The position numbers and the translations under genes are program-made. Shown here piece after piece: positions 1-64,000 of a stretch of DNA of 64,000 nucleotides (positions are counted from its first letter, which is position 1; each line of letters starts with the position of its first letter). A model generated the notes under the pieces. That model did not search any database, was not told the DNA's origin, and saw only the letters and a list, made by a program, of their open reading frames with translations. Source of the stretch: a virus; the IMG/VR virus record IMGVR_UViG_3300025237_000002, positions 46,536 through 110,535 of that record. The stretch is one strand, 5' to 3'.

Positions 1-29
1 ACCAATATACAATCATTTTAAAGGTATAT

Positions 30-389
30 ATGGAGAAAATAGTTTATGATATTAATGAGGTGTTAGAGGAATACGAATGTGATTGGAGGTCAGTTTTAGA
101 ATTGAAAAACCCAACATTATTTTTCCATGAATACCCAACTAAAGATACTGATTGGGATGATGTCTATCGAGATATGTCAGGTTGGAATGGTGCTTACGTT
201 GGTTCAGTTTATCTTAAACTTGGTATTAAGAGAATGGATGGATGGATGTGTAAAGAGATTATGAAAGGTGAAGAAGAATCCAAGTATACAAAAGAACAAA
301 TGGAATATATGATAAAGTATAACCCACATGTTCACCCAATAATAAAAACTAATTTACTTGAAAACTTACAAACAATTTGGAATATATGA
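30..389 (+). CDS. Hypothetical protein, 119 aa
   Basis: Unrecognised soluble acidic protein with many aromatic residues (Trp at 19, 42, 52, 72 and 117). Its stop overlaps the next start (ATGA at 386-389), so it sits in a co-translated run that continues to about 3998. No promoter is visible in the 29 bases before it, so transcription probably enters from outside the window. Confidence 0.7.
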   Translation: MEKIVYDINEVLEEYECDWRSVLELKNPTLFFHEYPTKDTDWDDVYRDMSGWNGAYVGSVYLKLGIKRMDGWMCKEIMKGEEESKYTKEQMEYMIKYNPHVHPIIKTNLLENLQTIWNI

Positions 390-538
390 ATGAAATTAAA
401 GGTGGTGACGGTGTTTTAATAGTGGAACATTCTGGTTATTTTAAGGTATATGATTATGGTGATGACTTATATATATTTTTAGGTCCAGATAAACAGAGTT
501 TAAGAGATTTTACAATAAAAGAAATATATAATGAGTAA
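386..538 (+). CDS. Small hypothetical protein, 50 aa
   Basis: ATG at 386 overlaps the stop of the preceding gene, and the reading frame stays open to TAA at 536-538, overlapping the next start at 531. It begins MNEIKGGDGVLIVEH and is rich in Gly, Tyr and Asp. It fills the only gap in an otherwise gapless run, which is the main support for it. Function unknown. Confidence 0.6.
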   Translation: MNEIKGGDGVLIVEHSGYFKVYDYGDDLYIFLGPDKQSLRDFTIKEIYNE

Positions 539-725
539 AACAGCTAGAATTGAATTAGAAAATATTAAATGTTCTGATGGTTGGACTGGATTAGCCAACG
601 ATTTAGGGTATTCAAACGAAGATGCTAGAGACATTTTCGAATACGGGGAATATGGACATATTACCATTGAAGTTGATGAGAATTTAAATATCATTGGCGG
701 TAAAATACATCCATTTAAAAAATGA
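531..725 (+). CDS. Small hypothetical protein, 64 aa
   Basis: Acidic 64-residue protein beginning MSKTARIELENIKCSDGW. It starts 8 bases inside the previous gene and overlaps the next one by 4 bases (722-725). The mix of short beta-like stretches and charged loops suggests a small globular protein. No family recognised. Confidence 0.65.
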   Translation: MSKTARIELENIKCSDGWTGLANDLGYSNEDARDIFEYGEYGHITIEVDENLNIIGGKIHPFKK

Positions 726-1078
726 GTGATATAGTACATTATAGAGGTATTCTATATGAGGTTCACCCTCAAAACAACGAGACCATTCAAGAAACGGCTG
801 AGAGATTATTCAATGAGGGAGGTCATAAAGTAAGTGATTATTCCAAAGAATTTTATAGGGGTGATTGGGTAAGAACACTATGCGCATATGCAGAAAATTA
901 CTTCCTATTCAATTATAAACTATATATAATAAAAAAAGAGGAACTAGACCCAAATGATGATATTATCAGTGCTTCATTCAACGAAGATGGTTCTATTGAT
1001 TTTGAACTTAAATACTATAATGGCGGTGCTAGTATGCAAGAAGCATTAGAATCTGCCATGAAAAAATTAAATCTATGA
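722..1078 (+). CDS. Hypothetical protein, 118 aa
   Basis: Unrecognised protein with an N-terminal IVHYRGILYEV strand-like segment and an acidic C-terminal half (EELDPNDD, FNEDGSIDF). It overlaps the radical SAM gene by 4 bases (ATGA at 1075-1078), indicating translational coupling to that enzyme. Confidence 0.7.
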   Translation: MSDIVHYRGILYEVHPQNNETIQETAERLFNEGGHKVSDYSKEFYRGDWVRTLCAYAENYFLFNYKLYIIKKEELDPNDDIISASFNEDGSIDFELKYYNGGASMQEALESAMKKLNL

Positions 1079-2019
1079 AAAAATTCGAAGCCGTTAAAGC
1101 AATTCAAAGTACTGATGAGAACGTAATGAAATTCGTTTTCACAACCAAAAACGCTGTTGCTGAAGCAGTGTTGTATAAATACCCGACCTATGAAAAAAGA
1201 ACGGTAATCTGTTGCTCAACCCAAAGTGGTTGTCCAGTAGGTTGTCGATTTTGTGGTACAGGTGACTTCTTTGTTAGGTCATTGAAAGCCGATGAAATTG
1301 TTTATCAAGTTGACCATTGTTTAGAGAGTCAAAGTGTTGATGCTAGTAAGATTCAGAATTTCCAAATTATGGTTATGTCAATGGGTGAACCAATGCTTAA
1401 CTATAAGGAGTTAGAGAAAGCTTTTCGTATTTTAAATGAAAAGTATCCACAAGCTAAATTATTAATCAGTACAGTAGGTCCAAAGGTGAATTACGAACCT
1501 CTTATGGCTCTTGCTGAAGAAATAGATACCATTGGATTACAATTTTCTGTACATGAAAGCACCGATGAAAAAAGAGATGCTTTAATCCCATTCAAGAGTA
1601 AACTTACCCTTGAAGAAATATCAATGGTTGGTGAAGTGTTTTTAGCTCGTACAGGTCGTAAACCATTTTATAATTACTGCGCTCATGATGACAATTCGTC
1701 AGATGAAGATGCTGATAGAATTACCGAATTGTTTAACCCTGATGTTTTTGAGGCGACCATTTCAGTAATTTGTGAAAAAGATGAAAGTGTTTCGGCATCA
1801 AATATAAGGCAACAAACCCTAGCCAATGACTTCAACCAAAAACTAACCGATAGAGGGTTCTCAACAAGAACATTTGACCCAGCTGGTCAAGATGATATTG
1901 GTGGTGGTTGTGGGCAATTATGGTTTGTTCAAGATTGGATGAAAAAGAATCCAGAATATGCGAGAAAATCAGTAGGATTTGGATTGGAAGATATTCATGC
2001 ACCACAAGAACTAGAATAA
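1075..2019 (+). CDS. rlmN-like: Radical SAM rRNA/tRNA adenine methyltransferase, RlmN/Cfr family
   Basis: RlmN and Cfr methylate adenine 2503 of 23S rRNA (RlmN also acts on A37 of some tRNAs) using a 4Fe-4S cluster, SAM and two catalytic cysteines. Here the cluster motif is C53-x3-C57-x2-C60 (GCPVGCRFCGTG), with the SAM-binding GEP motif in MSMGEPMLN. By alignment with Escherichia coli RlmN, the radical-quenching cysteine is C46 (ICCSTQSGC) and the methyl-carrying cysteine is C279 (GGGCGQLWF). At 314 residues it is shorter than usual RlmN (about 350-380) and lacks the N-terminal accessory domain that helps bind RNA. All chemistry residues are kept, so it is probably active but possibly on a different RNA. 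RlmN or Cfr specificity cannot be decided by reading. It is coupled by overlap to the preceding gene. Confidence 0.9.
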   Translation: MKKFEAVKAIQSTDENVMKFVFTTKNAVAEAVLYKYPTYEKRTVICCSTQSGCPVGCRFCGTGDFFVRSLKADEIVYQVDHCLESQSVDASKIQNFQIMVMSMGEPMLNYKELEKAFRILNEKYPQAKLLISTVGPKVNYEPLMALAEEIDTIGLQFSVHESTDEKRDALIPFKSKLTLEEISMVGEVFLARTGRKPFYNYCAHDDNSSDEDADRITELFNPDVFEATISVICEKDESVSASNIRQQTLANDFNQKLTDRGFSTRTFDPAGQDDIGGGCGQLWFVQDWMKKNPEYARKSVGFGLEDIHAPQELE

Positions 2020-2024
2020 ATCTT

Positions 2025-2558
2025 ATGTTAGATAAATTAAAACAAATAGAGAGTAAAGAATTACGTGACCTTTTATTGGACTCTGATAACTGGAATACGT
2101 TAGATGTGGACTATACACCACCTCGTGTTGAGAGATTATGGATGCAATATGACGATGAACATCGATTATTGATACATAAGATTCATCCATGTACCAAAGA
2201 GGAAGCGTTATTTCACCCACACCCTTGGAAATCAGCGGTTCACGTACTACCAGTTGGTGGTGGATATGGACATAGTGTTGGTGTTATGAATATGTTTGGT
2301 GATAAACATATTCATTGTGAAATGGAGGTTCATGGTGAGATGTATTACGAGATGTTAAAACAGGTTACTTGTCATTCAGTTAGACCAATAGGTTTTCCAG
2401 TTTATACAGTAATGTTGATAGGTAAACCAATCTGGAAATGCAATGAGGAAACGTTTCAATATACCCTAAAAGTTAAGCCAACTGATTTGAAACCTTTAAA
2501 CGATAAAGCTAAAAAAGAGCTTTTAGAAGTGGTAAGCAAACACTTTCAATTTAGATAA
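2025..2558 (+). CDS. Hypothetical His-rich protein, possibly cupin-like, 177 aa
   Basis: The start chosen is ATG at 2025 (MLDKLKQIESKEL), 5 bases after the radical SAM stop; a longer in-frame start would run deep into that gene. The middle carries alternating hydrophobic strands and histidines (HPHPWKSAVHVLPVGGGYGHSVG, then HIHCEMEVHGEMYYEM). This resembles a double-stranded beta-helix with a metal site, but no family can be named with confidence. No signal peptide or membrane segment. Confidence 0.7.
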   Translation: MLDKLKQIESKELRDLLLDSDNWNTLDVDYTPPRVERLWMQYDDEHRLLIHKIHPCTKEEALFHPHPWKSAVHVLPVGGGYGHSVGVMNMFGDKHIHCEMEVHGEMYYEMLKQVTCHSVRPIGFPVYTVMLIGKPIWKCNEETFQYTLKVKPTDLKPLNDKAKKELLEVVSKHFQFR

Positions 2559-2566
2559 AATAAGAT

Positions 2567-2923
2567 ATGAAAAAATTTATAGTAGTAATTAAACAACATG
2601 GTGAAGGTTGTGGCTATATGATAGCTTGCGGTCAAAAGACAGTTGAAATAGAGGCTAAGGATATCGAACAAGCTGGTCAGAGATTCATTTCAATGATGAG
2701 ATGTTTTGAGGATGATGACGTATCTTGGACTAAAGATTATGGTGGTTATTATGATGAAAATTCATTAGAAAGTGCTGTTATACATGAGGTTATTGATACT
2801 AAAAAAATTGACACTGCTGGTGTTTATGCAGCGTTAGTAACTGAGGAATGTAAAGCATTAGTTGCTGAACAAAATAAGGCTGAAAAGGTAGAGTATGAAC
2901 GTTTAAAAAAGAAATTTGGATGA
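2567..2923 (+). CDS. Hypothetical protein, 118 aa
   Basis: Starts after an A-rich leader (aaaataagatATG). The N-terminus FIVVIKQHGEGCGYMIACGQK looks like a beta hairpin with two cysteines; the C-terminus is a charged helix (EQNKAEKVEYERLKKKFG). It overlaps the next gene by 4 bases. Not recognised. Confidence 0.65.
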   Translation: MKKFIVVIKQHGEGCGYMIACGQKTVEIEAKDIEQAGQRFISMMRCFEDDDVSWTKDYGGYYDENSLESAVIHEVIDTKKIDTAGVYAALVTEECKALVAEQNKAEKVEYERLKKKFG

Positions 2924-3303
2924 AAAATATATTTAAGAATAACTTTGGATTAACTAAGTCTAAATTTAAAGGAAGTGGTAAAAGTACTATCTCAATAAAT
3001 GGTAAATCCTATGTTGGAAATAACGTTACCGTTGCTGGTAATAAGGTCTACATCGATGGTAAATTATCGGACGGTGAAGAGTCTAAAGAAATCACTATTA
3101 TTGTTGATGGAAACATAGATAAATTAGATGTTGACGTAGCTAATCAAATTAGAGTTAATGGTGATGTTAAATCACTTAAAACAACTTCAGGTGATGTAGA
3201 GGTTTATGGTAATGTTGATGGAAACGTTAAAACTATGAGTGGTGACGTAGAATGCAAATCGATTGCTGGTGACGTAGAAACAATGAGTGGAGATATAAAT
3301 TAA
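2920..3303 (+). CDS. Repetitive beta-helix-type protein with SGDVE repeats, 127 aa
   Basis: The C-terminal half is a series of short repeats built on (S/N)GDV: VNGDVKSL, SGDVEVYG, VDGNVKTM, SGDVECKS, AGDVETM, SGDIN (about residues 80-127). Such repeats form right-handed beta-helix or sheet stacks in the bactofilin and DUF2807/DUF4097-like families. The N-terminal half has FKGSGKSTISINGKSY and NVTVAGNKVYIDGK, a short pattern also seen in hypothetical phage proteins. Possibly self-assembling; no enzymatic motif. The chain stops at a repeat boundary, so the repeat number may vary between relatives. Confidence 0.65.
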   Translation: MKNIFKNNFGLTKSKFKGSGKSTISINGKSYVGNNVTVAGNKVYIDGKLSDGEESKEITIIVDGNIDKLDVDVANQIRVNGDVKSLKTTSGDVEVYGNVDGNVKTMSGDVECKSIAGDVETMSGDIN

Positions 3304-3308
3304 AGAAA

Positions 3309-3998
3309 ATGAAAATAGCCGTATTTACTGGAGCTGGAATCAGCCAAGAAAGTGGGATAGCCACTTATAGAGACCATGAAGATGGTATGTGGTATGAGTA
3401 TCATACTGAGGAAGTTGCAAGCGCAGAAGCTTGGAAGAATACACCTGAAAAGGTATTAGAATTTCATAATGTTATGCGTGGAAAGTGTCGTAATGTAGAA
3501 GCTAATATAGCCCACGAAGCTCTAGCTAAACTTGAAGAGAAACACGAGGTTACGATTGTAACCCAAAACGTTGATGACTTACACGAGAAAGGTGGTTCAA
3601 CCAACGTATTACATATTCATGGTGAGATAATGAAAGGTAGAGATAGCTTTGATAAAATATTAGACCTTGAAGGTGATTTGAATATAGGTGACAAAGATGA
3701 ATATGGTGAACAAATCCGACCACATACCGTTTTATTCGGTGAAGAACCATTTCATTGGTTTGAGGCTTTGAATGCAATCAACGATGCTGACGTATTTTTG
3801 ATTATAGGAACATCATTCTCAATAGGTTACACAATGTTCATATTAGGTGCTTGTAAGTCTGATTGTAAAGTGATTTACATTGACCCTAAACCAGATTTAG
3901 GTATTCACCATGCTGGTAGTGATGATGTTGAGTTGATATATGCTAAGGCGACTAAAGGAGTGCCAGCAACAGTAGATAAATTAATGAAAAATACTTAA
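3309..3998 (+). CDS. Sir2-family NAD-dependent deacylase, zinc site lost
   Basis: Sirtuins use NAD+ to remove acyl groups from lysine, releasing nicotinamide; some Sir2 proteins act as NADases. Family motifs are in order: GAGIS at 8-12, TQNVDDLH at 85-92, the catalytic histidine H104 in HIHGE, RPHTVLFGE at 137-145, and GTS at 167-169. The RPH-FGE block is typical of class III (CobB-like) sirtuins. The usual four zinc cysteines between H104 and R137 are absent. The class III desacylase Tyr-x-x-Arg pair is altered to His-x-x-x-Arg (FHNVMR, 52-57). It is followed by GluRS-like and PRPP synthetase genes. It may be a deacylase, NADase or NAD-binding protein; family assignment is firm, activity is not. 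Confidence 0.88.
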   Translation: MKIAVFTGAGISQESGIATYRDHEDGMWYEYHTEEVASAEAWKNTPEKVLEFHNVMRGKCRNVEANIAHEALAKLEEKHEVTIVTQNVDDLHEKGGSTNVLHIHGEIMKGRDSFDKILDLEGDLNIGDKDEYGEQIRPHTVLFGEEPFHWFEALNAINDADVFLIIGTSFSIGYTMFILGACKSDCKVIYIDPKPDLGIHHAGSDDVELIYAKATKGVPATVDKLMKNT

Positions 3999-4005
3999 CG
4001 ATTCG

Positions 4006-4037
4006 TTAGGTTATATCAATTATGTTTAGTATCTTTG
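4006..4037 (+). promoter_or_regulatory. Promoter, Bacteroidota type
   Basis: TTAG at 4006-4009, 20 bases, then TATCTTTG at 4030-4037. The ATG of the GluRS-like gene follows after 4 bases, so the transcript is nearly leaderless. Confidence 0.8.
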
Positions 4038-4041
4038 TCGT

Positions 4042-4911
4042 ATGAAACACATCGTAAGAATTGCTCCGTCACCGACTGGACAATTACATATAGGAACATT
4101 AAGGACTGCGTATTTTAATTGGTTGATAGCCAATCAAAATCCCGACAGCACATTCATTGTGCGAATCGATGACACAGATTTATCTCGTTCTCAAGATGAC
4201 CTCATTCAACCAATATTTGATTCCTTAACCAGTTATGGTTTAAAATGGGATTTAACATTCAGACAATCAAGTAGATTTAGTCGATACCAAGATTTGGCAC
4301 AAGACTTAATCAACAGTGGTAAAGCTATTAGAAGTGATGGTGCCGTTATGTTAAATAATGTACACGCATATAGTTTAGATGCTGATGATGCAGATTTAAA
4401 ATGGACTGATACCATCACAGGACCTAAAACTAAGATATCACCAGATTTGGGTTTCTTAATAAGAAACCAAGTGATTATCAAAAGTGATGGTTCGCCAACA
4501 TATAATTTCGCAAGTGCGGTTGATGATATGGATTATGGTGTAACTTGGATTGTTAGAGGTACTGACCATATAGTTAATACCTATAAGCAAGTAATCTTCT
4601 TTAACTTATTTGGAAAGCCATTACCATTATTTACACACGTAGGTTTGGTTTGTCATCCATCAGGAAAGAAGGTATCAAAGAGAGATAGTGATTCAATGGA
4701 TTTATCACAATACATCCCTGATGCATTATTAAACTACGTATTACGACTTGGATGGTCACCAAGTCAAGACGACAAAACTAATAATATAATTCCAATGGAC
4801 AAAGCAATTAACTTGTTTTTATCTGGTGGTAAAATGAGAGCACCTAACAGTAAATTAGATTTAACTAAATTACAATGGTACAATAAAAAATACACAAATG
4901 GCAATAATTAA
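4042..4911 (+). CDS. Glutamyl-tRNA synthetase-like catalytic core, no anticodon domain
   Basis: A class I aminoacyl-tRNA synthetase of the GluRS group. The N-terminus RIAPSPTGQLHIGTL holds the HIGH-type motif (H16-I-G-T), and KKVSKRD at 209-215 is the KMSKS-type loop; TYNFASAVDDMDYGVTWIVRG is the conserved GluRS active-site segment. Length 289 matches only the catalytic fold, as in GluQ-RS (YadB), which glutamylates queuosine in tRNA-Asp. The cysteine zinc knuckle of typical GluQ-RS is not evident, so this could be a GluQ-RS relative, a minimal GluRS, or an enzyme charging another acceptor. It begins a transcript at 4037 and overlaps the next gene by 14 bases. Confidence 0.88.
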   Translation: MKHIVRIAPSPTGQLHIGTLRTAYFNWLIANQNPDSTFIVRIDDTDLSRSQDDLIQPIFDSLTSYGLKWDLTFRQSSRFSRYQDLAQDLINSGKAIRSDGAVMLNNVHAYSLDADDADLKWTDTITGPKTKISPDLGFLIRNQVIIKSDGSPTYNFASAVDDMDYGVTWIVRGTDHIVNTYKQVIFFNLFGKPLPLFTHVGLVCHPSGKKVSKRDSDSMDLSQYIPDALLNYVLRLGWSPSQDDKTNNIIPMDKAINLFLSGGKMRAPNSKLDLTKLQWYNKKYTNGNN

Positions 4912-5257
4912 ATTTAACCTTGAAGCTAAACATCTAATCTTACTAAAGTTTTTAGATTGGGAACTCATCAAAGATGATAATAATAAACTAAGTACAGTAA
5001 TTGAAGAAGGGGCAACAACACCATTTGGTGGAATTAGCTTGGTTGAAGATATTGGTGTTATGATTTTTGGTAAACCAGAGGGTGACTTTGACCCAATTAA
5101 TGAATATGGAACTCAATACTCTGACGAACAAGAGCGTGAGATTGGAAGGTTATTTTCAGAATTACCGATGGCATTGGAGATAGTTTTATTTCTTCAGACA
5201 TTTGAAGTTGGGGTTTACAAAAGAAAGTGGAACCTTAAAAATTGGAAAAAGATATGA
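4898..5257 (+). CDS. Hypothetical protein, 119 aa
   Basis: Starts 14 bases inside the GluRS-like gene and ends with a stop that overlaps the next ATG. The middle segment GATTPFGGISLVEDIGVMIFGKP is hydrophobic and glycine-rich, followed by an acidic stretch and a helical SELPMALEIVLFLQTFEVG. Not recognised; possibly a partner of the synthetase by coupling. Confidence 0.65.
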   Translation: MAIIKFNLEAKHLILLKFLDWELIKDDNNKLSTVIEEGATTPFGGISLVEDIGVMIFGKPEGDFDPINEYGTQYSDEQEREIGRLFSELPMALEIVLFLQTFEVGVYKRKWNLKNWKKI

Positions 5258-5460
5258 AAATAAATAATTGTATGAATTGTGGAACAGAGCAACAACTAGT
5301 AGATGTTGACGAGTTTTATTGTGAAAGATGTGGGGCTAATAATCGAGCTGATGGGTGGTGTGAACAACCTGACCCACAAGAGTCTGAAAGACAACAAGAT
5401 TTTTATGATAATGGACACGATTATAGAGACAAACAAGATTTTGAAAGAGGTAGAAATTAA
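5254..5460 (+). CDS. Small zinc-ribbon protein, 68 aa
   Basis: The start chosen is ATG at 5254 (MKINNCMNCG), overlapping the previous stop; an upstream TTG at 5242 is also in frame. Two CxxC knuckles (CMNCG and CERCGANN) about 20 residues apart form a zinc ribbon. The remaining 40 residues are highly acidic and polar (QPDPQESERQQDFYDNG). Probably a nucleic-acid or protein adaptor; substrate unknown. Confidence 0.7.
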   Translation: MKINNCMNCGTEQQLVDVDEFYCERCGANNRADGWCEQPDPQESERQQDFYDNGHDYRDKQDFERGRN

Positions 5461-5475
5461 TTTTAAATAAGATAT

Positions 5476-6438
5476 ATGAAAATAGATTCAGTAATTATTA
5501 ATTTGAACCAAAGCGATAGTCTTATCAATAAAGTCTATGAACGATTAGCTGCAATGAGACATAAAGTACCAATGGGTAAAGCCAACATTCAGGTATTTTC
5601 TGATGGTGAAACTTGCGTTGATTTCTCAACACCAGTTCGTGGTAAAAGAGTTTTCTTAGTGACATCACCTAATTCACCTTTAAAACGTGAACAATTGAAT
5701 TTTGCAATTGATGCTGCTAGAAGAGCAAGTGCGGTTGAAATAATTCCTATCTTACCATATTTTCCATATGCTAGACAAGATAAACGTGACCAACGTAGAG
5801 GACCAATAGGTGCTAGGGTTTACGCTGATTCATTACAAGATGTTGGCGCAACGTCAATCATCACATTTGATTTACATTCAGACCAAATAGAAGGTTTCTT
5901 CAAAATACCTGTAATTCATTTAAGAGGTAAGTATTTGTTCTGTGAATTTATACACGAAATTAGCGATGTTAACACCGTTTTATGTTCACCCGATGCTGGT
6001 GGGTTAAAACGTGTTAAAAAGATTAGAGACCGTATATATGAGAAGTATGATAACAAAATGTCATTCGTTTCAATAGACAAAACTAGAACACAAGCCAATA
6101 AGACTGATAGTGTTGAAATATTAGGTGAGGTTAAAGGTAAAAATGTTATCATGATTGATGATATGTGTGATACTGGTGGTACTTTGATTAAGGGTGCTGA
6201 GGCTTTGATAAACGCTGGGGCAACTTCAGTAAAAGTACTAGTAACTCACGCAATATTAAGTGGTGACGCAAGTCTTAACTTGGGTGCATCAATAATAGAA
6301 CAATTTATATGTTCAGATTCACTTACCCATAGGGGTGTAGGTTCTGATATGGACGGAAAAATGAAAGTAATATCAACTGCAACTGACTTAGCAAATGCTA
6401 TTGTTAGTATCAATGTTGATGGAAGTATAAACCGATAA
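5476..6438 (+). CDS. prs: Ribose-phosphate pyrophosphokinase (PRPP synthetase) family
   Basis: Prs transfers pyrophosphate from ATP to ribose 5-phosphate, giving PRPP for nucleotide and NAD synthesis. At 320 residues it has full family length. Visible motifs: FPYARQDKRDQRRGP (96-110), FDLHSDQIEGFF (131-142), SPDAGGLKRV (171-180), and the PRPP loop VIMIDDMCDTGGTL (224-237) with acidic pair D228-D229. Phages carry Prs relatives for nucleotide supply. In the NAD reconstitution pathway NARP1 a Prs homologue (Adps) instead pyrophosphorylates ADP-ribose; whether this is Prs or Adps cannot be read from sequence. No NAMPT-like partner lies in this window. It follows the zinc-ribbon gene by 15 bases. 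Confidence 0.93.
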   Translation: MKIDSVIINLNQSDSLINKVYERLAAMRHKVPMGKANIQVFSDGETCVDFSTPVRGKRVFLVTSPNSPLKREQLNFAIDAARRASAVEIIPILPYFPYARQDKRDQRRGPIGARVYADSLQDVGATSIITFDLHSDQIEGFFKIPVIHLRGKYLFCEFIHEISDVNTVLCSPDAGGLKRVKKIRDRIYEKYDNKMSFVSIDKTRTQANKTDSVEILGEVKGKNVIMIDDMCDTGGTLIKGAEALINAGATSVKVLVTHAILSGDASLNLGASIIEQFICSDSLTHRGVGSDMDGKMKVISTATDLANAIVSINVDGSINR

Positions 6439-6441
6439 AAT

Positions 6442-6633
6442 ATGATGTGGAAAATACCAAAAATGTGGAGGTGGAGAATAAATAAAATTTGGACAGATTT
6501 TTGGTATAATTATCATCCAGACCCAAATCCAAAATATGGTGGAAGAAGCCGTAGTTATTATACTTTTAGAGAATCAAGACTTGCATTAGTGATAGCAATA
6601 ATAACAATGGTAATAATAATATTTACACTATGA
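6442..6633 (+). CDS. Small membrane protein, 63 aa
   Basis: The N-terminal 40 residues are basic and aromatic (tryptophans in WKIPKMWRWRINKIWTDFWYNYH), and the last 17 residues (LALVIAIITMVIIIFTL) form a single C-terminal membrane segment, giving a tail-anchored protein with the aromatic region probably in the cytoplasm. It overlaps the next gene by 4 bases. Function unknown. Confidence 0.65.
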   Translation: MMWKIPKMWRWRINKIWTDFWYNYHPDPNPKYGGRSRSYYTFRESRLALVIAIITMVIIIFTL

Positions 6634-6842
6634 AAACATTTAATTTAAGAATTTTATTCCCATCATCGAATAAGTATAAAACTGGTAAGTCATACACTGA
6701 GAGCATTTATGCTACGAATGTGCGTTATCATGACACACATTTAGAATTTTGGGATAACGAATCACAATGTGTAATAGCTTCATACCCATCACAATATACT
6801 ATTATAGAAAGTATTGAAGATGATGATATGGACACAAATTAA
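6630..6842 (+). CDS. Hypothetical protein, 70 aa
   Basis: Short soluble protein beginning MKTFNLRILFPSSNKYK and ending acidic (SIEDDDMDTN). It overlaps the membrane-protein gene upstream and is followed 5 bases later by the next gene. Not recognised. Confidence 0.6.
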   Translation: MKTFNLRILFPSSNKYKTGKSYTESIYATNVRYHDTHLEFWDNESQCVIASYPSQYTIIESIEDDDMDTN

Positions 6843-6847
6843 ACGAT

Positions 6848-7084
6848 ATGGAAGTACATGAATTGATTGCAAAATTACAAAAATGTGACCCTCACGCAAC
6901 GGTCATAAGAACATCATCTAATTTTGAATTGAATGGTGCTAGTGTTAAAGCTAGTGGTGTTCATGAAAGTAAAACTGGTGAGAAGCGTCAAACGAATTGT
7001 CGTGATGCTTTTGATGGTACAGAATACACTACCGAAACTTGGAGTACCTTTGGTGGCGAAGAATCGATAATTTCAATAAGTTAA
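6848..7084 (+). CDS. Hypothetical protein, 78 aa
   Basis: Begins MEVHELIAKLQKCDPHATVIRTS, a helix-strand opening seen in many small phage proteins that start with an xELIxxLQxxxP motif. The C-terminal part is polar with Thr and Glu. Function unknown. Confidence 0.6.
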   Translation: MEVHELIAKLQKCDPHATVIRTSSNFELNGASVKASGVHESKTGEKRQTNCRDAFDGTEYTTETWSTFGGEESIISIS

Positions 7085-7105
7085 CAGTAAAATTAGTACA
7101 AACAA

Positions 7106-8107
7106 ATGAGTAGGAGAAATAAATTAATACAAGAATTAGAATTCTCTATTAGAAAAGCTAGGGGTAACCCACATCTTTCAAAGCTGCAATTAGATATGAT
7201 TGATGTATCTGAAAAAGTATTAAACAATTATAAAGGAATTGAAGCTATTGAAGCTGAACTTGTGCAGAAAAAAATGGCTAAAAAATTTGGAGTACAGAAA
7301 ACAAACAAACAAATGAATAATTTAATAGGTGTTAGTGGTAAAATAAAGGATGGAAAAGACCTTGTAGGAGAAATGCTTCTATATATAGGTGATAATGTTG
7401 GTGAGCCAACATACGAAGGGTTTGAACTGTATGTTAATTTGGACCCAAGATATACAATTAAGAAGTGTGCGGATAAACTTAAAGATGCCATATGTGTGAT
7501 ATTAGGATGCACAAGAGCACAGCTTGAAGATAGAGATTATAAGGAAAAGGAATTGAGTGAAGAATGGTGGTGCTACCAATTAGGTGATGGTACGCTACTA
7601 CCAAGAGGGTACTACCCCAATAAACCCGATAATGATATGTGTGAAGAACGATATCTAGTTAAATTAACACCTAGAAAAATACTACAAATATTTGGTACTC
7701 AAGGTGGTAGAATGGTAGTTCATCCTAACATATGGGTCAACGCATTATTTGCTGATTATAATTCTTATTCGGCTAGAGGTAGTGAATATGAATTTGAGAA
7801 ATCACATTGGATTATAACGGATATTAGGTTTCCAGAGAATGAAGGTAAAGCCGTATCAAGTAGAGGTGGTTTGCTGATTGGAATTAAGAGATTATTTAAT
7901 TTAAGATTTCCAGAATATACAGAATTAAACGATGCGGAGGGTTATGATATCCCTGAAGAATTGGGGGTAGTTAATCCTGAGTTATATAAAAACTTAATGC
8001 ATGAATCAGAAACTTCAATGGGTGACCATAGTTGGTGTGATGTAATTATTGAAAATAATGGAACTATTGAAGAATTATTTAATAACGTTTTAAAAGCAGT
8101 ACAATGA
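7106..8107 (+). CDS. Deoxynucleoside monophosphate kinase-like protein
   Basis: Phage dNMP kinases (T4 gene 1 type) phosphorylate dNMPs for phage DNA synthesis. The P-loop-like segment GVSGKIKDGKDLVGEM lies at 75-90. CADKLKDAICVILGC and QLEDRDYKEKEL follow the family pattern around the nucleotide-monophosphate lid, TPRKILQIFGTQGGR-MVVHPNIWVNALF is the conserved helix pair, and WIITDIRFPENEGKAV is the late Asp-Arg motif. The N-terminal 70 residues are an extra helical extension. The P-loop is divergent from GxxxxGK[ST], ending GKD as in other phage enzymes of this family. It lies in the PRPP synthetase run and overlaps the next gene by 4 bases. Confidence 0.82.
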   Translation: MSRRNKLIQELEFSIRKARGNPHLSKLQLDMIDVSEKVLNNYKGIEAIEAELVQKKMAKKFGVQKTNKQMNNLIGVSGKIKDGKDLVGEMLLYIGDNVGEPTYEGFELYVNLDPRYTIKKCADKLKDAICVILGCTRAQLEDRDYKEKELSEEWWCYQLGDGTLLPRGYYPNKPDNDMCEERYLVKLTPRKILQIFGTQGGRMVVHPNIWVNALFADYNSYSARGSEYEFEKSHWIITDIRFPENEGKAVSSRGGLLIGIKRLFNLRFPEYTELNDAEGYDIPEELGVVNPELYKNLMHESETSMGDHSWCDVIIENNGTIEELFNNVLKAVQ

Positions 8108-8319
8108 TAGACATGAAACCATTTCCATATGTATTACCTTTAGATAAACATACTGACTTTGAAAAATATATTATTTTAGAACAAATTAAAGTTTTAGAGC
8201 CATTAGGTTTTACTGAATTAGAAATGTTAGATGGATTTAGTGGATTATCAGATGTTTATACGTTTGAACAATTAAAAGAACTTTGTAAAGATTGGAATAA
8301 ATGGGAAAAAGAATTATAG
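8104..8319 (+). CDS. Hypothetical protein, 71 aa
   Basis: Mostly helical acidic protein (ILEQIKVLEPLGFTELEMLDGFSG). A second possible start is ATG at 8113 (MKPFPYV). It overlaps the dNMP kinase stop by 4 bases and the following CoaB-like gene by 19 bases. Not recognised. Confidence 0.6.
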   Translation: MIDMKPFPYVLPLDKHTDFEKYIILEQIKVLEPLGFTELEMLDGFSGLSDVYTFEQLKELCKDWNKWEKEL

Positions 8320-8528
8320 TAATAGGTGGTGGGACATTTGAACCCATCAGGAATCATTTAAGTTTATGCGCACCAGCATTTGGTGTTACAGCTAGACATA
8401 TACATAAACGTTTAGAGGGTGCTGAATTACACTTGACTAAGATGTGTGATTGGCGTTCACCGTTGGTGACCAATGATGACGTTGAAGAGTTTATTGATGA
8501 ATTAATTGAAGATAAAACCGTTGGATGA
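8301..8528 (+). CDS. 5' fragment of a CoaB-like/class II aldolase fusion gene
   Basis: The 75 residues begin RIIVIGGGTFEPIRNHLSLCAPAFG, matching the nucleotide-binding start of the phosphopantothenoylcysteine synthetase (CoaB) domain, which joins cysteine to phosphopantothenate in CoA synthesis. The frame ends at TGA 8526-8528 inside a 28-bp tandem duplication (8496-8551). Removing one copy joins it directly to the downstream frame through EEFIDELIEDKTVGTIVMN, giving one protein of about 412 residues. It is therefore a broken gene, a two-part gene, or an assembly error. Confidence 0.75.
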   Translation: MGKRIIVIGGGTFEPIRNHLSLCAPAFGVTARHIHKRLEGAELHLTKMCDWRSPLVTNDDVEEFIDELIEDKTVG

Positions 8529-8551
8529 ATTAATTGAAGATAAAACCGTTG
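8496..8551 (+). repeat. 28-bp perfect tandem duplication that shifts the reading frame
   Basis: Copies at 8496-8523 and 8524-8551 are identical, each beginning GATGAATTAATTGAAGAT. The unit length is not a multiple of three, so the second copy puts the CoaB-like coding sequence out of frame. Confidence 0.97.
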
Positions 8552-9546
8552 GAACTATCGTAATGAATGTAGCTTTATGTGATTTTAAAGCGTTACCGAT
8601 TGATGAGAATGAGAATGGGTGGCATGGTAAACGTTTAAAGACATCTGAGGGTGATTTAACGATTACTTTAACCCCAACTGATAAAATCATAAGTAAGATT
8701 AGAAAGGCACGCCCTGACATCTTCCTTGTAGGTTTTAAGACAACAACCAATGAAACGTCAAACGACCAATTTCTTATTGCGTTGAAGATGATGAAGTCAT
8801 CCAAATGTAACTTGGTGTTGGCAAATGATACGGTTACTAGAAACAATATGATTATCACTCCAGAAGAAACTATCTATGGTGAAACTGTTCTTAGATATTC
8901 AGTAATTGAAGAGTTGTGTGAGATGATTGAAATGAGGCAGAGTCTTACGTATCATAGAGGTGAGTTTATTGTAGGTAAAGATATTCCATTTGAAAATGCA
9001 CCTGAAAACTTTAAAGAGGTTATGGGATTTTTACTTGATAATGGTGGTTATATAGAGAATAATGGCAATGGGTTCACACCAGGTCATTTTTGCTATAGAA
9101 GTGATGTATTTGAATCCAATGATTTTATATCTTCACAAAGACTTGTCAATCATAATGATGTGAGAGAAAATGGGATGACCTATGTAACAACTGCTGGAAT
9201 GTGTAAATCTTTCACGTATTTAGGAAGTAAAAAAGCTTCAGTTGGTGCTAGAAGTCAAGCGTTATTACTTAGTGAGAATCCAGAGTATGACTTTATTGTA
9301 CACACTCACAACCCATTAAAGAAAGATAGTTTAATCCCTATAACACCACAGAAACCATTTCAATGCGGTTCTATAGAATGTGGTGTAAACACATTGAATC
9401 ATTTAGGTGATTTCAACGATAGAAATATCAAAGCTGTGTTCCTAGAAAAGCATGGTATTAATATGTTGTTTAAGAAAACAACAAAATCTGAGGACGTAAT
9501 AGAATTCCTCAAAAATAATATAGAATTAGGAGTGAAAATACGGTAA
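8506..9546 (+). CDS. 3' fragment: CoaB-like domain end fused to class II aldolase domain
   Basis: Residues 17-135 continue the CoaB-like domain: VMNVALCDFKALP matches the AAVADY region, LTLTPT the ligand loop, FLVGFKTTTNET the GFAAET motif, and CNLVLANDTV the IVANDV motif. Residues 145-346 form a class II aldolase/adducin fold with metal ligands in IVHTHNP (H266, H268) and a late histidine in EKHGI (H316). Class II aldolases act on sugar phosphates; CoaB makes phosphopantothenoylcysteine. Without the duplication both domains are in one chain with the upstream fragment. As it stands, translation needs TTG at 8506 or ATG at 8563, which would truncate the nucleotide-binding part. Confidence 0.78.
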   Translation: MKIKPLDELIEDKTVGTIVMNVALCDFKALPIDENENGWHGKRLKTSEGDLTITLTPTDKIISKIRKARPDIFLVGFKTTTNETSNDQFLIALKMMKSSKCNLVLANDTVTRNNMIITPEETIYGETVLRYSVIEELCEMIEMRQSLTYHRGEFIVGKDIPFENAPENFKEVMGFLLDNGGYIENNGNGFTPGHFCYRSDVFESNDFISSQRLVNHNDVRENGMTYVTTAGMCKSFTYLGSKKASVGARSQALLLSENPEYDFIVHTHNPLKKDSLIPITPQKPFQCGSIECGVNTLNHLGDFNDRNIKAVFLEKHGINMLFKKTTKSEDVIEFLKNNIELGVKIR

Positions 9547-9547
9547 C

Positions 9548-9703
9548 ATGAGTGAGTTTACAAGAGAAGAATATCAGAATCATTATGATAATATTACAGA
9601 TGAAATTAAAGCATTAAATAAGAAAAAAAAAGTGTGGGTTGACCACGTTGAATCTAAAGGTTTTGATTTAATAAAAGGTGAATTTGTGAAGCAAAAAAAG
9701 TGA
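9548..9703 (+). CDS. Small charged protein, 51 aa
   Basis: ATG at 9548 follows the aldolase-domain stop by one base; TGA ends at 9703, one base before the next ATG. It begins MSFE-like as MSEFTREEYQNHYDNITDEI and is helical with a lysine cluster (LNKKKKVWV). The tight spacing supports it. Function unknown. Confidence 0.6.
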   Translation: MSEFTREEYQNHYDNITDEIKALNKKKKVWVDHVESKGFDLIKGEFVKQKK

Positions 9704-9704
9704 T

Positions 9705-9977
9705 ATGGATAAAATAGAAACAGATTTTTATAAGAAATATGTGGGTAATTACGCTAAGAGATTTTACACTCCATTTAAAGAAGAAAACATATTAAAAATA
9801 GTTGGATTTAAAATGGATAAAGGTGAAGCATTTATTGAAGTTGAGCAAGAAGGAAATAAATGGTTCTGGGATATGGACGATAGTGTTATCATAACAAATG
9901 AGCCATTAGAAGAAGATATCGACAGGGTTGCAAATGTCAAACATTTGCAATATAATGGTTGGAATCCATTTCAATAA
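9705..9977 (+). CDS. Hypothetical protein, 90 aa
   Basis: Contains a beta-rich middle (ILKIVGFKMDKGEAFIEVEQEGNKWFW), suggesting a small SH3- or KOW-like barrel, and an acidic tail. A 10-bp inverted repeat (9928-9950) lies in its 3' end. It is the last gene of the run before the 10.0-kb intergenic gap. Confidence 0.6.
   Translation: MDKIETDFYKKYVGNYAKRFYTPFKEENILKIVGFKMDKGEAFIEVEQEGNKWFWDMDDSVIITNEPLEEDIDRVANVKHLQYNGWNPFQ
9928..9950 (+). repeat. Perfect 10-bp inverted repeat inside a gene 3' end
   Basis: TTGCAAATGT at 9928-9937 and its reverse complement at 9941-9950 are separated by CAA. The hairpin lacks a following T-run, so it is not a standard terminator. Confidence 0.7.
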
Positions 9978-10014
9978 AAATGATAAAAACCTTGATTTTA
10001 ATGGTCTTTTACTA

Positions 10015-10038
10015 GATTTTTTGATATTTATAGTATAG
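10015..10038 (+). promoter_or_regulatory. Candidate alternative promoter or operator motif (copy 1)
   Basis: A T-run followed by ATATTTATAGTATAG occurs in the 91-bp gap before the gene at 10069. The same motif recurs at 12387-12409 in the same position relative to the next gene. It does not fit the TTTG-N20-TATCTTTG promoter, so it may serve another sigma factor or be an operator. Confidence 0.4.
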
Positions 10039-10068
10039 GGAATTAACAACAAAAACAGTTTTAAATAT

Positions 10069-10338
10069 ATGAAATTATTAGTCATTATGGATAGCGATGG
10101 GCACTTCAAAGTCGCACATCCAACCGATAGGAAAGCAACAGTTAAATTATTACAAGACATCAGCGATGGTGATTACTATCACGATATCGTTGGTAGCTAT
10201 GATGATATCGAATATGTTGATATGTGTTGTAAAGATTGGAACGATTTCATAAGTGAATTCATTCAAAGAGGTACGTTAGAATATGTTGAAATATCTGATA
10301 CTGTACCAGTTGGATGTAAATGTGAAAAAACATCATAA
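10069..10338 (+). CDS. Hypothetical protein, 89 aa
   Basis: Starts MKLLVIMDSDGHFKVAHP, a beta-strand opening with DSDG, and has paired cysteines (MCCKDW; GCKCEKTS at the C-terminus). It stands alone between two promoter-like regions. Not recognised. Confidence 0.65.
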   Translation: MKLLVIMDSDGHFKVAHPTDRKATVKLLQDISDGDYYHDIVGSYDDIEYVDMCCKDWNDFISEFIQRGTLEYVEISDTVPVGCKCEKTS

Positions 10339-10342
10339 TAAA

Positions 10343-10374
10343 TTAGATTTAACCAAAAAATAATCGTAAATTTA
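10343..10374 (+). promoter_or_regulatory. Promoter, Bacteroidota type
   Basis: TTAG at 10343-10346, 20 bases, then TAAATTTA at 10367-10374, a weaker -7. It lies 36 bases before the HAD gene. Confidence 0.55.
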
Positions 10375-10409
10375 CATTTACTTTAACAAAAAAAATACTA
10401 TATTAAGAT

Positions 10410-10952
10410 ATGAATAAAAATGAAATTACAAAAGTTTCTGTCTTCGACTTTGACGGAACTTTAATAGATACTACAATGCCTGAAATTGGTAAAGAGATGT
10501 GGAAAAAAGCCACTGGCGAAGACTTCCCTCACAAAGGGTGGTGGTCTAAGCGAGAGTCTTTAGATATTAACATTTATCCTAACAATGTCTTTGATGATAT
10601 CCTAGCAGAATTCAACAAAGCCAAAGGTAATGCAAATACGTTTGTTGCCTTATGTACAGGTAGAATTACACCATTAACAAATCAAGTAAAAGCCATCTTA
10701 GATAAACATAATTTGGTATTTGATGATGTTGTATTGACTGGTGATAAAAGGTTTAACAATGGTGCTAGTGATACATTAACATTTAAAATAAATTATTTAT
10801 CATCTTTGCAAGACCAATTCCCTAATTTAGAGATGATTGAGTTCTTTGATGATAGAGACCATCACCAAGCGACATTCCAACAATGGGGTAAGTTGCAACC
10901 AATACCAGTACATATTCATCACGTTCAACGTGATAGTGATAGCAGTCATTAA
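10410..10952 (+). CDS. HAD-superfamily phosphatase, Swiss-army-knife RNA repair type
   Basis: HAD motif I is VFDFDGTLID with nucleophile D13 and acid D15. GWWSKRESL after it resembles the WW motif of the HAD_SAK (Swiss army knife RNA repair-like) family. CTGR is motif II-like, and EFFDDRDHH supplies the late acidic motif. That family is linked to RNA end healing, so a role in repairing RNA cut by host nucleases is plausible but inferred. Its stop codon lies inside the first of three tandem hairpin repeats that precede the sigma factor gene. Confidence 0.82.
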   Translation: MNKNEITKVSVFDFDGTLIDTTMPEIGKEMWKKATGEDFPHKGWWSKRESLDINIYPNNVFDDILAEFNKAKGNANTFVALCTGRITPLTNQVKAILDKHNLVFDDVVLTGDKRFNNGASDTLTFKINYLSSLQDQFPNLEMIEFFDDRDHHQATFQQWGKLQPIPVHIHHVQRDSDSSH

Positions 10953-11016
10953 TCAGTACGTAAGTACACCATTAATCAGTACGTAAGTACACCATTAATC
11001 AGTGCGTTAGCACATC
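10948..11016 (+). repeat. Three 23-bp tandem repeats, each with a covarying hairpin
   Basis: Units at 10948-10970, 10971-10993 and 10994-11016 each start ATTAATCAGT. Units 1 and 2 contain GTAC-GTAA-GTAC; unit 3 contains GTGC-GTTA-GCAC. Both stem arms changed together, so pairing is kept. The array lies between the HAD stop and the sigma start at 11042. Confidence 0.9.
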
Positions 11017-11041
11017 CCCAAATCAAAGAAAAAATAAACAA

Positions 11042-11899
11042 ATGAAACAATTTAAAATTCAATCGACTATTACTAGTCGAGGTACCAATGCATTAAAAGC
11101 TTATTTTAATGATATCAAGCAAATCAAAATACTAACATCAGAAGAAGAATACGAAATTGCTTACCTAGCTCATGAAGGTGATGAAAAAGCTAGGCAAGAC
11201 CTTGTAAGACATAACCTACGTTTCGTAGTATCTGTTGCAAAACAATACGAAACATCAACCCTAAAACTTGAGGATTTAATCAATGAAGGTAATGTTGGTT
11301 TAGTGATTGCATCAACGAAATTCGACCCTTCAAGAGGTTTTAAGTTTCTATCATACGCTGTATGGTGGATTAGACGTTATATCTTAGCTTACATATCTGA
11401 TAACGGTAAAACTATCAGAATTCCTAACAACAAAATCAACATCATTACTAAACTTAAAAGTAAGTATGTTGCGTTAGAACAAAGGTTACAACGTGAACCA
11501 AGCTATAACGAACTTGTAGAGTACGTTAGCCCTGATTTTAACGAAGATGAAGTACATTACTTTTTTATGTCAAGAGATAATTACACCTCATCATTAGATG
11601 CACAAGTTGGACATGATGACTTTGGTAGCAATACTTTAGCTGATACAATTGAAGATAATACTGTAATTAAGACTTCACACTATGTAGACGAACTAGATAG
11701 TGAATATAGAAAAAATACGATGCTAAACCTATTGGATAAAGACATTGAAAGAGAAGTTATTAGGTTAGCGTTTGGTTTAGATGGTCAATCACCATTACCA
11801 TTAAAAACCATTGCGTTCTTATTAGGAGTTACTAGTGAGAGAGTTAGACAAGTTAAAGAAATATCTTTAAGACAATTAAAAATAAAACTAAGTAATTAG
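11042..11899 (+). CDS. rpoD-like: Sigma-70 family RNA polymerase sigma factor, primary (RpoD) type
   Basis: A sigma-70 protein of 285 residues, the length of Bacteroidota primary sigma factors. Region 1.2 begins LKAYFNDIKQIKILT. Region 2 has DLVRHNLRFVVSVAKQY, LEDLINEGNVGLVIASTKFDPSRGFKFLSYAVWWIRRYI. Region 3 is GKTIRIPNNK onward, and region 4 ends with the helix-turn-helix ERVRQVKEISLRQLK. It would direct host core polymerase to the TTTG/TAnnTTTG promoters found throughout the window. Region 4 is more divergent than region 2. It lies downstream of the triple hairpin array, which could regulate it, and its TAG stop is part of the -33 element of the next promoter. Confidence 0.93.
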   Translation: MKQFKIQSTITSRGTNALKAYFNDIKQIKILTSEEEYEIAYLAHEGDEKARQDLVRHNLRFVVSVAKQYETSTLKLEDLINEGNVGLVIASTKFDPSRGFKFLSYAVWWIRRYILAYISDNGKTIRIPNNKINIITKLKSKYVALEQRLQREPSYNELVEYVSPDFNEDEVHYFFMSRDNYTSSLDAQVGHDDFGSNTLADTIEDNTVIKTSHYVDELDSEYRKNTMLNLLDKDIEREVIRLAFGLDGQSPLPLKTIAFLLGVTSERVRQVKEISLRQLKIKLSN

Positions 11900-11927
11900 T
11901 ATATCTCAATAAATTTTATTATCTTTG
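11896..11927 (+). promoter_or_regulatory. Promoter, Bacteroidota type
   Basis: TTAG at 11896-11899 includes the sigma gene's stop codon; after 20 bases comes TATCTTTG at 11920-11927. The next ATG is only 7 bases on. Confidence 0.8.
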
Positions 11928-11934
11928 TCCCTAT

Positions 11935-12366
11935 ATGAAAGAACTACTTAAATATAGGGACAATTCTTATTTTAACGATACTGACTACTTCTTAGCGGAT
12001 AGTGGGCTTAGCTCGTTTTACCTAACTACTTTAGAATTATATAAAAGTAATTGGTATCCTAAAGAACATATGGCTTTTAGTGGTGGAACTCTATACCCTA
12101 ATGGTTATTGGTATCCGTCAAATCGATGGTATAATAACGGTTGTACCCAAGTTAATATGGCAACCACAAGAACGTTAAATTGTAATGAACTTCTTGGAAG
12201 AGAGGTTGAATATAAGGGTACTGGAATAAAAGGTACTATCACTAAATTCTTATTACATAACATGGGTGTTAATTGGTATCAAGGTCAAGGCGACCTTAAG
12301 CGGAAGTTTGGTATGCCTACTTTCTGGAATGAACCAAAGTATTTAGAATTAACACAAAATTTCTGA
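11935..12366 (+). CDS. Hypothetical Tyr/Trp-rich protein, 143 aa
   Basis: Aromatic-rich middle (GGTLYPNGYWYPSNRWYNNGCTQ) followed by GREVEYKGTGIKGTITKF, which looks like a small beta barrel. Expressed from its own nearly leaderless promoter. Not recognised. Confidence 0.7.
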   Translation: MKELLKYRDNSYFNDTDYFLADSGLSSFYLTTLELYKSNWYPKEHMAFSGGTLYPNGYWYPSNRWYNNGCTQVNMATTRTLNCNELLGREVEYKGTGIKGTITKFLLHNMGVNWYQGQGDLKRKFGMPTFWNEPKYLELTQNF

Positions 12367-12386
12367 TTTTATAAGCTTTTTCTCGC

Positions 12387-12409
12387 TTTTTTTCATATTT
12401 ATAGTATAG
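12387..12409 (+). promoter_or_regulatory. Candidate alternative promoter or operator motif (copy 2)
   Basis: Same T-run plus ATATTTATAGTATAG motif as at 10015-10038, placed 26 bases before the start at 12435. Confidence 0.4.
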
Positions 12410-12434
12410 ACTCAATGAGTTAAAAGTTATAAAA

Positions 12435-12821
12435 ATGAAAAAAAACGAGATAAAGAAAGTATTACGAGAAAATACAATAGGTCTGGAAGAAAAATCAGCA
12501 CCTAATAGACATATTAACCACGCCATTAGCACTAAAACTAATGACGATGCTCAATCAGATAATGAATATGAGAAAATAGTTAAGTTATTAGATAATGACT
12601 TGATTAACCACGCTGCAATTGGGCGTAGAATGAAAGGTGATGAATGGGGAGGTAATAGTGAAGCTACTAATAGGTCCAAATTCAGAAAGAAAGTTAAGAG
12701 AATGCAAAATGATGAAGGTGGTACATACCACTTTGATGAAGATGAATTATCACAAGTCCAAAAGATTCTGATGAACTTTTCTTCAACCATAAGTCATTCA
12801 ATAGGTAGAGAAGGGAAATAA
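12435..12821 (+). CDS. Hypothetical charged protein, 128 aa
   Basis: Lysine-rich N-terminus (MKKNEIKKVLRENT), then a helical, strongly polar body with NRSKFRKKVKRMQNDEGG. No hydrophobic core segment stands out, suggesting a nucleic-acid-binding or scaffold-type protein. The next gene starts directly after its stop. Confidence 0.65.
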   Translation: MKKNEIKKVLRENTIGLEEKSAPNRHINHAISTKTNDDAQSDNEYEKIVKLLDNDLINHAAIGRRMKGDEWGGNSEATNRSKFRKKVKRMQNDEGGTYHFDEDELSQVQKILMNFSSTISHSIGREGK

Positions 12822-13187
12822 TTGGATAAACGTTTGAATACCCAAGACATTAAAAGTCTAATCGATAATATCCATAAGACTTTTGACCAACTGAAAAAAC
12901 TTAGACTCCAAGCTAAAAATGAACTATCCCAAATTGATAAAGAACTGTCAAATCATTATCATAATATAGAGGGAACTAGTATAGAATATATGACCGACTC
13001 GCATTTAATGGTCATGAAACTAAAAGATATCTTATACCAGCGAAGAGAAGCTAAGATTAACCATACGTTGTTAGAATCATTCGTATCTGCGCTAGAAAGA
13101 CCCATGGACAAAACCAAGAAGCGGTCTACAGAAATCGTCAATAAACATGACGAGATTATTAAAGAAATAATAAAAAGAGCCAAATAG
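12822..13187 (+). CDS. Hypothetical coiled-coil protein, 121 aa (TTG start)
   Basis: The frame opens with TTG at 12822 immediately after the preceding TAA; no nearby ATG gives a comparable product. The whole chain is predicted helix with heptad-like spacing (LRLQAKNELSQIDKELSNHYHNI). Its last codons overlap the intrinsic terminator at 13180. Confidence 0.6.
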   Translation: MDKRLNTQDIKSLIDNIHKTFDQLKKLRLQAKNELSQIDKELSNHYHNIEGTSIEYMTDSHLMVMKLKDILYQRREAKINHTLLESFVSALERPMDKTKKRSTEIVNKHDEIIKEIIKRAK

Positions 13188-13209
13188 AAGAAATTTTATT
13201 TGGTTTTTT
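13180..13209 (+). terminator. Intrinsic terminator fused to the next promoter
   Basis: CCAAATA (13180-13186) pairs with TATTTGG (13197-13203), followed by TTTTTT. The 3' arm contains the TTTG used as -33 of the promoter at 13199-13230. Confidence 0.8.
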
Positions 13210-13230
13210 CGTTTTTAATACGTATCTTTG
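13199..13230 (+). promoter_or_regulatory. Promoter overlapping a terminator
   Basis: TTTG at 13199-13202 lies in the terminator stem; after 20 bases comes TATCTTTG at 13223-13230. Start codon at 13247. Confidence 0.8.
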
Positions 13231-13246
13231 TGAAAACTAAAATATT

Positions 13247-13492
13247 ATGACAGAACAAGCATTTGGTGCAATGGGAATTATTTTTACAATAGCAATGGGA
13301 ATTATACTACTTGTTGGATTTATAGCCGATACAGGAAAACCCAACACTTGGGAAAATTTATACACTTCTTATTTAGGTGGTAGAAACCAGACGTTGAAGA
13401 TTAAACTTCAAATGATGGAGGAAGAAACCAAACAAATGGAGGAAGAAACCAAACAAATGGCTCTAACCATAGGTGATTCGATAGGAGATTAA
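13247..13492 (+). CDS. Membrane-anchored protein with MEEETKQ repeat, 81 aa
   Basis: One N-terminal membrane segment (MGIIFTIAMGIILLVGFIA, about 9-27), then a charged helix containing MEEETKQ twice in tandem. The repeat is a 21-bp DNA duplication (13415-13456) that stays in frame. Possibly an oligomerising inner-membrane protein; function unknown. Confidence 0.7.
   Translation: MTEQAFGAMGIIFTIAMGIILLVGFIADTGKPNTWENLYTSYLGGRNQTLKIKLQMMEEETKQMEEETKQMALTIGDSIGD
13415..13456 (+). repeat. 21-bp in-frame tandem duplication
   Basis: ATGGAGGAAGAAACCAAACA plus one base occurs at 13415-13435 and again at 13436-13456, duplicating seven residues. Confidence 0.9.
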
Positions 13493-13509
13493 AAATAAAC
13501 CAGGTTTTA

Positions 13510-13541
13510 TTAGGTTTGTATGTTTATTATCCTTATATTTG
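13510..13541 (+). promoter_or_regulatory. Promoter, Bacteroidota type
   Basis: TTAG at 13510-13513, 20 bases, TATATTTG at 13534-13541; start codon 13571. Confidence 0.75.
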
Positions 13542-13570
13542 TACCATAATAACAATAAAACATTAAAATT

Positions 13571-14065
13571 ATGAAAACTGATTCTTTAGAATTTAACACA
13601 ATCAAAACGATTAAAGTTATCCAAAAGGATGGTATGCTTCAAAAAGTATACAATGCTAAAACAGATAACTTTAACTTTACGAAATTATTAAGTGAAGCTG
13701 AAGCCAATACGTTAGCTGATGAAACAATTAAAACACTTAACGACATTTATGTATCAATCATATTGATTGACGATGCTCAATTCGATGTGTATGAGAAAAT
13801 AAATGGAACTCGAACTACACCTAGACGATATGGTAAAAACCAAATCAAGGTTGATGTTGAAGCACAAGGTGGTATACCAACATCAGCACAAGAGTCAATG
13901 TTGTTATTAGGTGATTTAAAAGCTATGACATCGACTTTACTTAACAGAGGTGTATCTGATAGATATAAAGGAACTGTGAACTTCTCAGATGCTGACCACC
14001 GTAAAATCAAATCAGCTATTAGAGAGTTGAAAAAGAGTTTGTTACCAGTACTTAAATCTAAATAA
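13571..14065 (+). CDS. Hypothetical protein, 164 aa
   Basis: Mixed alpha/beta soluble protein. A middle segment TPRRYGKNQIKVDVEAQGG is basic and glycine-containing, and the C-terminus is a lysine-rich helix (RKIKSAIRELKKSLLPVLKSK). First gene of a run extending to 15289. Not recognised. Confidence 0.7.
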   Translation: MKTDSLEFNTIKTIKVIQKDGMLQKVYNAKTDNFNFTKLLSEAEANTLADETIKTLNDIYVSIILIDDAQFDVYEKINGTRTTPRRYGKNQIKVDVEAQGGIPTSAQESMLLLGDLKAMTSTLLNRGVSDRYKGTVNFSDADHRKIKSAIRELKKSLLPVLKSK

Positions 14066-14066
14066 G

Positions 14067-14285
14067 ATGAAAGCAATTTTAAATAAAGTTAAAGATAACC
14101 AAGAAAGTAATAAGAACTCCTTATTACTAATGAGAAGGCATAATAGAATATTAATCCCTTCAATATTTAACATAACGTTTTATTCATGTTTTATATATCA
14201 AGAATTATATATTCTTAAATATATTTGGATAGCTAACGATAATATTAAAATATTAGATAATTTAATTAATAGTTTAAATAAATAA
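14067..14285 (+). CDS. Small membrane protein, 72 aa
   Basis: Basic N-terminus, then a hydrophobic segment IFNITFYSCFIYQELYILKYIWI (about 33-55) likely to cross the membrane once. One base separates it from the previous stop. Function unknown. Confidence 0.55.
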   Translation: MKAILNKVKDNQESNKNSLLLMRRHNRILIPSIFNITFYSCFIYQELYILKYIWIANDNIKILDNLINSLNK

Positions 14286-14287
14286 TT

Positions 14288-14458
14288 ATGAAATATAAAT
14301 TCACTTCAATGTTCTTCGGTCTAACAGTATTTTTTGGGTTAGGAGTAATTGATAAAATAGTTGCACAAACTATTTGGGATGGTTTTGATGTTGTTTTTAC
14401 AATATTTTTTTCTATCTTTAGTGCAATTACTTTCTATAATTATAAAAACGCTAGATAA
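14288..14458 (+). CDS. Small membrane protein with two membrane segments, 56 aa
   Basis: ATG at 14288, TAA at 14456-14458 overlapping the next ATG. Hydrophobic stretches around residues 6-25 (TSMFFGLTVFFGLGVI) and 35-50 (VVFTIFFSIFSAITFY) flank a short loop. The size and topology fit a small phage membrane protein; holin activity cannot be claimed. Confidence 0.6.
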   Translation: MKYKFTSMFFGLTVFFGLGVIDKIVAQTIWDGFDVVFTIFFSIFSAITFYNYKNAR

Positions 14459-15150
14459 TGATAACAACTAACTTAAGGGATAGAGCATATAATGCACTTA
14501 ATCTAAGACAATATTCAGAATTGAATGTAGTTGATGAATTAGGACCTCTTAACTTAGTTGTACCATCGGAAAGACAATATGTCTTAAGAATACTAATCAA
14601 ACGTACATTTGGTGAATTCCAAATCCCAACAGAATTAGAATGGGTTAGACCATTTATAAATACAACTAAAGCTCACCAAGACAGAATAGGGGTTAAGCAA
14701 CCATTTGTATATCTTACGGTAAGAAACGGTCTTGTGGAGTCTGTAACCGATGATGAGTGGCACGTAGATGGTTTTTCACAAACCATTACTCACTTACCCG
14801 AACAAAATTACCTATGGACTGATGTACTACCAACTGAATATATTGAGAAAACATTTAATTTTCCTGATAACTTCGATAGTGCTAAACATAACGTTCATGA
14901 CTTCTTCCAACGTAGAATAACAACGGATGAAGTGCTAACTATGAAAGCCAAAAACGTATATGGTTTTGACCCATATGTTATTCATCGAAGACCTAAAATT
15001 AGTGCTGGAACTCAAAGATGTTTCTTAAGAGTATCTTACACACCAATTGAGATTGAAGACATTAATAATACCTTCAATGACTTATTACCAACAGCTTATG
15101 TAAGAGATGGTGTGAAAGCATTTAGAGATAAATTAGTAAGTTATGATTAG
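14458..15150 (+). CDS. 2-oxoglutarate/Fe(II)-oxygenase-like protein
   Basis: The double-stranded beta-helix iron site is visible as H102-x-D104 in EWHVDGFS and a distal histidine H176 in YVIHRRPKIS. R191 in CFLRVSYTPIEI sits about where the 2-oxoglutarate-binding arginine is expected. Such enzymes hydroxylate proteins, nucleic acids or small molecules. The 230-residue length matches a single catalytic domain. Substrate unknown. It overlaps the small membrane gene before it and a 48-residue gene after it. Confidence 0.72.
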   Translation: MITTNLRDRAYNALNLRQYSELNVVDELGPLNLVVPSERQYVLRILIKRTFGEFQIPTELEWVRPFINTTKAHQDRIGVKQPFVYLTVRNGLVESVTDDEWHVDGFSQTITHLPEQNYLWTDVLPTEYIEKTFNFPDNFDSAKHNVHDFFQRRITTDEVLTMKAKNVYGFDPYVIHRRPKISAGTQRCFLRVSYTPIEIEDINNTFNDLLPTAYVRDGVKAFRDKLVSYD

Positions 15151-15289
15151 ATATAAATTAATGAGATTGTGGTTTAAAATTAGATACCACAAAATATTTA
15201 GAAGCAAAGAAGAAAAGCTGCGAAGGAAGCAAAATGCTCTAGCACTTTACAACGAAATTATGAGTGAAAAATTTAGTGATAAAAAATAG
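15143..15289 (+). CDS. Small basic protein, 48 aa
   Basis: ATG at 15143 lies 8 bases before the oxygenase stop; TAG at 15287-15289. Very basic helix (MIRYKLMRLWFKIRYHK, then KEEKLRRKQ). Possibly nucleic-acid or membrane-surface binding; unrecognised. Confidence 0.5.
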   Translation: MIRYKLMRLWFKIRYHKIFRSKEEKLRRKQNALALYNEIMSEKFSDKK

Positions 15290-15300
15290 ATACGAATTTA

Positions 15301-15332
15301 TTTGCATATGTCGATAAAATTTCGTATATTTA
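15301..15332 (+). promoter_or_regulatory. Promoter, Bacteroidota type
   Basis: TTTG at 15301-15304, 20 bases, TATATTTA at 15325-15332; start codon 15358. Confidence 0.75.
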
Positions 15333-15357
15333 CATATAAGAGTTAAATACTAATATT

Positions 15358-15720
15358 ATGCCAACACAAGGAGAAAGACAAAATTACCAATGGAGACCGA
15401 ATGATAATTCGTCTACCACAAGGTTAAGATATGACTTGGAAGCTGAACATTGGTTAACCTCAATAAAATCAACATCTTCAAGAAGAGGTTCAGGTGGAAG
15501 TGGAAGTTTTGCGTTTTTATTCACGTTCTTCGCTTTAGCCTTCAATCTTTTGAACATACTCGTTCTTGGAATAACAATGTTATTCAAGTGGATGTTCGGA
15601 CTTAACAAAAAGACTTCAAGGGTTGTTACCCATGAAGGTGTACGTGAAAGAATGTTAACACCTGAAGAGGTTGACGAAATAAATAGAACCCAAACACCAA
15701 CAAGTATATATGAGAATTAA
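15358..15720 (+). CDS. Membrane protein, 120 aa
   Basis: Polar N-terminus with a Ser/Gly/Arg linker (SSRRGSGGSGS), one or two membrane helices in FAFLFTFFALAFNLLNILVLGITMLFKWMF (about 51-80), and a charged C-terminal tail. Overlaps the next gene by 11 bases. Confidence 0.65.
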   Translation: MPTQGERQNYQWRPNDNSSTTRLRYDLEAEHWLTSIKSTSSRRGSGGSGSFAFLFTFFALAFNLLNILVLGITMLFKWMFGLNKKTSRVVTHEGVRERMLTPEEVDEINRTQTPTSIYEN

Positions 15721-16039
15721 AGGAACTTTATTTGATGAGTTAGGAAACTCATATCTAGCCGATAATGTTGATATATATGTTGGTGAAATGAAAGATAGAT
15801 TATTGGTTGTAACCTATATGAACACAATCCATTTTCATGAAATTGAACTAGATACTATGAAAACTCTAGTCAAAGAAGGTGTGATTGATACAATTGATGA
15901 AGATTACAATCCTAGTCTAACTCTAAGCGCAATAGATTCAATGAGGGAAGAAATCATTGAACGATTCGATGAAGATTACCATGAGCATGTGATAGAACAA
16001 CTTAAAAAGAAAATTTTAAAAGCTAAAAAAAATGGATAA
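15710..16039 (+). CDS. Hypothetical acidic protein, 109 aa
   Basis: Begins MRIKGTLFDELGNSYLADNVDIYV, strand-rich, and ends with a lysine-rich helix. Overlaps both neighbours by 8-11 bases, indicating coupled translation. Not recognised. Confidence 0.65.
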   Translation: MRIKGTLFDELGNSYLADNVDIYVGEMKDRLLVVTYMNTIHFHEIELDTMKTLVKEGVIDTIDEDYNPSLTLSAIDSMREEIIERFDEDYHEHVIEQLKKKILKAKKNG

Positions 16040-16214
16040 CGATTGGGGAGATAATACTGGAAAAAGAGTAGAGATTGATGGTGTAAGTCATTTATTAATA
16101 CCCGAACAATCAACGGTTGTTAGCAAAGAAGGTGAATTTACGATGTATGATGACACACAAGGTCATTGTGCGCTATGTGGACGTATAACTTGTAAACAAA
16201 CATGTTTTAAATAA
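16032..16214 (+). CDS. Small Cys-containing protein, 60 aa
   Basis: The C-terminus CALCGRITCKQTC holds four cysteines (CxxCxxxxCxxxC), enough for a zinc or disulfide knot. Single-base overlap with the following ATG. Function unknown. Confidence 0.6.
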   Translation: MDNDWGDNTGKRVEIDGVSHLLIPEQSTVVSKEGEFTMYDDTQGHCALCGRITCKQTCFK

Positions 16215-16384
16215 TGGATGCATTTCTACACTTATTAGGGTTATGTGGTGACACTCACTCACATTTCGACCTTATCGACTTACTCATCATCTTAGGTGGT
16301 GGTGGAGCTGGATTAGTTACAATTAAATTATACTACAGAACCGTGATATACATGGTTAAAGATTACATTAAAAAAATATTATGA
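16214..16384 (+). CDS. Small membrane protein, 56 aa
   Basis: ATG at 16214 overlaps the previous stop and TGA at 16382-16384 overlaps the next ATG. Begins MDAFLHLLGLCGDTHSHFDL; a membrane segment LIDLLIILGGGGAGLVTIKLYY spans about 21-41, followed by a basic tail. Function unknown. Confidence 0.6.
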   Translation: MDAFLHLLGLCGDTHSHFDLIDLLIILGGGGAGLVTIKLYYRTVIYMVKDYIKKIL

Positions 16385-17148
16385 ATAAAATATACGGGGA
16401 AAATAGTGACAACGGACCTGAAGGTTCAACAGCAATAGGAAATGAAGTGGGTGCTGATAACATAGAAGATAAGTTTGTAAATGAAGTGTGTAACTTGGTT
16501 ACAGAGATACTTGAAATTGGTTGGAAAGATAGAACTGTTTTTAAAGCAGTCCTAAAGAAAGCAATTGGTAAAGATATTGATTCTAGTAATCGAGAAGATG
16601 GACTATTACAACAACATGGTGCCTATGTCTTAGATAAAGCGTCTAAACGAATTATTGATGAGTTAGAATTGGTTGACGTAAAGGTTAACCATGAGTATGC
16701 CGCACACGCTAAATTTGCTGATATAGTAAAAGCAATTAAAGCTAAGCTTGACGAACCATCGTTAAAAGTTGAAGAGCTTGATACTGAGGAATTTGCGGAG
16801 AAATTATTAGAGAAATATGGTCCAGAGTCTATATTTCAATTAGCTAAGTTGTTAATTAAAATTGCGAATGACGATGTTAATTTAGCTATTTCACAATCAA
16901 TCTCAAGCCCAATGGCTGTTGATTATAGAGATGATAAAGTTAGGCAGAAAGAAGATGTAAAAAAGAAGAAATCGGATATTAAACCACCTAATATCATGCA
17001 TTTGGTAGCTACTTATAAAGCTAGAATCTTAACTCTACAAAATAAAGATTTATCGAGTATTTCAGAATACAACGGAATAAAGATTGAAATTAATACTCTT
17101 CAAGGTGTGGTTGATAACCTATCCAGTTGGATTGTTTATAATTATTAA
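16381..17148 (+). CDS. Hypothetical helical protein, 255 aa
   Basis: Mostly helical, acidic N-terminal two-thirds, then a lysine block (RQKEDVKKKKSDIKPPN, about 191-207) and a final helical hairpin. No enzymatic motif. Last gene of the transcript starting at 15332. Confidence 0.7.
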   Translation: MNKIYGENSDNGPEGSTAIGNEVGADNIEDKFVNEVCNLVTEILEIGWKDRTVFKAVLKKAIGKDIDSSNREDGLLQQHGAYVLDKASKRIIDELELVDVKVNHEYAAHAKFADIVKAIKAKLDEPSLKVEELDTEEFAEKLLEKYGPESIFQLAKLLIKIANDDVNLAISQSISSPMAVDYRDDKVRQKEDVKKKKSDIKPPNIMHLVATYKARILTLQNKDLSSISEYNGIKIEINTLQGVVDNLSSWIVYNY

Positions 17149-17154
17149 ACAAAA

Positions 17155-17186
17155 TTAGGTTTATAAGTTTATTATCATTATATTTG
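17155..17186 (+). promoter_or_regulatory. Promoter, Bacteroidota type
   Basis: TTAG at 17155-17158, 20 bases, TATATTTG at 17179-17186; start codon 17207. Confidence 0.75.
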
Positions 17187-17206
17187 CATCATAAAAAATA
17201 ACAATT

Positions 17207-17485
17207 ATGCACGTAACCTTACAAATACTACATAGCGAAGAATACTTCCAACAAATGGATAGAGAAATCGATTGGGATGAAACTAATGACCCCAAAAAAG
17301 TATCGCTTGCACAAGCTGACCTTATCTTTAAGATTCTTACTTGTGAAGCATCTATATTCCTATTACGTAGAGCAACTGGTTCAGATGGTGGAAACGTAGA
17401 TATTATGGTGGGAGTCAGAAGAGATTTTATCAAAGAATATGAGAAATCATATGAACCATATAACTATTATAACGAAGTGGATTAA
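17207..17485 (+). CDS. Hypothetical protein, 92 aa
   Basis: Acidic helical protein beginning MHVTLQILHSEEYFQQMDREIDW, with a C-terminal tyrosine cluster (YEPYNYYNEVD). Its stop overlaps the next ATG by one base. Confidence 0.65.
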   Translation: MHVTLQILHSEEYFQQMDREIDWDETNDPKKVSLAQADLIFKILTCEASIFLLRRATGSDGGNVDIMVGVRRDFIKEYEKSYEPYNYYNEVD

Positions 17486-17841
17486 TGAACATACCAAACA
17501 CATTAGACGATGCTATAATTGAAGTTCTATTGGGACTTTCAAGTGAAAACATTGCGGATATTAAAACCAATAAACTTGATTCAGTTTCAATGCATCATGT
17601 ATTAGGTAGATGGCTTAGAAATAATTGGGGCTTATGGTCTGGCTCAAACCTTAGAACACACTTCTTTGATATGGGTGTTCATCATGCAGATGATATGACA
17701 GACATCATACTTAGTAATGTTGTATGTAAAATAAAAGGTGAACCATTCAACCTCCAAGTTAAATTAGATAGATTAAGATTATTTTGGGGTGACCAAGATA
17801 TTGATGTCGATGCTGAAATAAAAAGATTAAGAAATGAATAA
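17485..17841 (+). CDS. Hypothetical protein, 118 aa
   Basis: Helical protein with VLGRWLRNNWGLWSGSNLRTHF followed by a histidine pair (MGVHHADDMTD). Overlaps the next gene by 8 bases. This arrangement resembles many phage proteins carrying a WxLWxxxNxL motif, but function is not known. Confidence 0.65.
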   Translation: MNIPNTLDDAIIEVLLGLSSENIADIKTNKLDSVSMHHVLGRWLRNNWGLWSGSNLRTHFFDMGVHHADDMTDIILSNVVCKIKGEPFNLQVKLDRLRLFWGDQDIDVDAEIKRLRNE

Positions 17842-18298
17842 AACGATAAAAGATTTTACTGCATTGTTGATAGATAAAACCAGTTTGGCTATTATCATCA
17901 ACGAATATGGAGCTGACAGACCTAACTCATACGTCCTATGGATGGGTAAAGAACCTCTTAACCTAGTGATAGGGATAGAAGAAATGGATAGTATTCTATT
18001 TAACGTATCCATGGGTGATGTAACGAAGATTGAAATCCTATCTGAGAGTATATATCAAATCTACAAGGCTAGACGTGAGCATGGTGACGATTGGAATTCA
18101 ATGAGTGATGTGTTATATCAATTAACCGATAAGACCTATCATCAAGCTCAATTAGAGAAAATCCTCGTATTTGTAATGCCAAAAGACCTTAGAGACTCAT
18201 CCTACACTTGGGGTATGACTGACACACCTTGGCGTGATAACCTACATGAATGGTGGGAAAGTAATATGATGAATGACGTAGAAAAAGAAACGCATTAA
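17834..18298 (+). CDS. Hypothetical protein, 154 aa
   Basis: Alpha/beta protein ending in a Trp-rich segment (TWGMTDTPWRDNLHEWWESN). The promoter of the next unit begins two bases after the stop. Not recognised. Confidence 0.65.
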   Translation: MNKTIKDFTALLIDKTSLAIIINEYGADRPNSYVLWMGKEPLNLVIGIEEMDSILFNVSMGDVTKIEILSESIYQIYKARREHGDDWNSMSDVLYQLTDKTYHQAQLEKILVFVMPKDLRDSSYTWGMTDTPWRDNLHEWWESNMMNDVEKETH

Positions 18299-18299
18299 A

Positions 18300-18331
18300 T
18301 TAGGTAGAACCAATTAATTGTTTTATCTTTG
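18300..18331 (+). promoter_or_regulatory. Promoter, Bacteroidota type
   Basis: TTAG at 18300-18303, 20 bases, TATCTTTG at 18324-18331. GTAGAACC follows the -33 as in most 48-64 kb promoters. Confidence 0.85.
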
Positions 18332-18356
18332 TGGAACAATAAGTAAAAATCATAAC

Positions 18357-18644
18357 ATGGATAACAACGGTAAAGTTCAAACTAATGAACATAAAGTAAA
18401 TGTTTTAGTCTCAACAAGACATTCAAACAATAGACATTATTCCCATTTGAATAAAGAAATTGAAGTAATAAAAACCCTATCAGATAATGATATCATTAAA
18501 TTGTGGGAGGCTAGAAATGTTGATGACAAATTAGAATTGGCTAAGAATTGGATTAAAAGAGAAGATGGGTACGCTGTTTCTAATTGTGTAGATGATACAT
18601 TAAATATCACTTATGGTAGTATTGTTAACTATAAAAATCGATAA
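18357..18644 (+). CDS. Hypothetical protein, 95 aa
   Basis: Start placed at ATG 18357 (MDNNGKVQTNEHKV), because any earlier in-frame start lies inside the promoter. Soluble, polar; ends VNYKNR. Not recognised. Confidence 0.65.
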   Translation: MDNNGKVQTNEHKVNVLVSTRHSNNRHYSHLNKEIEVIKTLSDNDIIKLWEARNVDDKLELAKNWIKREDGYAVSNCVDDTLNITYGSIVNYKNR

Positions 18645-18647
18645 GAT

Positions 18648-19046
18648 ATGGAAACTAAATTATCATACGATGATTATCAAAAAGGAGCAATTAAATTGTT
18701 CAAGAAAATATTTGGTAATAAATTACTTAAACAAGCTAAGAATACTGAATTGAAATCTTTCGATTGGAAAGGTGTGGATTATAGTCATAATAGAATTTGT
18801 TCAACTTCTCTAACCATCAAACAAAGATATGCAAATGTCTATGAAGATGATGAAGCGTTAAGTACCTTTATTAACTCTGTGTTCCTATATGGGTATAACC
18901 AAGCATGTGAGTATGAATTAGGTCCTCTTCAAGAGGAACGTGACACGTATAGACGTTGGGTTGATGAAAGTAGAGAACGTTCACTTAGACTTAAAAATAA
19001 AATAGTTGAACTTGAAAAACAATTACATGAAAAAGAAACTAACTGA
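18648..19046 (+). CDS. Hypothetical protein with C-terminal coiled coil, 132 aa
   Basis: The N-terminal 80 residues are mixed; residues about 88-132 (EEDTYRRW-like to KIVELEKQLHEKE) form a charged coiled coil. The next gene begins inside it at 19027. Confidence 0.65.
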   Translation: METKLSYDDYQKGAIKLFKKIFGNKLLKQAKNTELKSFDWKGVDYSHNRICSTSLTIKQRYANVYEDDEALSTFINSVFLYGYNQACEYELGPLQEERDTYRRWVDESRERSLRLKNKIVELEKQLHEKETN

Positions 19047-19365
19047 GAACCAAAGAGAATTTATGATAACCAATTTCTTTCAAAATGAGAAATATGCTGG
19101 GGCGAAAGGAATCGCTGAAAAACTGTTAGATAAAGGTCATTGCATCGTAGCTGGTAAAGATTGTATTTGGCATGGTGGTATAGGAAATTTCATAAAGACA
19201 AGTGAAGCTGAGGACGCTATCGATTGTCTTCTATATGAGTTTGATTTAGATATATTTAAATCATCAGGCTACTACAAAGAAACTCATAAGTTTATCCTCA
19301 AGGACTTAGCTGAGAAAGTGGACGAATCAGTTAAACAATTTAACGAAATTAAAGAATTAGTATAA
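19027..19365 (+). CDS. Hypothetical protein, 112 aa
   Basis: Start taken as ATG 19027 (MKKKLTENQREFMITNFF), 20 bases inside the upstream gene. The segment LLDKGHCIVAGKDCIWHGGIGNFIK is a distinctive Cys/His/Gly loop seen in small conserved phage proteins of unknown role. Overlaps the next ATG by one base. Confidence 0.65.
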   Translation: MKKKLTENQREFMITNFFQNEKYAGAKGIAEKLLDKGHCIVAGKDCIWHGGIGNFIKTSEAEDAIDCLLYEFDLDIFKSSGYYKETHKFILKDLAEKVDESVKQFNEIKELV

Positions 19366-19562
19366 TGGCAATATTTAAAATTAAAGAGACGGAATTAGTA
19401 ATGATGGCAAACATCTACGAGGTTGAAGCTGATACAAAAGAAGAAGCTGAAGAGAAGTATATCAATGAATTGGCTGGTAGATTAGAACTTCTAAATACTT
19501 TTCCTACATGTGAGTTAGAAGAAACCATAACAGCTTATATTGAAGGAGAAGATGGAAATTAA
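19365..19562 (+). CDS. Hypothetical acidic protein, 65 aa
   Basis: Pattern of strand, then (EVEADTKEEAEEKYINELAG) resembles the small DUF-type fold in which a modified-residue-like beta hairpin is followed by an EEA helix, common in phage accessory genes. Overlaps both neighbours. Confidence 0.6.
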   Translation: MAIFKIKETELVMMANIYEVEADTKEEAEEKYINELAGRLELLNTFPTCELEETITAYIEGEDGN

Positions 19563-19845
19563 AAACGACATCGCTGAAGATATTAAAGCGTATATTAAAG
19601 CAAAAAAAGTTTGTTACGGAATAGGTTCTGATGCTTATAACGTATTAAGACATCTGGAAACTACTATTCCAGATAAGATTCAAGGGACTTTAACCGTACC
19701 TGATATCAGAAACAAGTTAAGCCCTATCACACACTTAATCAGTATGATTGAGCGTGGTGATACAGACTACGTACACGAAGCAATTCCACAAGCTAAGATT
19801 AGTGTGAACTACTTAGCACAAAGAAAAGTATATGAAAAACGTTAA
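19552..19845 (+). CDS. Hypothetical helical protein, 97 aa
   Basis: Start placed at ATG 19552 (MEIKNDIAEDIKAYIKAKK), with AAGGAGA directly upstream, one of the few Shine-Dalgarno-like spacers here. A TTG at 19540 is an alternative. All-helical, no motif. Confidence 0.6.
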   Translation: MEIKNDIAEDIKAYIKAKKVCYGIGSDAYNVLRHLETTIPDKIQGTLTVPDIRNKLSPITHLISMIERGDTDYVHEAIPQAKISVNYLAQRKVYEKR

Positions 19846-20482
19846 AATACCATACAGATTTGGTAAATCATTCAAGTTCCAAGCACCTGATGATTTCACA
19901 CTAGAAATCAGTGTAACCAACGACCCTAGAAGTGCTGGTACAGCATACTATTACACCTTTGATATGTTTATTGATAGTGTACTAATTGATTCATTACCTG
20001 AACCTGTAAAAGGTAGGGAATGGGACCATTATATGGACCTTCCATATGACCAAAGCATACCTGAAGAGTTTATAAATGCTCTTCTAAAAGTTGGTTATAT
20101 AGTTGATAATCAATTCTTTGAAAATGGGGCTGCCCAATTTAGTAAATACCACAAACTTTATGTGACCAAAGCTGATAATCAAACTAAAATAATGTTAAAT
20201 AACATTAAGAAAGTTGAGCCACAAGATAAGAAATGGAAGTTAAAGTTCAACAGATTTCTTAATATGAATGAAACAAGATTGATTGTCGAAATGCGAGGGC
20301 ATTGTGTTGGTGGTAGTTATACACATGATTGGGAAGTAACACCAAGCTACATTAGTCGATTACAAGAAGTAACATGTAGAAAGGTTGAGTTTCTATCACG
20401 TAAAAATGGTGGAATTAGTTCGGATATCTATAGATTCGCAATACATCTTGATAGTAAAACACTTAAATCCCCAAAACTTTAG
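19832..20482 (+). CDS. Hypothetical protein, 216 aa
   Basis: Beta-rich soluble protein. LEISVTNDPRSAGTAYYYTFDMFIDSVLIDSLPEP suggests a jelly-roll or Ig-like sheet; the C-terminal part has GGSYTHDWEVTPSYISR. Overlaps the preceding gene by 14 bases and ends the 18.3-20.5 kb unit. Confidence 0.65.
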   Translation: MKNVKIPYRFGKSFKFQAPDDFTLEISVTNDPRSAGTAYYYTFDMFIDSVLIDSLPEPVKGREWDHYMDLPYDQSIPEEFINALLKVGYIVDNQFFENGAAQFSKYHKLYVTKADNQTKIMLNNIKKVEPQDKKWKLKFNRFLNMNETRLIVEMRGHCVGGSYTHDWEVTPSYISRLQEVTCRKVEFLSRKNGGISSDIYRFAIHLDSKTLKSPKL

Positions 20483-20491
20483 ATAGTATAA

Positions 20492-20523
20492 TTTGGTAGT
20501 GTCAATTATATGTTGTATATTTG
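20492..20523 (+). promoter_or_regulatory. Promoter, Bacteroidota type
   Basis: TTTG at 20492-20495, 20 bases, TATATTTG at 20516-20523; start codon 20548. Confidence 0.85.
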
Positions 20524-20547
20524 TAGAATATTAAAACAATATATGTT

Positions 20548-20793
20548 ATGAGAACAATATACTACGGAAATACCCACGAAACAAGTGCAAAGTACAGACC
20601 CATCGCCATGTATTCATACACATTTAATAAAATATTAAACTCTTGTGAAGGGCATTATGGTTGTGGTGGTGTCAATAAAGACTCTTACTACGTAAATGTC
20701 AATGATTGGGAAAAGGTTATTAAAATAGTCAATAAATCAATCGTTGATGGTCATAGTGTATTCACTTTAAGAACAACTAAAATAAAACTATAA
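20548..20793 (+). CDS. Hypothetical protein, 81 aa
   Basis: Short protein with a Cys/Gly/His loop (SCEGHYGCGGVNKDSYYVNV) in the middle and a basic C-terminus. One base separates it from the lipoprotein gene that follows. Confidence 0.6.
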   Translation: MRTIYYGNTHETSAKYRPIAMYSYTFNKILNSCEGHYGCGGVNKDSYYVNVNDWEKVIKIVNKSIVDGHSVFTLRTTKIKL

Positions 20794-20794
20794 C

Positions 20795-21160
20795 ATGAAA
20801 TATATCCTATTATTACTTACGATTATGTTGATGAATTCTTGTATAGAACCTTATAAGTCACCATACCCTAGATATACACTAAAGACTCAAACATTCATTC
20901 CAGACTCTTTAAAACTTCAATACCGTACTTGGGTTACCGAAACGGTAAGAGCCGCTTCAGAAAATATGACTGGTGGTGATTATGAAGATGCTGATGAAAC
21001 GATACTTCAATCGGAGGAAACCGCTAAACGATTGTTTGGTGTTGATGTTGTTGGACTTGAACTAGAAATTAACGATGACTATTGGGATGATATTGATTTA
21101 TTGCCTAATCAGTTAACTAGAAAAGAACATAGAATATTAGATAGCTTACGGATACGATAA
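20795..21160 (+). CDS. Predicted lipoprotein, 121 aa
   Basis: Signal peptide MKYILLLLTIMLMNSC with lipobox MNSC (Cys16) predicts lipidation and anchoring in the cell envelope. The mature part is polar and acidic. One of several short lipoproteins in the window, possibly acting in superinfection exclusion or lysis; that role is inference. Confidence 0.7.
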   Translation: MKYILLLLTIMLMNSCIEPYKSPYPRYTLKTQTFIPDSLKLQYRTWVTETVRAASENMTGGDYEDADETILQSEETAKRLFGVDVVGLELEINDDYWDDIDLLPNQLTRKEHRILDSLRIR

Positions 21161-21171
21161 AATTTAAACTG

Positions 21172-21846
21172 ATGACATTAAAAGACCTAAAATTACATTA
21201 TAGAGTTTATAAGAATGATAAACAATATCATTTAAGTACACTAGAGGTTCAAACCACTGGTAGAGACGTATATAAGTATATTTGTAGCGTCACTAAAGAT
21301 GGTGGGTATTTCAGACTTGGAGATAAAATACCAACTAGTAAAATTGAAGTTCTCTTGGAGCAAATTCAAGAGTATTTAAACATAATTGATTACGATAGTT
21401 CTTACTACAACCCTAATTATCGAGAAGGATTTGCACAAGACCTTTTCGTTTACGATAAATTAAGAGAGTATGGGTATAGACGTGAACATATGCGTGATTG
21501 CTTCACACCAACAAGAGAAAGTATTTACGGGCTAACTGTTAGTTCAGTTCAAATTTGGTATAATATTAACGAAGAAAATAAAGTGGTTGAATTATCCCTA
21601 GCGGGTGCTAATGATAATGGATGGATTACAACTAAATCATCCTTTGATTTTAAGGATATTCACAAGACCATTGATAACCTATTAAAACCACTCCTACTTA
21701 CTGAGGGAATTAAAGATATTCAACTATCTGATAAGATGTTAATGGGTGATGTAGAATTATCAATCAATAAACTTAAAGGTCTTAATATCACAACCTCTAA
21801 ACTAGAATTAAAAGAAAAATTAATAGAAATGGCAAATGCCTTATAA
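21172..21846 (+). CDS. Hypothetical protein, 224 aa
   Basis: Soluble alpha/beta protein. Features include YNINEENKVVELSLAGANDNG in the middle and a C-terminal helical region rich in Leu and Lys. Not recognised. Confidence 0.65.
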   Translation: MTLKDLKLHYRVYKNDKQYHLSTLEVQTTGRDVYKYICSVTKDGGYFRLGDKIPTSKIEVLLEQIQEYLNIIDYDSSYYNPNYREGFAQDLFVYDKLREYGYRREHMRDCFTPTRESIYGLTVSSVQIWYNINEENKVVELSLAGANDNGWITTKSSFDFKDIHKTIDNLLKPLLLTEGIKDIQLSDKMLMGDVELSINKLKGLNITTSKLELKEKLIEMANAL

Positions 21847-21847
21847 T

Positions 21848-22354
21848 ATGAAAATAACAAAAGAAAAAATAGAGGTATATAAAATTCGTGGTCTTAAGGG
21901 TGGTGCATGGGCAGACATTACATTAGATAGAGGTGAGTCAAGTGGTAGATTACAAATAGCTTCCGACTATGGCAATTGGTCATACTATTGGGGTTCTTGT
22001 GGGGAATCATTTAATAAATTTTTATGTAGTTTAGATATTCATTATACAGCTGGTAAATTCGGTGAATCAGATTGGTTTGACCACAATGCAACTATCTCTA
22101 ATCTAGTGAATAGAATTGATGAATATAGTGAAGATTATCCAGACCTTAAATCAGTTTTATTGGAAGAATTAGATAATCTTAAAAGTGCATACGATAAAGA
22201 TGAATTCACTCACTCCATGTGGAATTGTGATAACATTTTGCATATGGAAGGACATCAACCAGATTTAATAAAAGATATTACTCCAAGTTTCAATCAATTT
22301 TGGGATAAAATATGGTTAGGTTTTGTAGAACACTTAAAAAAAGAAGATGAATAA
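21848..22354 (+). CDS. Hypothetical protein, 168 aa
   Basis: Start at ATG 21848 (MKITKEKIEVYKI), one base after the upstream stop. Contains GGAWADITLDRGESSGRLQIASDYGNWSYYWG, a glycine/aromatic beta sheet; this arrangement recurs in phage and plasmid proteins of unknown role. Overlaps the thioesterase gene by 8 bases. Confidence 0.65.
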   Translation: MKITKEKIEVYKIRGLKGGAWADITLDRGESSGRLQIASDYGNWSYYWGSCGESFNKFLCSLDIHYTAGKFGESDWFDHNATISNLVNRIDEYSEDYPDLKSVLLEELDNLKSAYDKDEFTHSMWNCDNILHMEGHQPDLIKDITPSFNQFWDKIWLGFVEHLKKEDE

Positions 22355-22784
22355 ATATAATGGTTCAACGTTAGAAGCAACACACTCATTTGTCGTAATG
22401 CCAAAGGATTGTAACTTCAATAATAACACAAATAACAACGATAAGAATGACATTCTGTTCGGTGGTACGTTAATGTATAATATTGATTACTCTGGAGCTA
22501 AAATAGCTAGAAGAGCAACCTATGGTGTTGATTGTGATATGATTGTCACAGCATCAATGGATAGACTTAATTTTGAGAAACCAGCGTTTTTAGGTGATAT
22601 TATCTCTATGATGGCAACTATCAAATCATTAGGTACAAGTTCAATCAGTATTAGAGTTAAGGTTACAAGAGAAAGCCCAATTGGTGAGATGGAACAAATT
22701 TGTTCAGCCAATATGACCTTTGTCTCAATGAAACAAGGTAAACCAACACCACATAACTTAAGTTTTAACAATTTAATTAGGTAA
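22347..22784 (+). CDS. Hotdog-fold acyl-CoA thioesterase
   Basis: Acyl-CoA thioesterases of the YciA/BACH group hydrolyse acyl-CoA to free acid and CoA. The hotdog signature is clear: FGGTLMYNIDYSGAKIARR (38-56, with D47 in the catalytic helix), then MDRLNFEKPAFLGDIISM (71-88) and the closing strands SISIRVKVTRES and ICSANMTFVSM. Length 145 is a single hotdog domain. An insertion of Asn/Asp residues (NNNTNNNDKND, 25-35) is unusual. Thioesterases are rare in phages; with the CoaB-like gene at 8.3-9.5 kb it hints at manipulation of host CoA or acyl-CoA pools. Confidence 0.87.
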   Translation: MNKYNGSTLEATHSFVVMPKDCNFNNNTNNNDKNDILFGGTLMYNIDYSGAKIARRATYGVDCDMIVTASMDRLNFEKPAFLGDIISMMATIKSLGTSSISIRVKVTRESPIGEMEQICSANMTFVSMKQGKPTPHNLSFNNLIR

Positions 22785-22795
22785 AATATAAGACT

Positions 22796-23221
22796 ATGGG
22801 TAAAAAAGAAATACTAACTAATAAATTAGAAAAAGGAAAATATATAAGCCCCGTTTTATCTGGTAACATTAAAAATTATTTAATAGATATAGATGGTACT
22901 ATCACTGAAGATGTGCCAAACGAGGACCCAAAACGTATGTCTACATGTAAACCATTTCCAGATGCGTTGGTAACATTAAATAAATGGTATGATGAAGGTC
23001 ATATGATATGTTTTTTTACCTCTCGTACTGAAGAACATCGTGAAGTAACTGAAACTTGGTTAAAAAAACATGGTTTTAAATACCATACACTACTACTTGG
23101 TAAACCACGGGGTGGAAACTATCATTGGGTAGATAATCATTTGGTTAAAGCCACAAGATATAATGGTAAGTTTACAGATATGATTGAGAAAGAAGTAGTG
23201 ATTGAAGTGTTTAAAGATTAA
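22796..23221 (+). CDS. HAD-superfamily phosphatase
   Basis: HAD motif I is YLIDIDGTI with D31 and D33, motif II is FFTSR (about 77-81), and GKPRGGNYHWVDNHL provides the lysine and acidic residues of motifs III/IV. It resembles the small Bacteroidota phosphatases that act on sugar or nucleotide phosphates and end with the VDNHLVKATRYNGKF pattern. Substrate unknown. It ends the unit begun at 20523. Confidence 0.82.
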   Translation: MGKKEILTNKLEKGKYISPVLSGNIKNYLIDIDGTITEDVPNEDPKRMSTCKPFPDALVTLNKWYDEGHMICFFTSRTEEHREVTETWLKKHGFKYHTLLLGKPRGGNYHWVDNHLVKATRYNGKFTDMIEKEVVIEVFKD

Positions 23222-23227
23222 TATAAA

Positions 23228-23259
23228 TTTGGTTATTCCATTTTAATGTTGTATATTTG
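23228..23259 (+). promoter_or_regulatory. Promoter, Bacteroidota type
   Basis: TTTG at 23228-23231, 20 bases, TATATTTG at 23252-23259; start codon 23286. Confidence 0.85.
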
Positions 23260-23285
23260 TATAAAATAAATAAATCACGAAAATT

Positions 23286-23657
23286 ATGAAAACATTTTTA
23301 ACTATATTATCATTCATCTTGATATTTACTGGATGTTATTTTTTAATAGGTTTATCTGTAGATAAATCAGAGATTAGGACTAAAAAAACAGAAACACTAG
23401 ATGTTATGTCACTTAGGGTTGATGATGAATCAGAGTATCATTTAACAGCTTTATCTAGTATGTCTGGACAAGTAGAATCTTGGCACGACTTACGTAGCAA
23501 TGTGTTAGATATAAGTTTTTGTGATTGTTCAGAACCCAAAGCATATATTGAAGTGAATAGTAGTAATAAAGGTACTTTTACTAGAAATACTGTAGGTAGA
23601 GATTCATTTATTATAAAACTACCACGTAACTTTAAAATCAACTACTTTGACGATTAA
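23286..23657 (+). CDS. Predicted lipoprotein or membrane-anchored protein, 123 aa
   Basis: N-terminus MKTFLTILSFILIFTGCYFLIGL has a hydrophobic core ending IFTGC, a possible lipobox (Cys17); the hydrophobicity continues past it, so a simple membrane anchor is also possible. The mature region is soluble with a CDCSEPK motif. Confidence 0.6.
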   Translation: MKTFLTILSFILIFTGCYFLIGLSVDKSEIRTKKTETLDVMSLRVDDESEYHLTALSSMSGQVESWHDLRSNVLDISFCDCSEPKAYIEVNSSNKGTFTRNTVGRDSFIIKLPRNFKINYFDD

Positions 23658-23691
23658 CTTATATTATAAATTAAAACTAAAATAAAACTAA

Positions 23692-24312
23692 ATGAAAAAA
23701 TTAACAACATTAATTATGATACTTTTTGTATCATTGACAACATTATCACAAAGTGCTTCAGTTTTTGATGAAGTACTAGACACAAGCAAAGACCTTATCG
23801 GGCTATCCAATTTAGCCGATATTGACTCAATTAAAGACCTTTTTGTTCACTATACCAAAGAAGTGGTAGAAGGTTCTAAAGATGTGGTTTCTACTAGTAT
23901 AACCATAGTAGAAGACGCAGTTACTATGTTAGTAAAAGAAAGTACTATCATTGTAAGACAATTCATAATCTTTACATCGATTAGCTTTGCAATCCCAATT
24001 CTATTTGGGCTATTCTTACTATGGGTCGGATTTAGTAAAGTATCAAAATATTTCATTACACCAAAAGATATTGCAATATTAAGTAATAAAATTAGAGATG
24101 AAGAAGAGATAGAGTATAAGAAAGGTAAAGCTTATATCCTATATATGAATAATTATTTTAGAAATAAATTAACTCTAATAGGATTTAAAACCACACAATT
24201 ATCAATATACGCACTTGCAACCTTGTTAATTGTGGAAAATATAATGCCATTTATTAAAGTAACATTCTTTAGTAAATTGTACCTAGTTGAATTATTAACT
24301 CAATACATATAA
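23692..24312 (+). CDS. Membrane protein with signal peptide, 206 aa
   Basis: Signal-like N-terminus (MKKLTTLIMILFVSLTTLSQS), then a helical stretch and two membrane segments: FIIFTSISFAIPILFGLFLLWV (about 87-108) and LSIYALATLLIVENIMPFI (about 170-188), separated by a charged loop. Topology suggests a periplasmic domain plus membrane hairpin. Function unknown. Confidence 0.65.
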   Translation: MKKLTTLIMILFVSLTTLSQSASVFDEVLDTSKDLIGLSNLADIDSIKDLFVHYTKEVVEGSKDVVSTSITIVEDAVTMLVKESTIIVRQFIIFTSISFAIPILFGLFLLWVGFSKVSKYFITPKDIAILSNKIRDEEEIEYKKGKAYILYMNNYFRNKLTLIGFKTTQLSIYALATLLIVENIMPFIKVTFFSKLYLVELLTQYI

Positions 24313-24316
24313 GATA

Positions 24317-25144
24317 ATGTCAAAAACATCAAAAATATTATACCAACACAAGAATAATGTATTAGGTAAAAAATCACAAACAGCTGGAGTGTCTAACAAA
24401 AAAGAGTTATTACTTCTTGGTGCGCCAAAAGAAACTGATATAGTATTTGAAAGTCTAAATATTAGAAGTCAAAGTGATTTTGCTAAAGAGCAAATGAAAG
24501 ATACTATCGAAATTGATACCGTTTCTAAATTCTATAATGGTGCTGAAACTTTCAAAGGCACACACCTTAAAGCAATTTGCAATAAATATTTCCTCGCAGT
24601 GGTATCAATCGATTCCTTCAAAGGGATATTTCCAGATGTTGCCGCTAAAGCAATTCTAGACTTCACAAAAAAAAATGATTCTACTATTATGTCAACTAGT
24701 AGATTGTACATCATGGCACATAGGAAGTGGTTTAGAGCCTCTATGAGTGATAAACGAATAAATGAACCTTTCATTATCTTTTATAAAGAAAATCATAATA
24801 ATGAAAGAGCTAATGGTATGGCTATATTAAGTTATAGTAATGTCACACAAATTTATTCATCAGGTAATGACTTCTCTAACTTTAATAAAATTACCAAGTA
24901 TTTTACATTAGAGAAATTTTCAAGTAAATCCGATGCACCACTTGGTATTGCAAATTATTCATTACTATTAGTATATTCAATACTAATGTGCGTATCTATA
25001 TATCACGCATCATTTGGTAGTATTCTAGCGACCAATATAATATTATTGGGTGCTGCAACAATATTTAATTGGAATTCCAAATATAAGAAACATTGGAATT
25101 CAATTCCTAAAGATAGAGACACGTTTTATGAAATATCTGAATAA
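24317..25144 (+). CDS. Membrane protein, 275 aa
   Basis: Soluble N-terminal domain of about 215 residues, then two adjacent membrane segments (YSLLLVYSILMCVSIYHA and ILATNIILLGAATIFNW) near the C-terminus. Follows the previous membrane gene by 4 bases, so the two may work together. Confidence 0.65.
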   Translation: MSKTSKILYQHKNNVLGKKSQTAGVSNKKELLLLGAPKETDIVFESLNIRSQSDFAKEQMKDTIEIDTVSKFYNGAETFKGTHLKAICNKYFLAVVSIDSFKGIFPDVAAKAILDFTKKNDSTIMSTSRLYIMAHRKWFRASMSDKRINEPFIIFYKENHNNERANGMAILSYSNVTQIYSSGNDFSNFNKITKYFTLEKFSSKSDAPLGIANYSLLLVYSILMCVSIYHASFGSILATNIILLGAATIFNWNSKYKKHWNSIPKDRDTFYEISE

Positions 25145-25145
25145 T

Positions 25146-25418
25146 ATGAAAACACTCATCATAATAGTTATATCATTAACAATTTTATTACCTTGGTATC
25201 TATTACCAAATGAACCTTACTATAAAATTGTAGATACTAAAGAATATATATCGTTTGAAAGAGCTTACTCTATTCTTGTACAACCCATAACTGATGATAA
25301 TGATTATTATTATACAGAATCAAGAACTTATGAGAAAACAAGAGGTTATTTTCCTTTTGTATATACAAAAAAACAAATATCAAAAACGCCAAGATTATAT
25401 TGGCATAGTACACGATAA
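25146..25418 (+). CDS. Small membrane-anchored protein, 90 aa
   Basis: Start at ATG 25146 (MKTLIIIVISLTILLPWYL), one base after the preceding stop. The first 20 residues are a membrane anchor or uncleaved signal; the rest is tyrosine-rich and soluble (DDNDYYYTESRTYEK). Confidence 0.65.
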   Translation: MKTLIIIVISLTILLPWYLLPNEPYYKIVDTKEYISFERAYSILVQPITDDNDYYYTESRTYEKTRGYFPFVYTKKQISKTPRLYWHSTR

Positions 25419-25420
25419 AA

Positions 25421-25609
25421 ATGAGTGATAAAACAAAAGCATATGGTGCGCTAATACTTGGTTTAATTGGGTTCTTCACTCTAGGTGGGTATACAATTAC
25501 GACTACTAAGTTTGATGGGACAATTGAACTTCATAGATGGGCATTAACTGGTTTCTTTGCGGTGATGTTTATTGGCGTAGCTATTGAGAAATTTAGAAAA
25601 GGTGTATGA
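25421..25609 (+). CDS. Small membrane protein, 62 aa
   Basis: Two membrane segments: AYGALILGLIGFFTLGGY (8-25) and WALTGFFAVMFIGVAI (41-56). It overlaps the Rieske gene by 4 bases (ATGA), so it could be its membrane partner; that is inference from coupling. Confidence 0.65.
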   Translation: MSDKTKAYGALILGLIGFFTLGGYTITTTKFDGTIELHRWALTGFFAVMFIGVAIEKFRKGV

Positions 25610-26142
25610 TATTAGAAAAGGTCTTATGTATTGTAGGTGAAGCTAATAGAACTGGAGTTATGCCTGAAGGTAAAACTAGAGAATTTATTGCACTTCATAA
25701 TCACCCACATAATGATAAGGAGAATGGACAGTCTAGGTCACATTATCATGGTGATTCAAGATTCGATGTACCCCAACCTCATATCCCTAAAGATTGGCAT
25801 ATGAGAAGGTCTGGTGGTGCAAGGATAGTCATTAATAAAGATGGTTCCTTTGTCGATTTTGGTGGATACTATAAGATGTACCTTGAAGAAATAGAGTTAT
25901 ACCGTAATGATGAACCTCAGATGAGTAAAACTACACTTGACCTAATCACTAATTCTAAATTAAAGCATAAGTGCATTCATAAAGGTAAATGCCCACATAG
26001 AGGTTTTGACCTATCAAATGAAATACCAGTGGATGGTATTATTACATGTCCTCTACATAGCTTACAGTTTGATGCTGAAACGGGTGTATTAATAACTGAC
26101 ATGTCACTAGTTAAACCATATAATCCAAATCCTTGGGGTTAA
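25606..26142 (+). CDS. Rieske-type [2Fe-2S] protein
   Basis: Rieske clusters are bound by C-x-H and C-x2-H pairs; here C129-P-H131 and C148-P-L-H151 (KCPHRGFDLS and ITCPLHSLQFD), 17 residues apart as in Rieske ferredoxins and oxygenase ferredoxin domains. After them LQFDAETG matches the usual FDxxTG end. The N-terminal 65 residues are unrelated and His-rich (ALHNHPHNDKENGQSRSHYH). No catalytic oxygenase domain is fused, so it is an electron carrier or a structural/redox sensor. Rieske proteins are uncommon in phage. It is coupled to a two-helix membrane protein. Confidence 0.88.
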   Translation: MILEKVLCIVGEANRTGVMPEGKTREFIALHNHPHNDKENGQSRSHYHGDSRFDVPQPHIPKDWHMRRSGGARIVINKDGSFVDFGGYYKMYLEEIELYRNDEPQMSKTTLDLITNSKLKHKCIHKGKCPHRGFDLSNEIPVDGIITCPLHSLQFDAETGVLITDMSLVKPYNPNPWG

Positions 26143-26152
26143 ATATAATAAA

Positions 26153-26425
26153 ATGAATAAAAAAGACCTATATGCAAATACAAAGATGTTCTTGTTCGCA
26201 AGATACCTGGCAACTTGCTATGCTGATGAACATATGAATGCTAATGGTAAGTCACAACACGATATGGAATATGACCCCGCAGAGGGAATGTCCGTACTAA
26301 ACCTTGAAGATGGCTATTGGTACATGGAACAACTGAAGCATTTCAATGACGTAGTTTACCCAAACTACATCAAAGGTGGTGGAGTTAAAGAAGCATCCGA
26401 ATTTATAACTAAGAATCATGGCTAA
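26153..26425 (+). CDS. Hypothetical protein, 90 aa
   Basis: Helical, begins MNKKDLYANTKMFLFARYLATCYADEH; contains YWYMEQLKHFNDVVYPNY. Overlaps the next gene by 8 bases. Not recognised. Confidence 0.65.
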   Translation: MNKKDLYANTKMFLFARYLATCYADEHMNANGKSQHDMEYDPAEGMSVLNLEDGYWYMEQLKHFNDVVYPNYIKGGGVKEASEFITKNHG

Positions 26426-26651
26426 AGATAGATATAAAATTTATAGAAGCACTACCAAGTATGGTAGCTTAAATGAAGCACGCAATAACGTTGGTATTGA
26501 TGAAGTGAATAATGCTATTGAAATGCACATGGAAAAAGATTGGTACAAACACTATGTAGAAATTCTTAAACTAATCGGTAAGCGATGGCTTAAAATTATC
26601 ATAATCCATGATGGTGTATTTATTAAAACTAAAAACTATCCAAATGAGTAA
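26418..26651 (+). CDS. Small basic protein, 77 aa
   Basis: Basic (KDRYKIYRSTTKYG) with a C-terminal hydrophobic strand pair (WLKIIIIHDGVFIKTK). Overlaps the next start by 8 bases. Confidence 0.6.
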   Translation: MAKDRYKIYRSTTKYGSLNEARNNVGIDEVNNAIEMHMEKDWYKHYVEILKLIGKRWLKIIIIHDGVFIKTKNYPNE

Positions 26652-27120
26652 ATTCCTAATAAAATTAATATGGTTCATAGTACTAACTATGGCTGTCATA
26701 GTATCATTCAATCTTCAATATAAGGATGGATATAAAGTTAGAGATTTGATAATATTTGCTAGAGTATTTTCCACTATATTACTTTTTATCTGGACTGTTG
26801 GAATGGGTGAAACTCTAAAAGAGATTGTCACTTTACGATACAAATTAATTGAAAATGGTTGGGATTATGAAGTTAAATACCTAATAATAGGTTGGTTTTT
26901 TATTCCATCTTGGAAGCCAATCAATGAAAAGTATCATAGCTACACATCTCAAAATATGTTTGGTGCTGAGACTCATGGTGGTTACTCAACCGATGTCACA
27001 TATAAGAGCAAAGGTAAGGCTTTAAAAGCAATTGAAGAACATAAATTAGAAATAAAAAAAGCTAGGGTAAAGTGGTTTAAAAAACCTGAACCTAAAAAAA
27101 GAAAAATAACATATCTATAA
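26644..27120 (+). CDS. Membrane protein, 158 aa
   Basis: Start at ATG 26644 (MSKFLIKLIWFIVLTMAVIVSF). Two membrane segments at about 4-22 and 35-55 (FARVFSTILLFIWTVGMG), then a soluble aromatic region and a lysine-rich tail. Function unknown. Confidence 0.65.
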   Translation: MSKFLIKLIWFIVLTMAVIVSFNLQYKDGYKVRDLIIFARVFSTILLFIWTVGMGETLKEIVTLRYKLIENGWDYEVKYLIIGWFFIPSWKPINEKYHSYTSQNMFGAETHGGYSTDVTYKSKGKALKAIEEHKLEIKKARVKWFKKPEPKKRKITYL

Positions 27121-27123
27121 ACT

Positions 27124-27417
27124 ATGACGCTAACTGAAGAAGTATTGAAAACTAAATTAGGAACTGAAATACCTATGACGACAAGGGGAATCCTATATCT
27201 ATGTGAGTATAAGTATGGTACACCTGAACTTATTATACACGATGAGAGATTGTATGATTCAGCTTATGAGGCACTTGAAGCATACGCTAACATACCGAAT
27301 CCTGAATCCCAATTGGTAACAGGTAATACATTCAATGAGCTAATCACCGACCTTATCCAGTTACATGAAGATGTGGAAAACGAGAAATGGTTGATTGAAT
27401 TAGCCGAATATCTATAA
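27124..27417 (+). CDS. Hypothetical acidic protein, 97 aa
   Basis: Helix-rich acidic protein (YDSAYEALEAYANIPNPES; LIQLHEDVENEKW). Three bases follow the preceding stop. Last gene before the promoter at 27422. Confidence 0.65.
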   Translation: MTLTEEVLKTKLGTEIPMTTRGILYLCEYKYGTPELIIHDERLYDSAYEALEAYANIPNPESQLVTGNTFNELITDLIQLHEDVENEKWLIELAEYL

Positions 27418-27421
27418 TATA

Positions 27422-27453
27422 TTTGGTAATGTGAAATATTAGTCATATATTTG
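27422..27453 (+). promoter_or_regulatory. Promoter, Bacteroidota type
   Basis: TTTG at 27422-27425, 20 bases, TATATTTG at 27446-27453; start codon 27472. Confidence 0.85.
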
Positions 27454-27471
27454 TAATCTAAATAAGATAAT

Positions 27472-27828
27472 ATGAAAACAGAAGAAGAAATGGAAGATGA
27501 AAAAGTAGTAATGTTACCTATACTTCAGACAATGAAAAAACACCTACTACATTTAATTGAAGAAGGTGTACCACACGACTCTCATTATGGTTTATGTAAT
27601 GTAAGTATGGATTGTTTTAATGACCTTGAAAACCACAAAAAAAATACTATATTTAAAGCGTATTTATACGAGGTTAATAAACGAAAACGTATCTTCTGGA
27701 ATAATAATGGTGAGAAAGGTAGACGTATAAAAGGTGGTTACAATTTTTTTGGTTTCCATTGGAACCCTAGTGACACCAAATCAAGACTTAAATGGCTTGA
27801 TAAACAAATCGCAATCGAATCAAAATGA
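27472..27828 (+). CDS. Hypothetical protein, 118 aa (paralogue of the 35345 gene)
   Basis: The C-terminus FGFHWNPSDTKSRLKWLDKQ-IAIES matches YYWHPFNSEPRINWLNKR-IEIES of the gene at 35345-35683, including the last residues. The N-terminal half is helical with MKKHLLHLIEEGVPHDSHYGLC, a pattern also present in small phage proteins. Role unknown. Confidence 0.65.
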   Translation: MKTEEEMEDEKVVMLPILQTMKKHLLHLIEEGVPHDSHYGLCNVSMDCFNDLENHKKNTIFKAYLYEVNKRKRIFWNNNGEKGRRIKGGYNFFGFHWNPSDTKSRLKWLDKQIAIESK

Positions 27829-27835
27829 ATCAACT

Positions 27836-27985
27836 ATGAAACCAATACACACAATTCTAATGCTAATTTCGTTGATACTAATGAGCGTAGCTTTTTTTAC
27901 CAAAACAGAAACTCTATTGTATTTGGCGTTAGCCATAGCATACGCAGACTCATTTATTTGGTTTCTTGAAACTAAAGATAATTAA
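27836..27985 (+). CDS. Small membrane protein, 49 aa
   Basis: Start at ATG 27836 (MKPIHTILMLISLILMSVAFF). Two short membrane segments (5-21, 27-42) and a charged end (ETKDN). An earlier in-frame start would lie within the upstream gene. Confidence 0.6.
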   Translation: MKPIHTILMLISLILMSVAFFTKTETLLYLALAIAYADSFIWFLETKDN

Positions 27986-27996
27986 TAAGAGATAAT

Positions 27997-28323
27997 ATGG
28001 AAATACTTAAAAGACTTTTAAAGTTCGGAACCAAGTTATTAGCAGTAACTGCTTTGGCACTTGGAATCCTAATAATAGGACCATTCGTATACGTAGGAAC
28101 AATAATATTCTATGCAGTCCAAATCGTATGGGCTAAGATTGATTGGCAAACTTGTAAGTATTGTAACGAAAAGAAAGAGATGTTCTTTTACACTCACGAA
28201 ACACATATCCGAGACTCTGGTGATTATATCGAAGGAACTGAACAAATCTGTACGACATGTGCAATACCATACTTCGATAATGGAGGTAAAAAAGAATCCA
28301 ATGACGATACAACAACTAAATAA
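27997..28323 (+). CDS. Membrane protein with zinc-knuckle domain, 108 aa
   Basis: A long N-terminal membrane segment (TALALGILIIGPFVYVGTIIFYAV, about 18-41) precedes two CxxC pairs (CKYCNEKK and CTTCAIPY) about 30 residues apart that can bind one zinc ion. Membrane-tethered zinc finger; partner unknown. Confidence 0.68.
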   Translation: MEILKRLLKFGTKLLAVTALALGILIIGPFVYVGTIIFYAVQIVWAKIDWQTCKYCNEKKEMFFYTHETHIRDSGDYIEGTEQICTTCAIPYFDNGGKKESNDDTTTK

Positions 28324-28543
28324 CAGTTTAGACTTACTAGACGAGATTCTAATCAACGATGACCCAATATTATTTAGGTTTGATGATTATGATACCGTAA
28401 TGGGAGTGCTTTTAGATGTAAAGATAGATGACTATGATTTGGAACTATTAAGCCCTGAGAATAAGGTAATGTTAGTCCACATACATATTGGTAAAGAGTC
28501 TAGAGAAAGGACCGCACGTAATAGAATGTTAAGAAGATACTAA
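28301..28543 (+). CDS. Hypothetical acidic protein, 80 aa
   Basis: Start at ATG 28301 (MTIQQLNNSLDLLDEIL), 22 bases inside the preceding gene. Strongly acidic middle (DDYDTV, KIDDYDLELL) and basic tail (RERTARNRMLRRY). Overlaps the next ATG by one base. Confidence 0.6.
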   Translation: MTIQQLNNSLDLLDEILINDDPILFRFDDYDTVMGVLLDVKIDDYDLELLSPENKVMLVHIHIGKESRERTARNRMLRRY

Positions 28544-28824
28544 TGAGGTTTTTAAAGATAGATAGCTTACCGAAAGTATCCAAGATGTGGGTCGATAGAG
28601 ACCACATGATGTTACACGCTTGTTTTCAATTACTACAAGATTGTATGGAGAATGAACACGTTGATACTCATTGTAACTATGAAGCACATAAAGACTTCGT
28701 AGATGAGGTTAGATTCTTATATAAATGGTGGATTGAACGTAAGCACAATCTTACTGACAATGATAAAGAAGATGATGAAATGCTTGATAGATTGATGAAG
28801 ATTAGACGAATGTTATGGACTTAA
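28543..28824 (+). CDS. Hypothetical helical protein, 93 aa
   Basis: Helical with HMMLHACFQLLQDCMENEHVD, a His/Cys-containing helix, and YKWWIERKH. The pattern D-H-x-M-L-H-A-x-F-Q is shared by many small phage proteins of unknown role. Confidence 0.65.
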   Translation: MRFLKIDSLPKVSKMWVDRDHMMLHACFQLLQDCMENEHVDTHCNYEAHKDFVDEVRFLYKWWIERKHNLTDNDKEDDEMLDRLMKIRRMLWT

Positions 28825-28838
28825 AAATTAAATCACAT

Positions 28839-28907
28839 ATGAAACTAATTAAATTTTATTTGGGGTATATATTTTATACCCTCGTTGGTTATGGTTTAAT
28901 TATGTAG
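28839..28907 (+). CDS. Possible 22-residue membrane peptide
   Basis: ATG at 28839 to TAG at 28905: MKLIKFYLGYIFYTLVGYGL plus two residues, all hydrophobic after the first five. The DNA also folds into GGGTATA-N5-TATACCC. It may be a real micropeptide or only a hairpin. Confidence 0.3.
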   Translation: MKLIKFYLGYIFYTLVGYGLIM

Positions 28908-28912
28908 AATAA

Positions 28913-28944
28913 TTTGGTAGTGTCAAATATATGACGTATATTTG
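28913..28944 (+). promoter_or_regulatory. Promoter, Bacteroidota type
   Basis: TTTG at 28913-28916, 20 bases, TATATTTG at 28937-28944; start codon 28962. Confidence 0.85.
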
Positions 28945-28961
28945 TAATCTAAATAAAACAT

Positions 28962-30590
28962 ATGGAAACTCAGACTTTAAATTTTTGGACAAACGGTGAA
29001 TGCCTAACGAATCTATATAGAGATTTTATTCGTGAAGGTAGCTTCTCGGTTGTCGTTGAAGAATTTGCCAGACAAGATATACCAAAAGAAGAAATCAGAA
29101 AATTCTTCTTACAAGAAACTAAATTCGAAGGTGACACTAGAGAAGGTGACCATGATTTAGGTATCGTTCCAGACAAAGGTCTTTCCCATGATGATTTATT
29201 TGAATGGTTTAAAACATCTATCAGAACCCTATGTTCTAACGAAGAAGAGTTTGATAGAGATGATGTGCTTTGTGCGCTTGAAAAACCTTTTCTACTTCTA
29301 GTAGATGATAAGGTTGCAAAGAATCTAAAGTATTTCTTCTCATTATTCCCTAGAGAAGAAATCAGAAAGACTTTCAATAGAGACTTCGCAATGGAATCTA
29401 TGAAAGTTGTTGATAAAATAGATGGTCCATATTTCAATGGAATTATTTTACAAGATGGTACGATTATAGAAGTCGGACCACAAGAACATAGACATTACTA
29501 CCCAATACTAACTAAGTATGGTTTAGCCAACGATAGAGGTTGGGGATTTGACTGTACTATGACAATCAAAATTACTGATGGTCAACTAAATGGTTCTGGG
29601 TCAAATCATATACTTAATTGGGGAATGTTTCACGAGGAAGCTGACATCACACCCGTACAAGCTGAAACCTTAATAAATAACCTAGAGCATTTATCTGAAT
29701 ATGGTCACTATAGCGACCCTTTAATTAATAACCTCATCGAATATATCGAAGTTGAAGCTAATTGTGGTGCTAAGTATGGGAAATTGAAATTCCTAGAAAA
29801 GTCTCACCCTGAAATTAAATTACCTAAGTTTAGTAAAACGGAAATCGAAGGAGTTACAAATTGTATCAGAACTTCACCAAAGGATTCAATCTCAGGTCTA
29901 TTGAATAGTAAATTTGATTTAAATGAAAATTCAATCGATGAAATAAAAGCTGACTTTGAAAAATATAAAGATGTTTCTAAAGGAAATGTATTACATTTTT
30001 TCTACCAAGAATACATAGAAGGTGTAAACGGTGTTTGTAATTTCTTCGATAGTAAATTTAACTACTCTTGCTCAACAAATAGAGGTGACGTTGTGTTAGG
30101 TAAGAAAGGTAATCATAAATTATCTAAATCAGAAGGAACTTACTTGAATGACTTGTCTGTAAAGATAAGTGATGAACTTGAAAAGAATGTACAACTAGAA
30201 TTTGTTATCACCGATTCAGGTGAAATATATATAGTACAACTTAAAATCATGGGTGATGCTAAAAGAGAGAATTATAGAGGGATGCAATTGATAATTAAAG
30301 AGGAAATTATCACAACTGGAAAGTCCTTTTACGGTACTAACGCATTCGGTCTTAAACGTGAGGATGTTCTAATTATTGATAGTGATTGTGAAAGCAAAGA
30401 CCTAATCGGTAAGAAAGCCCTTATAGTGAGAGATGATGTACAATTCTCACACGCTCTAGCACTAAGCTACTCAATGGCAATTCCAAGTATCTACGCAGTA
30501 GGTGACGTTGAAATTCCTGATGTGTTCTCAATCGATACATATGAAGAAGTGGGTTATATCTTAAACAGAACTAAACAACAGAAAGTATGA
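28962..30590 (+). CDS. PEP synthase/PPDK-related protein, divergent
   Basis: The C-terminal 170 residues resemble the nucleotide-binding end and the phosphohistidine domain of PEP-utilising enzymes (PEP synthase, pyruvate phosphate dikinase, rifampin phosphotransferase). LEFVITDSGEIYIVQLK matches the conserved DIEWAID-GEIYILQAR segment. QFSHALALSYSMAIPSIYAVGD matches TSHAAIVARELGIPAVVG, keeping the phospho-accepting histidine (H497). The N-terminal 340 residues have no clear relative. These enzymes move phosphate from ATP to a swivelling histidine and on to a small molecule, or inactivate rifamycins. As the largest protein in the window with its own promoter, it could modify a metabolite or drug. 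Fold similarity is moderately sure; activity unknown. Confidence 0.65.
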   Translation: METQTLNFWTNGECLTNLYRDFIREGSFSVVVEEFARQDIPKEEIRKFFLQETKFEGDTREGDHDLGIVPDKGLSHDDLFEWFKTSIRTLCSNEEEFDRDDVLCALEKPFLLLVDDKVAKNLKYFFSLFPREEIRKTFNRDFAMESMKVVDKIDGPYFNGIILQDGTIIEVGPQEHRHYYPILTKYGLANDRGWGFDCTMTIKITDGQLNGSGSNHILNWGMFHEEADITPVQAETLINNLEHLSEYGHYSDPLINNLIEYIEVEANCGAKYGKLKFLEKSHPEIKLPKFSKTEIEGVTNCIRTSPKDSISGLLNSKFDLNENSIDEIKADFEKYKDVSKGNVLHFFYQEYIEGVNGVCNFFDSKFNYSCSTNRGDVVLGKKGNHKLSKSEGTYLNDLSVKISDELEKNVQLEFVITDSGEIYIVQLKIMGDAKRENYRGMQLIIKEEIITTGKSFYGTNAFGLKREDVLIIDSDCESKDLIGKKALIVRDDVQFSHALALSYSMAIPSIYAVGDVEIPDVFSIDTYEEVGYILNRTKQQKV

Positions 30591-30805
30591 ACATAGAAAA
30601 ATTAAATAGAGGTAACCAAATTATAACTGAAATAGCTTATCTAAAGGGATTAATAAAATCACCTATTACATTTACAAGCACATCAAATGGTGGGGCTACT
30701 ACAATTATAATTTCTGATAATGTTAATAGACAATTTGGACCAAAAATAGTGAGCGTTTTGGTAGCAGAAGTAAAAGCTCTTGAAGAAGAATTTAATTCAT
30801 TATAA
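30587..30805 (+). CDS. Hypothetical protein, 72 aa
   Basis: Overlaps the preceding stop by 4 bases. Contains TFTSTSNGGATTIIISDN, a strand pair, and a C-terminal helix VAEVKALEEEF. Small globular; unrecognised. Confidence 0.6.
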   Translation: MNIEKLNRGNQIITEIAYLKGLIKSPITFTSTSNGGATTIIISDNVNRQFGPKIVSVLVAEVKALEEEFNSL

Positions 30806-30806
30806 C

Positions 30807-31196
30807 ATGAAAGTAACACTAGGAACATTTAAAGGAACTAAGGGCACACCATTTGTCGCATTGATTATAGATAACTACGCAGTAGCTATGAAATCAATTA
30901 CGGATATCGTAGGTCATTCAATAATTGCAATGACATTACACCCACATGGATTGTATGATAATGATAGACCCATTGTTGATATCAATACAGGTAAAGAGGT
31001 TTATGCTAGACTACTTAAAAGGCTCCAGAAAAAGGGGGAAACTGTTATGAATTATGATGGTGGGAATTGTAGTTTAGATTTATATACATGGGAAGAGGTT
31101 AGCCGAGTGACATGTGAATACCCATATGAAACTAACTTAAGAGATTTATTAATAAAAGAAAATAAACAATATGAAATATCCGAAATTTATAATTGA
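30807..31196 (+). CDS. Hypothetical protein, 129 aa
   Basis: Start at ATG 30807 (MKVTLGTFKGTKGTPFVAL), one base after the preceding stop. Beta-rich N-terminus, Gly- and Asp-rich middle. Overlaps the next gene by 26 bases. Confidence 0.6.
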   Translation: MKVTLGTFKGTKGTPFVALIIDNYAVAMKSITDIVGHSIIAMTLHPHGLYDNDRPIVDINTGKEVYARLLKRLQKKGETVMNYDGGNCSLDLYTWEEVSRVTCEYPYETNLRDLLIKENKQYEISEIYN

Positions 31197-31473
31197 AGGG
31201 ACAAGTCTAGTAATAGGCAAAGCAGAATTACACGTAGATATGTCAAACGTTAAAGAAGACGTAGTATCTGGTGGTTGGTATAATATTGATACCGAAAAGA
31301 AAGAATTACACCTATTTGGTAAGTCTTACGACTTTGGAAGGTTCACACCTGAACAAGTCCTAGAATGTACCACTGTCGGCACTCGACATAATACTGATAA
31401 CCTAAGTGATTATAAAATATTATATAGTCGTGAAGTTTATGATGGGGATGTGAAGGAAATTAAAGCTGAGTAA
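31171..31473 (+). CDS. Hypothetical protein, 100 aa
   Basis: Beta-rich small protein (YPKFIIEGTSLVIGKAELHVDMS; LHLFGKSYDFGRF). The pattern resembles small phage proteins that end near D-(G/K)-D-V. Ends the 28.9-31.5 kb unit. Confidence 0.6.
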   Translation: MKYPKFIIEGTSLVIGKAELHVDMSNVKEDVVSGGWYNIDTEKKELHLFGKSYDFGRFTPEQVLECTTVGTRHNTDNLSDYKILYSREVYDGDVKEIKAE

Positions 31474-31474
31474 A

Positions 31475-31506
31475 TTAGGTTGTCTCAAATAAAAGTAGTA
31501 TCTTTG
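31475..31506 (+). promoter_or_regulatory. Promoter, Bacteroidota type
   Basis: TTAG at 31475-31478, 20 bases, TATCTTTG at 31499-31506; start codon 31528. Confidence 0.85.
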
Positions 31507-31527
31507 TAAGAACATTAAAGCTATTAT

Positions 31528-31734
31528 ATGATAAGTTGGAAAGAATTATTTAAATTATGTGTGTTTGTTGAAGGACTGAACCTATTAGTATGCCTTGGTT
31601 TTTGCTTATATGAATATCTAACAGGTGGAGATGCGATAACATTTACCACATTCCTTCAAACATCAGCAGTTGTAATAGGCTCAACAATATTAGCAGTACT
31701 AATCACACCACTAGCAAATTGGTGGTTTAAATAA
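31528..31734 (+). CDS. Small membrane protein, 68 aa
   Basis: Two membrane segments: LFKLCVFVEGLNLLVCLGFCLYEYL (about 7-31) and SAVVIGSTILAVLITPLANWW (about 46-66). Followed by a lipoprotein gene, as in phage lysis cassettes, but no direct evidence for holin function. Confidence 0.65.
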   Translation: MISWKELFKLCVFVEGLNLLVCLGFCLYEYLTGGDAITFTTFLQTSAVVIGSTILAVLITPLANWWFK

Positions 31735-31743
31735 CTAAGAATT

Positions 31744-32178
31744 ATGATGAAATATATTCTACTTTTACTCGTAGTAATTACAAGTCTTACGTCTTGTAAT
31801 AACATAATCACAAGAACAACTGAAGAATTTCCACTTAGACAATTAGTCCAAAATGAAGAAACTTCACCACACACATCAGCTAGTTACTTCCTATTCATGG
31901 GTGGTTATCACTCGTCAACTTCAACTCAAAATAAGTTGAAGGTATTTGCTAGTGTTGATGGTATGTATCAATTCATCAACATGAATTTGGAGAACGTAAG
32001 AATTAAGATAGTAGATTCTACACTTACACCATCTATACAAGCAGTATATAGGTCTAGATTTGACGACCTAACGAATGAAAGAATCTTAAATGGTGGTACT
32101 TGGGTTAGTTACTATATTATAAACGTACCTGAGAAGTACCTACCAAAGAGATTAATACCAATTGATATTACAAATTAA
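31744..32178 (+). CDS. Predicted lipoprotein, 144 aa
   Basis: Signal peptide MMKYILLLLVVITSLTSC with lipobox LTSC (Cys18). The mature chain is beta-rich, with FFLF-like strands and repeated Thr/Ser. ATG at 31747 is an equally good start. Confidence 0.72.
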   Translation: MMKYILLLLVVITSLTSCNNIITRTTEEFPLRQLVQNEETSPHTSASYFLFMGGYHSSTSTQNKLKVFASVDGMYQFINMNLENVRIKIVDSTLTPSIQAVYRSRFDDLTNERILNGGTWVSYYIINVPEKYLPKRLIPIDITN

Positions 32179-32193
32179 CCTAAAACAAAAATT

Positions 32194-32376
32194 ATGATAT
32201 TACTAATTACATTTTTATCCTTTAAATGGATAATTCTAGGAGCGATTATTATGGGTTACATTATGTGGGCTAGAAAAATTGAGAAGAAATCAAGTGGTTG
32301 GTTCTCTCAAGTGGACCAATTTAAACCATTCGTTATTTTCTTACTAACCATCATTGGATGGCTAATCATATTTTAA
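32194..32376 (+). CDS. Small membrane protein, 60 aa
   Basis: Two membrane segments (2-23 and 44-60) separated by a basic loop (ARKIEKKSSGWFSQ); ends in the membrane (LLTIIGWLIIF). One base before the next gene. Confidence 0.6.
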   Translation: MILLITFLSFKWIILGAIIMGYIMWARKIEKKSSGWFSQVDQFKPFVIFLLTIIGWLIIF

Positions 32377-32377
32377 T

Positions 32378-32584
32378 ATGCTACCAAGAAAAGAAATGTT
32401 GAAACAAATAAATCGTTTCTACGATATGATTGATGAAATCAATAAAGCCGTTGCACTAGAAGGTAAAGATGCACCAGCTCACTTATTCATGGATTACTTT
32501 CAATTGACAGCCAAAACTGGCACGCAATTACAATATGCAATTGGTCATCTAAAAGATGATTTAGATAATTTAGAATCAGAATAA
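32378..32584 (+). CDS. Hypothetical helical protein, 68 aa
   Basis: All-helical, begins MLPRKEMLKQINRFYDMIDEI; ends acidic (HLKDDLDNLESE). Overlaps the next ATG by one base. Confidence 0.6.
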   Translation: MLPRKEMLKQINRFYDMIDEINKAVALEGKDAPAHLFMDYFQLTAKTGTQLQYAIGHLKDDLDNLESE

Positions 32585-32754
32585 TGACAGATATAAAATT
32601 AGATGATAAATCTATGGATAAGATAATCCTTACGGCTATACAAATAGCCACTGGGTTAAATTATGGGTCTAAACAATCTGAAAGATATCTAATACAAACT
32701 AAAGCAAGATGCTTTCGTGAACAGAGTAATGAACCAACAATACAAATCTCATGA
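32584..32754 (+). CDS. Small hypothetical protein, 56 aa
   Basis: ATG at 32584, TGA at 32752-32754, overlapping both neighbours. Begins MTDIKLDDKSMDKIILTAIQ; polar C-terminus with one cysteine. The overlaps support translation. Confidence 0.55.
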   Translation: MTDIKLDDKSMDKIILTAIQIATGLNYGSKQSERYLIQTKARCFREQSNEPTIQIS

Positions 32755-32915
32755 TAATAATATTTTTAATAGTATTTTACGTAATATTTTCTTACCTAGT
32801 GTTACTTGGTATTAAATTCGGTGATATGAACCTTCCTTTGTGGAATATAGCAATAGCACCAATAGCTCTACCAATATTATTAGGTAAATGGTTAGCTATA
32901 AACTTCGACAAATAA
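32751..32915 (+). CDS. Small membrane protein, 54 aa
   Basis: ATG at 32751, TAA at 32913-32915. Two hydrophobic segments: IIIFLIVFYVIFSYLVLLG (2-20) and LWNIAIAPIALPILLGKWL (30-48). Fits between neighbours with 4-base overlap upstream. Confidence 0.6.
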   Translation: MIIIFLIVFYVIFSYLVLLGIKFGDMNLPLWNIAIAPIALPILLGKWLAINFDK

Positions 32916-32924
32916 TGAAAGGTA

Positions 32925-33434
32925 ATGAATAAAACACCCAAAGAAGAAGCAACAGAAATGATTGCCGTATTTAGACAAAGATGTAAATTCTTAGGAGATA
33001 ATCATTTTGAAACACATTATGTCCTCAATGAACAGCAAGCCATAAATTGTGCAATCCTATGTGTGGATAGAATATTGAAAACTGACCCGCAAATCATTAC
33101 CTATGAGGGAAATAAATATGACCCAACGCAATACGAAAAACACGCTAAAGGTAATACAATATATTGGATTGAAGTGAAACGTGAACTTGAAAGTAGACTC
33201 GAAGATAAAGACACGTCACCAAGTATTACAGATTGGATATTAGGTTTAGAAACATGGACCGAAGTTCCAGAATGTGAAATTGATTTTAAAAAATTAAAAC
33301 CTACTGATATTTCAAATTCTCTTCATATATTTGAAGAAAAATATAAAATTGATGGTGATGAGTATAGATTATTATACCCAATTAGTAACCCTAATGCAAG
33401 TCCAAGAATTGAAATTTTAAATAAGACAAAATGA
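32925..33434 (+). CDS. Hypothetical protein, 169 aa
   Basis: Helical N-terminus with FRQRCKFLGDNHFETHYVLNEQQAINCAILCVDRIL, a pattern common in phage proteins that start with KEEA-type helices. Acidic middle, mixed C-terminus. Overlaps the next gene by 4 bases. Confidence 0.65.
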   Translation: MNKTPKEEATEMIAVFRQRCKFLGDNHFETHYVLNEQQAINCAILCVDRILKTDPQIITYEGNKYDPTQYEKHAKGNTIYWIEVKRELESRLEDKDTSPSITDWILGLETWTEVPECEIDFKKLKPTDISNSLHIFEEKYKIDGDEYRLLYPISNPNASPRIEILNKTK

Positions 33435-33691
33435 AACCAACATACTCAGACATATTACTAGATGTAATAGCAGATTATGCAGAAGAAAATATTAAGTTCA
33501 GTCCAAGAAGTTTTGATAAAGTTCAAATCTTAGAAGTTACCTTTAGAGCTATGGAAATAGCTAGAAATGGTAATGTATCAGAACAGAGCAAAGGTATGTA
33601 TAAAAGAAAATATCTCAAAGAATTGAAACAAAAAAGGCGCAACAAAGTAATTCAAGAAATTAAAGATAAAATCGCTAAACATGAACATTAA
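33431..33691 (+). CDS. Hypothetical basic protein, 86 aa
   Basis: Begins MKPTYSDILLDVIADYAEENI; the C-terminal 35 residues are very basic and helical (YKRKYLKELKQKRRNKV). Overlaps the next gene by 11 bases. Confidence 0.6.
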   Translation: MKPTYSDILLDVIADYAEENIKFSPRSFDKVQILEVTFRAMEIARNGNVSEQSKGMYKRKYLKELKQKRRNKVIQEIKDKIAKHEH

Positions 33692-33815
33692 AATACTAAG
33701 CCAAAATATTGCCAATAACCCACAAGACTTCAATGCTGAAAGACTAGAAGAACTATTCAATGAATATGCTCAACAATGTCAAAAACAAGTGGAAATGGAC
33801 TGTCAAAACATCTAA
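33681..33815 (+). CDS. Small hypothetical protein, 44 aa
   Basis: ATG at 33681 inside the preceding gene, TAA at 33813-33815 one base before the next ATG. Begins MNIKILSQNIANNPQDF; Asn/Gln-rich with a helical EERL-type stretch. Tight packing is the main support. Confidence 0.5.
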   Translation: MNIKILSQNIANNPQDFNAERLEELFNEYAQQCQKQVEMDCQNI

Positions 33816-33816
33816 T

Positions 33817-34221
33817 ATGATTAAAGATAATAAATTCGAACTACCAAAAATAAGAAAGTTATTCTACTACTTCTTCCCATTTAAAGGAAAAGAGGTGAGA
33901 CTTAAATTTAAACCAGCTTGGTACGGTGGTGGATATATGGAACTGAAGTATTCAGTCAATGGTGGTAAATGGTATAATATCCTTGAAGTTGTTGAAGATT
34001 TAAGCATGTCTGGTGGATGGTATTGGTTTAGACATGCGAAAACTTGGTCAACCGAATATGGCGCACTTAAACTATCTGACATGTATGAGAGATATGGCAC
34101 GCAAGGACAACTTCTTAAAATGATTGACGATGTGTACGATGAGCAGAAAAAGAAAAATAAAGTCATTGATGATGCTAAAAGAAAACATAATAAGAATATA
34201 AATGATACGCTAAACTCATGA
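33817..34221 (+). CDS. Hypothetical protein, 134 aa
   Basis: Start at ATG 33817 (MIKDNKFELPKIRKLFYYF). The middle is beta-rich and Gly/Tyr/Trp-containing (KPAWYGGGYMELKYSVNGGKWY), the C-terminus a Lys/Asn helix. Overlaps the next gene by 4 bases. Confidence 0.65.
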   Translation: MIKDNKFELPKIRKLFYYFFPFKGKEVRLKFKPAWYGGGYMELKYSVNGGKWYNILEVVEDLSMSGGWYWFRHAKTWSTEYGALKLSDMYERYGTQGQLLKMIDDVYDEQKKKNKVIDDAKRKHNKNINDTLNS

Positions 34222-34523
34222 ATATTGTAGATGAAGACATGGCTCACCATGAAAAACTAAGGTTGATGAAAGGTCCTGAAAATATAAAAGCTGGATTCTA
34301 TTACGCACCATATATCCCAGTAACAGAAGCTATCATGGTAAATGGTGAGTACACTTGGCATAGAAACAAATGGAAGAACTTCTTCCTGAAGGTAAAATAC
34401 TTCTTTAAAAAACCACAATACCTTAAACATTTGGAAAAATCTAGGTATGAAATTAAAAAAGTTAATCCTAAATTCTATGGCACTTTAAAAATAAATGAAG
34501 AAACATTAGATGAAACGAAATAA
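34218..34523 (+). CDS. Hypothetical protein, 101 aa
   Basis: Aromatic middle (AGFYYAPYIPVTEAIMVNGEYTWHRNKWKNFF) and basic C-terminus. Its last codons contain the TTAG -33 element of the promoter at 34506. Confidence 0.6.
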   Translation: MNIVDEDMAHHEKLRLMKGPENIKAGFYYAPYIPVTEAIMVNGEYTWHRNKWKNFFLKVKYFFKKPQYLKHLEKSRYEIKKVNPKFYGTLKINEETLDETK

Positions 34524-34537
34524 TTGTTGTATCTTTG
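34506..34537 (+). promoter_or_regulatory. Promoter, partly inside upstream gene
   Basis: TTAG at 34506-34509 lies within the coding end of the gene before it; 20 bases on is TATCTTTG at 34530-34537. Start codon 34560. Confidence 0.75.
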
Positions 34538-34559
34538 TAATCTAAATAAGTTAAGCACT

Positions 34560-34754
34560 ATGAGTTTCATTCACAGAATATTTTTAAAAAAAAGAATTAC
34601 AAAAAGAATTATTCTTTTACAAGGTAAACTAGGTTATTATGCGGGTAGAGGTATAATGAATACTGGGATTAGGTCAAGTAACACAGAAGAATATGACTTA
34701 AAAGCTAGAACATGTAGAGAAAAGATAGATAGTTTACAAGAATTAATAAATTAA
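34560..34754 (+). CDS. Small basic protein, 64 aa
   Basis: Start at ATG 34560 (MSFIHRIFLKKRITKRII). Strongly basic first 25 residues, then a helix. Earlier in-frame codons fall in the promoter. Possibly nucleic-acid or membrane associated. Confidence 0.6.
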   Translation: MSFIHRIFLKKRITKRIILLQGKLGYYAGRGIMNTGIRSSNTEEYDLKARTCREKIDSLQELIN

Positions 34755-34758
34755 TACC

Positions 34759-34932
34759 ATGAAACAAACATTATTTAATTGTACAAGTGAAATAGGTATT
34801 GAATGGCATCGAAAAGAACCTGTGGGATATTATTTCGGTGATGATGGTTTATTATACAAAGAACGGGTCATCACTAGAGAGAATTACCCGTTCCCTTGGG
34901 GAGTTGGGTATAGAAAACATTTTAACAGTTGA
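34759..34932 (+). CDS. Small hypothetical protein, 57 aa
   Basis: ATG at 34759, TGA at 34930-34932. Begins MKQTLFNCTSEIGIEWHRKE and contains YYFGDDGLLYKERVI; aromatic C-terminus FPWGVGYRKHF. Five bases follow the upstream stop. Confidence 0.55.
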   Translation: MKQTLFNCTSEIGIEWHRKEPVGYYFGDDGLLYKERVITRENYPFPWGVGYRKHFNS

Positions 34933-34968
34933 ACATTAGAATAATAATTACTATTAAATAAATAAAAC

Positions 34969-35337
34969 ATGAAAAAATTATATTACTTAATTATATTGAT
35001 ACTATTAGTATCTTGTGGTAACTCTGAAACTGAAGATATAGAAGTTAATACTATACAAAATGAACACTCAGATATATGTACCCATGTATCAAAACTGAAG
35101 ATTGGTGATTATCAGTTGGATGAAGATGGAAACCTAGTAATTTCAAATAGAATTAAAATTCATCCAGCAAAAGTATCTGATGGTAATGTAAGATATAGTT
35201 TTATATATGATAATGAACCAACAAAGATTTTTACATATCATACTGCCCATAAATCAATAGATAAAATGGTAGATTTTTTATGTCACGAATTTAATGAAAA
35301 CTATAAAGGTAATATTAAACCGTTTATATATAAATAA
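34969..35337 (+). CDS. Predicted lipoprotein, 122 aa
   Basis: Signal peptide MKKLYYLIILILLVSC with lipobox LVSC (Cys16), followed by the acidic start GNSETEDIEV that favours export to the outer surface in Bacteroidota lipoproteins. The mature part is beta-rich and ends FKGNIKPFIYK-like. Confidence 0.72.
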   Translation: MKKLYYLIILILLVSCGNSETEDIEVNTIQNEHSDICTHVSKLKIGDYQLDEDGNLVISNRIKIHPAKVSDGNVRYSFIYDNEPTKIFTYHTAHKSIDKMVDFLCHEFNENYKGNIKPFIYK

Positions 35338-35344
35338 TTTCACT

Positions 35345-35683
35345 ATGAATAAAAATATGGAACAACAAATATTAGTGCAGAATTTGAAAACTCTTAAAGA
35401 AGATTTTCTTGAGAAAATTAAAAAAGTGAATGAAGATAAACATCGTCATTCTTTTAAACATATATATAGCTTATGTATTACAAGTAACTTTGAAGGGTGG
35501 TTTCTGGACTATCTTAAAGAAACTCACCTTAATAAAAAAGTATTCTACGATGTATCCAATATTTCTGTTAACAAAGTATTCAAAACTAAAGATGCTATAT
35601 ATTATTGGCACCCATTTAATTCAGAACCAAGAATTAATTGGTTGAATAAAAGAATTGAAATAGAATCATCTAAACTTAAATAA
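35345..35683 (+). CDS. Hypothetical protein, 112 aa (paralogue of the 27472 gene)
   Basis: Start at ATG 35345 (MNKNMEQQILVQNL). Shares the C-terminal YYWHPFN-(6)-WLNKRIEIES pattern with the gene at 27472. A second ATG at 35357 is possible. Function unknown. Confidence 0.65.
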   Translation: MNKNMEQQILVQNLKTLKEDFLEKIKKVNEDKHRHSFKHIYSLCITSNFEGWFLDYLKETHLNKKVFYDVSNISVNKVFKTKDAIYYWHPFNSEPRINWLNKRIEIESSKLK

Positions 35684-35684
35684 T

Positions 35685-35882
35685 ATGAACGATATTCTAG
35701 ACCGAATTTTTAATAGATGGACAAAATGGGAAGTTCATGAAAGTGATAAAGAATTTATGAAATCACGAGTGAATCATGCCACAGGATTCGAAAGCACCCC
35801 ACACAGTGTTATCTGCGATGTGATGAAGAGAACCAATAAGTATACAGGAATGATTCAATACAAAACAATAGAGAAACAATGA
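35685..35882 (+). CDS. Hypothetical protein, 65 aa
   Basis: Begins MNDILDRIFNRWTKWEVHESDKEF; soluble, mildly basic. One base after the preceding stop and 4-base overlap with the next gene. Confidence 0.6.
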   Translation: MNDILDRIFNRWTKWEVHESDKEFMKSRVNHATGFESTPHSVICDVMKRTNKYTGMIQYKTIEKQ

Positions 35883-36163
35883 TACCTAAAGTAACATTCA
35901 TCAATAGCAAAATCCTAAAGGATAGAAAACCTAGGGTAGATATCATTAGATGTGAACAACTAATAATGTTGTTCAATCAAAAAATAGAAGATGGTGATAC
36001 ATCTAAAAACGTCTTTCACCTTAATACTGTAACAGACAACGCACCACTATTAAATGATGATGAATTTAACGTATGTTATCTGATGAGCAAACAAGAAGGT
36101 TGGAAACTATCTAAACAAGGCGATAATTACCAATCAATATCATATAAACTAGAAGTAGACTAA
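35879..36163 (+). CDS. Hypothetical protein, 94 aa
   Basis: Begins MIPKVTFINSKILKDRKPRVDI; central acidic loop around ENFNVCYLMS-like DDEFNVCYLM. Last gene before an 84-base gap containing an inverted repeat. Confidence 0.6.
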   Translation: MIPKVTFINSKILKDRKPRVDIIRCEQLIMLFNQKIEDGDTSKNVFHLNTVTDNAPLLNDDEFNVCYLMSKQEGWKLSKQGDNYQSISYKLEVD

Positions 36164-36178
36164 TTGCTACCCCAGTAA

Positions 36179-36207
36179 CAATTAATGGCTAATTAACCGA
36201 TTAATTG
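36179..36207. repeat. 8-bp inverted repeat in an intergenic gap
   Basis: CAATTAAT at 36179-36186 and ATTAATTG at 36200-36207 flank a 13-bp spacer. TTGCTA occurs on both sides (36165 and 36206). No consensus promoter lies in this gap, so it may be an operator or processing site. Confidence 0.6.
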
Positions 36208-36247
36208 CTATCAGGGTGACAATATCACAACTCTAAAACAATACAAT

Positions 36248-36688
36248 ATGAAAACAAGAAAAGGAACAGGTAAAATATTCTATAGAGTAGAATATCAAGG
36301 TAGACTATCTGAATATAAAATCATTGAATTCAAAAACGATAAACCAGTATACAAAATTACACAACTAACGGATATTAGAAATGACGTATATAAACTTATC
36401 CCTGAAGAAAATAGAAACTCAATTGGAACATCTAATTTTGGATTAGAACTAATAATAGAAGATAAAGGTTTCTTTAAATCAATCGATGATGCCAAAAAGA
36501 AATCCCTTGAACGTTTCAATAAAGAAGTTAACCCAAATGGAATGTATAAAGTAGCAAGATACTTTGATGATGTATGGGAAGCTTACGAATCAAAAGAATT
36601 ATCCAAAACGGATGCAAAGTCTCTAGCAAGAGAATTAAACCAAAAACCAAGACATTACGTAAGCTATGGAATAATACCAGTATCCTAA
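36248..36688 (+). CDS. Hypothetical protein, 146 aa
   Basis: Lys- and Arg-rich N-terminus (MKTRKGTGKIFYRVEYQGRLSEYKI), mixed middle, and a helix YESKELSKTDAKSLARELNQK near the end. Eleven bases before the next gene. Not recognised. Confidence 0.65.
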   Translation: MKTRKGTGKIFYRVEYQGRLSEYKIIEFKNDKPVYKITQLTDIRNDVYKLIPEENRNSIGTSNFGLELIIEDKGFFKSIDDAKKKSLERFNKEVNPNGMYKVARYFDDVWEAYESKELSKTDAKSLARELNQKPRHYVSYGIIPVS

Positions 36689-36699
36689 AAACAATAGCA

Positions 36700-37077
36700 A
36701 TGATGACACAAGAAATGAAAGATAGTATAGACTCAGAGAAGAGTGAAATAAAGAACTTCCTTAATAAACTAAAGCAAGGAGATTGTACTGATGGTAAAAA
36801 GATTATACCTGAAGTATATTGCGTAAATAAGAAGGAAAATGGTGAACCTGACTTAGATGTGTTGGGAGCTGGTGATATGTGGCTATATTACATATCTATC
36901 TCATTCCATTACAATAAGTATTTCTATTCAATGTTCTTAAACCGTAGTAAATATGACGATAGGATGCGTGTACTTTACTCTAATACTTGCGGAAACCCAA
37001 AAGATTGTAAAAGAATGCTAGAGGAAGTAGGTGGATTCGCAAATGTAGAATTAGACCCAAGAGGACATCCAGAATAA
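36700..37077 (+). CDS. Hypothetical protein, 125 aa
   Basis: Start at ATG 36700 or 36703 (MMTQEMKDSIDSEK); a far upstream in-frame ATG lies inside the previous gene. Contains LDVLGAGDMWLYYISISFHYN and CGNPKDCKRML. Not recognised. Confidence 0.62.
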   Translation: MMTQEMKDSIDSEKSEIKNFLNKLKQGDCTDGKKIIPEVYCVNKKENGEPDLDVLGAGDMWLYYISISFHYNKYFYSMFLNRSKYDDRMRVLYSNTCGNPKDCKRMLEEVGGFANVELDPRGHPE

Positions 37078-37095
37078 CACCATAAAACAAAAACT

Positions 37096-37413
37096 ATGAT
37101 AACAGAACAACAATATTCAACCGCAAAACAAATAGTACAACAATATAAAGAACAACAGTTTCAACCTATAGGACAATTCGAAATAATAAAAGGAATTGTA
37201 CACTGCAAATGTGGGAAGAAAGCAGTAGACCTTAGAAATAATGGAGTGTACCTATGTAGAGGTATAACTGTACCACATGGTTGTACATATAAAAAACCCA
37301 TTGAAAAAATAATAGAACATCCATGTATATGTGATGAAATACGTAACGCTAATAAAGACCCTAATACAATAGCTACTGGATTCTGTATGAAACATAAAAC
37401 CTCTTGGCTATAA
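37096..37413 (+). CDS. Cys-rich, probably zinc-binding protein, 105 aa
   Basis: Helical N-terminus, then VHCKCGKKAVDLRNNGVYLCRG (CxC...C) and, later, HPCICDEIRNANKD and FCMKH. Six to seven Cys/His residues could bind one or two zinc ions, as in small DNA-binding phage proteins. Last plus-strand gene before the gene-poor island. Confidence 0.65.
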   Translation: MITEQQYSTAKQIVQQYKEQQFQPIGQFEIIKGIVHCKCGKKAVDLRNNGVYLCRGITVPHGCTYKKPIEKIIEHPCICDEIRNANKDPNTIATGFCMKHKTSWL

Positions 37414-37548
37414 TAGAAGTATATAAAAAAATCTAACACATAAAAATTATATAAGGAAGTTGTCTTTTATTAGAACAGATAACTAAGAATATCTAGTAGC
37501 ATTAATTCATTCTTAGGTTAGTGCCAATTTCCTTATTACATAACACAG

Positions 37549-37560
37549 ACACAATTGTGT
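37549..37560. repeat. ACAC-AATT-GTGT palindrome
   Basis: Perfect 12-bp palindrome; one of five ACAC-N4-GTGT sites in the window (others at 37609, 37668, 47650, 48610). Confidence 0.8.
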
Positions 37561-37608
37561 ACCCGAAAAAATTATATATATAAATCCATACACACATCAC
37601 CCTTACAT

Positions 37609-37620
37609 ACACTTTTGTGT
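37609..37620. repeat. ACAC-TTTT-GTGT site
   Basis: Inverted arms ACAC and GTGT around TTTT, preceded by CATAC. Same spacing as the other four sites. Confidence 0.75.
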
Positions 37621-37667
37621 TGACCAAAAATCAATCCTTATATACACACCTATTAGAGCACCTACGT

Positions 37668-37679
37668 ACACTTTTGTGT
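37668..37679. repeat. ACAC-TTTT-GTGT site
   Basis: Preceded by ACGT, giving CGTACACTTTTGTGTTG, the same extended form seen at 48610. Confidence 0.75.
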
Positions 37680-37791
37680 TGGGGGAACTAAGAGGGAGTG
37701 ATAAACCACTAGAAGGGAGATATGTGCGTCTGAGAGGTACTTTAATATACCCCTTTCTGTTATCATACGACACGTTTCGGTTATTTCGATG

Positions 37792-37820
37792 TTACCACCT
37801 TTTACCACTTTTTACCACTA
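37792..37820. repeat. Three 10-bp TTACCAC iterons
   Basis: TTACCACCTT, TTACCACTTT and TTACCACTA follow one another at a 10-bp period, which puts the repeats on one face of the helix. Such iterons commonly bind an initiator or regulator. Confidence 0.65.
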
Positions 37821-38252
37821 AAACCCACAATTTGGTGTAGGCGGTCATTGGCGAAATATCCTACATCTTAAATGCAGAGCGACCTGTAAATAAAATTATT
37901 AATATTTTACAAATATTTTTGGGAATGCTCATGGCAAGCCCAGTGCCCCTTACGGGCATAATTGGAGGGTTATATAAGGCACATTTAAAAAAAGAGCATG
38001 ACGGTGTGCGCAGCGGTAGATGCCATGGTCCATAAAATATATTTCGATTTGTTGTAAGAAAAATCCTCACCTCTATATGTAGGGTTTGAGCAGTTCTCAT
38101 CCATTCCACCTGTAAGGTATTTCTTACAAAGTAGATGCAACAAGTCATCCCAAGAACAATTACGTTTTTGGGTTGGAGGGTGTGTTCGAGTATGTCCCCG
38201 AATCTGTTTCACAAAGATACAACAAATAAGTCGTATAAAAAAATAAATAACG

Positions 38253-38284
38253 TTAGGATATTAAAAATAATTGTTGTATCTTTA
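38253..38284 (+). promoter_or_regulatory. Promoter on plus strand, facing a minus promoter
   Basis: TTAG at 38253-38256, 20 bases, TATCTTTA at 38277-38284. It points into the same 100 bp that the minus promoter at 38387 transcribes. Confidence 0.65.
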
Positions 38285-38320
38285 TAACGTCATCGTTGGT
38301 AGTTGGAGTCAAAAATTTGA

Positions 38321-38386
38321 GTATAGGGTTCTGCGGAGTCTACTCTTCTAACTTGTTAGGTCAGCCCTTACCATCTTGGTACACTA
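38321..38386 (-). ncRNA. Small RNA family member A
   Basis: The minus strand behind the promoter at 38387-38418 reads GTAGTG, a TACC-AAGAT-GGTA hairpin, GGGCTGA, a CTAAC-AA-GTTAG hairpin, then AGAAGAGTAGACTCC and GAACCCTATACT. The same order of elements occurs at 49721-49774 and 52567-52630. No reading frame is present. The 3' end is not defined. Confidence 0.6.
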
Positions 38387-38418
38387 CAAAGATAAGGAAT
38401 ATAATTGGTTCTACCTAA
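38387..38418 (-). promoter_or_regulatory. Promoter of small RNA A
   Basis: On the minus strand TTAG (38415-38418), 20 bases, TATCTTTG (38387-38394). Confidence 0.85.
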
Positions 38419-38471
38419 TTAAATCACATTTATTTTTAAATTAGATAAATTAAAAGTGCTAACTATAGTAT

Positions 38472-38503
38472 GTTGTGGGCACGGCTATGATATACTATCT
38501 TTG
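38472..38503 (+). promoter_or_regulatory. Promoter, TTG variant
   Basis: GTTG at 38472-38475, 20 bases, TATCTTTG at 38496-38503; start codon 38529. Confidence 0.75.
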
Positions 38504-38528
38504 CAGCTAACAATTAAAACTATCTATT

Positions 38529-38729
38529 ATGAATTACTATTATGAAATACACGTAACAGGCAAGAATGGATTTTCTACAGCAGTCATTGCTGATATGCCA
38601 ATGGAAGATGATGATATCATACTTAAGGCATATGAGGATGACATCCTACATGATGATGATTGCCATTATATTGATTATATTCAGGAGCTGTCATTTGAGG
38701 ATTGGAATACACACTTTAATAATATGTAA
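38529..38729 (+). CDS. Small acidic protein, 66 aa
   Basis: Highly acidic: MEDDDIILKAYEDDILHDDD in the middle, net charge strongly negative. Such acidic mimics of DNA occur among anti-restriction proteins, but nothing else supports that here. Own promoter and leader. Confidence 0.65.
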   Translation: MNYYYEIHVTGKNGFSTAVIADMPMEDDDIILKAYEDDILHDDDCHYIDYIQELSFEDWNTHFNNM

Positions 38730-38736
38730 GAATTTT

Positions 38737-38768
38737 CTTGCGTATGTTATATATAATGATTATCTTTG
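38737..38768 (+). promoter_or_regulatory. Promoter, TTG variant
   Basis: CTTG at 38737-38740, 20 bases, TATCTTTG at 38761-38768; start codon 38790. Confidence 0.75.
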
Positions 38769-38789
38769 CATTTCACTTAATAACTACAT

Positions 38790-38960
38790 ATGTTATATAC
38801 AGATAAAGCAAAGATAATTAAGCAAGAGGCATTACTTCTTTTAAAAAAAGTTGGTAGTAATAAGAAGATTGGTAAGAAGGAGATGACTTGGTTCTTTAAG
38901 AAGGTTACTGACTATAAGGACACTGATGATAATATGTGGGTAACACATAAAATAGATTAG
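38790..38960 (+). CDS. Small basic protein, 56 aa
   Basis: ATG at 38790, TAG at 38958-38960. Lysine-rich (LLKKVGSNKKIGKKEMTWFFKK) helix, probably nucleic-acid binding. Supported by its own promoter 22 bases upstream. Confidence 0.6.
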   Translation: MLYTDKAKIIKQEALLLLKKVGSNKKIGKKEMTWFFKKVTDYKDTDDNMWVTHKID

Positions 38961-38966
38961 TATAAA

Positions 38967-38998
38967 TTAGGTTATGTCGAATATAAGTTGTATCTTTG
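38967..38998 (+). promoter_or_regulatory. Promoter of the 450-nt RNA
   Basis: TTAG at 38967-38970, 20 bases, TATCTTTG at 38991-38998. Confidence 0.85.
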
Positions 38999-39002
38999 TA
39001 TT

Positions 39003-39450
39003 CAACAATTACAGTAAGATGAAGTAGGTCGATTACTTTTAAAACTAACGTAGACACCTTCCCTCAGATTATGGAAAACTGATGAGCAGCTTAAGCCAAG
39101 CAATTGGATAAGGACTAACATAGATAACAAAATAATAGGATATGGTTGAGATGAGTACTTTACAATAACGAATACTATTATTTTAATTAACCTTAAAACT
39201 TAGAACTTATGAAATAAGCTAAAAGTACATTTTTAAAAAACTATTGATAACCTTTTAAAACTATGCGGTATGTTAGCACGGGCACCACCCATTGGGTGAA
39301 ACTTAAATAAGATAAATTAAAAGAAGAATGATACTGAAGGGTTAAAGACCTTCGTGCTCTCTAGTAAGGAGCCATCCGCAAGATGAAGACCAGCAGTCGG
39401 TATTATTTGAGATGTAAAAGCCCATTGATTAATTTCAATGGGCTTTTTTT
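39003..39450 (+). ncRNA. Long non-coding RNA with own promoter and terminator
   Basis: Between the promoter at 38967 and the terminator at 39416 there is no frame longer than about 10 codons after any ATG. Local hairpins include CACCC-ATT-GGGTG near 39287 and AAGGTC-type pairs around 39340-39390 (GGGTTAAAGACCTTCG, GCCATCCGCAAGATGAAG). It does not match tRNA, tmRNA, RNase P or group I/II intron cores that I could recognise by eye. Size and isolation suggest a functional structured RNA. Confidence 0.6.
39416..39450 (+). terminator. Intrinsic terminator
   Basis: AAGCCCATTGA pairs with TCAATGGGCTT and is followed by seven T. It also separates this RNA from the convergent minus gene at 39454. Confidence 0.88.
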
Positions 39451-39453
39451 ATG

Positions 39454-39828
39454 TTATAATGATTTCTTAATTAATTTATCAATTTTCTTTAATATTTTAT
39501 CATCCCATTCTTCCATGGTATCATCGTGCGGTTCTTGTCCAGTTTGCGACTCGAATTCCTGAAGCATATATTCTTTATGCTTATCCATTTCACCGTTGAT
39601 AGTTGTCCACATATCACCCCATCCAGCCTCTAAGAACTGTTCAGCCCAGTCTGGTATGTTAGAATTGAATAATTCCTTCTTTACCTTATCAATCTTAGCT
39701 AGTTTATCCAGTAGCCCTTCATTGGTAATTCCAAAACATTCATTACATACAAGTTCTTTTCCAGTTTGCCCGTCCCAAGTTCTGTAATCTTTGACTTGAG
39801 CCTCGTTTTCACAATAGTAACATTTCAT
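39454..39828 (-). CDS. Zinc-finger protein, 124 aa
   Basis: N-terminal zinc site CYYC (residues 3-6) and CNEC (28-31), followed by an acidic helical body (DWAEQFLEAGWGDMWTTINGEMDKH) and a lysine-rich end. It is the only minus-strand gene between 1 and 47 kb, and has its own promoter. Function unknown; may bind nucleic acid. Confidence 0.7.
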   Translation of the reverse strand: MKCYYCENEAQVKDYRTWDGQTGKELVCNECFGITNEGLLDKLAKIDKVKKELFNSNIPDWAEQFLEAGWGDMWTTINGEMDKHKEYMLQEFESQTGQEPHDDTMEEWDDKILKKIDKLIKKSL

Positions 39829-39855
39829 ATTATATGGTTTTAATTAAACATACTG

Positions 39856-39887
39856 CAAATATACAACTAATAATTCAATCTCACAAA
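39856..39887 (-). promoter_or_regulatory. Promoter, Bacteroidota type
   Basis: Minus strand TTTG (39884-39887), 20 bases, TATATTTG (39856-39863). The leader then carries ATGTTTAATTAAAACCA, also used at 40.6, 45.8 and 46.1 kb. Confidence 0.82.
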
Positions 39888-39957
39888 TAAAATATCTTGC
39901 TTAAGGTGCGTGAATAGCGGCTTAAGCAGAGGTTAGCTGCTAGAGCGTGAAGATAAA

Positions 39958-39989
39958 TTTGCCAGGTCCAAAATAAAGTTGTATCTTTG
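39958..39989 (+). promoter_or_regulatory. Promoter, Bacteroidota type
   Basis: TTTG at 39958-39961, 20 bases, TATCTTTG at 39982-39989; start codon 40011. Confidence 0.82.
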
Positions 39990-40010
39990 AGGTATAAATA
40001 AATAAACAAT

Positions 40011-40286
40011 ATGAAAACGATACCTAATAATTTTGGAGTGAAAATTACCTCAGCAGATTTTGCTAGTAGTGATTATGGTAATATTAATGATTGTTCATTA
40101 GCAAAAGCAATAAAAAGAAAATTCCCTAATCATAGTGTGAATTGTGGAGCTTCTACTGTTAATATAGGTGATATTGAATTTGATATAGTTGATGTTAATA
40201 ATCAAATATGTATTAGAACTCAATCAAATTTACCAGTTAAGGGGTTTAATGTTAGATTAAACAAATCAGAATTTCAATGGAATTAA
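40011..40286 (+). CDS. Hypothetical protein, 91 aa
   Basis: Small beta-rich protein (NFGVKITSADFASSDYGNIND; CGASTVNIGDIEFDIVDVNNQ). Ends KSEFQWN. Followed 16 bases later by the next gene of the unit. Confidence 0.65.
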   Translation: MKTIPNNFGVKITSADFASSDYGNINDCSLAKAIKRKFPNHSVNCGASTVNIGDIEFDIVDVNNQICIRTQSNLPVKGFNVRLNKSEFQWN

Positions 40287-40302
40287 TCTTAAATTAGATA
40301 AA

Positions 40303-40512
40303 ATGAAAACTAAAACCGTACAAGTACAAATCACTAAGACTTATTACAAATCTACTACAGCTGAAGTAGAAGTACCTGAACATTTAACGGATGATGAACT
40401 TCATACGTATATTGAACAGCAAGAGGCTAAGGATTCAGAATTATCTGATAGGTTGGCTGATGCATCTCTAAATGAGGATTTAGATGGAATAGAAATAGAA
40501 GTCTTATTTTAA
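40303..40512 (+). CDS. Hypothetical acidic protein, 69 aa
   Basis: N-terminal strands (KTKTVQVQITKTYYKSTTAEVEVPE) and an acidic helix. Leader TTAAATTAGATAAAATG recurs before 44742. Confidence 0.65.
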   Translation: MKTKTVQVQITKTYYKSTTAEVEVPEHLTDDELHTYIEQQEAKDSELSDRLADASLNEDLDGIEIEVLF

Positions 40513-40537
40513 ATAAAACAAAATGAAAGAACTTTTA

Positions 40538-40569
40538 TTTGGTAGAACCAGATATTAGTTGTATATTTG
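40538..40569 (+). promoter_or_regulatory. Promoter, Bacteroidota type
   Basis: TTTG at 40538-40541, 20 bases, TATATTTG at 40562-40569; start codon 40598. Confidence 0.85.
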
Positions 40570-40597
40570 CAGTATGTTTAATTAAAACCACAATCAC

Positions 40598-41140
40598 ATG
40601 AGTGCAACAGTTTACGATATTCCAGAAAAATTTAAAAAGACACTTCCTAATATCTTCGATGACAATGACTTTGAGCAGTATGAAAAGCTTGAGAAGGAAT
40701 GGATTGGACGACTATCAAATTACATTAGAGATAATTATGGTTCAGGTCAATACGTAGGACGAACAATTCGTTTTCCTGTGGCTGATGGCGAAGGTATCTA
40801 TATGGTAATGAGAACGTCACCAGTACAATTAATTCACTTACCTTTGATGGATGGTTACCAAAGTGAGTTTGCACATTTAATGACAGCTAAAGAGGTTAAG
40901 AAAAGAATAGATGCTTCCGATAGAATGACAGCTTACTTAAATTCTTGGAAATCTCAAACGGTTGGTGATGTTAATAAGGTAATTGAAGCTCACGGGATTA
41001 AATCTGATGAACCTAGAGAGGGTTATCAATTAGTTGAGTGGTTAAACGTTAAATACCTATTACCAACTTACGAATCAAAGCACGGTTATGACCACGGAAT
41101 TTATAAATATTTATGTAACTTGAAGTTACGTACAGTTTAA
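40598..41140 (+). CDS. Hypothetical protein, 180 aa
   Basis: Soluble alpha/beta protein with GQYVGRTIRFPVADGEGIYMVMRTSPVQLIHLPLMDGYQ as a distinctive central beta sheet and a helical C-terminus. The pattern resembles conserved hypothetical proteins of phages and plasmids; function unknown. Confidence 0.68.
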   Translation: MSATVYDIPEKFKKTLPNIFDDNDFEQYEKLEKEWIGRLSNYIRDNYGSGQYVGRTIRFPVADGEGIYMVMRTSPVQLIHLPLMDGYQSEFAHLMTAKEVKKRIDASDRMTAYLNSWKSQTVGDVNKVIEAHGIKSDEPREGYQLVEWLNVKYLLPTYESKHGYDHGIYKYLCNLKLRTV

Positions 41141-41158
41141 TTTAGATAAAACAAGATT

Positions 41159-41458
41159 ATGAAACCAATCACATATAAGTACAAGAATTTCGATATTACA
41201 ATTTATGATTTCCAAGGTGATAATCATATAAACGTCACTTGCAGTTTAGAGGGTAAGTCTTTCAATAGAGCTTATGAAGTTAAACAGGAAGTTGAATCTA
41301 TTGTTATAGACGAGGAATATGTTTACCTGAATGACGGTGACGAGAATCAATTTGTAATCAAATTTGAAGGTGAGTCTTGTTTGATTATTGACACCTTTGA
41401 TAATAGAGGTGAGCATCTTGAAGTGATTGGATGTCATGACTTTTATGATGACGTTTAA
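41159..41458 (+). CDS. Hypothetical acidic protein, 99 aa
   Basis: Beta-rich and acidic (YLNDGDENQFVIKFEGESCLIIDTFDN). Shares a transcript with the gene before it (18-base gap). Not recognised. Confidence 0.63.
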   Translation: MKPITYKYKNFDITIYDFQGDNHINVTCSLEGKSFNRAYEVKQEVESIVIDEEYVYLNDGDENQFVIKFEGESCLIIDTFDNRGEHLEVIGCHDFYDDV

Positions 41459-41459
41459 A

Positions 41460-41491
41460 TTAGGTAGAACCAAATAAAAGTTGTATCTTTG
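41460..41491 (+). promoter_or_regulatory. Promoter, Bacteroidota type
   Basis: TTAG at 41460-41463, two bases after the preceding stop; 20 bases, TATCTTTG at 41484-41491. Confidence 0.87.
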
Positions 41492-41512
41492 ATGTAAGCA
41501 AAACAAATCATT

Positions 41513-41755
41513 ATGAAAAGACACGCAAAGAAAGCATTTACTGAATTAAAGAACTTAGGCTGTCCTGTAAAGGAGTGGCACGATGATTCCAGAGGTCATT
41601 TCTGGATTGATGCAGAAGAGCCTGAAGCTAACGAATGGTTAGATTACTGGAATGATGACTTCAGTGGTTCTGAGAAATTAGTTGAGATTCTGGAGAAAAA
41701 TGATTTATATTTTGAGTGGGAAAACTCAGCTATCGCAAATGTTTATGACAATTAA
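41513..41755 (+). CDS. Hypothetical acidic protein, 80 aa
   Basis: Begins MKRHAKKAFTELKNLGCPVKEW and contains RGHFWIDAEEPEANEWLDYW, a pattern widespread in small phage/plasmid proteins with a GHFWI motif. Function unknown. Confidence 0.65.
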   Translation: MKRHAKKAFTELKNLGCPVKEWHDDSRGHFWIDAEEPEANEWLDYWNDDFSGSEKLVEILEKNDLYFEWENSAIANVYDN

Positions 41756-41768
41756 AACAATCACAACT

Positions 41769-41948
41769 ATGAGTAAATTAACAGCAGAAAAAACAGAATG
41801 GTCTACGGACGAATTAACTGAGGACTTTAAAGTAATTGGGTTTGGACATGGCTATTGTGCTGTGGAGCGAAAATCAGATGGACAGAAAGGTTCTTTTGAT
41901 TTTGGTGGAAGACCACGTAAGTATTTTAATTTTGTAAAAAGCAATTAG
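41769..41948 (+). CDS. Small hypothetical protein, 59 aa
   Basis: Start at ATG 41769 (MSKLTAEKTEWSTDELTEDF), preceded by an ACAATCACAACT leader. Contains FKVIGFGHGYCAVERKSDGQKGSFDF, a compact beta hairpin. An earlier in-frame ATG lies inside the upstream gene. Confidence 0.62.
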   Translation: MSKLTAEKTEWSTDELTEDFKVIGFGHGYCAVERKSDGQKGSFDFGGRPRKYFNFVKSN

Positions 41949-41969
41949 ATTTAACTAAAACAAGATATT

Positions 41970-42284
41970 ATGAATAGTCCAATAGCAAGTGTAGGTGAAG
42001 TAAATTTACAGACTGGTGAATTTGAATACGGTGATATATATGATTTTTGGGGTGAAGATACTACCTATGAAGTATATCGCACTAAAACTAATGAATACCG
42101 TGTAGTATCCACAGCGGGATTAGAACCAATAGTACCAATAGGGGAAACTGGTAAATTTCAAGAAGACCAAACTGGTGAGTATTTATTTACTGGTGAATGT
42201 ATTTTTGTTGCATCTGGAAATGATGGATTAAAACAAATTCAAAAAGAATATGGTACTCTAATTCAAATGGGGTGTTATAAATAA
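41970..42284 (+). CDS. Hypothetical protein, 104 aa
   Basis: Tyr/Glu/Gly-rich beta protein (GEFEYGDIYDFWGEDTTYEVY). Leader GATTTAACTAAAACAAGA upstream. Not recognised. Confidence 0.63.
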   Translation: MNSPIASVGEVNLQTGEFEYGDIYDFWGEDTTYEVYRTKTNEYRVVSTAGLEPIVPIGETGKFQEDQTGEYLFTGECIFVASGNDGLKQIQKEYGTLIQMGCYK

Positions 42285-42314
42285 GATAGATTAAGTTTAA
42301 CTAAAAACCAACCA

Positions 42315-42761
42315 ATGCCAGAAGATATAGCCAAATTAGAAAAAGAATTAGCTTGGTATAAAGCATATGCCGACCACATTCAATCAACAAATCCTAGAGA
42401 GCATAATTGCGCTTGTGAAGTTGCTGATGATATAACAGATGATACAGAATATCCTTATTCTGAGGGAGATGATTATTGGACACTTCAAGAACCCGCTGAA
42501 CTAGAATATGAAGACAATTCTGGATTTTTCCAGAATGGGATTGTGGCTATTCAGAGCTGTTGGGATGACCAAAGCAAAGACTTTCACAGAGAGGACAGCG
42601 AAAGATTATATTTCAATTCCTTAGAAGAGGTACTAAAGCATTCGAGTTATAGGTATGAGTTTATCAAAGTTGAATGTTTTGATAGTGCCTATGAAGACAT
42701 TGATGATGGTGACTATTTTGTTGCTGTTGAAGAAACAGGTAAATTTCAAAAATCATATTAA
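42315..42761 (+). CDS. Hypothetical acidic protein, 148 aa
   Basis: Acidic throughout (EVADDITDDTEYPYSEGDDYW), with CACEV near residue 34. One base before the next gene. Not recognised. Confidence 0.63.
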   Translation: MPEDIAKLEKELAWYKAYADHIQSTNPREHNCACEVADDITDDTEYPYSEGDDYWTLQEPAELEYEDNSGFFQNGIVAIQSCWDDQSKDFHREDSERLYFNSLEEVLKHSSYRYEFIKVECFDSAYEDIDDGDYFVAVEETGKFQKSY

Positions 42762-42762
42762 G

Positions 42763-42993
42763 ATGGCAAAAATAATATATAAGAGAGTATTCCAGATGGG
42801 ATTTGATATTGCTGAAGGTGATGTGCCTGATGGTGAAAGTGAGTCGTTATTTAACGCAATAACCAATTTAATTGATAATTTCTATGATATTAACGGCAAG
42901 CGAGTTGAATTCATGTCGGTTGGTTGTGATAACTCAGAAGACATGAGTCATGCTTATGGTGAAAGAGAAATGGCTGAAATAAATAAGAATTAA
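42763..42993 (+). CDS. Hypothetical protein, 76 aa
   Basis: Start at ATG 42763 (MAKIIYKRVFQMGFDIAEGD). Helical and acidic; the frame extends upstream into the preceding gene but that part looks like a shadow. Confidence 0.6.
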   Translation: MAKIIYKRVFQMGFDIAEGDVPDGESESLFNAITNLIDNFYDINGKRVEFMSVGCDNSEDMSHAYGEREMAEINKN

Positions 42994-43008
42994 TCCAATA
43001 ATTAGTTG

Positions 43009-43016
43009 TATCTTTG
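43009..43016 (+). promoter_or_regulatory. Possible promoter, -7 only
   Basis: TATCTTTG at 43009-43016 with no TTTG/TTAG at the expected position. ATG of the next gene follows after 4 bases. Confidence 0.5.
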
Positions 43017-43020
43017 TATT

Positions 43021-43212
43021 ATGGAAGAACCAGTAGATTTATTCGAGCAATACGAAACGTTACCACAAGAGGTACAAGACATCTTATTAGAATTTGGTGA
43101 TACTTGTGGTTATATAGAATGTGATGAATTATTACAAAAATTGAAACCTTTAGGTTATACCTTTGAGTATGGATTATCAGGTGAGCCTTATGATTTAACT
43201 AAGATAAATTAA
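43021..43212 (+). CDS. Small acidic protein, 63 aa
   Basis: Start at ATG 43021, nearly leaderless. Begins MEEPVDLFEQYETLPQEVQD, with FEQYExLPxEVQ as in small conserved phage proteins. Acidic helical; function unknown. Confidence 0.62.
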   Translation: MEEPVDLFEQYETLPQEVQDILLEFGDTCGYIECDELLQKLKPLGYTFEYGLSGEPYDLTKIN

Positions 43213-43243
43213 GATTACAAGTTTAACTAAAAACCAAACCACA

Positions 43244-43702
43244 ATGATTTACGTATTAAGAGCCGTTAATGGCATAAGTATAAATGGAAAGGAATTCTTA
43301 TTGGACGACAAAGGTCAACCATTAGAATTTAATGATACACGCCAAGCTAAGGACTTCCTTAGAGATAATGGTGTTGATTTAACAGACGATGAGATGGAAG
43401 ATAGTTTCCACTTTGAGGATAAAGAACTTCACAAGATACCAGTAAAAAATATCATATTCGTGTTTACAGTACAAGATGGTGATTCGCAAAGAACTGAATA
43501 CCAGACAGAAGAGGTGGACGCTAAATTGACGGATGAAGAGATTGATGCAAGAGGTGATGAACTTAATAGGATGAACTTTCCAAGTGAGGAATTATCCAAG
43601 GGGTTTTTCTGGGACTCTTCATGGGAGACAGCGGGATGCTATTCTAGGTTTGTAGAGTTACCAGATACAGAGTCTTTCAAGATAATCCAGGGAATTATCT
43701 AA
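43244..43702 (+). CDS. Hypothetical acidic protein, 152 aa
   Basis: Begins MIYVLRAVNGISINGKEFLLD, beta-rich, then acidic (DDEMEDSFHFEDKE). C-terminal FFWDSSWETAGCYSRFVELPD is aromatic. Leader AGTTTAACTAAAAACCAAAC precedes it. Confidence 0.63.
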   Translation: MIYVLRAVNGISINGKEFLLDDKGQPLEFNDTRQAKDFLRDNGVDLTDDEMEDSFHFEDKELHKIPVKNIIFVFTVQDGDSQRTEYQTEEVDAKLTDEEIDARGDELNRMNFPSEELSKGFFWDSSWETAGCYSRFVELPDTESFKIIQGII

Positions 43703-43707
43703 AAATG

Positions 43708-43739
43708 TTTGGTAGTCTCGAAGATAACTCTTATCTTTG
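43708..43739 (+). promoter_or_regulatory. Promoter, Bacteroidota type
   Basis: TTTG at 43708-43711, 20 bases, TATCTTTG at 43732-43739; start codon 43763. Confidence 0.87.
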
Positions 43740-43762
43740 CAGAGAACAAAACAATCATACGA

Positions 43763-44653
43763 ATGAAATACAAAATTCCAAAAAACTTATTATCAACTCA
43801 AAACAGCAAAACTGTAAAGGGTGAAAAGTTTGGGTACACTACGTACATTATGTACTTAGCACCACACAAACAAAACTCTAAAGGGGTTAACCTTTGTGCC
43901 AAGGCTACAAAGGGCTGTGCCGAAGCTTGTTTATTTAAGTCAGGAGCTGCAAGGTTCGACCAAGTACAACAAGGTAAAATTAATAAGACCGAATATTTCT
44001 TAGCAAACCGTAGACTTTTTATGTCACAATTGGCAAATGAAATTAAAGGTATTGAACATAAGCATTCAATCGTTGAAGGTGAGAAGGTTTTATCATTCAA
44101 CAAATCAGTATTGCGATATAAGAACTTTGCAATCCGTTTGAACGGTACAAGTGATTTTCCTTTTGAGAATTTAAGAATTTTCAAACGTACTGCGACTGGT
44201 GAAATTTGGACGTATAAAAAGCCAAGTAAGAACTTGTTAAACATCTTCGAATTGTTTCCTGAAATTCAGTTTTACGATTACACGAAATTAGACAAGAGAT
44301 TTAGCAAAATTCAATCTCGTAACTATCACTTAACATTTTCAAGAAGTGAAGATAACCAAGTTGAAAGTGTAGACTTATTAAATAGAGGTTACAATGTAGC
44401 TGTAGTATTTGGTATTAAAGATGAAAGCGACTTACCTAATGAATATTTAGGGTTTCCAGTAGTAAATGGAGATGAAAGCGATTTACGTTTCTTAGATGAA
44501 GGTAATGTAATTGTAGGGCTTAAATATAAGCTTATGACTGGTAAAGGAACAGCGGGGCAAAATGCAATTATGTTAAGAGACAATCCGTTTATAGTTGGGG
44601 CTGCAGATTTTGACAAACCTAAAAAAGAATTGGTTAAAAGTTTGGTAGAGTAG
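43763..44653 (+). CDS. GP88-like phage protein (PF17338 type), 296 aa
   Basis: Start at ATG 43763 (MKYKIPKNLLSTQNSK) behind an ACAATCATACGA leader. The cysteine cluster C45-x6-C52-x3-C56 (LCAKATKGCAEACLF) and the later RLNGTSDFPFENL match the phage gene product 88 family, in which CxxxxxGCxxxCL is followed by RLNGTSD. Function of that family is unknown; the three cysteines could bind zinc or an iron-sulfur cluster. Full family length (about 250-300). The TTTG of the next promoter overlaps its last codons. Confidence 0.75.
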   Translation: MKYKIPKNLLSTQNSKTVKGEKFGYTTYIMYLAPHKQNSKGVNLCAKATKGCAEACLFKSGAARFDQVQQGKINKTEYFLANRRLFMSQLANEIKGIEHKHSIVEGEKVLSFNKSVLRYKNFAIRLNGTSDFPFENLRIFKRTATGEIWTYKKPSKNLLNIFELFPEIQFYDYTKLDKRFSKIQSRNYHLTFSRSEDNQVESVDLLNRGYNVAVVFGIKDESDLPNEYLGFPVVNGDESDLRFLDEGNVIVGLKYKLMTGKGTAGQNAIMLRDNPFIVGAADFDKPKKELVKSLVE

Positions 44654-44672
44654 AATAAAAGTATTATCTTTG
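44641..44672 (+). promoter_or_regulatory. Promoter, overlapping the upstream gene end
   Basis: TTTG at 44641-44644 within the last codons of the GP88-like gene; 20 bases, TATCTTTG at 44665-44672. The leader holds an ATCGGT/ACCGAT inverted repeat. Confidence 0.85.
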
Positions 44673-44741
44673 TATCGGTGAAAGCATTAAGTTAGTAACC
44701 GATTTAACTAAAATTAAACCACACATCTTAAATTAGATAAA

Positions 44742-45125
44742 ATGAAATTTACATACACAAACTCAACAAATACAATCTGGACCTCCTTTGACTGTGGTGA
44801 GGTTGAAGCGAATAACCATCACGAAGCTTTAATTAAAGCTGAAGCTGAACTACAGGTGAAATTAGATATCGTCAACGCTGCACTAGCTGCTAATCCAGAA
44901 ACAAGAGGGGTGACCATTGAGATGAACATGGATAACATAGAAGTTACCCCAGTGAAGAGTTTCAATCACGTAATGAATTTCAATTTCACAGTTGAATCGG
45001 ATTCTGAAGACGCACCTAACACGAATGAAATTCGAAATGGTCTCACCAAGGGTATTGATGCCCTGAAGAATGACCCTATCGAGCTTTTAGAACGGACCGT
45101 AATTACGGATACAGTCGAAAGTTAA
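44742..45125 (+). CDS. Hypothetical acidic protein, 127 aa
   Basis: Begins MKFTYTNSTNTIWTSFDCGE, with a helix EAELQVKLDIVNAALAANPE and strand ATRGVTIEMNMD. Acidic C-terminus. Immediately followed by the structured RNA at 45126. Confidence 0.65.
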   Translation: MKFTYTNSTNTIWTSFDCGEVEANNHHEALIKAEAELQVKLDIVNAALAANPETRGVTIEMNMDNIEVTPVKSFNHVMNFNFTVESDSEDAPNTNEIRNGLTKGIDALKNDPIELLERTVITDTVES

Positions 45126-45253
45126 CAATATTAGGACCTATGGTATGAGGGTGCCATGGGTCCAGCGGTATAAGCAGCTGGTCGAAGCTTGAAAACTACA
45201 GACCGTTTTAGTTAAACATGTGGTCTGGGGTGGTTCCCAGACCACTTTTTTTT
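45126..45253 (+). ncRNA. Structured RNA with alternative hairpins and terminator
   Basis: Hairpin 1 pairs 45134-45143 with 45154-45163 (10 bp, one G-U). A second hairpin, CCAGC (45162-45166) with GCTGG (45177-45181), shares bases 45162-45163 with the first, so the two compete. A 10-bp terminator ends it. It is either a 3' untranslated switch of the gene before it or a separate processed RNA. Confidence 0.6.
45220..45253 (+). terminator. Strong intrinsic terminator
   Basis: GTGGTCTGGG (45220-45229) pairs perfectly with CCCAGACCAC (45236-45245), followed by eight T. Confidence 0.93.
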
Positions 45254-45260
45254 GTTTATA

Positions 45261-45292
45261 TTTGGTGGTTACAAATAAAAGTTGTATCTTTG
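45261..45292 (+). promoter_or_regulatory. Promoter, Bacteroidota type
   Basis: TTTG at 45261-45264, eight bases after the terminator; 20 bases, TATCTTTG at 45285-45292. Confidence 0.87.
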
Positions 45293-45308
45293 TATTAAAT
45301 AAAACACA

Positions 45309-45560
45309 ATGACAGTTAATCACAATGAATACCGTTTATTTGAATATAATAATAACCCATCACATGGTGATAAATATATCTTAGGAGATGTAGTTATTAC
45401 TGAAGAAAATGGTGAAGAACAAATTGGGGTTATCATTCAATGTCACGGTAAAGATGAGTATCGAACCGACCAATTTGGTAATACTTGTGCTGACTTAATT
45501 CGTTTGGCAACGGATAAGGAGATTCACAAAATAAAACCAGAATTATTTAAAACTAGATAA
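45309..45560 (+). CDS. Hypothetical protein, 83 aa
   Basis: Beta-rich (DKYILGDVVITEENGEEQIGVIIQCHGKDEYRTDQFGN), ending with a helix. The pattern YxLGDVVxxxEGxEQIGVIxQxHxxDEYRTDxxGN is one I associate with conserved hypothetical phage proteins. Function unknown. Confidence 0.68.
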   Translation: MTVNHNEYRLFEYNNNPSHGDKYILGDVVITEENGEEQIGVIIQCHGKDEYRTDQFGNTCADLIRLATDKEIHKIKPELFKTR

Positions 45561-45561
45561 T

Positions 45562-45780
45562 ATGAATATTATAGACGAACTAATCACTATTGGTAACTGG
45601 GCTAAAAGCTGTAAGACCAAAGAGCAGTTAATGTTAGTTAAAAGATTTCTAGATAAGAAAGCTACATCACCTCACACTAAATTCCCAAAACACTTAGCAG
45701 TTAAGGTACATTATAATTTAGGTATTGTTGATGGCATTATTTTAACTTTATCTAAAACAAGATTTGGTGAATCCAAATAA
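45562..45780 (+). CDS. Hypothetical helical protein, 72 aa
   Basis: Helical (MNIIDELITIGNWAKSCKTKEQLMLVKRFLD). Its C-terminus KTRFGESK is encoded by the upstream part of the next promoter, so the stop lies between -33 and -7. Confidence 0.65.
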   Translation: MNIIDELITIGNWAKSCKTKEQLMLVKRFLDKKATSPHTKFPKHLAVKVHYNLGIVDGIILTLSKTRFGESK

Positions 45781-45794
45781 AAGTTGTATCTTTG
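45763..45794 (+). promoter_or_regulatory. Promoter overlapping the upstream gene end
   Basis: TTTG at 45763-45766 (inside the gene), TAA stop at 45778-45780, TATCTTTG at 45787-45794. Confidence 0.87.
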
Positions 45795-45822
45795 CAATAT
45801 GTTTAATTAAAACCAAACCACA

Positions 45823-46038
45823 ATGGCACAAGGACAAAAACAATACTTAGTAAAATGGGAGATTGACATAACAGCAAGCTCACCACAAGAGGCTGCAAAG
45901 CAAGCCCTTGAAATCCAACGAGATAAAAATTCAGAAGCTCTAATGTTTGATGTACTCGAACAGGCTACTAATTCAGAGACGGCTGTTAGCTTACTGGGTG
46001 AATTTCATAAAGAGAACGGGCTTATTGAATTACCTTAA
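45823..46038 (+). CDS. Hypothetical protein, 71 aa
   Basis: MAQGQKQYLVKWEIDITASSPQEAAKQALEIQRD follows the widespread pattern YxVxWEIDIxAxxPxEAAxxALxIQRD of small phage and plasmid proteins of unknown function. Leader ATGTTTAATTAAAACCAAAC upstream. Confidence 0.7.
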   Translation: MAQGQKQYLVKWEIDITASSPQEAAKQALEIQRDKNSEALMFDVLEQATNSETAVSLLGEFHKENGLIELP

Positions 46039-46055
46039 GTTTATCTAAAACAAGA

Positions 46056-46087
46056 TTTGGTAGATTAAAATAAAAGTTGTATATTTG
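46056..46087 (+). promoter_or_regulatory. Promoter, Bacteroidota type
   Basis: TTTG at 46056-46059, 20 bases, TATATTTG at 46080-46087; start codon 46117. Confidence 0.87.
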
Positions 46088-46116
46088 AATATGTTTAATT
46101 AAAACCACAAACCACA

Positions 46117-46326
46117 ATGTCAACAAGAATTGATAAAATGTTAGACCTTATTTGTTTTAATCACGAAAAGGATGCAGTAGTAGAAAGTGCTAAGTTATTA
46201 ATGAAACTCGATAATATAGAGGATAAAACACAAATGCTTGACCATGTATTGGGAGATGATGAATACCCAATTGAGCAATTCGAATATACATTTACAGTTC
46301 AGGACTTTTTAACTTATATCACTTAA
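46117..46326 (+). CDS. Small helical protein, 69 aa
   Basis: Acidic, helical (STRIDKMLDLICFNHEKDAVVESAKLLMKL). One base before the next gene. Not recognised. Confidence 0.62.
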   Translation: MSTRIDKMLDLICFNHEKDAVVESAKLLMKLDNIEDKTQMLDHVLGDDEYPIEQFEYTFTVQDFLTYIT

Positions 46327-46327
46327 T

Positions 46328-46546
46328 ATGAAAGAGCTACAACTAGAGGTGAGGTTATCAATGCATGGTGAGTATGAAAATACCCTAACTGTTTGCATTG
46401 AGATTCCAAAAGATACAGCTGACGAAAATGAGATGGCTGTTATGATGAAGGAGCTTAATGTCGAGATGGCAGATATGTATGACGATTATGAAGAGTGGGA
46501 AGATGGTAACATCTCTTGGACTCTTGAAAATTGGGAAGAACTTTAA
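46328..46546 (+). CDS. Small acidic protein, 72 aa
   Basis: Begins MKELQLEVRLSMHGEYENTLTV, ends with an acidic DYEEWEDGNISWTLENWEEL. Beta sheet plus helix; unrecognised. Confidence 0.62.
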   Translation: MKELQLEVRLSMHGEYENTLTVCIEIPKDTADENEMAVMMKELNVEMADMYDDYEEWEDGNISWTLENWEEL

Positions 46547-46575
46547 AATTGAATATTAACTTTAAATTATATAAA

Positions 46576-47190
46576 ATGAAAAACTTTTTAATGATTGCAG
46601 TATTATTATTTACAACAGCTATGATGGCTGAGGTCAAACTACCAGAAATTCGTGAAGTGTTAAAACACGTTGAAACAAACTACAATCCTGATGTGATTGG
46701 AGACAATGGAACTTCATTTGGGATACTTCAAATTAGACAGATTGCCATTGATGACGTGAATCAGAAATGCGGTACTAGTTATTCACATGAAGATGCCTTC
46801 GATGTCACTTGTTCTGAGGAAATATTCGATTTATATGTTACAATCTGGAGTGATAAGCTGGAGATTAGACATGGACGGGAGGCAACAGTTGAAGATATTG
46901 TTAGAATCTGGAATGGCGGCCCGAGAGGTTATCAGAAGAATTCAACTAAACATTATTATAATAAATTCATTAATTATTCGTATCTTTGTAATATGGCAAC
47001 TAAATCTGATAATCGAAAATGCTTCGTTGGAGGCAAACTAGGAATCGTTACTAAACGTTATACCCACACGGTGGATGTCTTCCTATTCAAATCTAAACGC
47101 ACAATGTATGGCGTTCATAAGAAATATGTGAAGATGCTTCCAGTTGATTTACCTCTAGTAACGAATCAATTCACCATTCAGTTTGGGTAA
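46576..47190 (+). CDS. Secreted lysozyme-like / lytic transglycosylase protein
   Basis: Start at ATG 46576. Signal peptide MKNFLMIAVLLFTTAMMA (1-18) indicates export. The domain follows the SLT/lysozyme pattern: HVETNYNPDVIGDNGTSFGILQI (31-53) with catalytic-type Glu33, then VEDIVRIWNGGPRGYQKNSTKHYYNKF late in the domain. Lytic transglycosylases cut the peptidoglycan glycan chain. In phages such proteins act in lysis or entry; a Sec signal fits lysis or envelope remodelling. 204 residues, a single domain with a basic C-terminal extension. Confidence 0.8.
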   Translation: MKNFLMIAVLLFTTAMMAEVKLPEIREVLKHVETNYNPDVIGDNGTSFGILQIRQIAIDDVNQKCGTSYSHEDAFDVTCSEEIFDLYVTIWSDKLEIRHGREATVEDIVRIWNGGPRGYQKNSTKHYYNKFINYSYLCNMATKSDNRKCFVGGKLGIVTKRYTHTVDVFLFKSKRTMYGVHKKYVKMLPVDLPLVTNQFTIQFG

Positions 47191-47383
47191 TTATAAGCGA
47201 GATACTGTCATCTATAAATTCAAGCACGAGATTCTATTGAACCGTGAGTTGAAAGAGTTCCAACGAATTCTCTTATGGAGGGCTTATCTCTTGACATTAC
47301 TTAGTATTAAGAAGCTTACAAAACACCAAGCCAACACTTGGAAATATCCAAAGGAATTAACTAACTTAAATAAGACAAAATAA
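47183..47383 (+). CDS. Possible basic protein, 66 aa (TTG start)
   Basis: No ATG is available; TTG at 47183 overlaps the lysozyme stop. Basic helical sequence (YKFKHEILLNRELKEFQRILLW). It fills the gap up to 47387 but could be a remnant. Confidence 0.4.
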   Translation: MGNYKRDTVIYKFKHEILLNRELKEFQRILLWRAYLLTLLSIKKLTKHQANTWKYPKELTNLNKTK

Positions 47384-47386
47384 TAT

Positions 47387-47593
47387 ATGGCTCACAAACC
47401 ACACACATCAGCAGAAATCAATCAGAATCATATCGAGAGAACTCTCAAGAAATTAGAGAAGGGTCAAATAACAGTTCAGGAATGTAACTTGAATAAAAGA
47501 TTTGACCGACTCAAGAAAGATAGTGAACCTTGGTACGATGAGTTGTATGGAAAGTATGTGGCAATTGTTCGAAAGAAGTCAATGGCATACTAA
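47387..47593 (+). CDS. Small basic protein, 68 aa
   Basis: MAHKPHTSAEINQNHIERTLKKLEKGQITVQECNL; helical, basic. Last plus-strand gene before the strand switch. Confidence 0.63.
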   Translation: MAHKPHTSAEINQNHIERTLKKLEKGQITVQECNLNKRFDRLKKDSEPWYDELYGKYVAIVRKKSMAY

Positions 47594-47613
47594 GTTAGGA
47601 AAACATAAGATAT

Positions 47614-47646
47614 AAAAAAAGCCTCTAAATTATTAGAGGCTTTTTT
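47614..47646. terminator. Bidirectional terminator at the strand switch
   Basis: GCCTCTAA (47621-47628) pairs with TTAGAGGC (47633-47640), flanked by seven A and six T, so it can end transcripts from both sides. Confidence 0.9.
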
Positions 47647-47649
47647 CGT

Positions 47650-47661
47650 ACACAATTGTGT
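47650..47661. repeat. ACAC-AATT-GTGT palindrome
   Basis: Perfect palindrome preceded by CGT, between the terminator and the end of the minus gene at 47666. Confidence 0.78.
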
Positions 47662-47665
47662 TTGG

Positions 47666-48172
47666 CTAGAACTTATAACCCGCTAGGTTAGTGTTTAAAA
47701 CCTTACCACCTTCCCGAACAATCTTGTCCAATGAGGTTTGAAGTTTCAATTGACCTTGAGGTAATTTCTTCATCTTAGCAATTGACATATTCCAACTAAG
47801 AATACGTTTCTTACCATCAGACGCTTGAAAGTAAATTCCTTTGTTGGAGTTCTTGGTAGTGTCTTTCTTTTCCAACCACACTTGAAATAACTCATCTACC
47901 TGAACCTCTAAGTCAGACTCAATAATAAAAGGTTCTCCATTTGAACCTTTGGTTAAACCCGTGTTGATACTTGGTAATGATTTAGCATAAGCTTCAGCTT
48001 CAGCTAATTGACTTCTCATTCCCTCATGAGGCATAATATGAGTGCAACCACCATGACCATCATTTTTTGCATAACCCATTTTCTTGCCGTTGAAATAAAC
48101 ATCAGCAGTAAATGCATTGGTCTCTTCAGACATTTGTTCTGAAAAGTAAACTTTCTTCAATTGTAATTTCAT
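47666..48172 (-). CDS. Hypothetical protein, 168 aa
   Basis: Begins MKLQLKKVYFSEQMSEETNAFTADVYFNGKKMGYAKNDGHGG, a beta sheet with an NDGHGG loop followed by helices; this pattern occurs in conserved phage and mobile-element proteins of unknown role. The C-terminal KLPQGQLKLQTSLDKIV echoes KLPQGQLDPKSYKDV in the methylase at 56782. First gene left of the strand switch. Confidence 0.7.
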   Translation of the reverse strand: MKLQLKKVYFSEQMSEETNAFTADVYFNGKKMGYAKNDGHGGCTHIMPHEGMRSQLAEAEAYAKSLPSINTGLTKGSNGEPFIIESDLEVQVDELFQVWLEKKDTTKNSNKGIYFQASDGKKRILSWNMSIAKMKKLPQGQLKLQTSLDKIVREGGKVLNTNLAGYKF

Positions 48173-48200
48173 ATAAAGTTATTTTAGATTAAACATAATG

Positions 48201-48232
48201 CAAATATACAACTTATATTTGATTCTACCAAA
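48201..48232 (-). promoter_or_regulatory. Promoter, Bacteroidota type
   Basis: Minus strand TTTG (48229-48232), 20 bases, TATATTTG (48201-48208). It starts at the T-tract of the terminator at 48234. Confidence 0.87.
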
Positions 48233-48233
48233 T

Positions 48234-48263
48234 AAAAAAAGCCACCTGAATTAACAGGTAGCT
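48234..48263 (-). terminator. Intrinsic terminator of RNA E
   Basis: Minus strand AGCTACCTG-TTAATT-CAGGTGGCT (9 bp, one G-U) followed by seven T. Confidence 0.87.
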
Positions 48264-48523
48264 TTTAATCGCAATGCTCGTATTTTTGAAGTGCATACAT
48301 TCACTAACGGTACACTTTTAATCGCAATGCTCGTATTTTTGAAGTGCATACATTCACTAACGGTACACTTTATATTGGTAGCCTTGTTTATCCCTTCTAT
48401 CCACAGTCTACTATTCTAACTATCGAGGTCTTTCACTCTGTCAAACAGGTTAGTGTATAACTGCTCAGTGGTTCTGGAATTGCTTAGTCCGTCTTCTCAG
48501 ATTTTACAACGGATACTACAGCG
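48240..48523 (-). ncRNA. Small RNA family member E (long form)
   Basis: A roughly 280-nt minus transcript with its own promoter (48524) and terminator (48234), and no frame. It contains GTAGT, GAAGACGGAC and GTTAGAATAGTAGACT in the same order as GTAGTG, GACGGGC and GTTAGAAGAGTAGACT of the shorter RNAs at 38.3, 49.7 and 52.6 kb, with a longer insertion in the middle. The 3' part consists of the 53-bp duplication. Confidence 0.65.
48262..48367 (-). repeat. 53-bp perfect tandem duplication
   Basis: Copies at 48262-48314 and 48315-48367, each starting CTTTTAATCGCAATGCTCGT and ending ACTAACGGTACA on the plus strand. It lies in the 3' part of RNA E. Confidence 0.95.
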
Positions 48524-48555
48524 TAAAGATACTACATTATATCCAGATAAACAAG
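48524..48555 (-). promoter_or_regulatory. Promoter of RNA E
   Basis: Minus strand CTTG (48552-48555), 20 bases, TATCTTTA (48524-48531). Confidence 0.7.
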
Positions 48556-48594
48556 TTTGAATGGATTTACTTTTGCCATCTTGTTTTGTTTAAA

Positions 48595-49176
48595 TTAAGT
48601 TATCTCCGTACACTTTTGTGTTAGGGCTTGGTCGATAACGCTTTTAGCTTCAGCTATCATATCTTCTTGCCCATCGTCCCCATAATATCCCCAGCAACTA
48701 TCAATATCTTCACCGTCTTTGGTTATGTTATATCCATACACCTCACCACAAAGGTAAGAGTCATATAGTTTCACATTGCTAATCAAATCTTCTAGAATAG
48801 TCTTTCCAGCCGCTTTTTCATAACCCTTAACGGATTTATATCCCCATTCTTTAAGGCACGCTTTATTGACAAATACGAAGCCAATTTGCCCACTATCCCA
48901 ACGACAAGAATATCCAATAGTATTAATAGTAATACCACTATGGTCGTACATATAAACTGGTAAGACTGCAAGTGCTTTATACTTTTTAATAAGAGCTTCT
49001 TTGAATTCATCCCAACTGTTATAGTCATCGGCAGATAAGTCAGTATCGTTTTGCAAAGAGTATCTACTATGTGATAAAGCGTATAATGCGTTACCGTCAT
49101 ATTCTGCAATAGGGTTTTCAGGATTTAAGTCCTGTTCGATTTTAATCTCGTAACCTTTGTAATTGATTGTATCCAT
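48595..49176 (-). CDS. Conserved hypothetical protein, 193 aa
   Basis: Carries the YMYDHSGITINTIGYSCRWDSGQIGFVFV block (about 94-122), a signature I associate with conserved phage and conjugative-element proteins of unknown function. Ends with a helical AEAKSVIDQAL. The ACAC-TTTT-GTGT site at 48610 lies in its last codons. Confidence 0.75.
   Translation of the reverse strand: MDTINYKGYEIKIEQDLNPENPIAEYDGNALYALSHSRYSLQNDTDLSADDYNSWDEFKEALIKKYKALAVLPVYMYDHSGITINTIGYSCRWDSGQIGFVFVNKACLKEWGYKSVKGYEKAAGKTILEDLISNVKLYDSYLCGEVYGYNITKDGEDIDSCWGYYGDDGQEDMIAEAKSVIDQALTQKCTEIT
48610..48621. repeat. ACAC-TTTT-GTGT site inside a gene end
   Basis: CGTACACTTTTGTGTT, same extended form as 37668; encodes QKC near the C-terminus of the 48595 gene. 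Confidence 0.75.
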
Positions 49177-49196
49177 GATTTGATTTGTTTGTTTGA

Positions 49197-49228
49197 CAAA
49201 GATAGTGTTAATAATTCAAACTACCAAA
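49197..49228 (-). promoter_or_regulatory. Promoter, Bacteroidota type
   Basis: Minus strand TTTG (49225-49228), 20 bases, TATCTTTG (49197-49204). Confidence 0.85.
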
Positions 49229-49630
49229 TTAATTGCTATAAATTGCAAATATCATTGGTTGTATCTTCTTACCATAATCGGTATACATTATACCATAATG
49301 ATACAAAAATCCGTCAATTTCAAAACTATCTACCTCATTATCTCCTAAATGACCGTCAAAAAGCCATTTTAAAGCCGTTTTCTCGTCATTTGCACCATAA
49401 CCGATAGTATCTTGTACCAATTCCTTAAAAGCTACCTCAGATTTAAGTGCATGAAGCTCTTCTCTCTTCATATTCTCCATGCTAATAGCGTGAACATCGT
49501 CAATTTCAGCATTAATATCTGCAATGCTCATAGCATCATAGTTATAAACCGTTCTAGGTCTATGTCCATATGCGTCCTTGTAAATGTCACTTAACATTGA
49601 TATTGCCTCGCTTTTTTCAGTAGTTATCAT
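49229..49630 (-). CDS. Hypothetical protein, 133 aa
   Basis: Start at ATG 49630 (MITTEKSEAISMLSDIY); any longer frame only translates the promoter leader. Helical N-terminus, then VQDTIGYGANDEKTALKWLFDGHLGDNEV and a beta hairpin. Not recognised. Confidence 0.65.
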   Translation of the reverse strand: MITTEKSEAISMLSDIYKDAYGHRPRTVYNYDAMSIADINAEIDDVHAISMENMKREELHALKSEVAFKELVQDTIGYGANDEKTALKWLFDGHLGDNEVDSFEIDGFLYHYGIMYTDYGKKIQPMIFAIYSN

Positions 49631-49652
49631 AATGTGATTGTTTTGTTCAATA

Positions 49653-49684
49653 CAAAGATACAACTTATATTCCACACTGCCAAA
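49653..49684 (-). promoter_or_regulatory. Promoter, Bacteroidota type
   Basis: Minus strand TTTG (49681-49684), 20 bases, TATCTTTG (49653-49660). Confidence 0.87.
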
Positions 49685-49720
49685 CTTATTTTAGATAAAT
49701 TAAAAGTATTTGAAATTTAA

Positions 49721-49774
49721 GTTTGTTGTAGGTTGGAGTCTACTCTTCCACCTAAGTGCGCCCGTCTTCCACTA
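49721..49774 (-). ncRNA. Small RNA family member C
   Basis: Minus strand GTAGTGGAAGACGGGC, hairpin CAC-TTAG-GTG, then GAAGAGTAGACTCC. Shortest member; no frame. Promoter at 49775. Confidence 0.6.
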
Positions 49775-49806
49775 CAAAGATAAGGAAAATAAATAACCCC
49801 ACCTAA
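49775..49806 (-). promoter_or_regulatory. Promoter of RNA C, fused to a terminator
   Basis: Minus strand TTAG (49803-49806), 20 bases, TATCTTTG (49775-49782). The TTAG is in the hairpin loop of the terminator at 49795-49819. Confidence 0.82.
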
Positions 49807-49819
49807 TTAAAGTGAGGTT
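49795..49819 (-). terminator. Terminator of the 49832 gene, fused to promoter
   Basis: Minus strand AACCTCAC pairs with GTGGGGTT (one G-U), followed by ATTTATTTT. Confidence 0.7.
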
Positions 49820-49831
49820 ATTTTAGATAAA

Positions 49832-50089
49832 TTAAGATTTAAAGAATACAACCCACTCTTCACGAATTAGATTAGCATCTAATTCACCTTCCATGTAAAC
49901 AGCTTTGGTTCTCCAAGGCTTTTTGTTTTGGGTTACTGTTATGTGTGCGTGTTCTTCAGGGTTTTGGTAATCGAAGCTCATCTCGAACTCTTCAGTTCTT
50001 AGACAAGTTGAGGTTTCTTTACCGTCCTTCTGGATTAACATTCCTAGCTCTCTTGCCACCTCTTGTACTTTTGCATCGTTTGGTCTCAT
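49832..50089 (-). CDS. Hypothetical protein, 85 aa
   Basis: Start at ATG 50089 (MRPNDAKVQEVARELGML). Helix then beta sheet (STCLRTEEFEMSFDYQNPEEHAHITVTQN). Unrecognised. Confidence 0.65.
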   Translation of the reverse strand: MRPNDAKVQEVARELGMLIQKDGKETSTCLRTEEFEMSFDYQNPEEHAHITVTQNKKPWRTKAVYMEGELDANLIREEWVVFFKS

Positions 50090-50112
50090 GTGATTGTTTG
50101 TTTTGTTCCCTA

Positions 50113-50144
50113 CAAAGATAATACTTTTAATTGTAACTACCAAA
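50113..50144 (-). promoter_or_regulatory. Promoter, Bacteroidota type
   Basis: Minus strand TTTG (50141-50144), 20 bases, TATCTTTG (50113-50120). Confidence 0.87.
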
Positions 50145-50179
50145 CTTATTCTAGATAAATTAAGATTTAAATATTAAGC

Positions 50180-50215
50180 AAAAAAAAAGCTCCTATTTTC
50201 TAGGAGCTTTTTTTT
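50180..50215 (-). terminator. Strong terminator of the 50232 gene
   Basis: AGCTCCTA (50188-50195) pairs with TAGGAGCT (50201-50208), flanked by long A and T runs; works on the minus strand. Confidence 0.92.
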
Positions 50216-50231
50216 ATATATGATATAGTGT

Positions 50232-51209
50232 TTAAGCTATTCTCTTTAGTAAAGCAAATACCATTGAACTACCATCGTTGTAAGAAACGTACTCAACAAG
50301 TTTGTACGAATTACCTAACATTGAAAGTAATTTGATTTTAGTACCACCTAATACACTAGGTACGGTATCACAATTCATTTCTTCAATTACACTCTTATGA
50401 AAGTCGATTGTAGTTTGATTTTTTGTGTTCGCTTCACGACAACAAAACGTTAAACCGATTAAACCATTAACTTTTACGCTATTATTAACTAATAGGTTTC
50501 TCACTTCATTTTCATACGTTGGAAACGTTCCACAATAGTCTAAAAATGCGTGACTGAATGTATTAGGTTTACATACATTTAAAATGTCACTAGACTCACC
50601 TAAATTAGCCGACATAACTAAATTGTTTTTAGCTATTGTTTGTGCCAATTTTAAGAATACATCTTTGTTATGTTCACAAGCTACATAATGGAAGTTATTA
50701 TCAACTTGAAGGTTAGTTTGAATCTCGAATGCACAAGAATCACTAGGTAATACAAAGAATTTACCACTTTTAACAGTAGACTTACTTACTTTGTTTACAA
50801 ACAAGTCTCTTACTTGCTCTTTGTTTGCACCATCAAAAGTTACCTCTTTAGGTGTAATAGCATCGATTTTAGCTTGTTTCTTAGCTTGTAGCACCTCTGC
50901 ATACATTGTTGAGTAGTTTCTGATTAAATACTCGTTAATAAGGTGTGCAACATCGAATTTTACCGTTTTACTATTAACATACTTGTTAAGATTATAAACC
51001 GATACTCCAATTTCTTTTGCAATTTCTTTTGGATTGACTCCTTTAAGTTTCAAATAAAACCCTACATACTTTCGTCTAGTGTTTATCTGAATTTTAAAAG
51101 CACCATACGTTTGTGGATTTTTGAAAGTCGTACCATTTACACAATCAATTGCTAAGGTTGGGTTGTGGATTAGTTGTCTCTCAACTTCTACTTTTACTTC
51201 GTTATTCAT
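50232..51209 (-). CDS. HTH protein with methyltransferase-like C-terminal domain, 325 aa
   Basis: GVNPKEIAKEIGVSVYNLNKYV (57-78) is a helix-turn-helix. The C-terminal two-thirds look like a Rossmann methyltransferase fold: FHYVACEHNKDVFLKLAQTI resembles the strand-2 acidic motif, and HAFLDYCGTF (220-229) resembles the catalytic D-P/Y-x-G-type motif IV. No clear GxGxG SAM loop is seen, so activity is doubtful. It could be a DNA-binding regulator using a dead methylase fold, or a modification enzyme. It is the largest gene of the minus arm with a -7-only-type promoter and a strong terminator. Confidence 0.6.
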   Translation of the reverse strand: MNNEVKVEVERQLIHNPTLAIDCVNGTTFKNPQTYGAFKIQINTRRKYVGFYLKLKGVNPKEIAKEIGVSVYNLNKYVNSKTVKFDVAHLINEYLIRNYSTMYAEVLQAKKQAKIDAITPKEVTFDGANKEQVRDLFVNKVSKSTVKSGKFFVLPSDSCAFEIQTNLQVDNNFHYVACEHNKDVFLKLAQTIAKNNLVMSANLGESSDILNVCKPNTFSHAFLDYCGTFPTYENEVRNLLVNNSVKVNGLIGLTFCCREANTKNQTTIDFHKSVIEEMNCDTVPSVLGGTKIKLLSMLGNSYKLVEYVSYNDGSSMVFALLKRIA

Positions 51210-51231
51210 TTTGTTTGTTATTTAATTTGTG

Positions 51232-51263
51232 TAAATATAAGAAAACTTTTGACTTGACCTAAT
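51232..51263 (-). promoter_or_regulatory. Promoter, variant spacing
   Basis: Minus strand TTAG (51259-51262), 19 bases, TATATTTA (51232-51239). Both spacing and -7 depart from consensus, so it is probably weaker or regulated. Confidence 0.6.
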
Positions 51264-51266
51264 TTA

Positions 51267-52007
51267 TTAGGTTATTTTTAAACTATTCTTTAAACATGTG
51301 TCTAATTCAATAGCTAATTGTTTTTCATCTTCACTAAATTTCATCTTCTTTTCTTGACGTACAATGAAAGGTCGTACTAAATCATGATTGTATTTGTCGT
51401 TTCTCATGAATTTAATGATAGCACGTCTACAAAATGCTTTTGTTGGTAAGTAGTCTTTTAAATCTACGATTTGATTAATGATGGTATCTGACTTGGCTTC
51501 ATCAATAAATTTAAGTTTACCTTTTCGAAAATCTACCATTTTACCTTGACCTGTATAACACATAACCAAAGGTGAAATTTGTATTCCTGTTTCCTCTTGG
51601 ATAGCTTTTAATCTAACATATTCTCTAATTTTTAAAGTTGACCATATGTGAATGAATTGGTTTGTTCCCCAACCTTTAGCACTATTATTCACATCTGCAA
51701 TAAATTCAGCTAATTCTATTTCAGAATCAACTTCAACAACTCTAAATTCAATTGCAAGTCCTAATTGTACTGCGGCCGTAAAACGGTGTTGACCATCTAA
51801 AAGATAGTAATGTTTTTGACCATCATCATCGAAGATGTCAGTCAATATAACAATTAACGTTGAAATAAATCCACGCTCCTTCATTGACTCTTTTAACGTG
51901 TTAACGTGAGTTTGTTTGATATCTCGATTAAAATCAAATGTTTTAAAAAGTTTGTAGTCAGTACTTGAGAAAATGTTTGTTACTAATTTAAAAACTGGCT
52001 TATTCAT
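51267..52007 (-). CDS. ParB/Srx-fold nuclease-like protein, 246 aa
   Basis: Start at ATG 52007 (MNKPVFKLVTNIF). YYLLDGQHRFTAAVQLGLAIEFRVV (68-92) is the ParB/Srx core with the DGQHR motif, which binds CTP or phosphate in ParB proteins; upstream DIKQTHVNTLKESMKERG is the usual helix before it. The rest is helical without a clear HTH. Related DGQHR/ParB proteins act in partition, regulation or as nucleases. It lies next to the HTH-methyltransferase-like gene. Confidence 0.78.
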   Translation of the reverse strand: MNKPVFKLVTNIFSSTDYKLFKTFDFNRDIKQTHVNTLKESMKERGFISTLIVILTDIFDDDGQKHYYLLDGQHRFTAAVQLGLAIEFRVVEVDSEIELAEFIADVNNSAKGWGTNQFIHIWSTLKIREYVRLKAIQEETGIQISPLVMCYTGQGKMVDFRKGKLKFIDEAKSDTIINQIVDLKDYLPTKAFCRRAIIKFMRNDKYNHDLVRPFIVRQEKKMKFSEDEKQLAIELDTCLKNSLKIT

Positions 52008-52036
52008 AATATGATTATTTGTTTTGTTTGTTGGTA

Positions 52037-52068
52037 CAAAGATAAGGTAAAAAAATGAACCCACCTAA
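52037..52068 (-). promoter_or_regulatory. Promoter fused to a terminator
   Basis: Minus strand TTAG (52065-52068) within the hairpin at 52058-52081; 20 bases, TATCTTTG (52037-52044). Confidence 0.85.
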
Positions 52069-52081
52069 TAAAAGGTGGGTT
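52049..52081 (-). terminator. Terminator fused to promoter
   Basis: Minus strand AACCCACC pairs with GGTGGGTT (8 bp), followed by CATTTTTTT. Confidence 0.85.
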
Positions 52082-52089
52082 ATTTTAAT

Positions 52090-52479
52090 TTATCCGTAAA
52101 TTACTTCCCCGAATATAACCGATTGAATAATAGCGTCAGCGGTTTCAGCGTCATCTTGCTCGTTTTTCATATCCATTAAAGAATCCATTGGGACTTTATC
52201 CATATTAGATAAAACAAGTTCCAATGTAATTACGTGGTTTTCTTCACTCTCACTATCTTGAATTGTAAATGAGTCACCTTCATTAAGGATTTGAATTAGC
52301 ACGTCTTCATAACATGGCTTCGATGAAAACTTTGGTGTTTGCACGTTAACTCTAGCTTTAGCGTAAATAGCTTCGTCTACGTCAATAGTAAGACCATAGT
52401 GTTGAATGTATCCAAGTCCATTGCATAATGCGTTGTGAAAAAATTCGATTTTCTCTTCGTTTGAAAGTTGTAATGTCAT
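52090..52479 (-). CDS. Hypothetical acidic protein, 129 aa
   Basis: Start at ATG 52479 (MTLQLSNEEKIEFFHNAL). Helical N-terminus with FHNALCNGLGYIQHYGLTIDVD, then strands. The motif EEKIEFFHNALCNG is one I associate with conserved phage proteins. Ends acidic. Confidence 0.65.
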   Translation of the reverse strand: MTLQLSNEEKIEFFHNALCNGLGYIQHYGLTIDVDEAIYAKARVNVQTPKFSSKPCYEDVLIQILNEGDSFTIQDSESEENHVITLELVLSNMDKVPMDSLMDMKNEQDDAETADAIIQSVIFGEVIYG

Positions 52480-52505
52480 AATGTGATTGTTTATTTTGTT
52501 CCTTA

Positions 52506-52537
52506 CAAAGATACAACTTATATTCCATACCACCAAA
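52506..52537 (-). promoter_or_regulatory. Promoter, Bacteroidota type
   Basis: Minus strand TTTG (52534-52537), 20 bases, TATCTTTG (52506-52513). Confidence 0.87.
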
Positions 52538-52566
52538 CTTATTTTAGATAATTTAAATTAATTTCA

Positions 52567-52630
52567 GTATAGGGTTCGGTGGAGTCCACTCTTCCGCTAT
52601 CTTGTAAGATACTCAGCCCGTCAACCACTA
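52567..52630 (-). ncRNA. Small RNA family member D
   Basis: Minus strand GTAGTGGTTGACGGGCTGAG, hairpin TATCTT-AC-AAGATA, then GGAAGAGTGGACTCC and GAACCCTATACT. Closest to member A; the hairpin sequence differs but pairing is kept. Confidence 0.65.
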
Positions 52631-52662
52631 CAAAGATACAACAAAAAAAGAACCCCACCTAA
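52631..52662 (-). promoter_or_regulatory. Promoter of RNA D, fused to terminator
   Basis: Minus strand TTAG (52659-52662) in the 3' arm of a 26-bp palindrome; 20 bases, TATCTTTG (52631-52638). Confidence 0.88.
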
Positions 52663-52676
52663 TATTAGGTGGGGTT
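52643..52676 (-). terminator. Perfect-palindrome terminator fused to promoter
   Basis: The 26 bases 52651-52676 form a perfect palindrome (AACCCCACCTAAT and its complement), followed on the minus strand by CTTTTTTT. Confidence 0.92.
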
Positions 52677-52712
52677 TTATTTAAGATAATTTAAAACCAT
52701 TTACATTAAAGT

Positions 52713-52784
52713 TTATAGTGGGCTATCTCTGTCGATTGTGTTATTCAATTTACTTGAGTGGCTCCACCTTACTTGGCGAGGCAT
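52713..52784 (-). CDS. Possible 23-residue peptide or 3' RNA element
   Basis: ATG at 52784 behind AAAACAAGATAATATTA, a leader-like sequence, opens MPRQVRWSHSSKLNNTIDRD plus three residues. The same bases CCTCGCCAAG recur in the non-coding gap at 56179-56188, so this may be an RNA element rather than a gene. Confidence 0.3.
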   Translation of the reverse strand: MPRQVRWSHSSKLNNTIDRDSPL

Positions 52785-52799
52785 TAATATTATCTTGTT

Positions 52800-53048
52800 T
52801 TATAAGATGTTAACTTCAACCCATCCCTTTTCGGAATGTTCTAACTCTGCTTTGAAACCATCATCTATTAATTCTTTCTCTAATTGAAGACCCGCTTCCC
52901 ATAAACTCTCTTCGGGAATCTCATCGTGTTCGTCATCCCAACACATATCCCCTCGACAAGAATACCATTCATTAGTCTCATCATACTCGAAGGTATGTCC
53001 ATTGATTCGTCTACTACTTGGTAAATCTTCTTTTTTAACTTTTGCCAT
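52800..53048 (-). CDS. Hypothetical acidic protein, 82 aa
   Basis: Contains YDETNEWYSCRGDMCWDDEHDEIPEESLWEAG, an acidic loop with two cysteines, and a helical C-terminus. Promoter 28 bases upstream. Not recognised. Confidence 0.65.
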   Translation of the reverse strand: MAKVKKEDLPSSRRINGHTFEYDETNEWYSCRGDMCWDDEHDEIPEESLWEAGLQLEKELIDDGFKAELEHSEKGWVEVNIL

Positions 53049-53075
53049 AATATGTGATTGTGTTTATGTTCCTTA

Positions 53076-53107
53076 CAAAGATACAACTTTTATTTGGTTT
53101 TACCTAA
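53076..53107 (-). promoter_or_regulatory. Promoter overlapping the upstream gene's stop
   Basis: Minus strand TTAG (53104-53107) includes the TAG stop of the 53104 gene; 20 bases, TATCTTTG (53076-53083). Confidence 0.87.
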
Positions 53108-53343
53108 TTTATTTTAGGATAATGGACTTTTGCTTTTACTTTTAACTTTGCAAGTGCAATTGAGGTTTCAACCACTAACTTTTCATACTCACTAAAGAAG
53201 TCTTGGGAATCTTTGAATGTTCCATGACCTTGACTATGACTTTCTTCTATTCGTGCCATAGAACCTAAGTTCTTAGCCTTAGCTAAGAAATCTCGTTCCA
53301 ATTCGTAAAGGTCTTCATTTATTTCACTGTTATACTCTGCCAT
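53104..53343 (-). CDS. Hypothetical helical protein, 79 aa
   Basis: Helical and charged (MAEYNSEINEDLYELERDFLAK; DFFSEYEKLVVETSIALAKLK). No promoter directly upstream, so read from 53937 with the next gene. Confidence 0.63.
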   Translation of the reverse strand: MAEYNSEINEDLYELERDFLAKAKNLGSMARIEESHSQGHGTFKDSQDFFSEYEKLVVETSIALAKLKVKAKVHYPKIN

Positions 53344-53369
53344 GATATGATTGTTTTATTTAATTTAAG

Positions 53370-53909
53370 TTATACGTGACAAGAAATTGTTTCATTCAAT
53401 TGTTCTAATGTGAATGCTTCATAACTAGCTTTGTTATACTCCATTAATGCATCCAATAACGATTGGTAATATACACTAATATTGTCGTCATTAATCTTAG
53501 CCATAACTTCATCATATTTGTAGAAAGGTATGTAACCACTCTTTGACGTTGTAGTATCTTCGACAATACCTTCTAATATACTTTGTAGGTCGGAATCATT
53601 AGCTACAAGTAAATCTAATTGAATTAAATCTTCTTTTGATATCTTAACTGAAATAGTGTCAGTTCCATAGTTGTAGAATTTTGGACTGTTTAGCTCAACA
53701 TACTCTAAGGTTAATTCAACTCCAAATTCATCTTCAATATATTCAGCAAATTTTAAAGTAATGTCCTTAGCTACTTCGTTATGTAGGTTTTTGAAGTCAA
53801 CTGCATCCGAATCGATTGTATTTTCTTCATCTTCATCATATACTACATCATCAATAGCAGCTGAGTAAAGGCTTTCGTAAAATCCACCAAAGTTAAAAAG
53901 AGTTTCCAT
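53370..53909 (-). CDS. Hypothetical acidic protein, 179 aa
   Basis: Very acidic N-terminus (YDEDEENTIDSDAVDF), helix-strand body, ends EQLNETISCHV. Not recognised. Confidence 0.65.
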   Translation of the reverse strand: METLFNFGGFYESLYSAAIDDVVYDEDEENTIDSDAVDFKNLHNEVAKDITLKFAEYIEDEFGVELTLEYVELNSPKFYNYGTDTISVKISKEDLIQLDLLVANDSDLQSILEGIVEDTTTSKSGYIPFYKYDEVMAKINDDNISVYYQSLLDALMEYNKASYEAFTLEQLNETISCHV

Positions 53910-53936
53910 AATTGTGATTGTTTGTTTTGTTCAATA

Positions 53937-53968
53937 CAAAGATACAACTTTTATTTCGTTCTACCTAA
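53937..53968 (-). promoter_or_regulatory. Promoter, Bacteroidota type
   Basis: Minus strand TTAG (53965-53968), 20 bases, TATCTTTG (53937-53944). Confidence 0.88.
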
Positions 53969-53978
53969 TTTAAAGACA

Positions 53979-54064
53979 TAAAAAAAGAGAGCCATTTAGC
54001 AGAATGACCCCCTTAAGAAAAAATAAACAAACAAATAATCAAATGTACTTTTATAATCTGAATA
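53979..54064 (-). ncRNA. Possible short terminated transcript
   Basis: Between the promoter at 54065 and a weak hairpin GGTCATT/AATGGCT followed by CTCTTTTTTT (53979-54005, minus), no ATG-started frame is present. Either a short RNA or a degraded gene. Confidence 0.4.
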
Positions 54065-54096
54065 CAAAGATATGTAATCTCCAAAACATATCCTAA
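54065..54096 (-). promoter_or_regulatory. Promoter, duplicated copy
   Basis: Minus strand TTAG (54093-54096), 20 bases, TATCTTTG (54065-54072). The 52 bases from 54065 match 54296 onward with three differences. Confidence 0.8.
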
Positions 54097-54113
54097 TATT
54101 TTAACACTTATTT

Positions 54114-54275
54114 TTAATTTTCACTACAACTTACTATTGTTGCACTATCCGAATACTCTGCACAGGCTTCTTTGCTTGTGTTAGCTTCCACATCTTCCCA
54201 TTGCTTATAATCGCTTGGGTCTTCTTTATGTGAGAAACAATTCGGGATAAATACTACTGTAAATGATTTTGACAT
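54114..54275 (-). CDS. Small acidic protein, 53 aa
   Basis: Start at ATG 54275 (MSKSFTVVFIPNCFSHKEDP). Strand, then helix ASKEACAEYSD-like end with cysteines; resembles the small fold in which a strand leads into an EAxxEA helix. Promoter at 54296. Confidence 0.6.
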   Translation of the reverse strand: MSKSFTVVFIPNCFSHKEDPSDYKQWEDVEANTSKEACAEYSDSATIVSCSEN

Positions 54276-54295
54276 AATATAGTTTTTGTTTGGTA

Positions 54296-54327
54296 CAAAG
54301 ATATGAAATCTCCAAGGCATATCCTAA
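54296..54327 (-). promoter_or_regulatory. Promoter, duplicated copy
   Basis: Minus strand TTAG (54324-54327), 20 bases, TATCTTTG (54296-54303). Confidence 0.82.
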
Positions 54328-54347
54328 TATTTTAACACTTATTTTTA

Positions 54348-54506
54348 TTAACAACTTTGGTCACAAGGTCGCCAATCACAAGTCTTACATTCTAATGGTG
54401 AATAGCTACAACTGTTATAAGCGTCTCCATCAACTGTTGGCTCTCCACAATCTGTGCATTCACCATCAATTTCACTTTCTTTATAATCTGTTGCATCACA
54501 ACACAT
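54348..54506 (-). CDS. Cysteine-rich small protein, 52 aa
   Basis: ATG at 54506, TAA at 54348-54350. Nine cysteines in 52 residues (C2, C3, C17, C20, C33, C40, C43, C48, C52), including CTDCG and CKTCDWRPC, probably binding two zinc ions. Acidic otherwise. A promoter lies at 54563. Confidence 0.65.
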   Translation of the reverse strand: MCCDATDYKESEIDGECTDCGEPTVDGDAYNSCSYSPLECKTCDWRPCDQSC

Positions 54507-54515
54507 AATCTTGTT

Positions 54516-54551
54516 TTATTTTAATAATCTTCTTTTTGTGCGAGAAGCCAT
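54516..54551 (-). CDS. Possible 11-residue leader peptide
   Basis: In the transcript leader of the Cys-rich gene: ATG at 54551, MASRTKRRLLK then TAA. Very basic, near the transcript start. Could be a regulatory leader peptide or chance. Confidence 0.25.
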   Translation of the reverse strand: MASRTKRRLLK

Positions 54552-54562
54552 TTCTTATTTTA

Positions 54563-54594
54563 CAAAGATACAACTTTATTTCGACTCTACCAAA
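54563..54594 (-). promoter_or_regulatory. Promoter overlapping the upstream gene end
   Basis: Minus strand TTTG (54591-54594), 20 bases, TATCTTTG (54563-54570); the -33 and spacer encode the last residues of the 54576 gene. Confidence 0.85.
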
Positions 54595-54686
54595 TGAAAT
54601 TGGTCAATTTTTCTAGATACTGAATCAATCCAACTGGATATACAACTATCCTTAGCTTTTCTCATCTCTTTTCTTAACTTGTCCAT
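54576..54686 (-). CDS. Small helical protein, 36 aa
   Basis: ATG at 54686 after a standard leader; MDKLRKEMRKAKDSCISSW then a charged helix, ending LVESK within the next promoter. Having its own consensus promoter (54708) is the main support. Confidence 0.55.
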   Translation of the reverse strand: MDKLRKEMRKAKDSCISSWIDSVSRKIDQFHLVESK

Positions 54687-54707
54687 GATTGTTTGTTTTG
54701 TTCAATA

Positions 54708-54739
54708 CAAAGATACAACCTTTATTTCAATCTACCTAA
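54708..54739 (-). promoter_or_regulatory. Promoter, Bacteroidota type
   Basis: Minus strand TTAG (54736-54739), 20 bases, TATCTTTG (54708-54715). Confidence 0.87.
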
Positions 54740-54946
54740 TTAAAAGTGATTTATATTCATTAAATCATTTCGAGTATTACACCATCCTATACAATGCTCC
54801 ATTGAATTGAAAGTTAATACTTCCCCATTCATATCTTTAAATGGTCTATTTTTAACCTTGACACTTGGTCTTGGATATGGTCGCCACTCTTTACCATTCT
54901 CTAGAGCTACAAACGTATCTCCTTGTTGTGTTGCTGTTAGGGTCAT
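54740..54946 (-). CDS. Hypothetical basic protein, 68 aa
   Basis: Begins MTLTATQQGDTFVALENGKEW; a Pro-rich middle (RPYPRPSVKVKNRPF) and a Cys/Trp helix (EHCIGWCNTRNDL). Two bases behind the preceding gene. Confidence 0.62.
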   Translation of the reverse strand: MTLTATQQGDTFVALENGKEWRPYPRPSVKVKNRPFKDMNGEVLTFNSMEHCIGWCNTRNDLMNINHF

Positions 54947-54948
54947 GA

Positions 54949-55173
54949 TTATAGGTTTGCAATATTTCTATCGTTTGACTCTAATTTTCTATTGAAATCT
55001 CTAGTACTTCTTTCATCCCAATACTCACAACATTCTACGAAACCATCTAAGGTATCTAAGTTATAATCTCCGATGTCAAGTATTTTAACTTGGTCTAATA
55101 ATCTATCGTACTTAGCTTTTGAATGCTTTTCAAATGTAATCTCCTTTGCGTATGCGTGTGTTGAATTTGCCAT
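54949..55173 (-). CDS. Hypothetical protein, 74 aa
   Basis: Contains ILDIGDYNLDTLDGFVECCEYWDERS, acidic with a Cys pair; basic ends. Promoter at 55201. Confidence 0.62.
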   Translation of the reverse strand: MANSTHAYAKEITFEKHSKAKYDRLLDQVKILDIGDYNLDTLDGFVECCEYWDERSTRDFNRKLESNDRNIANL

Positions 55174-55200
55174 GATTGTGATTGTTTGTTTTGCTTAATA

Positions 55201-55232
55201 CAAAGATACAACTTTATTTTGGTTCTACCTAA
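55201..55232 (-). promoter_or_regulatory. Promoter overlapping upstream stop
   Basis: Minus strand TTAG (55229-55232) includes the TAG stop of the 55229 gene; 20 bases, TATCTTTG (55201-55208). Confidence 0.88.
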
Positions 55233-55531
55233 TTTAATTCTTCTAAACTATCCCAATACCCTCTTGCACTATCATTGATGAACTCAATATCATCTAATAC
55301 ACAAAATACAAATCTCTCTATAACTGAATCATTCTCTTTATCAGTTAGTTTTCTACCTAATTCATTTTCTGCATTCTCAAGTTCAAGACTGTTATCATGA
55401 TTAACATTAAGTTGATATTTAATTTCATCCTGACTTAAAGCTATATACTTATCTTTAAACCAGCATTCTAAATGACCCTCTGAAAAATAACTTGTACTTT
55501 TTGCTAAATAATTTGTTAAATCTGTTTTCAT
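55229..55531 (-). CDS. Hypothetical acidic protein, 100 aa
   Basis: Helical, acidic (NHDNSLELENAENELGRKLTDKEN), no motif. Promoter at 55555. Confidence 0.63.
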   Translation of the reverse strand: MKTDLTNYLAKSTSYFSEGHLECWFKDKYIALSQDEIKYQLNVNHDNSLELENAENELGRKLTDKENDSVIERFVFCVLDDIEFINDSARGYWDSLEELN

Positions 55532-55554
55532 ACTGTGATTATTTATGTTTGATG

Positions 55555-55586
55555 CAAATATACAACTTTTATTTGGTTCTACCTAA
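55555..55586 (-). promoter_or_regulatory. Promoter, Bacteroidota type
   Basis: Minus strand TTAG (55583-55586), 20 bases, TATATTTG (55555-55562). Confidence 0.87.
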
Positions 55587-55593
55587 TTTAAGT

Positions 55594-56034
55594 TTATTCG
55601 TTGTAATCGTTTTTACACGTTTCAAGTTCTACATCACCATTTACATACATCGAGTTAATAGCAATTGGTGATTGTTTACCACAATGATTACATTGCAACA
55701 TTGTGTAACTACCACGCTTTTCAACTAGTACATTAACAGATTCATGTTTAACATCTGGAAATCCACCACCTATAAAATGATAGGCTGTTATGGTTTTACC
55801 TCTATAGTCAGATACTAACATCTTCGTATCGCTTGGCGTAAATGATTTAACAATTTCATAAGGGTAACTTTGACTCCAAGTCCATTCTTGACCACCTTGT
55901 TCAATATAAGTTAAACTAATTAAATTATGATTGGAATCCTTTTTCTCATCTACAACTTCAATTAGCATTGGCGTGTATAAAAAGAATTTATCTTTTCCAT
56001 ATAAATAACGTACTTTCTTATAACGTGTTTCCAT
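55594..56034 (-). CDS. Hypothetical protein with C-terminal zinc knuckle, 146 aa
   Basis: Beta-rich N-terminal domain (KVRYLYGKDKFFLYTPMLIEVVDE) and a C-terminal MLQCNHCGKQSPI with a later cysteine in LETCKND, likely a zinc ribbon. Function unknown. Confidence 0.65.
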   Translation of the reverse strand: METRYKKVRYLYGKDKFFLYTPMLIEVVDEKKDSNHNLISLTYIEQGGQEWTWSQSYPYEIVKSFTPSDTKMLVSDYRGKTITAYHFIGGGFPDVKHESVNVLVEKRGSYTMLQCNHCGKQSPIAINSMYVNGDVELETCKNDYNE

Positions 56035-56050
56035 GATTATTTTGTTTACT

Positions 56051-56082
56051 CAAAGATACAATAAAAAAAGAACCCCACCTAA
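56051..56082 (-). promoter_or_regulatory. Promoter fused to a terminator
   Basis: Minus strand TTAG (56079-56082) in the hairpin; 20 bases, TATCTTTG (56051-56058). Confidence 0.87.
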
Positions 56083-56096
56083 TAAAAGGTGAGGTT
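56063..56096 (-). terminator. Terminator fused to promoter
   Basis: Minus strand AACCTCACC pairs with GGTGGGGTT (9 bp, one G-U), followed by CTTTTTTT. Confidence 0.87.
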
Positions 56097-56202
56097 TTTT
56101 AGCGGATTAGGTCAGCAATCACTCCGACCAGTTCCTAAACAAAACATAATCACGCCCCTCTGTAGTTGCACGGATGTGCTTGGCGAGGGGTGAGTCTTAA
56201 TA
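56097..56202 (-). other. Structured 3' region between two genes
   Basis: On the minus strand CCCCTC pairs with GAGGGG around an inner GCAC-ATCC-GTGC, and GGTC pairs with GACC further on; the terminator follows. It contains CCTCGCCAAG (56179-56188), shared with the gap at 52772-52781. No gene found. Confidence 0.5.
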
Positions 56203-56562
56203 CTATTCTTTGAATCTTACCTCCCATTCTTCACGGGCTTGATTCAATATAGGGTGCATATTTTCTATTTCTGAGATGTCACTTTCCCCAGTGGTTGTAT
56301 AATATCTATTACCATCTTGGAATATCTCAGTATTATTATTCTTTAGCTGTGTTATCAATTCTTTTGAAGTCTCAGCTCCAACATCTCCTATCCTTTGAAG
56401 ATTTAACCCGCCTCTCCATATTTTACATTTCCCAGTCGCTGTGAACCAATGGTCATAAGCTGTATTTATTCCACGCTTACGCTGAAATGTAAAGTTAATT
56501 GAGAATTCTTCTTTTACTAACTTCAGGTCAATTGCTCTTTTTCTAACTGCTATTACTTTCAT
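56203..56562 (-). CDS. Hypothetical protein, 119 aa
   Basis: Basic N-terminus (MKVIAVRKRAIDLKLVKEEF), strands with GKCKIWRGGLNLQRIGDVG, acidic end. Start overlaps the stop of the preceding gene (TAATG at 56562). Confidence 0.63.
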   Translation of the reverse strand: MKVIAVRKRAIDLKLVKEEFSINFTFQRKRGINTAYDHWFTATGKCKIWRGGLNLQRIGDVGAETSKELITQLKNNNTEIFQDGNRYYTTTGESDISEIENMHPILNQAREEWEVRFKE

Positions 56563-56732
56563 TAGTATCTTTCTTTATGTTTGTTCTTACGGCTGTAACT
56601 CTTAACTGATTTGTGAACCTTTTCATTTGCTGTCCAACCATCATTAGCTTCAAAGTTCGCATCGTGATTACCCTTTCTCATCGCTTTGTATTGCTGTTCT
56701 TTGGTAATTGTACCTATACTATTCTTACTCAT
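56562..56732 (-). CDS. Small basic protein, 56 aa
   Basis: ATG at 56732, TAA at 56562-56564. MSKNSIGTITKEQQYKAMRK, then DGWTANEKVHKSVKSYSRKN; very basic C-terminus. The KEQQYKAMRKGNHDA pattern is one I associate with small conserved proteins of mobile elements. Promoter at 56754. Confidence 0.65.
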   Translation of the reverse strand: MSKNSIGTITKEQQYKAMRKGNHDANFEANDGWTANEKVHKSVKSYSRKNKHKERY

Positions 56733-56753
56733 GATTATGTTTTTTGTCTCCTA

Positions 56754-56785
56754 CAAAGATACAACTTTTATTTGTACCTACCTAA
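56754..56785 (-). promoter_or_regulatory. Promoter overlapping methylase stop
   Basis: Minus strand TTAG (56782-56785) includes the methylase TAG stop; 20 bases, TATCTTTG (56754-56761). Confidence 0.88.
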
Positions 56786-58017
56786 TCTTTTTTAACTATT
56801 TCTAGTAACATTGTTTTCACATTCGTCCCAGTCTTTTTGAATGTCCCCTCTTTAATTTCTTCCTGAACAGCCCCAACTGATTTAAGGAACTCTTGAAATG
56901 CTATCTGTTTCTTTTGTTTCCCAGTTACCCAACTCACTGAAGTAATTGCGACTAACTTACCACCAGTTTTAAGGTGGTCATACATTTTCATAACGTGTGT
57001 TATATCCTGATTCTTGCTGAATGGTGGGTTTGCTACTATTTTATCATACTTCAGGTCTTCGTTTAGGGCTAAAAAATCCGACCCAATAACATCAAAACCC
57101 AAAGTGTTTTCTAAGTAAGTTTTATTGGTCGGCATAAACTCACACATATCAACTCTACTGGCTAAAGGTATCAGCTTCTTAACAATAGCACCCTTTCCCG
57201 CTGATGGCTCTAACACCACATCTGTCGGCTGTATGTCTGCACGTCTTATCATATCATCAGCTAAATCTGATGGAGTTTCAAAGAATTGAAAGTCTTGCTT
57301 TAAGTTTGTTTTATCTCCTTTAACTAATCCCGCTAATAATTCAGTAGGGTCATTATCGAACCTGAACCCCTGAGCTGAGGTATTCCATTTGCCTCCAATG
57401 TTCTCAAGCTGTTTCTTTACATCCTTATATGATTTTGGGTCTAGCTGTCCTTGAGGTAATTTAATTACATTACCTTCAACCGTACAATTTTTGATTGCCT
57501 CGTCAACTGAACTTAATTTATCTAAAACAACTTCGGGCTGTTCTTCAGGAATCGAATCATTCTTAATATATGCAATTAATCTCGAACCTATTATGTTTTG
57601 GAAAGAAGCAATTAATCTCGAACCTTCATCGTCCATTTTAAAGATATTATAATAAACAGCACCTGAATATGCTCTACTTAATAAATCTTGTGCTTTAGGT
57701 TGTAGCCCCACAATTTTAGAACCTTCCAAGATTGCAACATCTTTAAGCTGTTTAAACCCATTTATTAGAGGGGTTCTAAAATCACTTAATCTATCCCACG
57801 TTGCAACCACTTTCCCATCTTCAACCAAAAATAAGTCTTTTTTATTTGGGAACATTTCTTTTAATACAACATTCATAGTATAACTATACCAACCTGAAAC
57901 ATCTTTTCTGTTGTCAAAGTTCTTACCTGTGATATTATTCCATATCATTTGAATTGAACCATTATCACCACTCATTTCAACGTTACCTAAAGTCCCTTGA
58001 TGTATTTCTCGTGTCAT
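56782..58017 (-). CDS. N6-adenine-type DNA methyltransferase with N-terminal extension
   Basis: SAM-dependent methylase: DVVLEPSAGKGAIVKKLI (266-283) is motif I and YDKIVANPPFSKNQ (324-337) is motif IV with NPPF, typical of adenine-N6 DNA methylases. EFMPTNKTYLE supplies the acidic strand-2 residue. The first 240 residues are a separate region with GSRLIA twice (132-137 and 144-149), reflecting an 18-bp DNA duplication. No restriction endonuclease is adjacent, so it is an orphan methylase, often used by phages for anti-restriction. Promoter is shared with the 58019 gene upstream. Confidence 0.88.
   Translation of the reverse strand: MTREIHQGTLGNVEMSGDNGSIQMIWNNITGKNFDNRKDVSGWYSYTMNVVLKEMFPNKKDLFLVEDGKVVATWDRLSDFRTPLINGFKQLKDVAILEGSKIVGLQPKAQDLLSRAYSGAVYYNIFKMDDEGSRLIASFQNIIGSRLIAYIKNDSIPEEQPEVVLDKLSSVDEAIKNCTVEGNVIKLPQGQLDPKSYKDVKKQLENIGGKWNTSAQGFRFDNDPTELLAGLVKGDKTNLKQDFQFFETPSDLADDMIRRADIQPTDVVLEPSAGKGAIVKKLIPLASRVDMCEFMPTNKTYLENTLGFDVIGSDFLALNEDLKYDKIVANPPFSKNQDITHVMKMYDHLKTGGKLVAITSVSWVTGKQKKQIAFQEFLKSVGAVQEEIKEGTFKKTGTNVKTMLLEIVKKD
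57572..57625 (-). repeat. 18-bp direct repeat inside the methylase gene
   Basis: GCAATTAATCTCGAACCT occurs at 57572-57589 and 57608-57625, 36 bp apart and in frame, duplicating GSRLIA. Confidence 0.85.
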
Positions 58018-58018
58018 A

Positions 58019-58243
58019 TTAATAGTTTTTAGTTGCTACAAAATATATTGTATTATTATCAAAATCCCAATCTTTAGATGTGATTTTATAATTTTTATCA
58101 CCTCTTGTTAAGTTATCTCCAATACTAAAAGGTAAATGACAATTTATATATTTATCCTCACCATCACTACCATTTTCACAACCCCAAAATATAATTGAGT
58201 GTTGAAATTCCATTTGTAATACTGCTTGATTTTTAATTGACAT
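58019..58243 (-). CDS. Hypothetical protein, 74 aa
   Basis: Start at ATG 58243 (MSIKNQAVLQMEFQHSI). Contains CHLPFSIGDNLTRGDKNYKI, a beta hairpin. One base separates it from the methylase start. Confidence 0.62.
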   Translation of the reverse strand: MSIKNQAVLQMEFQHSIIFWGCENGSDGEDKYINCHLPFSIGDNLTRGDKNYKITSKDWDFDNNTIYFVATKNY

Positions 58244-58266
58244 GTGATTGTTTGTTTTGTTCAATA

Positions 58267-58298
58267 CAAAGATATAACTTTTATTTGGTTCTACCTAA
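58267..58298 (-). promoter_or_regulatory. Promoter, Bacteroidota type
   Basis: Minus strand TTAG (58295-58298), 20 bases, TATCTTTG (58267-58274). Confidence 0.88.
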
Positions 58299-58300
58299 TT

Positions 58301-58876
58301 TTAGTTATAATCTTTTAGTAAATTATAATCTTGATTATATTCAAGTTCACTTACATATAAGTAAGACGTTTCAGGTTCACCATCATCATTTAACACGTCA
58401 ATAGCCCAACTGTCATCTTCGTGAAACCCAACAAAACCTTGTGGGCGGTTTCCTACATAACCCTCAAATCTTAATACACATCCTAAGATATTTCCATTTT
58501 CTAAATCACTTCTTAAATCAAGTGAGTTTATATTAGATAAAACATCTTCAGGTATATCTTCAGCATTAATTTCTAGTTCTACTAAATCATCTTTGATTGG
58601 TGATAAATCAAAATATTCATTTAACCATTCAGTTGTTGCATCATCCTGTGCCTTTGTCGTATAACATTCGATTTCAAATGTTGCACATACTTCTCTATTT
58701 AAAGTGCTATTGATTGCCTTTCTAATTTCGTCTTTATCAGTTTGGGTTGTGTAAATATCTAAACTTCTTTCATCTTCATCTAAGAGATGAAATTTAACCT
58801 TAACTCGATATTCATATGTGGAAAACTCGTGTCTTGAGTACCACTTCCCACCGATTTCTTTCATTTTTTTAACCAT
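58301..58876 (-). CDS. Hypothetical acidic protein, 191 aa
   Basis: Alpha/beta, acidic (LNEYFDLSPIKDDLVELEINAEDIPEDV), ends VSELEYNQDYNLLKDYN. No promoter directly before it, so it is expressed from 59182. Confidence 0.65.
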   Translation of the reverse strand: MVKKMKEIGGKWYSRHEFSTYEYRVKVKFHLLDEDERSLDIYTTQTDKDEIRKAINSTLNREVCATFEIECYTTKAQDDATTEWLNEYFDLSPIKDDLVELEINAEDIPEDVLSNINSLDLRSDLENGNILGCVLRFEGYVGNRPQGFVGFHEDDSWAIDVLNDDGEPETSYLYVSELEYNQDYNLLKDYN

Positions 58877-58897
58877 GATTGTTTTGTTTTATATAAC

Positions 58898-59164
58898 TTA
58901 AGATGAACCATTCCCTAATTGACCCATAATATTCTCAATTGCACCACAGATTCCATTGAATTGATTTTTTAATTCCTTCTCATCTTCATTAAACCTCAAT
59001 TGAACTCGTTGACTTCCATCTCTACCTCCAATACATTCTATTAATTTATCAATTAGCGGTTGTGCATACTCATCTTTATCAAACGCTATTTTTGGTGTGG
59101 TTTCAGGGTTGGTAAATGCTAAAATTGAAAGTAATGCTGATGCCGTAGTGTGAATTATGTTCAT
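58898..59164 (-). CDS. Hypothetical protein, 88 aa
   Basis: Begins MNIIHTTASALLSILAF, weakly hydrophobic; then a charged helix and NGICGAIENIMGQLGNGSS. A signal peptide is possible but unconvincing. Confidence 0.62.
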   Translation of the reverse strand: MNIIHTTASALLSILAFTNPETTPKIAFDKDEYAQPLIDKLIECIGGRDGSQRVQLRFNEDEKELKNQFNGICGAIENIMGQLGNGSS

Positions 59165-59181
59165 GATTGTTTTGTTTAATA

Positions 59182-59213
59182 CAAAGATACAACTTTTATT
59201 TGGTTCTACCTAT
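59182..59213 (-). promoter_or_regulatory. Promoter overlapping upstream stop
   Basis: Minus strand ATAG (59210-59213, one mismatch to TTAG) includes the TAG stop of the 59210 gene; 20 bases, TATCTTTG (59182-59189). Confidence 0.82.
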
Positions 59214-59593
59214 TCTAATGTTAATAAAGTTTCAGACCCATCAATTAAAAAACAGTCACAAGTTCCCATTTTTTCTGCAATTGCAGTTAATCTATCAACA
59301 TTTTCTTGACCGCCATATTTTTCAGGCTTATCCCAAAATCCAGCACCATGTCCATTTCTAGTTAAAAAGAAATCGTGAGGTGCTAAATAATTTAAATCTA
59401 CTCCCTCAACATTTAGTAATGGTTGAGCTTCTTTAGCTCCAAATTCAGTTACAACTAAAGCAATAAATGTTAAGCAATCTCTTTTAGCTATCTCTTTTGC
59501 TTCATCAGTAAATTCATTTGCATCATTATGGGTTACCCACGATGCCGTAGCTAAATAAGATAATATGAATCGTTCAATTTTTATGTATTGCAT
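59210..59593 (-). CDS. Conserved hypothetical protein, 127 aa
   Basis: Contains APHDFFLTRNGHGAGFWDKPE (about 71-91), a block I associate with conserved hypothetical proteins of many phages and plasmids. Helical N-terminus. Function unknown, but conserved Asp/His/Gly/Trp suggest a binding site. Confidence 0.75.
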   Translation of the reverse strand: MQYIKIERFILSYLATASWVTHNDANEFTDEAKEIAKRDCLTFIALVVTEFGAKEAQPLLNVEGVDLNYLAPHDFFLTRNGHGAGFWDKPEKYGGQENVDRLTAIAEKMGTCDCFLIDGSETLLTLE

Positions 59594-59610
59594 GATTGTT
59601 TTGTTTGATG

Positions 59611-59642
59611 CAAAGATACAACTTTTATTTGGTTCTACCTAA
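59611..59642 (-). promoter_or_regulatory. Promoter encoding the end of the upstream gene
   Basis: Minus strand TTAG (59639-59642), 20 bases, TATCTTTG (59611-59618); the region after TTAG encodes GRTK-stop of the 59625 gene. Confidence 0.88.
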
Positions 59643-59768
59643 TTCTAATGCTTCTTTAATTGCATTCATTGTAGCTTCTTTCGTATACAATGCAATCTGT
59701 TTTTCACTTTGCCACCCTTTAGGTGTTAGTAAGTTCAAATGTTTATTATATAAATCTTTTGGTGTCAT
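59625..59768 (-). CDS. Small protein, 47 aa, ending in the promoter
   Basis: ATG at 59768, TAA at 59625-59627. MTPKDLYNKHLNLLTPKGWQ, then a helix, ending LELGRTK. The last codons are the -33 and spacer of the next promoter. Seven bases behind the 59776 gene. Confidence 0.6.
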   Translation of the reverse strand: MTPKDLYNKHLNLLTPKGWQSEKQIALYTKEATMNAIKEALELGRTK

Positions 59769-59775
59769 AATTATA

Positions 59776-60093
59776 TTAACTATAAAATACTCTTAATTCA
59801 TCATTTACTCCAAGTTCTGTACATTTTTTCATTTTATATAAAATAAGAAGTCGGTTTACATGATTAGTGTGTTGTGTTAAATCATTACGAATATCTTTAA
59901 TATCAGTGGCTAATGTATCGTCATCACCAAATTTAAACCATAGTGTATTACCTTCACTATCTACTGTTGAATCCTTAGCATGGGTTTCAATTCGTTTTAA
60001 CTCTTTTATTAACAATTCCAAGTCCTCACCTTTATTAATGTAAATAAAGAAAGCGTTGGTGCAAGAATATACGTATTGTATTAGATTTTTCAT
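59776..60093 (-). CDS. Hypothetical protein, 105 aa
   Basis: Start at ATG 60093 (MKNLIQYVYSCTNAFFIYINKG). Helical, with an acidic DDDTLATDIKD loop and many Leu/Asn. Unrecognised. Confidence 0.63.
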   Translation of the reverse strand: MKNLIQYVYSCTNAFFIYINKGEDLELLIKELKRIETHAKDSTVDSEGNTLWFKFGDDDTLATDIKDIRNDLTQHTNHVNRLLILYKMKKCTELGVNDELRVFYS

Positions 60094-60108
60094 GATTGTT
60101 TGTTTACT

Positions 60109-60140
60109 CAAAGATACAATAAAGAAATAAGACCACCAAA
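60109..60140 (-). promoter_or_regulatory. Promoter inside an imperfect hairpin
   Basis: Minus strand TTTG (60137-60140), 20 bases, TATCTTTG (60109-60116). Confidence 0.85.
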
Positions 60141-60158
60141 TAAATGATAGTCTTATTT
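60125..60158 (-). terminator. Weak hairpin, possible terminator fused to promoter
   Basis: AAATAAGAC (60125-60133) pairs with GTCTTATTT (60150-60158); the downstream T-tract is short. Confidence 0.5.
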
Positions 60159-60179
60159 CCAAAAAAGAAACGAAATATC

Positions 60180-60413
60180 TTAAGTTGTTTGAATTGAATC
60201 TTTAAGTTCTTTTTGAGTTGGTTTTTTCCAATTAAGGATTTGACCCGTAGCTACGTCAATATCAAATTCTACGTAATCTCCATAATGTTCTTCGGGAAAA
60301 TAGTCAGGTACGTAATCGTCACGTCTTCCAACTCCTTCACCATCTTCATTTAGAAATACAATCCCTAAATTATCTGATGTTTTTGCACAAATTCTAAGTG
60401 TTTTGATTGTCAT
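60180..60413 (-). CDS. Hypothetical acidic protein, 77 aa
   Basis: Start at ATG 60413 (MTIKTLRICAKTSDNLGIVF). Beta-rich, acidic (DDYVPDYFPEEHYGDYVEFDID). The pattern GDYVxFDIDxxTGxILNW recalls small phage proteins with an ID-x-TGxI motif. Confidence 0.65.
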   Translation of the reverse strand: MTIKTLRICAKTSDNLGIVFLNEDGEGVGRRDDYVPDYFPEEHYGDYVEFDIDVATGQILNWKKPTQKELKDSIQTT

Positions 60414-60435
60414 AATATGTTTGTTTTGTTCAATA

Positions 60436-60467
60436 CAAAGATACAACTTTTATTTGGTTCTACCTAA
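60436..60467 (-). promoter_or_regulatory. Promoter, Bacteroidota type
   Basis: Minus strand TTAG (60464-60467), 20 bases, TATCTTTG (60436-60443). Confidence 0.88.
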
Positions 60468-60468
60468 T

Positions 60469-60549
60469 TTAAATAAAAACCATACATAATATAACGAGTA
60501 GGTTTATTGCAATTAACACGTCACAAACTTTTAATGCATTTATTTTCAT
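60469..60549 (-). CDS. Possible 26-residue membrane peptide
   Basis: ATG at 60549, TAA at 60469-60471: MKINALKVCDVLIAINLLVI plus six hydrophobic residues. A single membrane helix; leader TAAAACATTATATC-type upstream. Small size limits confidence. Confidence 0.4.
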   Translation of the reverse strand: MKINALKVCDVLIAINLLVILCMVFI

Positions 60550-60574
60550 GATATAATGTTTTAAATTAGATAAT

Positions 60575-60916
60575 TTAACCTTCTGTTACTCCACTACCAC
60601 CCATTCCTTCATTCCAATCATCATCGTGCCAAACCCCAAAAATTTCCCACGCTTGTGGTCGTTGACCTTGTGACTCTCGTTGAGGTCTACTTGCTAAAAA
60701 TGCACTTGATGCGGGTGAAATGCGTGTGGTATTGTTTCTCTTTTCAGGTGTTACTGTATTCCAATACTTATCTTTACAAACCGTTTTACCTTTGGTCTTA
60801 CAAAAAGCTTGTTGATAGTTTGTCTTGGTGAAATCAGCGTTACAAGATGGGCATACACATAGGTCACCTACTTTTGCTGATTTGGCTGATTGATATTTTG
60901 CTGTGATTCGTTTCAT
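60575..60916 (-). CDS. Zinc-finger protein, 113 aa
   Basis: Start at ATG 60916 (MKRITAKYQSAK). CVCPSCNADFTKTNYQQAFC and CKDKYWN supply a four-cysteine zinc site; this CPxCxxxFxKxxxxQxFC pattern is found in small mobile-element proteins. The C-terminus is Gly/Trp-rich. Possibly DNA binding. Confidence 0.7.
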   Translation of the reverse strand: MKRITAKYQSAKSAKVGDLCVCPSCNADFTKTNYQQAFCKTKGKTVCKDKYWNTVTPEKRNNTTRISPASSAFLASRPQRESQGQRPQAWEIFGVWHDDDWNEGMGGSGVTEG

Positions 60917-60922
60917 CTTAAA

Positions 60923-60954
60923 CAAAGATACAATTAATTAATGTAACCACCAAA
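60923..60954 (-). promoter_or_regulatory. Promoter adjacent to a terminator
   Basis: Minus strand TTTG (60951-60954), 20 bases, TATCTTTG (60923-60930), directly after the hairpin at 60960. Confidence 0.87.
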
Positions 60955-60983
60955 TAAAAAGAGATTATCTTTCGATAATCTCT
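60955..60983 (-). terminator. Terminator of the lipoprotein gene
   Basis: AGAGATTATC (60960-60969) pairs with GATAATCTCT (60974-60983); minus strand continues with TTTTTATTT. Confidence 0.88.
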
Positions 60984-61029
60984 TTCTCTTTTAAAACAAG
61001 GGTCTGGCTCTCAATTTAAGTTTTCGAAA

Positions 61030-61290
61030 CTATTCTGTTATTTCAAGTATTCCACCACCGCTTTGAATGATGTAACGTTTGCCTTCAATTTCAATGACTG
61101 CTACTCTACCCACCGCATTTACTAGAACCTTCGCAATTACTTTAATATAAGGTTTGTTGTTCACCTCATCATCAGTTGAGATAATGGATTGAACAACCGT
61201 TTTCGTTATACGGTCTTCGTCTAGTCGTCCACTTCGAGATGTGCAAGCTGTTAGTAATATTAATACAAGTAATAATGTAAATCTTTTCAT
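61030..61290 (-). CDS. Predicted lipoprotein, 86 aa
   Basis: Signal peptide MKRFTLLLVLILLTAC with lipobox LTAC (Cys16). Mature part TSRSGRLDEDRITK then beta-rich (YIKVIAKVLVNAVGRVAVIEI). Has a long leader with a 20-residue frame (61314-61376). Confidence 0.72.
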   Translation of the reverse strand: MKRFTLLLVLILLTACTSRSGRLDEDRITKTVVQSIISTDDEVNNKPYIKVIAKVLVNAVGRVAVIEIEGKRYIIQSGGGILEITE

Positions 61291-61313
61291 AGTGATTGTT
61301 TGTTTTGTTTAAA

Positions 61314-61376
61314 TTAAAGAATGACTACTAAGATAGTTACCAATACCCTTAGATAAAGTGTATTATCGTTCACCAT
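61314..61376 (-). CDS. Possible 20-residue membrane peptide in a leader
   Basis: ATG at 61376 to TAA at 61314: MVNDNTLYLRVLVTILVVIL. Lies between promoter and lipoprotein, close to the transcript start. Could be a leader peptide or a small membrane toxin-like peptide. Confidence 0.35.
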   Translation of the reverse strand: MVNDNTLYLRVLVTILVVIL

Positions 61377-61386
61377 TCTTATACTA

Positions 61387-61418
61387 CAAAGATACAACTT
61401 TTATTTCATTATACCTAA
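61387..61418 (-). promoter_or_regulatory. Promoter, Bacteroidota type
   Basis: Minus strand TTAG (61415-61418), 20 bases, TATCTTTG (61387-61394). Confidence 0.87.
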
Positions 61419-61419
61419 T

Positions 61420-61674
61420 TTATAATTCAATTTCTTTATAGAATTTCCAATCTTTACAACCATAACCGTGGTTGGTTGTGTGAATATAACCCAAAGATAA
61501 TAACTTTGTTACTATTCTACTTGATTGTGATTGAATGAGGTTATCATATTTACCTCCATCGTTACCACCTAAATATCCATCACATACATAAGCATATTCA
61601 CCAGCTTCTAATGAATCAACACATTGTTGTATAAATTCTTTTACTTTCGCTATGTCTTCTTTAACTTGTCCCAT
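61420..61674 (-). CDS. Hypothetical protein, 84 aa
   Basis: MGQVKEDIAKVKEFIQQCVDSLEAGEYAYVCDGYLGG: helix then a Gly/Tyr/Asp loop. C-terminal HTTNHGYGCKDWKFY. Ten bases behind the gene upstream, hence same unit. Confidence 0.64.
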   Translation of the reverse strand: MGQVKEDIAKVKEFIQQCVDSLEAGEYAYVCDGYLGGNDGGKYDNLIQSQSSRIVTKLLSLGYIHTTNHGYGCKDWKFYKEIEL

Positions 61675-61684
61675 CTTGTTTTAT

Positions 61685-62083
61685 CTAATTTAAGTTAACT
61701 TTATCAAATGCGTAGTCTAATGTTTTAAAACCTAATATTGAATCATTATGTTCAGTACCATCAGCTAAGATAATAAGTGAATAATTATATGTACCAATAT
61801 CAGCATATGTAGCATCATACATCTTGATATAATGTTGTCCATTATTATAATTACTATCCATCATTAGCTTAGCACCAATAGGCTTATCTATTAACTCTGT
61901 TGGACAACCCACCATTCCACGTAACTCACCTTTACCATTATATGCTCCACATAATGCGTTAACAAGTAATTTCGGTTTATTATGTAATACTGCTTGAATA
62001 TTGAGTTTGTCACCTATCTCGAATATACCATCAATTCTTTTCTTTGCTGTTACTTGGATTAGATTACCTCTTAATTCTTTCAT
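61685..62083 (-). CDS. Hypothetical protein, 132 aa
   Basis: Beta-rich protein with LIQVTAKKRIDGIFEIGDKLNIQAVLHNKPKLLV at the start and a KAL/DYAFDKVNLN helix at the end. Unrecognised. Confidence 0.64.
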   Translation of the reverse strand: MKELRGNLIQVTAKKRIDGIFEIGDKLNIQAVLHNKPKLLVNALCGAYNGKGELRGMVGCPTELIDKPIGAKLMMDSNYNNGQHYIKMYDATYADIGTYNYSLIILADGTEHNDSILGFKTLDYAFDKVNLN

Positions 62084-62107
62084 GTGATTGTTTTGTTTTG
62101 CTTAATA

Positions 62108-62139
62108 CAAAGATACAACTTTATTTTGGTTCTACCTAA
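62108..62139 (-). promoter_or_regulatory. Promoter, Bacteroidota type
   Basis: Minus strand TTAG (62136-62139), 20 bases, TATCTTTG (62108-62115). Confidence 0.88.
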
Positions 62140-62146
62140 TTTAAGT

Positions 62147-62380
62147 TTACCAATGTGGTTTTGACCAAGATTGTTCTGTTTTAGATAACCATTGTTCGGT
62201 TGTCTTTGTGAATATAAAGTTACGTGTTTTACCAATAGATTCCAATGCGTAGAAAACTCTATCATCTTCATGGTCAAATCCACAACCTACTTCGATAGCA
62301 CTTCCTATTTTAACAATTCGTCCTTGAATTGGTCTGTGGTCTTCATATGCTTGAAACCAAACTATTTCACCTATTTTCAT
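62147..62380 (-). CDS. Small SH3-like protein, 77 aa
   Basis: MKIGEIVWFQAYEDHRPIQGRIVKIGSAIEVGCGF resembles a small beta-barrel of the KOW/SH3 type (GDxVxxxxxGxIVxI). Overlaps the upstream gene by 4 bases. Confidence 0.65.
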   Translation of the reverse strand: MKIGEIVWFQAYEDHRPIQGRIVKIGSAIEVGCGFDHEDDRVFYALESIGKTRNFIFTKTTEQWLSKTEQSWSKPHW

Positions 62381-62595
62381 CGTTCTAGTGGTGTTTCTCT
62401 CATGTAAATATCGTAAATCTCTTGCGCTGTTAATGTCGATGCCTTTCTATTGGAACTAATATAGTGAGATGTCAATTTACCTTGTGCTATCATTCTAAGT
62501 AAAGGATTTGCGCACATAGTTCTCCACCAAGTATCGGCTTTGTTTACGTTTACGTTATTTATTCTAATTGCGATGTTTGATTGTGTTGGATACAT
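62377..62595 (-). CDS. Hypothetical basic protein, 72 aa
   Basis: Start at ATG 62595 (MYPTQSNIAIRINNVNVNKADTWWRTM). Helical second half with SSNRKASTLTAQEIYDIYMRE. Unrecognised; promoter at 62618. Confidence 0.62.
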   Translation of the reverse strand: MYPTQSNIAIRINNVNVNKADTWWRTMCANPLLRMIAQGKLTSHYISSNRKASTLTAQEIYDIYMRETPLER

Positions 62596-62617
62596 GATTG
62601 TTTTGTTTTGTCTAATA

Positions 62618-62649
62618 CAAAGATACAACTTTTAATTGTAACCACCAAA
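62618..62649 (-). promoter_or_regulatory. Promoter, Bacteroidota type
   Basis: Minus strand TTTG (62646-62649), 20 bases, TATCTTTG (62618-62625); directly abuts the TAG stop of the 62650 gene. Confidence 0.88.
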
Positions 62650-62850
62650 CTATTTGGTGAGCAATTCAATTAAATGCTGTCGCTGTTTGTTAATGTTACC
62701 TAACTCAGCTAGTAATTGAGTCTTCATATTGTGACGTTTACCGTCATCAGTGAAAACCTCATCATTCCCTGAATCGTTACCGTCATAGCTGTTCAGGAAA
62801 CCTAACGTCTCCTGAAATTCTCTTACATTCTTTTCTGTGTAGTGTCCCAT
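62650..62850 (-). CDS. Hypothetical helical protein, 66 aa
   Basis: MGHYTEKNVREFQETLGFLNSYDGND, then a polar loop and a helix ELGNINKQRQHLIELL. Same unit as the two genes upstream. Confidence 0.62.
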   Translation of the reverse strand: MGHYTEKNVREFQETLGFLNSYDGNDSGNDEVFTDDGKRHNMKTQLLAELGNINKQRQHLIELLTK

Positions 62851-62865
62851 CTTGTTTTATCTAAT

Positions 62866-63168
62866 TTAAGATTCCAATGATACTCCCATTGGGTCAGGTG
62901 TTTCAACGGTCTTATTAAACCAACCCGTCTCCACAAACAACCCAGCAAGACCCTTGCCTTTATCAGAATCTCTATTCACTAGAGTTTCAGGTATAAGTTT
63001 AATGGTAGGGTTTGTACCCGTGTAAATTGTCTTTGGTAGGATTGCCGCTTGTATCTCAAAGATAGTAGGTAAGTTAGCCATAATAGTATCTTCTTCAACT
63101 ACCATAATCAAAGCAACTTTACCGTCACCCATTTTCTGACCTAATACTTTTAAATAATGTGTTTTCAT
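62866..63168 (-). CDS. Hypothetical protein, 100 aa
   Basis: MKTHYLKVLGQKMGDGKVALIMVVEEDTIMANLPTIFEI: beta strands around a Gly turn. Ends WFNKTVETPDPMGVSLES. Overlaps the upstream gene by 4 bases. Confidence 0.64.
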   Translation of the reverse strand: MKTHYLKVLGQKMGDGKVALIMVVEEDTIMANLPTIFEIQAAILPKTIYTGTNPTIKLIPETLVNRDSDKGKGLAGLFVETGWFNKTVETPDPMGVSLES

Positions 63169-63326
63169 CTCTTTGAAGGTTTAAGACGTTTGGTTCTATT
63201 TCGTCTGTTATTTGAGCGTGTGTCAGCCTCAGATGGACGCTTGCGCCTCTTTCTGTTTGGATATTCCTCGAAGATTGGCTCTTCATAACAATAAGGAGTG
63301 TTATACTTGTATGATTTCTCTACCAT
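63165..63326 (-). CDS. Small basic protein, 53 aa
   Basis: Start at ATG 63326 (MVEKSYKYNTPYCYEEPIF). The C-terminal 33 residues are Arg/Lys-rich (NRKRRKRPSEADTRSNNRRN), disordered and probably nucleic-acid binding. Confidence 0.62.
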   Translation of the reverse strand: MVEKSYKYNTPYCYEEPIFEEYPNRKRRKRPSEADTRSNNRRNRTKRLKPSKR

Positions 63327-63348
63327 GATTATTTTATTTTGTCTTAAA

Positions 63349-63380
63349 CAAAGATACAACTTTTATTTGGTTCTACCAAA
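63349..63380 (-). promoter_or_regulatory. Promoter encoding the end of the upstream gene
   Basis: Minus strand TTTG (63377-63380), 20 bases, TATCTTTG (63349-63356); overlaps FGRTK-stop of the SprT-like gene. Confidence 0.88.
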
Positions 63381-63950
63381 TGTATATAAAGAAGATTTAA
63401 TTGCAGTATCGTGAATATGTTCAGGATTTGGTCTCCAAGTCATTATAAACCTATGGTTAAACCCCGATGGGTAACATTTACCACAAGATGATTCACCACG
63501 TTTGATGTGAGGTGATAGTTCATTTGTTAGTTCTTGATTACCACAAGTTGAACATTCAGTTATGTATATTGGGTGAACACCTTCTTTAAACACCCCATCT
63601 GTGCTTATCTCTCCCGAACAACCTATTTTATGTGCAACATCAACCCATAAGTCACTATGGTCTGTATGACCTCTAAGCTCTATATCAATGGCGTGTGCTA
63701 TCTCATGTAACATAATGTCAATCCAAGTTGACATTGGTCTGTTAAGATTATTGATTAACCATTCAGATAACATTAAAATCTTATCACCGTTTTTTCGTGT
63801 GCATTGTCCGTTGGCTGAATAAGAATTGTTTAATTCAAATGACCAACCCCAATCCATTAAGTTGATATTGTAACCATCAACCTGATAGGTGTCTGACATC
63901 AATTTGAGCATCTCGGATTTGCAAGCTAGTGGTGTTACTTCAGTATACAT
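63363..63950 (-). CDS. SprT-like zinc metalloprotease domain protein
   Basis: SprT-like proteins are metalloproteases related to the DNA-protein crosslink protease Spartan. Start at ATG 63950 (MYTEVTPLACK). The active site is HEIAH (H82, E83, H86) in MLHEIAHAIDIELRG, with the third histidine H98 in HSDLWVDVA. Two cysteine pairs (C133/C136 and C156/C159) form the zinc ribbon usual after the catalytic domain. 195 residues, complete. Phage copies may remove proteins crosslinked to DNA or process phage proteins. The last residues FGRTK are encoded by the next promoter. Confidence 0.87.
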   Translation of the reverse strand: MYTEVTPLACKSEMLKLMSDTYQVDGYNINLMDWGWSFELNNSYSANGQCTRKNGDKILMLSEWLINNLNRPMSTWIDIMLHEIAHAIDIELRGHTDHSDLWVDVAHKIGCSGEISTDGVFKEGVHPIYITECSTCGNQELTNELSPHIKRGESSCGKCYPSGFNHRFIMTWRPNPEHIHDTAIKSSLYTFGRTK

Positions 63951-63971
63951 GATTGTTTGTTTTGTCTTAAA

Positions 63972-64000
63972 CAAAGATACAACTTTTATTTGGTTCTACC
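63972..64000 (-). promoter_or_regulatory. Promoter, cut by the window edge
   Basis: Minus strand TATCTTTG (63972-63979) with the consensus spacer GAACCAAATAAAAGTTG; the -33 element lies past base 64000. Confidence 0.8.

What the first reader, a model, noticed from the sequence alone, without database searches (positions are those of the whole stretch)
38321..52630. Four-member family of small promoter-driven RNAs with a shared core
Seen directly: at 38321-38386, 49721-49774, 52567-52630 and, in a longer form, 48240-48523 (all minus strand), a consensus promoter is followed by GTAGT, then GACGGG(C), a hairpin of varying sequence, then GAAGAGTAGACTCC or a close variant. The hairpins differ in bases (CTAAC/GTTAG, CAC/GTG, TATCTT/AAGATA) but keep pairing, which argues for a selected RNA structure. 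None has a reading frame. I know no named phage RNA of this form.
Basis: partly seen in the sequence, partly recalled or inferred. Interest (0 to 1): 0.82.

Follow-up and report, generated by a model that had tools for sequence, protein, structure and literature searches.

The report
Unlisted small RNA family in Bacteroidota phages
The repeated motif is a real small structured RNA, present in one to eleven copies in more than a hundred different viruses of Bacteroidota bacteria but in almost no bacterial genomes and in no RNA database searched, so it looks like an overlooked tool that these viruses use on their hosts.

Summary
Three of the four copies are confirmed. On the minus strand, each has a TATCTTTG promoter box, a GGG, a hairpin of free sequence, then GAAGAGTRGACTCC. 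The fourth, long copy (48240-48523) is not supported.

The core pattern occurs in at least 119 stretches of IMG/VR; its reversed control occurs in 3. I collected about 120 distinct copies. The hairpin covaries: the closing pair is C-G in 39 and U-A in 24 of 63 unbiased cases, with no mismatch. A covariance model finds 1-11 copies per source genome. Three cultured phages carry it: Tenacibaculum phage Larrie (4), Cellulophaga phage phiST (3) and Flavobacterium phage immuto (1, diverged). Rfam has no match, and 257 Gb of prokaryotic genomes hold three exact hits.

In 45 of 117 copies the next gene downstream runs the other way, so they are stand-alone units rather than mRNA leaders. No protein family is shared by all twelve element-bearing genomes compared.

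Best explanation: short, trans-acting phage RNAs that present an invariant RRRRGUAGACUCC strand to a conserved host factor. The RNA family is well supported; the target and the transcripts are inference.

The parts
38387..38394 (-). promoter box TATCTTTG of copy A
   Evidence: box type enriched before the family
38319..38386 (-). RNA copy A (ends inferred; model match 38319-38369)
   Evidence: covariance model 38.1 bits, E 1.4e-9
38369..38381 (-). copy A optional 5' hairpin UACC-AAGAU-GGUA
   Evidence: sequence; same place filled by other pairing sequences in relatives
38348..38364 (-). copy A hairpin P2: CUGAC-CUAACAA-GUUAG
   Evidence: covariation of P2
38335..38347 (-). copy A invariant core AAGAGUAGACUCC
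49775..49782 (-). promoter box TATCTTTG of copy B, just behind terminator 49823-49791
49719..49774 (-). RNA copy B (ends inferred; model match 49719-49765)
   Evidence: covariance model 43.9 bits, E 2e-11
49748..49760 (-). copy B hairpin P2: C(G)CAC-UUAG-GUGG
49735..49747 (-). copy B invariant core AAGAGUAGACUCC
52631..52638 (-). promoter box TATCTTTG of copy C, just behind terminator 52676-52651
52565..52630 (-). RNA copy C (ends inferred; model match 52565-52621)
   Evidence: covariance model 38.4 bits, E 1.2e-9
52594..52616 (-). copy C hairpin P2 with inner stem UAUCUU/AAGAUA
52581..52593 (-). copy C core AAGAGUGGACUCC

Best explanation
SHOWN by comparison: a phage-specific family of short structured RNA genes in viruses of Bacteroidota. 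Layout: promoter, optional 5' hairpin, GGG, a covarying hairpin P2 closed by C-G or U-A, an invariant strand RRRRGUAGACUCC, RNCCURC, and often a U-rich tail. A weaker outer helix between the GGG segment and the 3' part probably closes it as a three-way junction. INFERRED: each copy is transcribed on its own as an RNA of about 55-75 nt and acts in trans. The helices only position the invariant strand, which is bound by one conserved host component, most likely an RNA-binding protein or other RNA-handling machinery, so that the RNA works as a decoy or modulator that helps the phage take over the cell. Several copies per genome raise the dose.
For: Hairpins change sequence freely but keep pairing while the 13-nt strand beside them hardly varies in about 120 distinct copies: this is what a protein or RNA contact on the strand would leave behind. 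Own promoter boxes, 1-11 copies per genome, and 37 of 117 copies antisense to both neighbours indicate stand-alone genes. The phages are unrelated in size and type (4 to 299 kb contigs) and no protein family is common to twelve of them, so the shared partner is more likely in the host; inferred and recorded hosts are all Bacteroidota. The motif is almost absent from prokaryotic genomes, so it is not a copy of a host RNA at the level of this 20-position pattern.
Against: No transcript, target or phenotype is known. The role of the core as a protein site is inference; it could equally be an antisense seed or part of a tertiary fold. Only 32 of 120 copies have a run of six T within 45 nt, so the 3' end is uncertain for most. 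Phage immuto has lost the CUCC of the core, and several related phages (phi14:2, elemo, Panino, crAss001) lack the RNA, so it is not essential for such phages in general.
Confidence: 0.4

Rival explanations
1. A base-pairing sRNA family: the invariant strand is an antisense seed for a conserved host RNA (or for several), and the hairpins give stability, as FopS sRNAs use a conserved unpaired seed.
For: Multicopy, short, separate genes with own promoters and one invariant strand, as in FopS (PMC11697453).
Against: Sequences complementary to the core are not enriched in the translation start regions of the phages' own genes: 8-mers 0 found, 3.3 expected. Host RNAs were not tested.
Confidence: 0.25
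2. An RNA that binds host or phage RNA polymerase in trans, in the manner of 6S RNA, and redirects transcription.
For: Promoter-proximal, phage-wide, host factor likely; this phage also carries a sigma factor.
Against: No long internal bulge like 6S; no Rfam 6S match.
Confidence: 0.12
3. A cis-acting leader such as the HK022 put antiterminators, which lie just behind early promoters and act on the polymerase that made them.
For: Structured RNA right behind promoters; in the marine group it sits ahead of co-oriented small genes.
Against: In 45 of 117 copies the next gene downstream runs the other way; in Larrie and immuto all neighbouring genes do.
Confidence: 0.1
4. An anti-defence RNA mimic: a decoy of a CRISPR repeat (Racr) or of a type III antitoxin RNA.
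For: Racrs are also solitary small units behind promoters in phages (PMC10651486).
Against: CRISPR repeats or host antitoxins with this core would be in bacterial genomes; a 20-position pattern hits only three places in 257 Gb. The core hardly varies, whereas repeats differ between systems. A shorter shared motif is not excluded.
Confidence: 0.08
5. A DNA element (replication, packaging or recombination site) rather than an RNA.
For: Multiple intergenic copies, some in convergent pairs 12 nt apart (Larrie, G033).
Against: Promoter boxes at a narrow distance, optional second hairpins, T runs and pair covariation point to RNA.
Confidence: 0.05

Closest known systems
FopS family of paralogous sRNAs of Bacteroides (PMC11697453)
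   Same: Multicopy short RNA genes with own promoters in Bacteroidota and a conserved unpaired segment
   Different: FopS is chromosomal (12-15 copies) and is an unpaired 5' part plus a terminator hairpin; here a covarying hairpin precedes the conserved strand and the genes are viral. Whether RbpB-like proteins bind is untested
Racr RNA anti-CRISPRs (PMC10651486)
   Same: Solitary small RNA units behind promoters in phage genomes
   Different: Racrs copy CRISPR repeats; this core is not found in bacterial genomes
put RNAs of phage HK022 (own knowledge)
   Same: Hairpin-rich phage RNA directly behind a promoter
   Different: put acts in cis on downstream genes; many copies here have no co-oriented gene downstream
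CsrB/RsmX type sponge RNAs (own knowledge)
   Same: Short conserved motif presented by hairpins of free sequence, dose raised by repeats
   Different: Motif here is 13 nt, beside the hairpin, once per RNA; no target protein known

Membership tests
Any Rfam 15 family | score above the family's gathering cut-off | tested here: not met
   window and 12 loci: none at the copies; permissive search of 11 short loci gives only chance-level hits
The family described here | GGG, covarying hairpin, RRRRGUAGACUCC, RNCNNRC | tested here: met
   copies A, B, C by covariance model; fourth copy not met
FopS sRNAs | match to the FopS Rfam model (deposited according to the paper) | tested here: inconclusive
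   no Rfam match, but I could not confirm that the copy searched holds the FopS model
FopS sRNAs | unpaired 5' stretch followed by a terminator hairpin | tested here: not met
   covarying hairpin lies 5' of the conserved strand
Racr | sequence similarity to CRISPR repeats | tested here: not met
   core pattern hits three places in 257 Gb of prokaryotic genomes, not arrays
put-like cis antiterminators | located upstream of co-oriented genes | tested here: not met
   45 of 117 have an opposing gene downstream
put-like cis antiterminators | suppresses termination in cis | not testable with these tools
   needs an assay
Type III toxin-antitoxin RNA | adjacent toxin gene | tested here: not met
   no protein family is consistently adjacent
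Host protein decoy RNA | specific binding of a host protein | not testable with these tools
   needs a pull-down

The most novel reading that the evidence does not exclude
A widespread takeover RNA: unrelated lytic phages of Bacteroidota all carry copies of one structured RNA whose invariant strand captures a single essential host component (RNA-binding protein, RNase, ribosome or RNA polymerase), a phage strategy not described before.
Probability: 0.35. Interest if true: 0.92.

Novelty: categorically new. Interest (0 to 1): 0.8.

Why it matters
A structured RNA gene that recurs in over a hundred very different phages of one bacterial phylum, in up to eleven copies, and that is missing from Rfam, must serve something these phages share. 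It gives a direct handle on how phages take over Bacteroidota, bacteria that are dominant in the gut and on marine particles (own knowledge). Three cultured phages carry it, so tests can start at once. It also shows that intergenic RNAs are being missed in viral annotation: in immuto a 33-codon gene is annotated across it on the other strand.

Tried and rejected
Long fourth copy as a member: rejected. Complementarity of GACGGGCG to the 16S decoding region (it equals the start of a universal 16S primer; own knowledge): rejected because GACGGGC is not conserved in the wider family (AAGGGC, ACGGGU, ACGUGC). CRISPR-repeat mimicry and cis leaders: tested, not met. Shared phage protein partner: none in all twelve genomes. 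Core as antisense to the phages' own start regions: no enrichment. Literature: a text search for the core letters gave primer-like and hantavirus-terminus coincidences among the 20 of 543 papers listed; the other searches found no description of this RNA. BLAST of the window region against phages found nothing. Loci L017-L021, L152, L166, L177, L190, L196 and L198 were set aside by eye as chance hits. My first hairpin finder chose the closing base by pairing, which is circular; one search repeats the test without that choice.

Full report
OBSERVATION. The window lies in a 110,535-base virus record. The three short copies are as described: box TATCTTTG at 38387-38394, 49775-49782 and 52631-52638 (minus strand), then TAGTG, GGGC, a hairpin and GAAGAGTRGACTCC. 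TATCTTTG is itself the phage's common promoter box (50 sites, 4.9 expected), so the three copies look like ordinary transcription units of this phage; copies B and C sit directly behind terminator-like hairpins. The long fourth copy keeps only GTAGACT of the core, is at chance level by pattern and is not found by the covariance model. I treat it as a separate noncoding unit.

RELATIVES. An exact pattern from the three copies already found 13 viral stretches. After removing chance hits and near duplicates there are about 120 distinct sequences, from phage contigs of 4 to 299 kb.

STRUCTURE. Most copies have RGG followed by a hairpin P2 that lies exactly between the GG and the core. On a 50-sequence alignment the structure shows 62 double-change cells against 23.6 in shuffles and a covariation score of 0.357 against 0.209, and it falls away when the partner is slid by one column. 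Because my hairpin finder selected for pairing, I repeated the test on 63 sequences where the first hairpin base was fixed only by the GGG run: 39 C-G, 24 U-A, none mismatched. Two main variants exist: a bulged type (YCUG...CGR, then AAGAG) and a mismatch type (UUCG...CGCA, then GAGGG). The core can form a 3-bp hairpin GAG-UAGA-CUC, with A-U or G-U in the middle; this is compatible but hardly varies, so it is weak evidence. A helix between the GGG segment and the 3' part is supported moderately: 0 of 100 swaps reach the observed mean energy in the best frame, with clear examples such as AUUCGGG/CCCGAAU in Larrie and GACGUG/CACGUC in L173. Many copies carry an extra 5' hairpin before the GGG, with other bases in other phages (UACC/GGUA, GUUG/CAAC, UUGUC/GACAA).

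GENOMICS. A covariance model finds the RNA in all 32 source records, 1-11 copies each; these records were chosen because they hold it, so the copy numbers are the new information. Among cultured phages it is in Larrie (4), in phiST (3 hits, E 1e-9 to 3e-6; not found by BLAST and not used to build the model, so an independent test of it) and, diverged, in immuto. It was not found in Panino, elemo, phi14:2 or crAss001, and phi38:1 gave only a hit at E 0.4. The marine group's portal protein is about 41-50% identical to those of Flavobacterium and Maribacter phages and an environmental phage, with Cellulophaga phages also matching, so all hosts that are recorded or could be inferred are Bacteroidota. 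In 257 Gb of prokaryotic genomes a 20-position pattern hits three places; one of those contigs has the same length (63,985 bases) as an IMG/VR phage contig (L127).

FUNCTION. Orientation speaks against a leader: 62 copies lie between co-oriented genes, 37 are antisense to both neighbours, 10 and 8 are mixed (genes are mechanical ORFs of 60 aa or more). In Larrie and immuto the copies face all neighbouring genes. In a 12-genome comparison no protein family accompanies the RNA everywhere; the widest is a metallopeptidase-like family in 8 (some records are fragments, and BLAST may miss remote relatives). The core is not complementary to the phages' own start regions. I therefore favour a trans-acting RNA with a host target. 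Which target is not shown: a protein decoy or modulator (0.4), a base-pairing seed (0.25) and polymerase binding (0.12) remain.

COMPARISON. FopS sRNAs of Bacteroides are the nearest analogue in behaviour: multicopy, short, own promoters, conserved unpaired segment (PMC11697453). Racrs are the nearest in being solitary phage RNA units behind promoters (PMC10651486). Neither membership was met. 'Categorically new' refers to the RNA family and its anatomy, not to a proven mechanism; small RNAs encoded by phages are known in the broad sense.

Noticed in passing
window 48237-48531 (minus strand): A promoter-to-terminator unit without a gene that holds an exact 53-nt tandem duplication (48262-48314 and 48315-48367); possibly a different noncoding RNA.
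   Followed up: partly
window 11042-11899 (+): The phage encodes its own sigma-70 family factor, while its genome is full of TATCTTTG boxes (50, against 4.9 expected).
   Followed up: partly
window 1075-2019, 3309-3998, 4042-4911, 5476-6438 (+); L065 14674-15213 and 15679-16461 (same record): Unusual gene set for a phage: radical SAM protein, Sir2, class I (Glu/Gln type) tRNA synthetase domain, ribose-phosphate pyrophosphokinase, RNA 2'-phosphotransferase and tRNA-His guanylyltransferase.
   Followed up: partly
Larrie 16935-16990(+)/17002-17056(-); G033 12728-12783(+)/12796-12851(-); also L002 and L093: Convergent pairs of the RNA with 12 nt between the model matches in the first two, one copy of the AAGRG type and one of the GAGGG type on opposite strands.
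   Followed up: no
L147, L173, L175, L133, L067, L187, L204, just downstream of the RNA: An inverted repeat like TTATTTAGAATNATTCTAAATAA follows the RNA within about 40 nt in several phages; it resembles a metal-regulator operator (guess from memory).
   Followed up: no
L206 19952-20050 (phage immuto KNV73_gp146): A 33-codon annotated gene overlaps the RNA on the opposite strand and is probably spurious.
   Followed up: no
window 43709-44653 (+) and relatives near copies in 12 loci: GP88 family protein recurs within 4 kb of the RNA in 12 loci; no consistent orientation, link unknown.
   Followed up: partly
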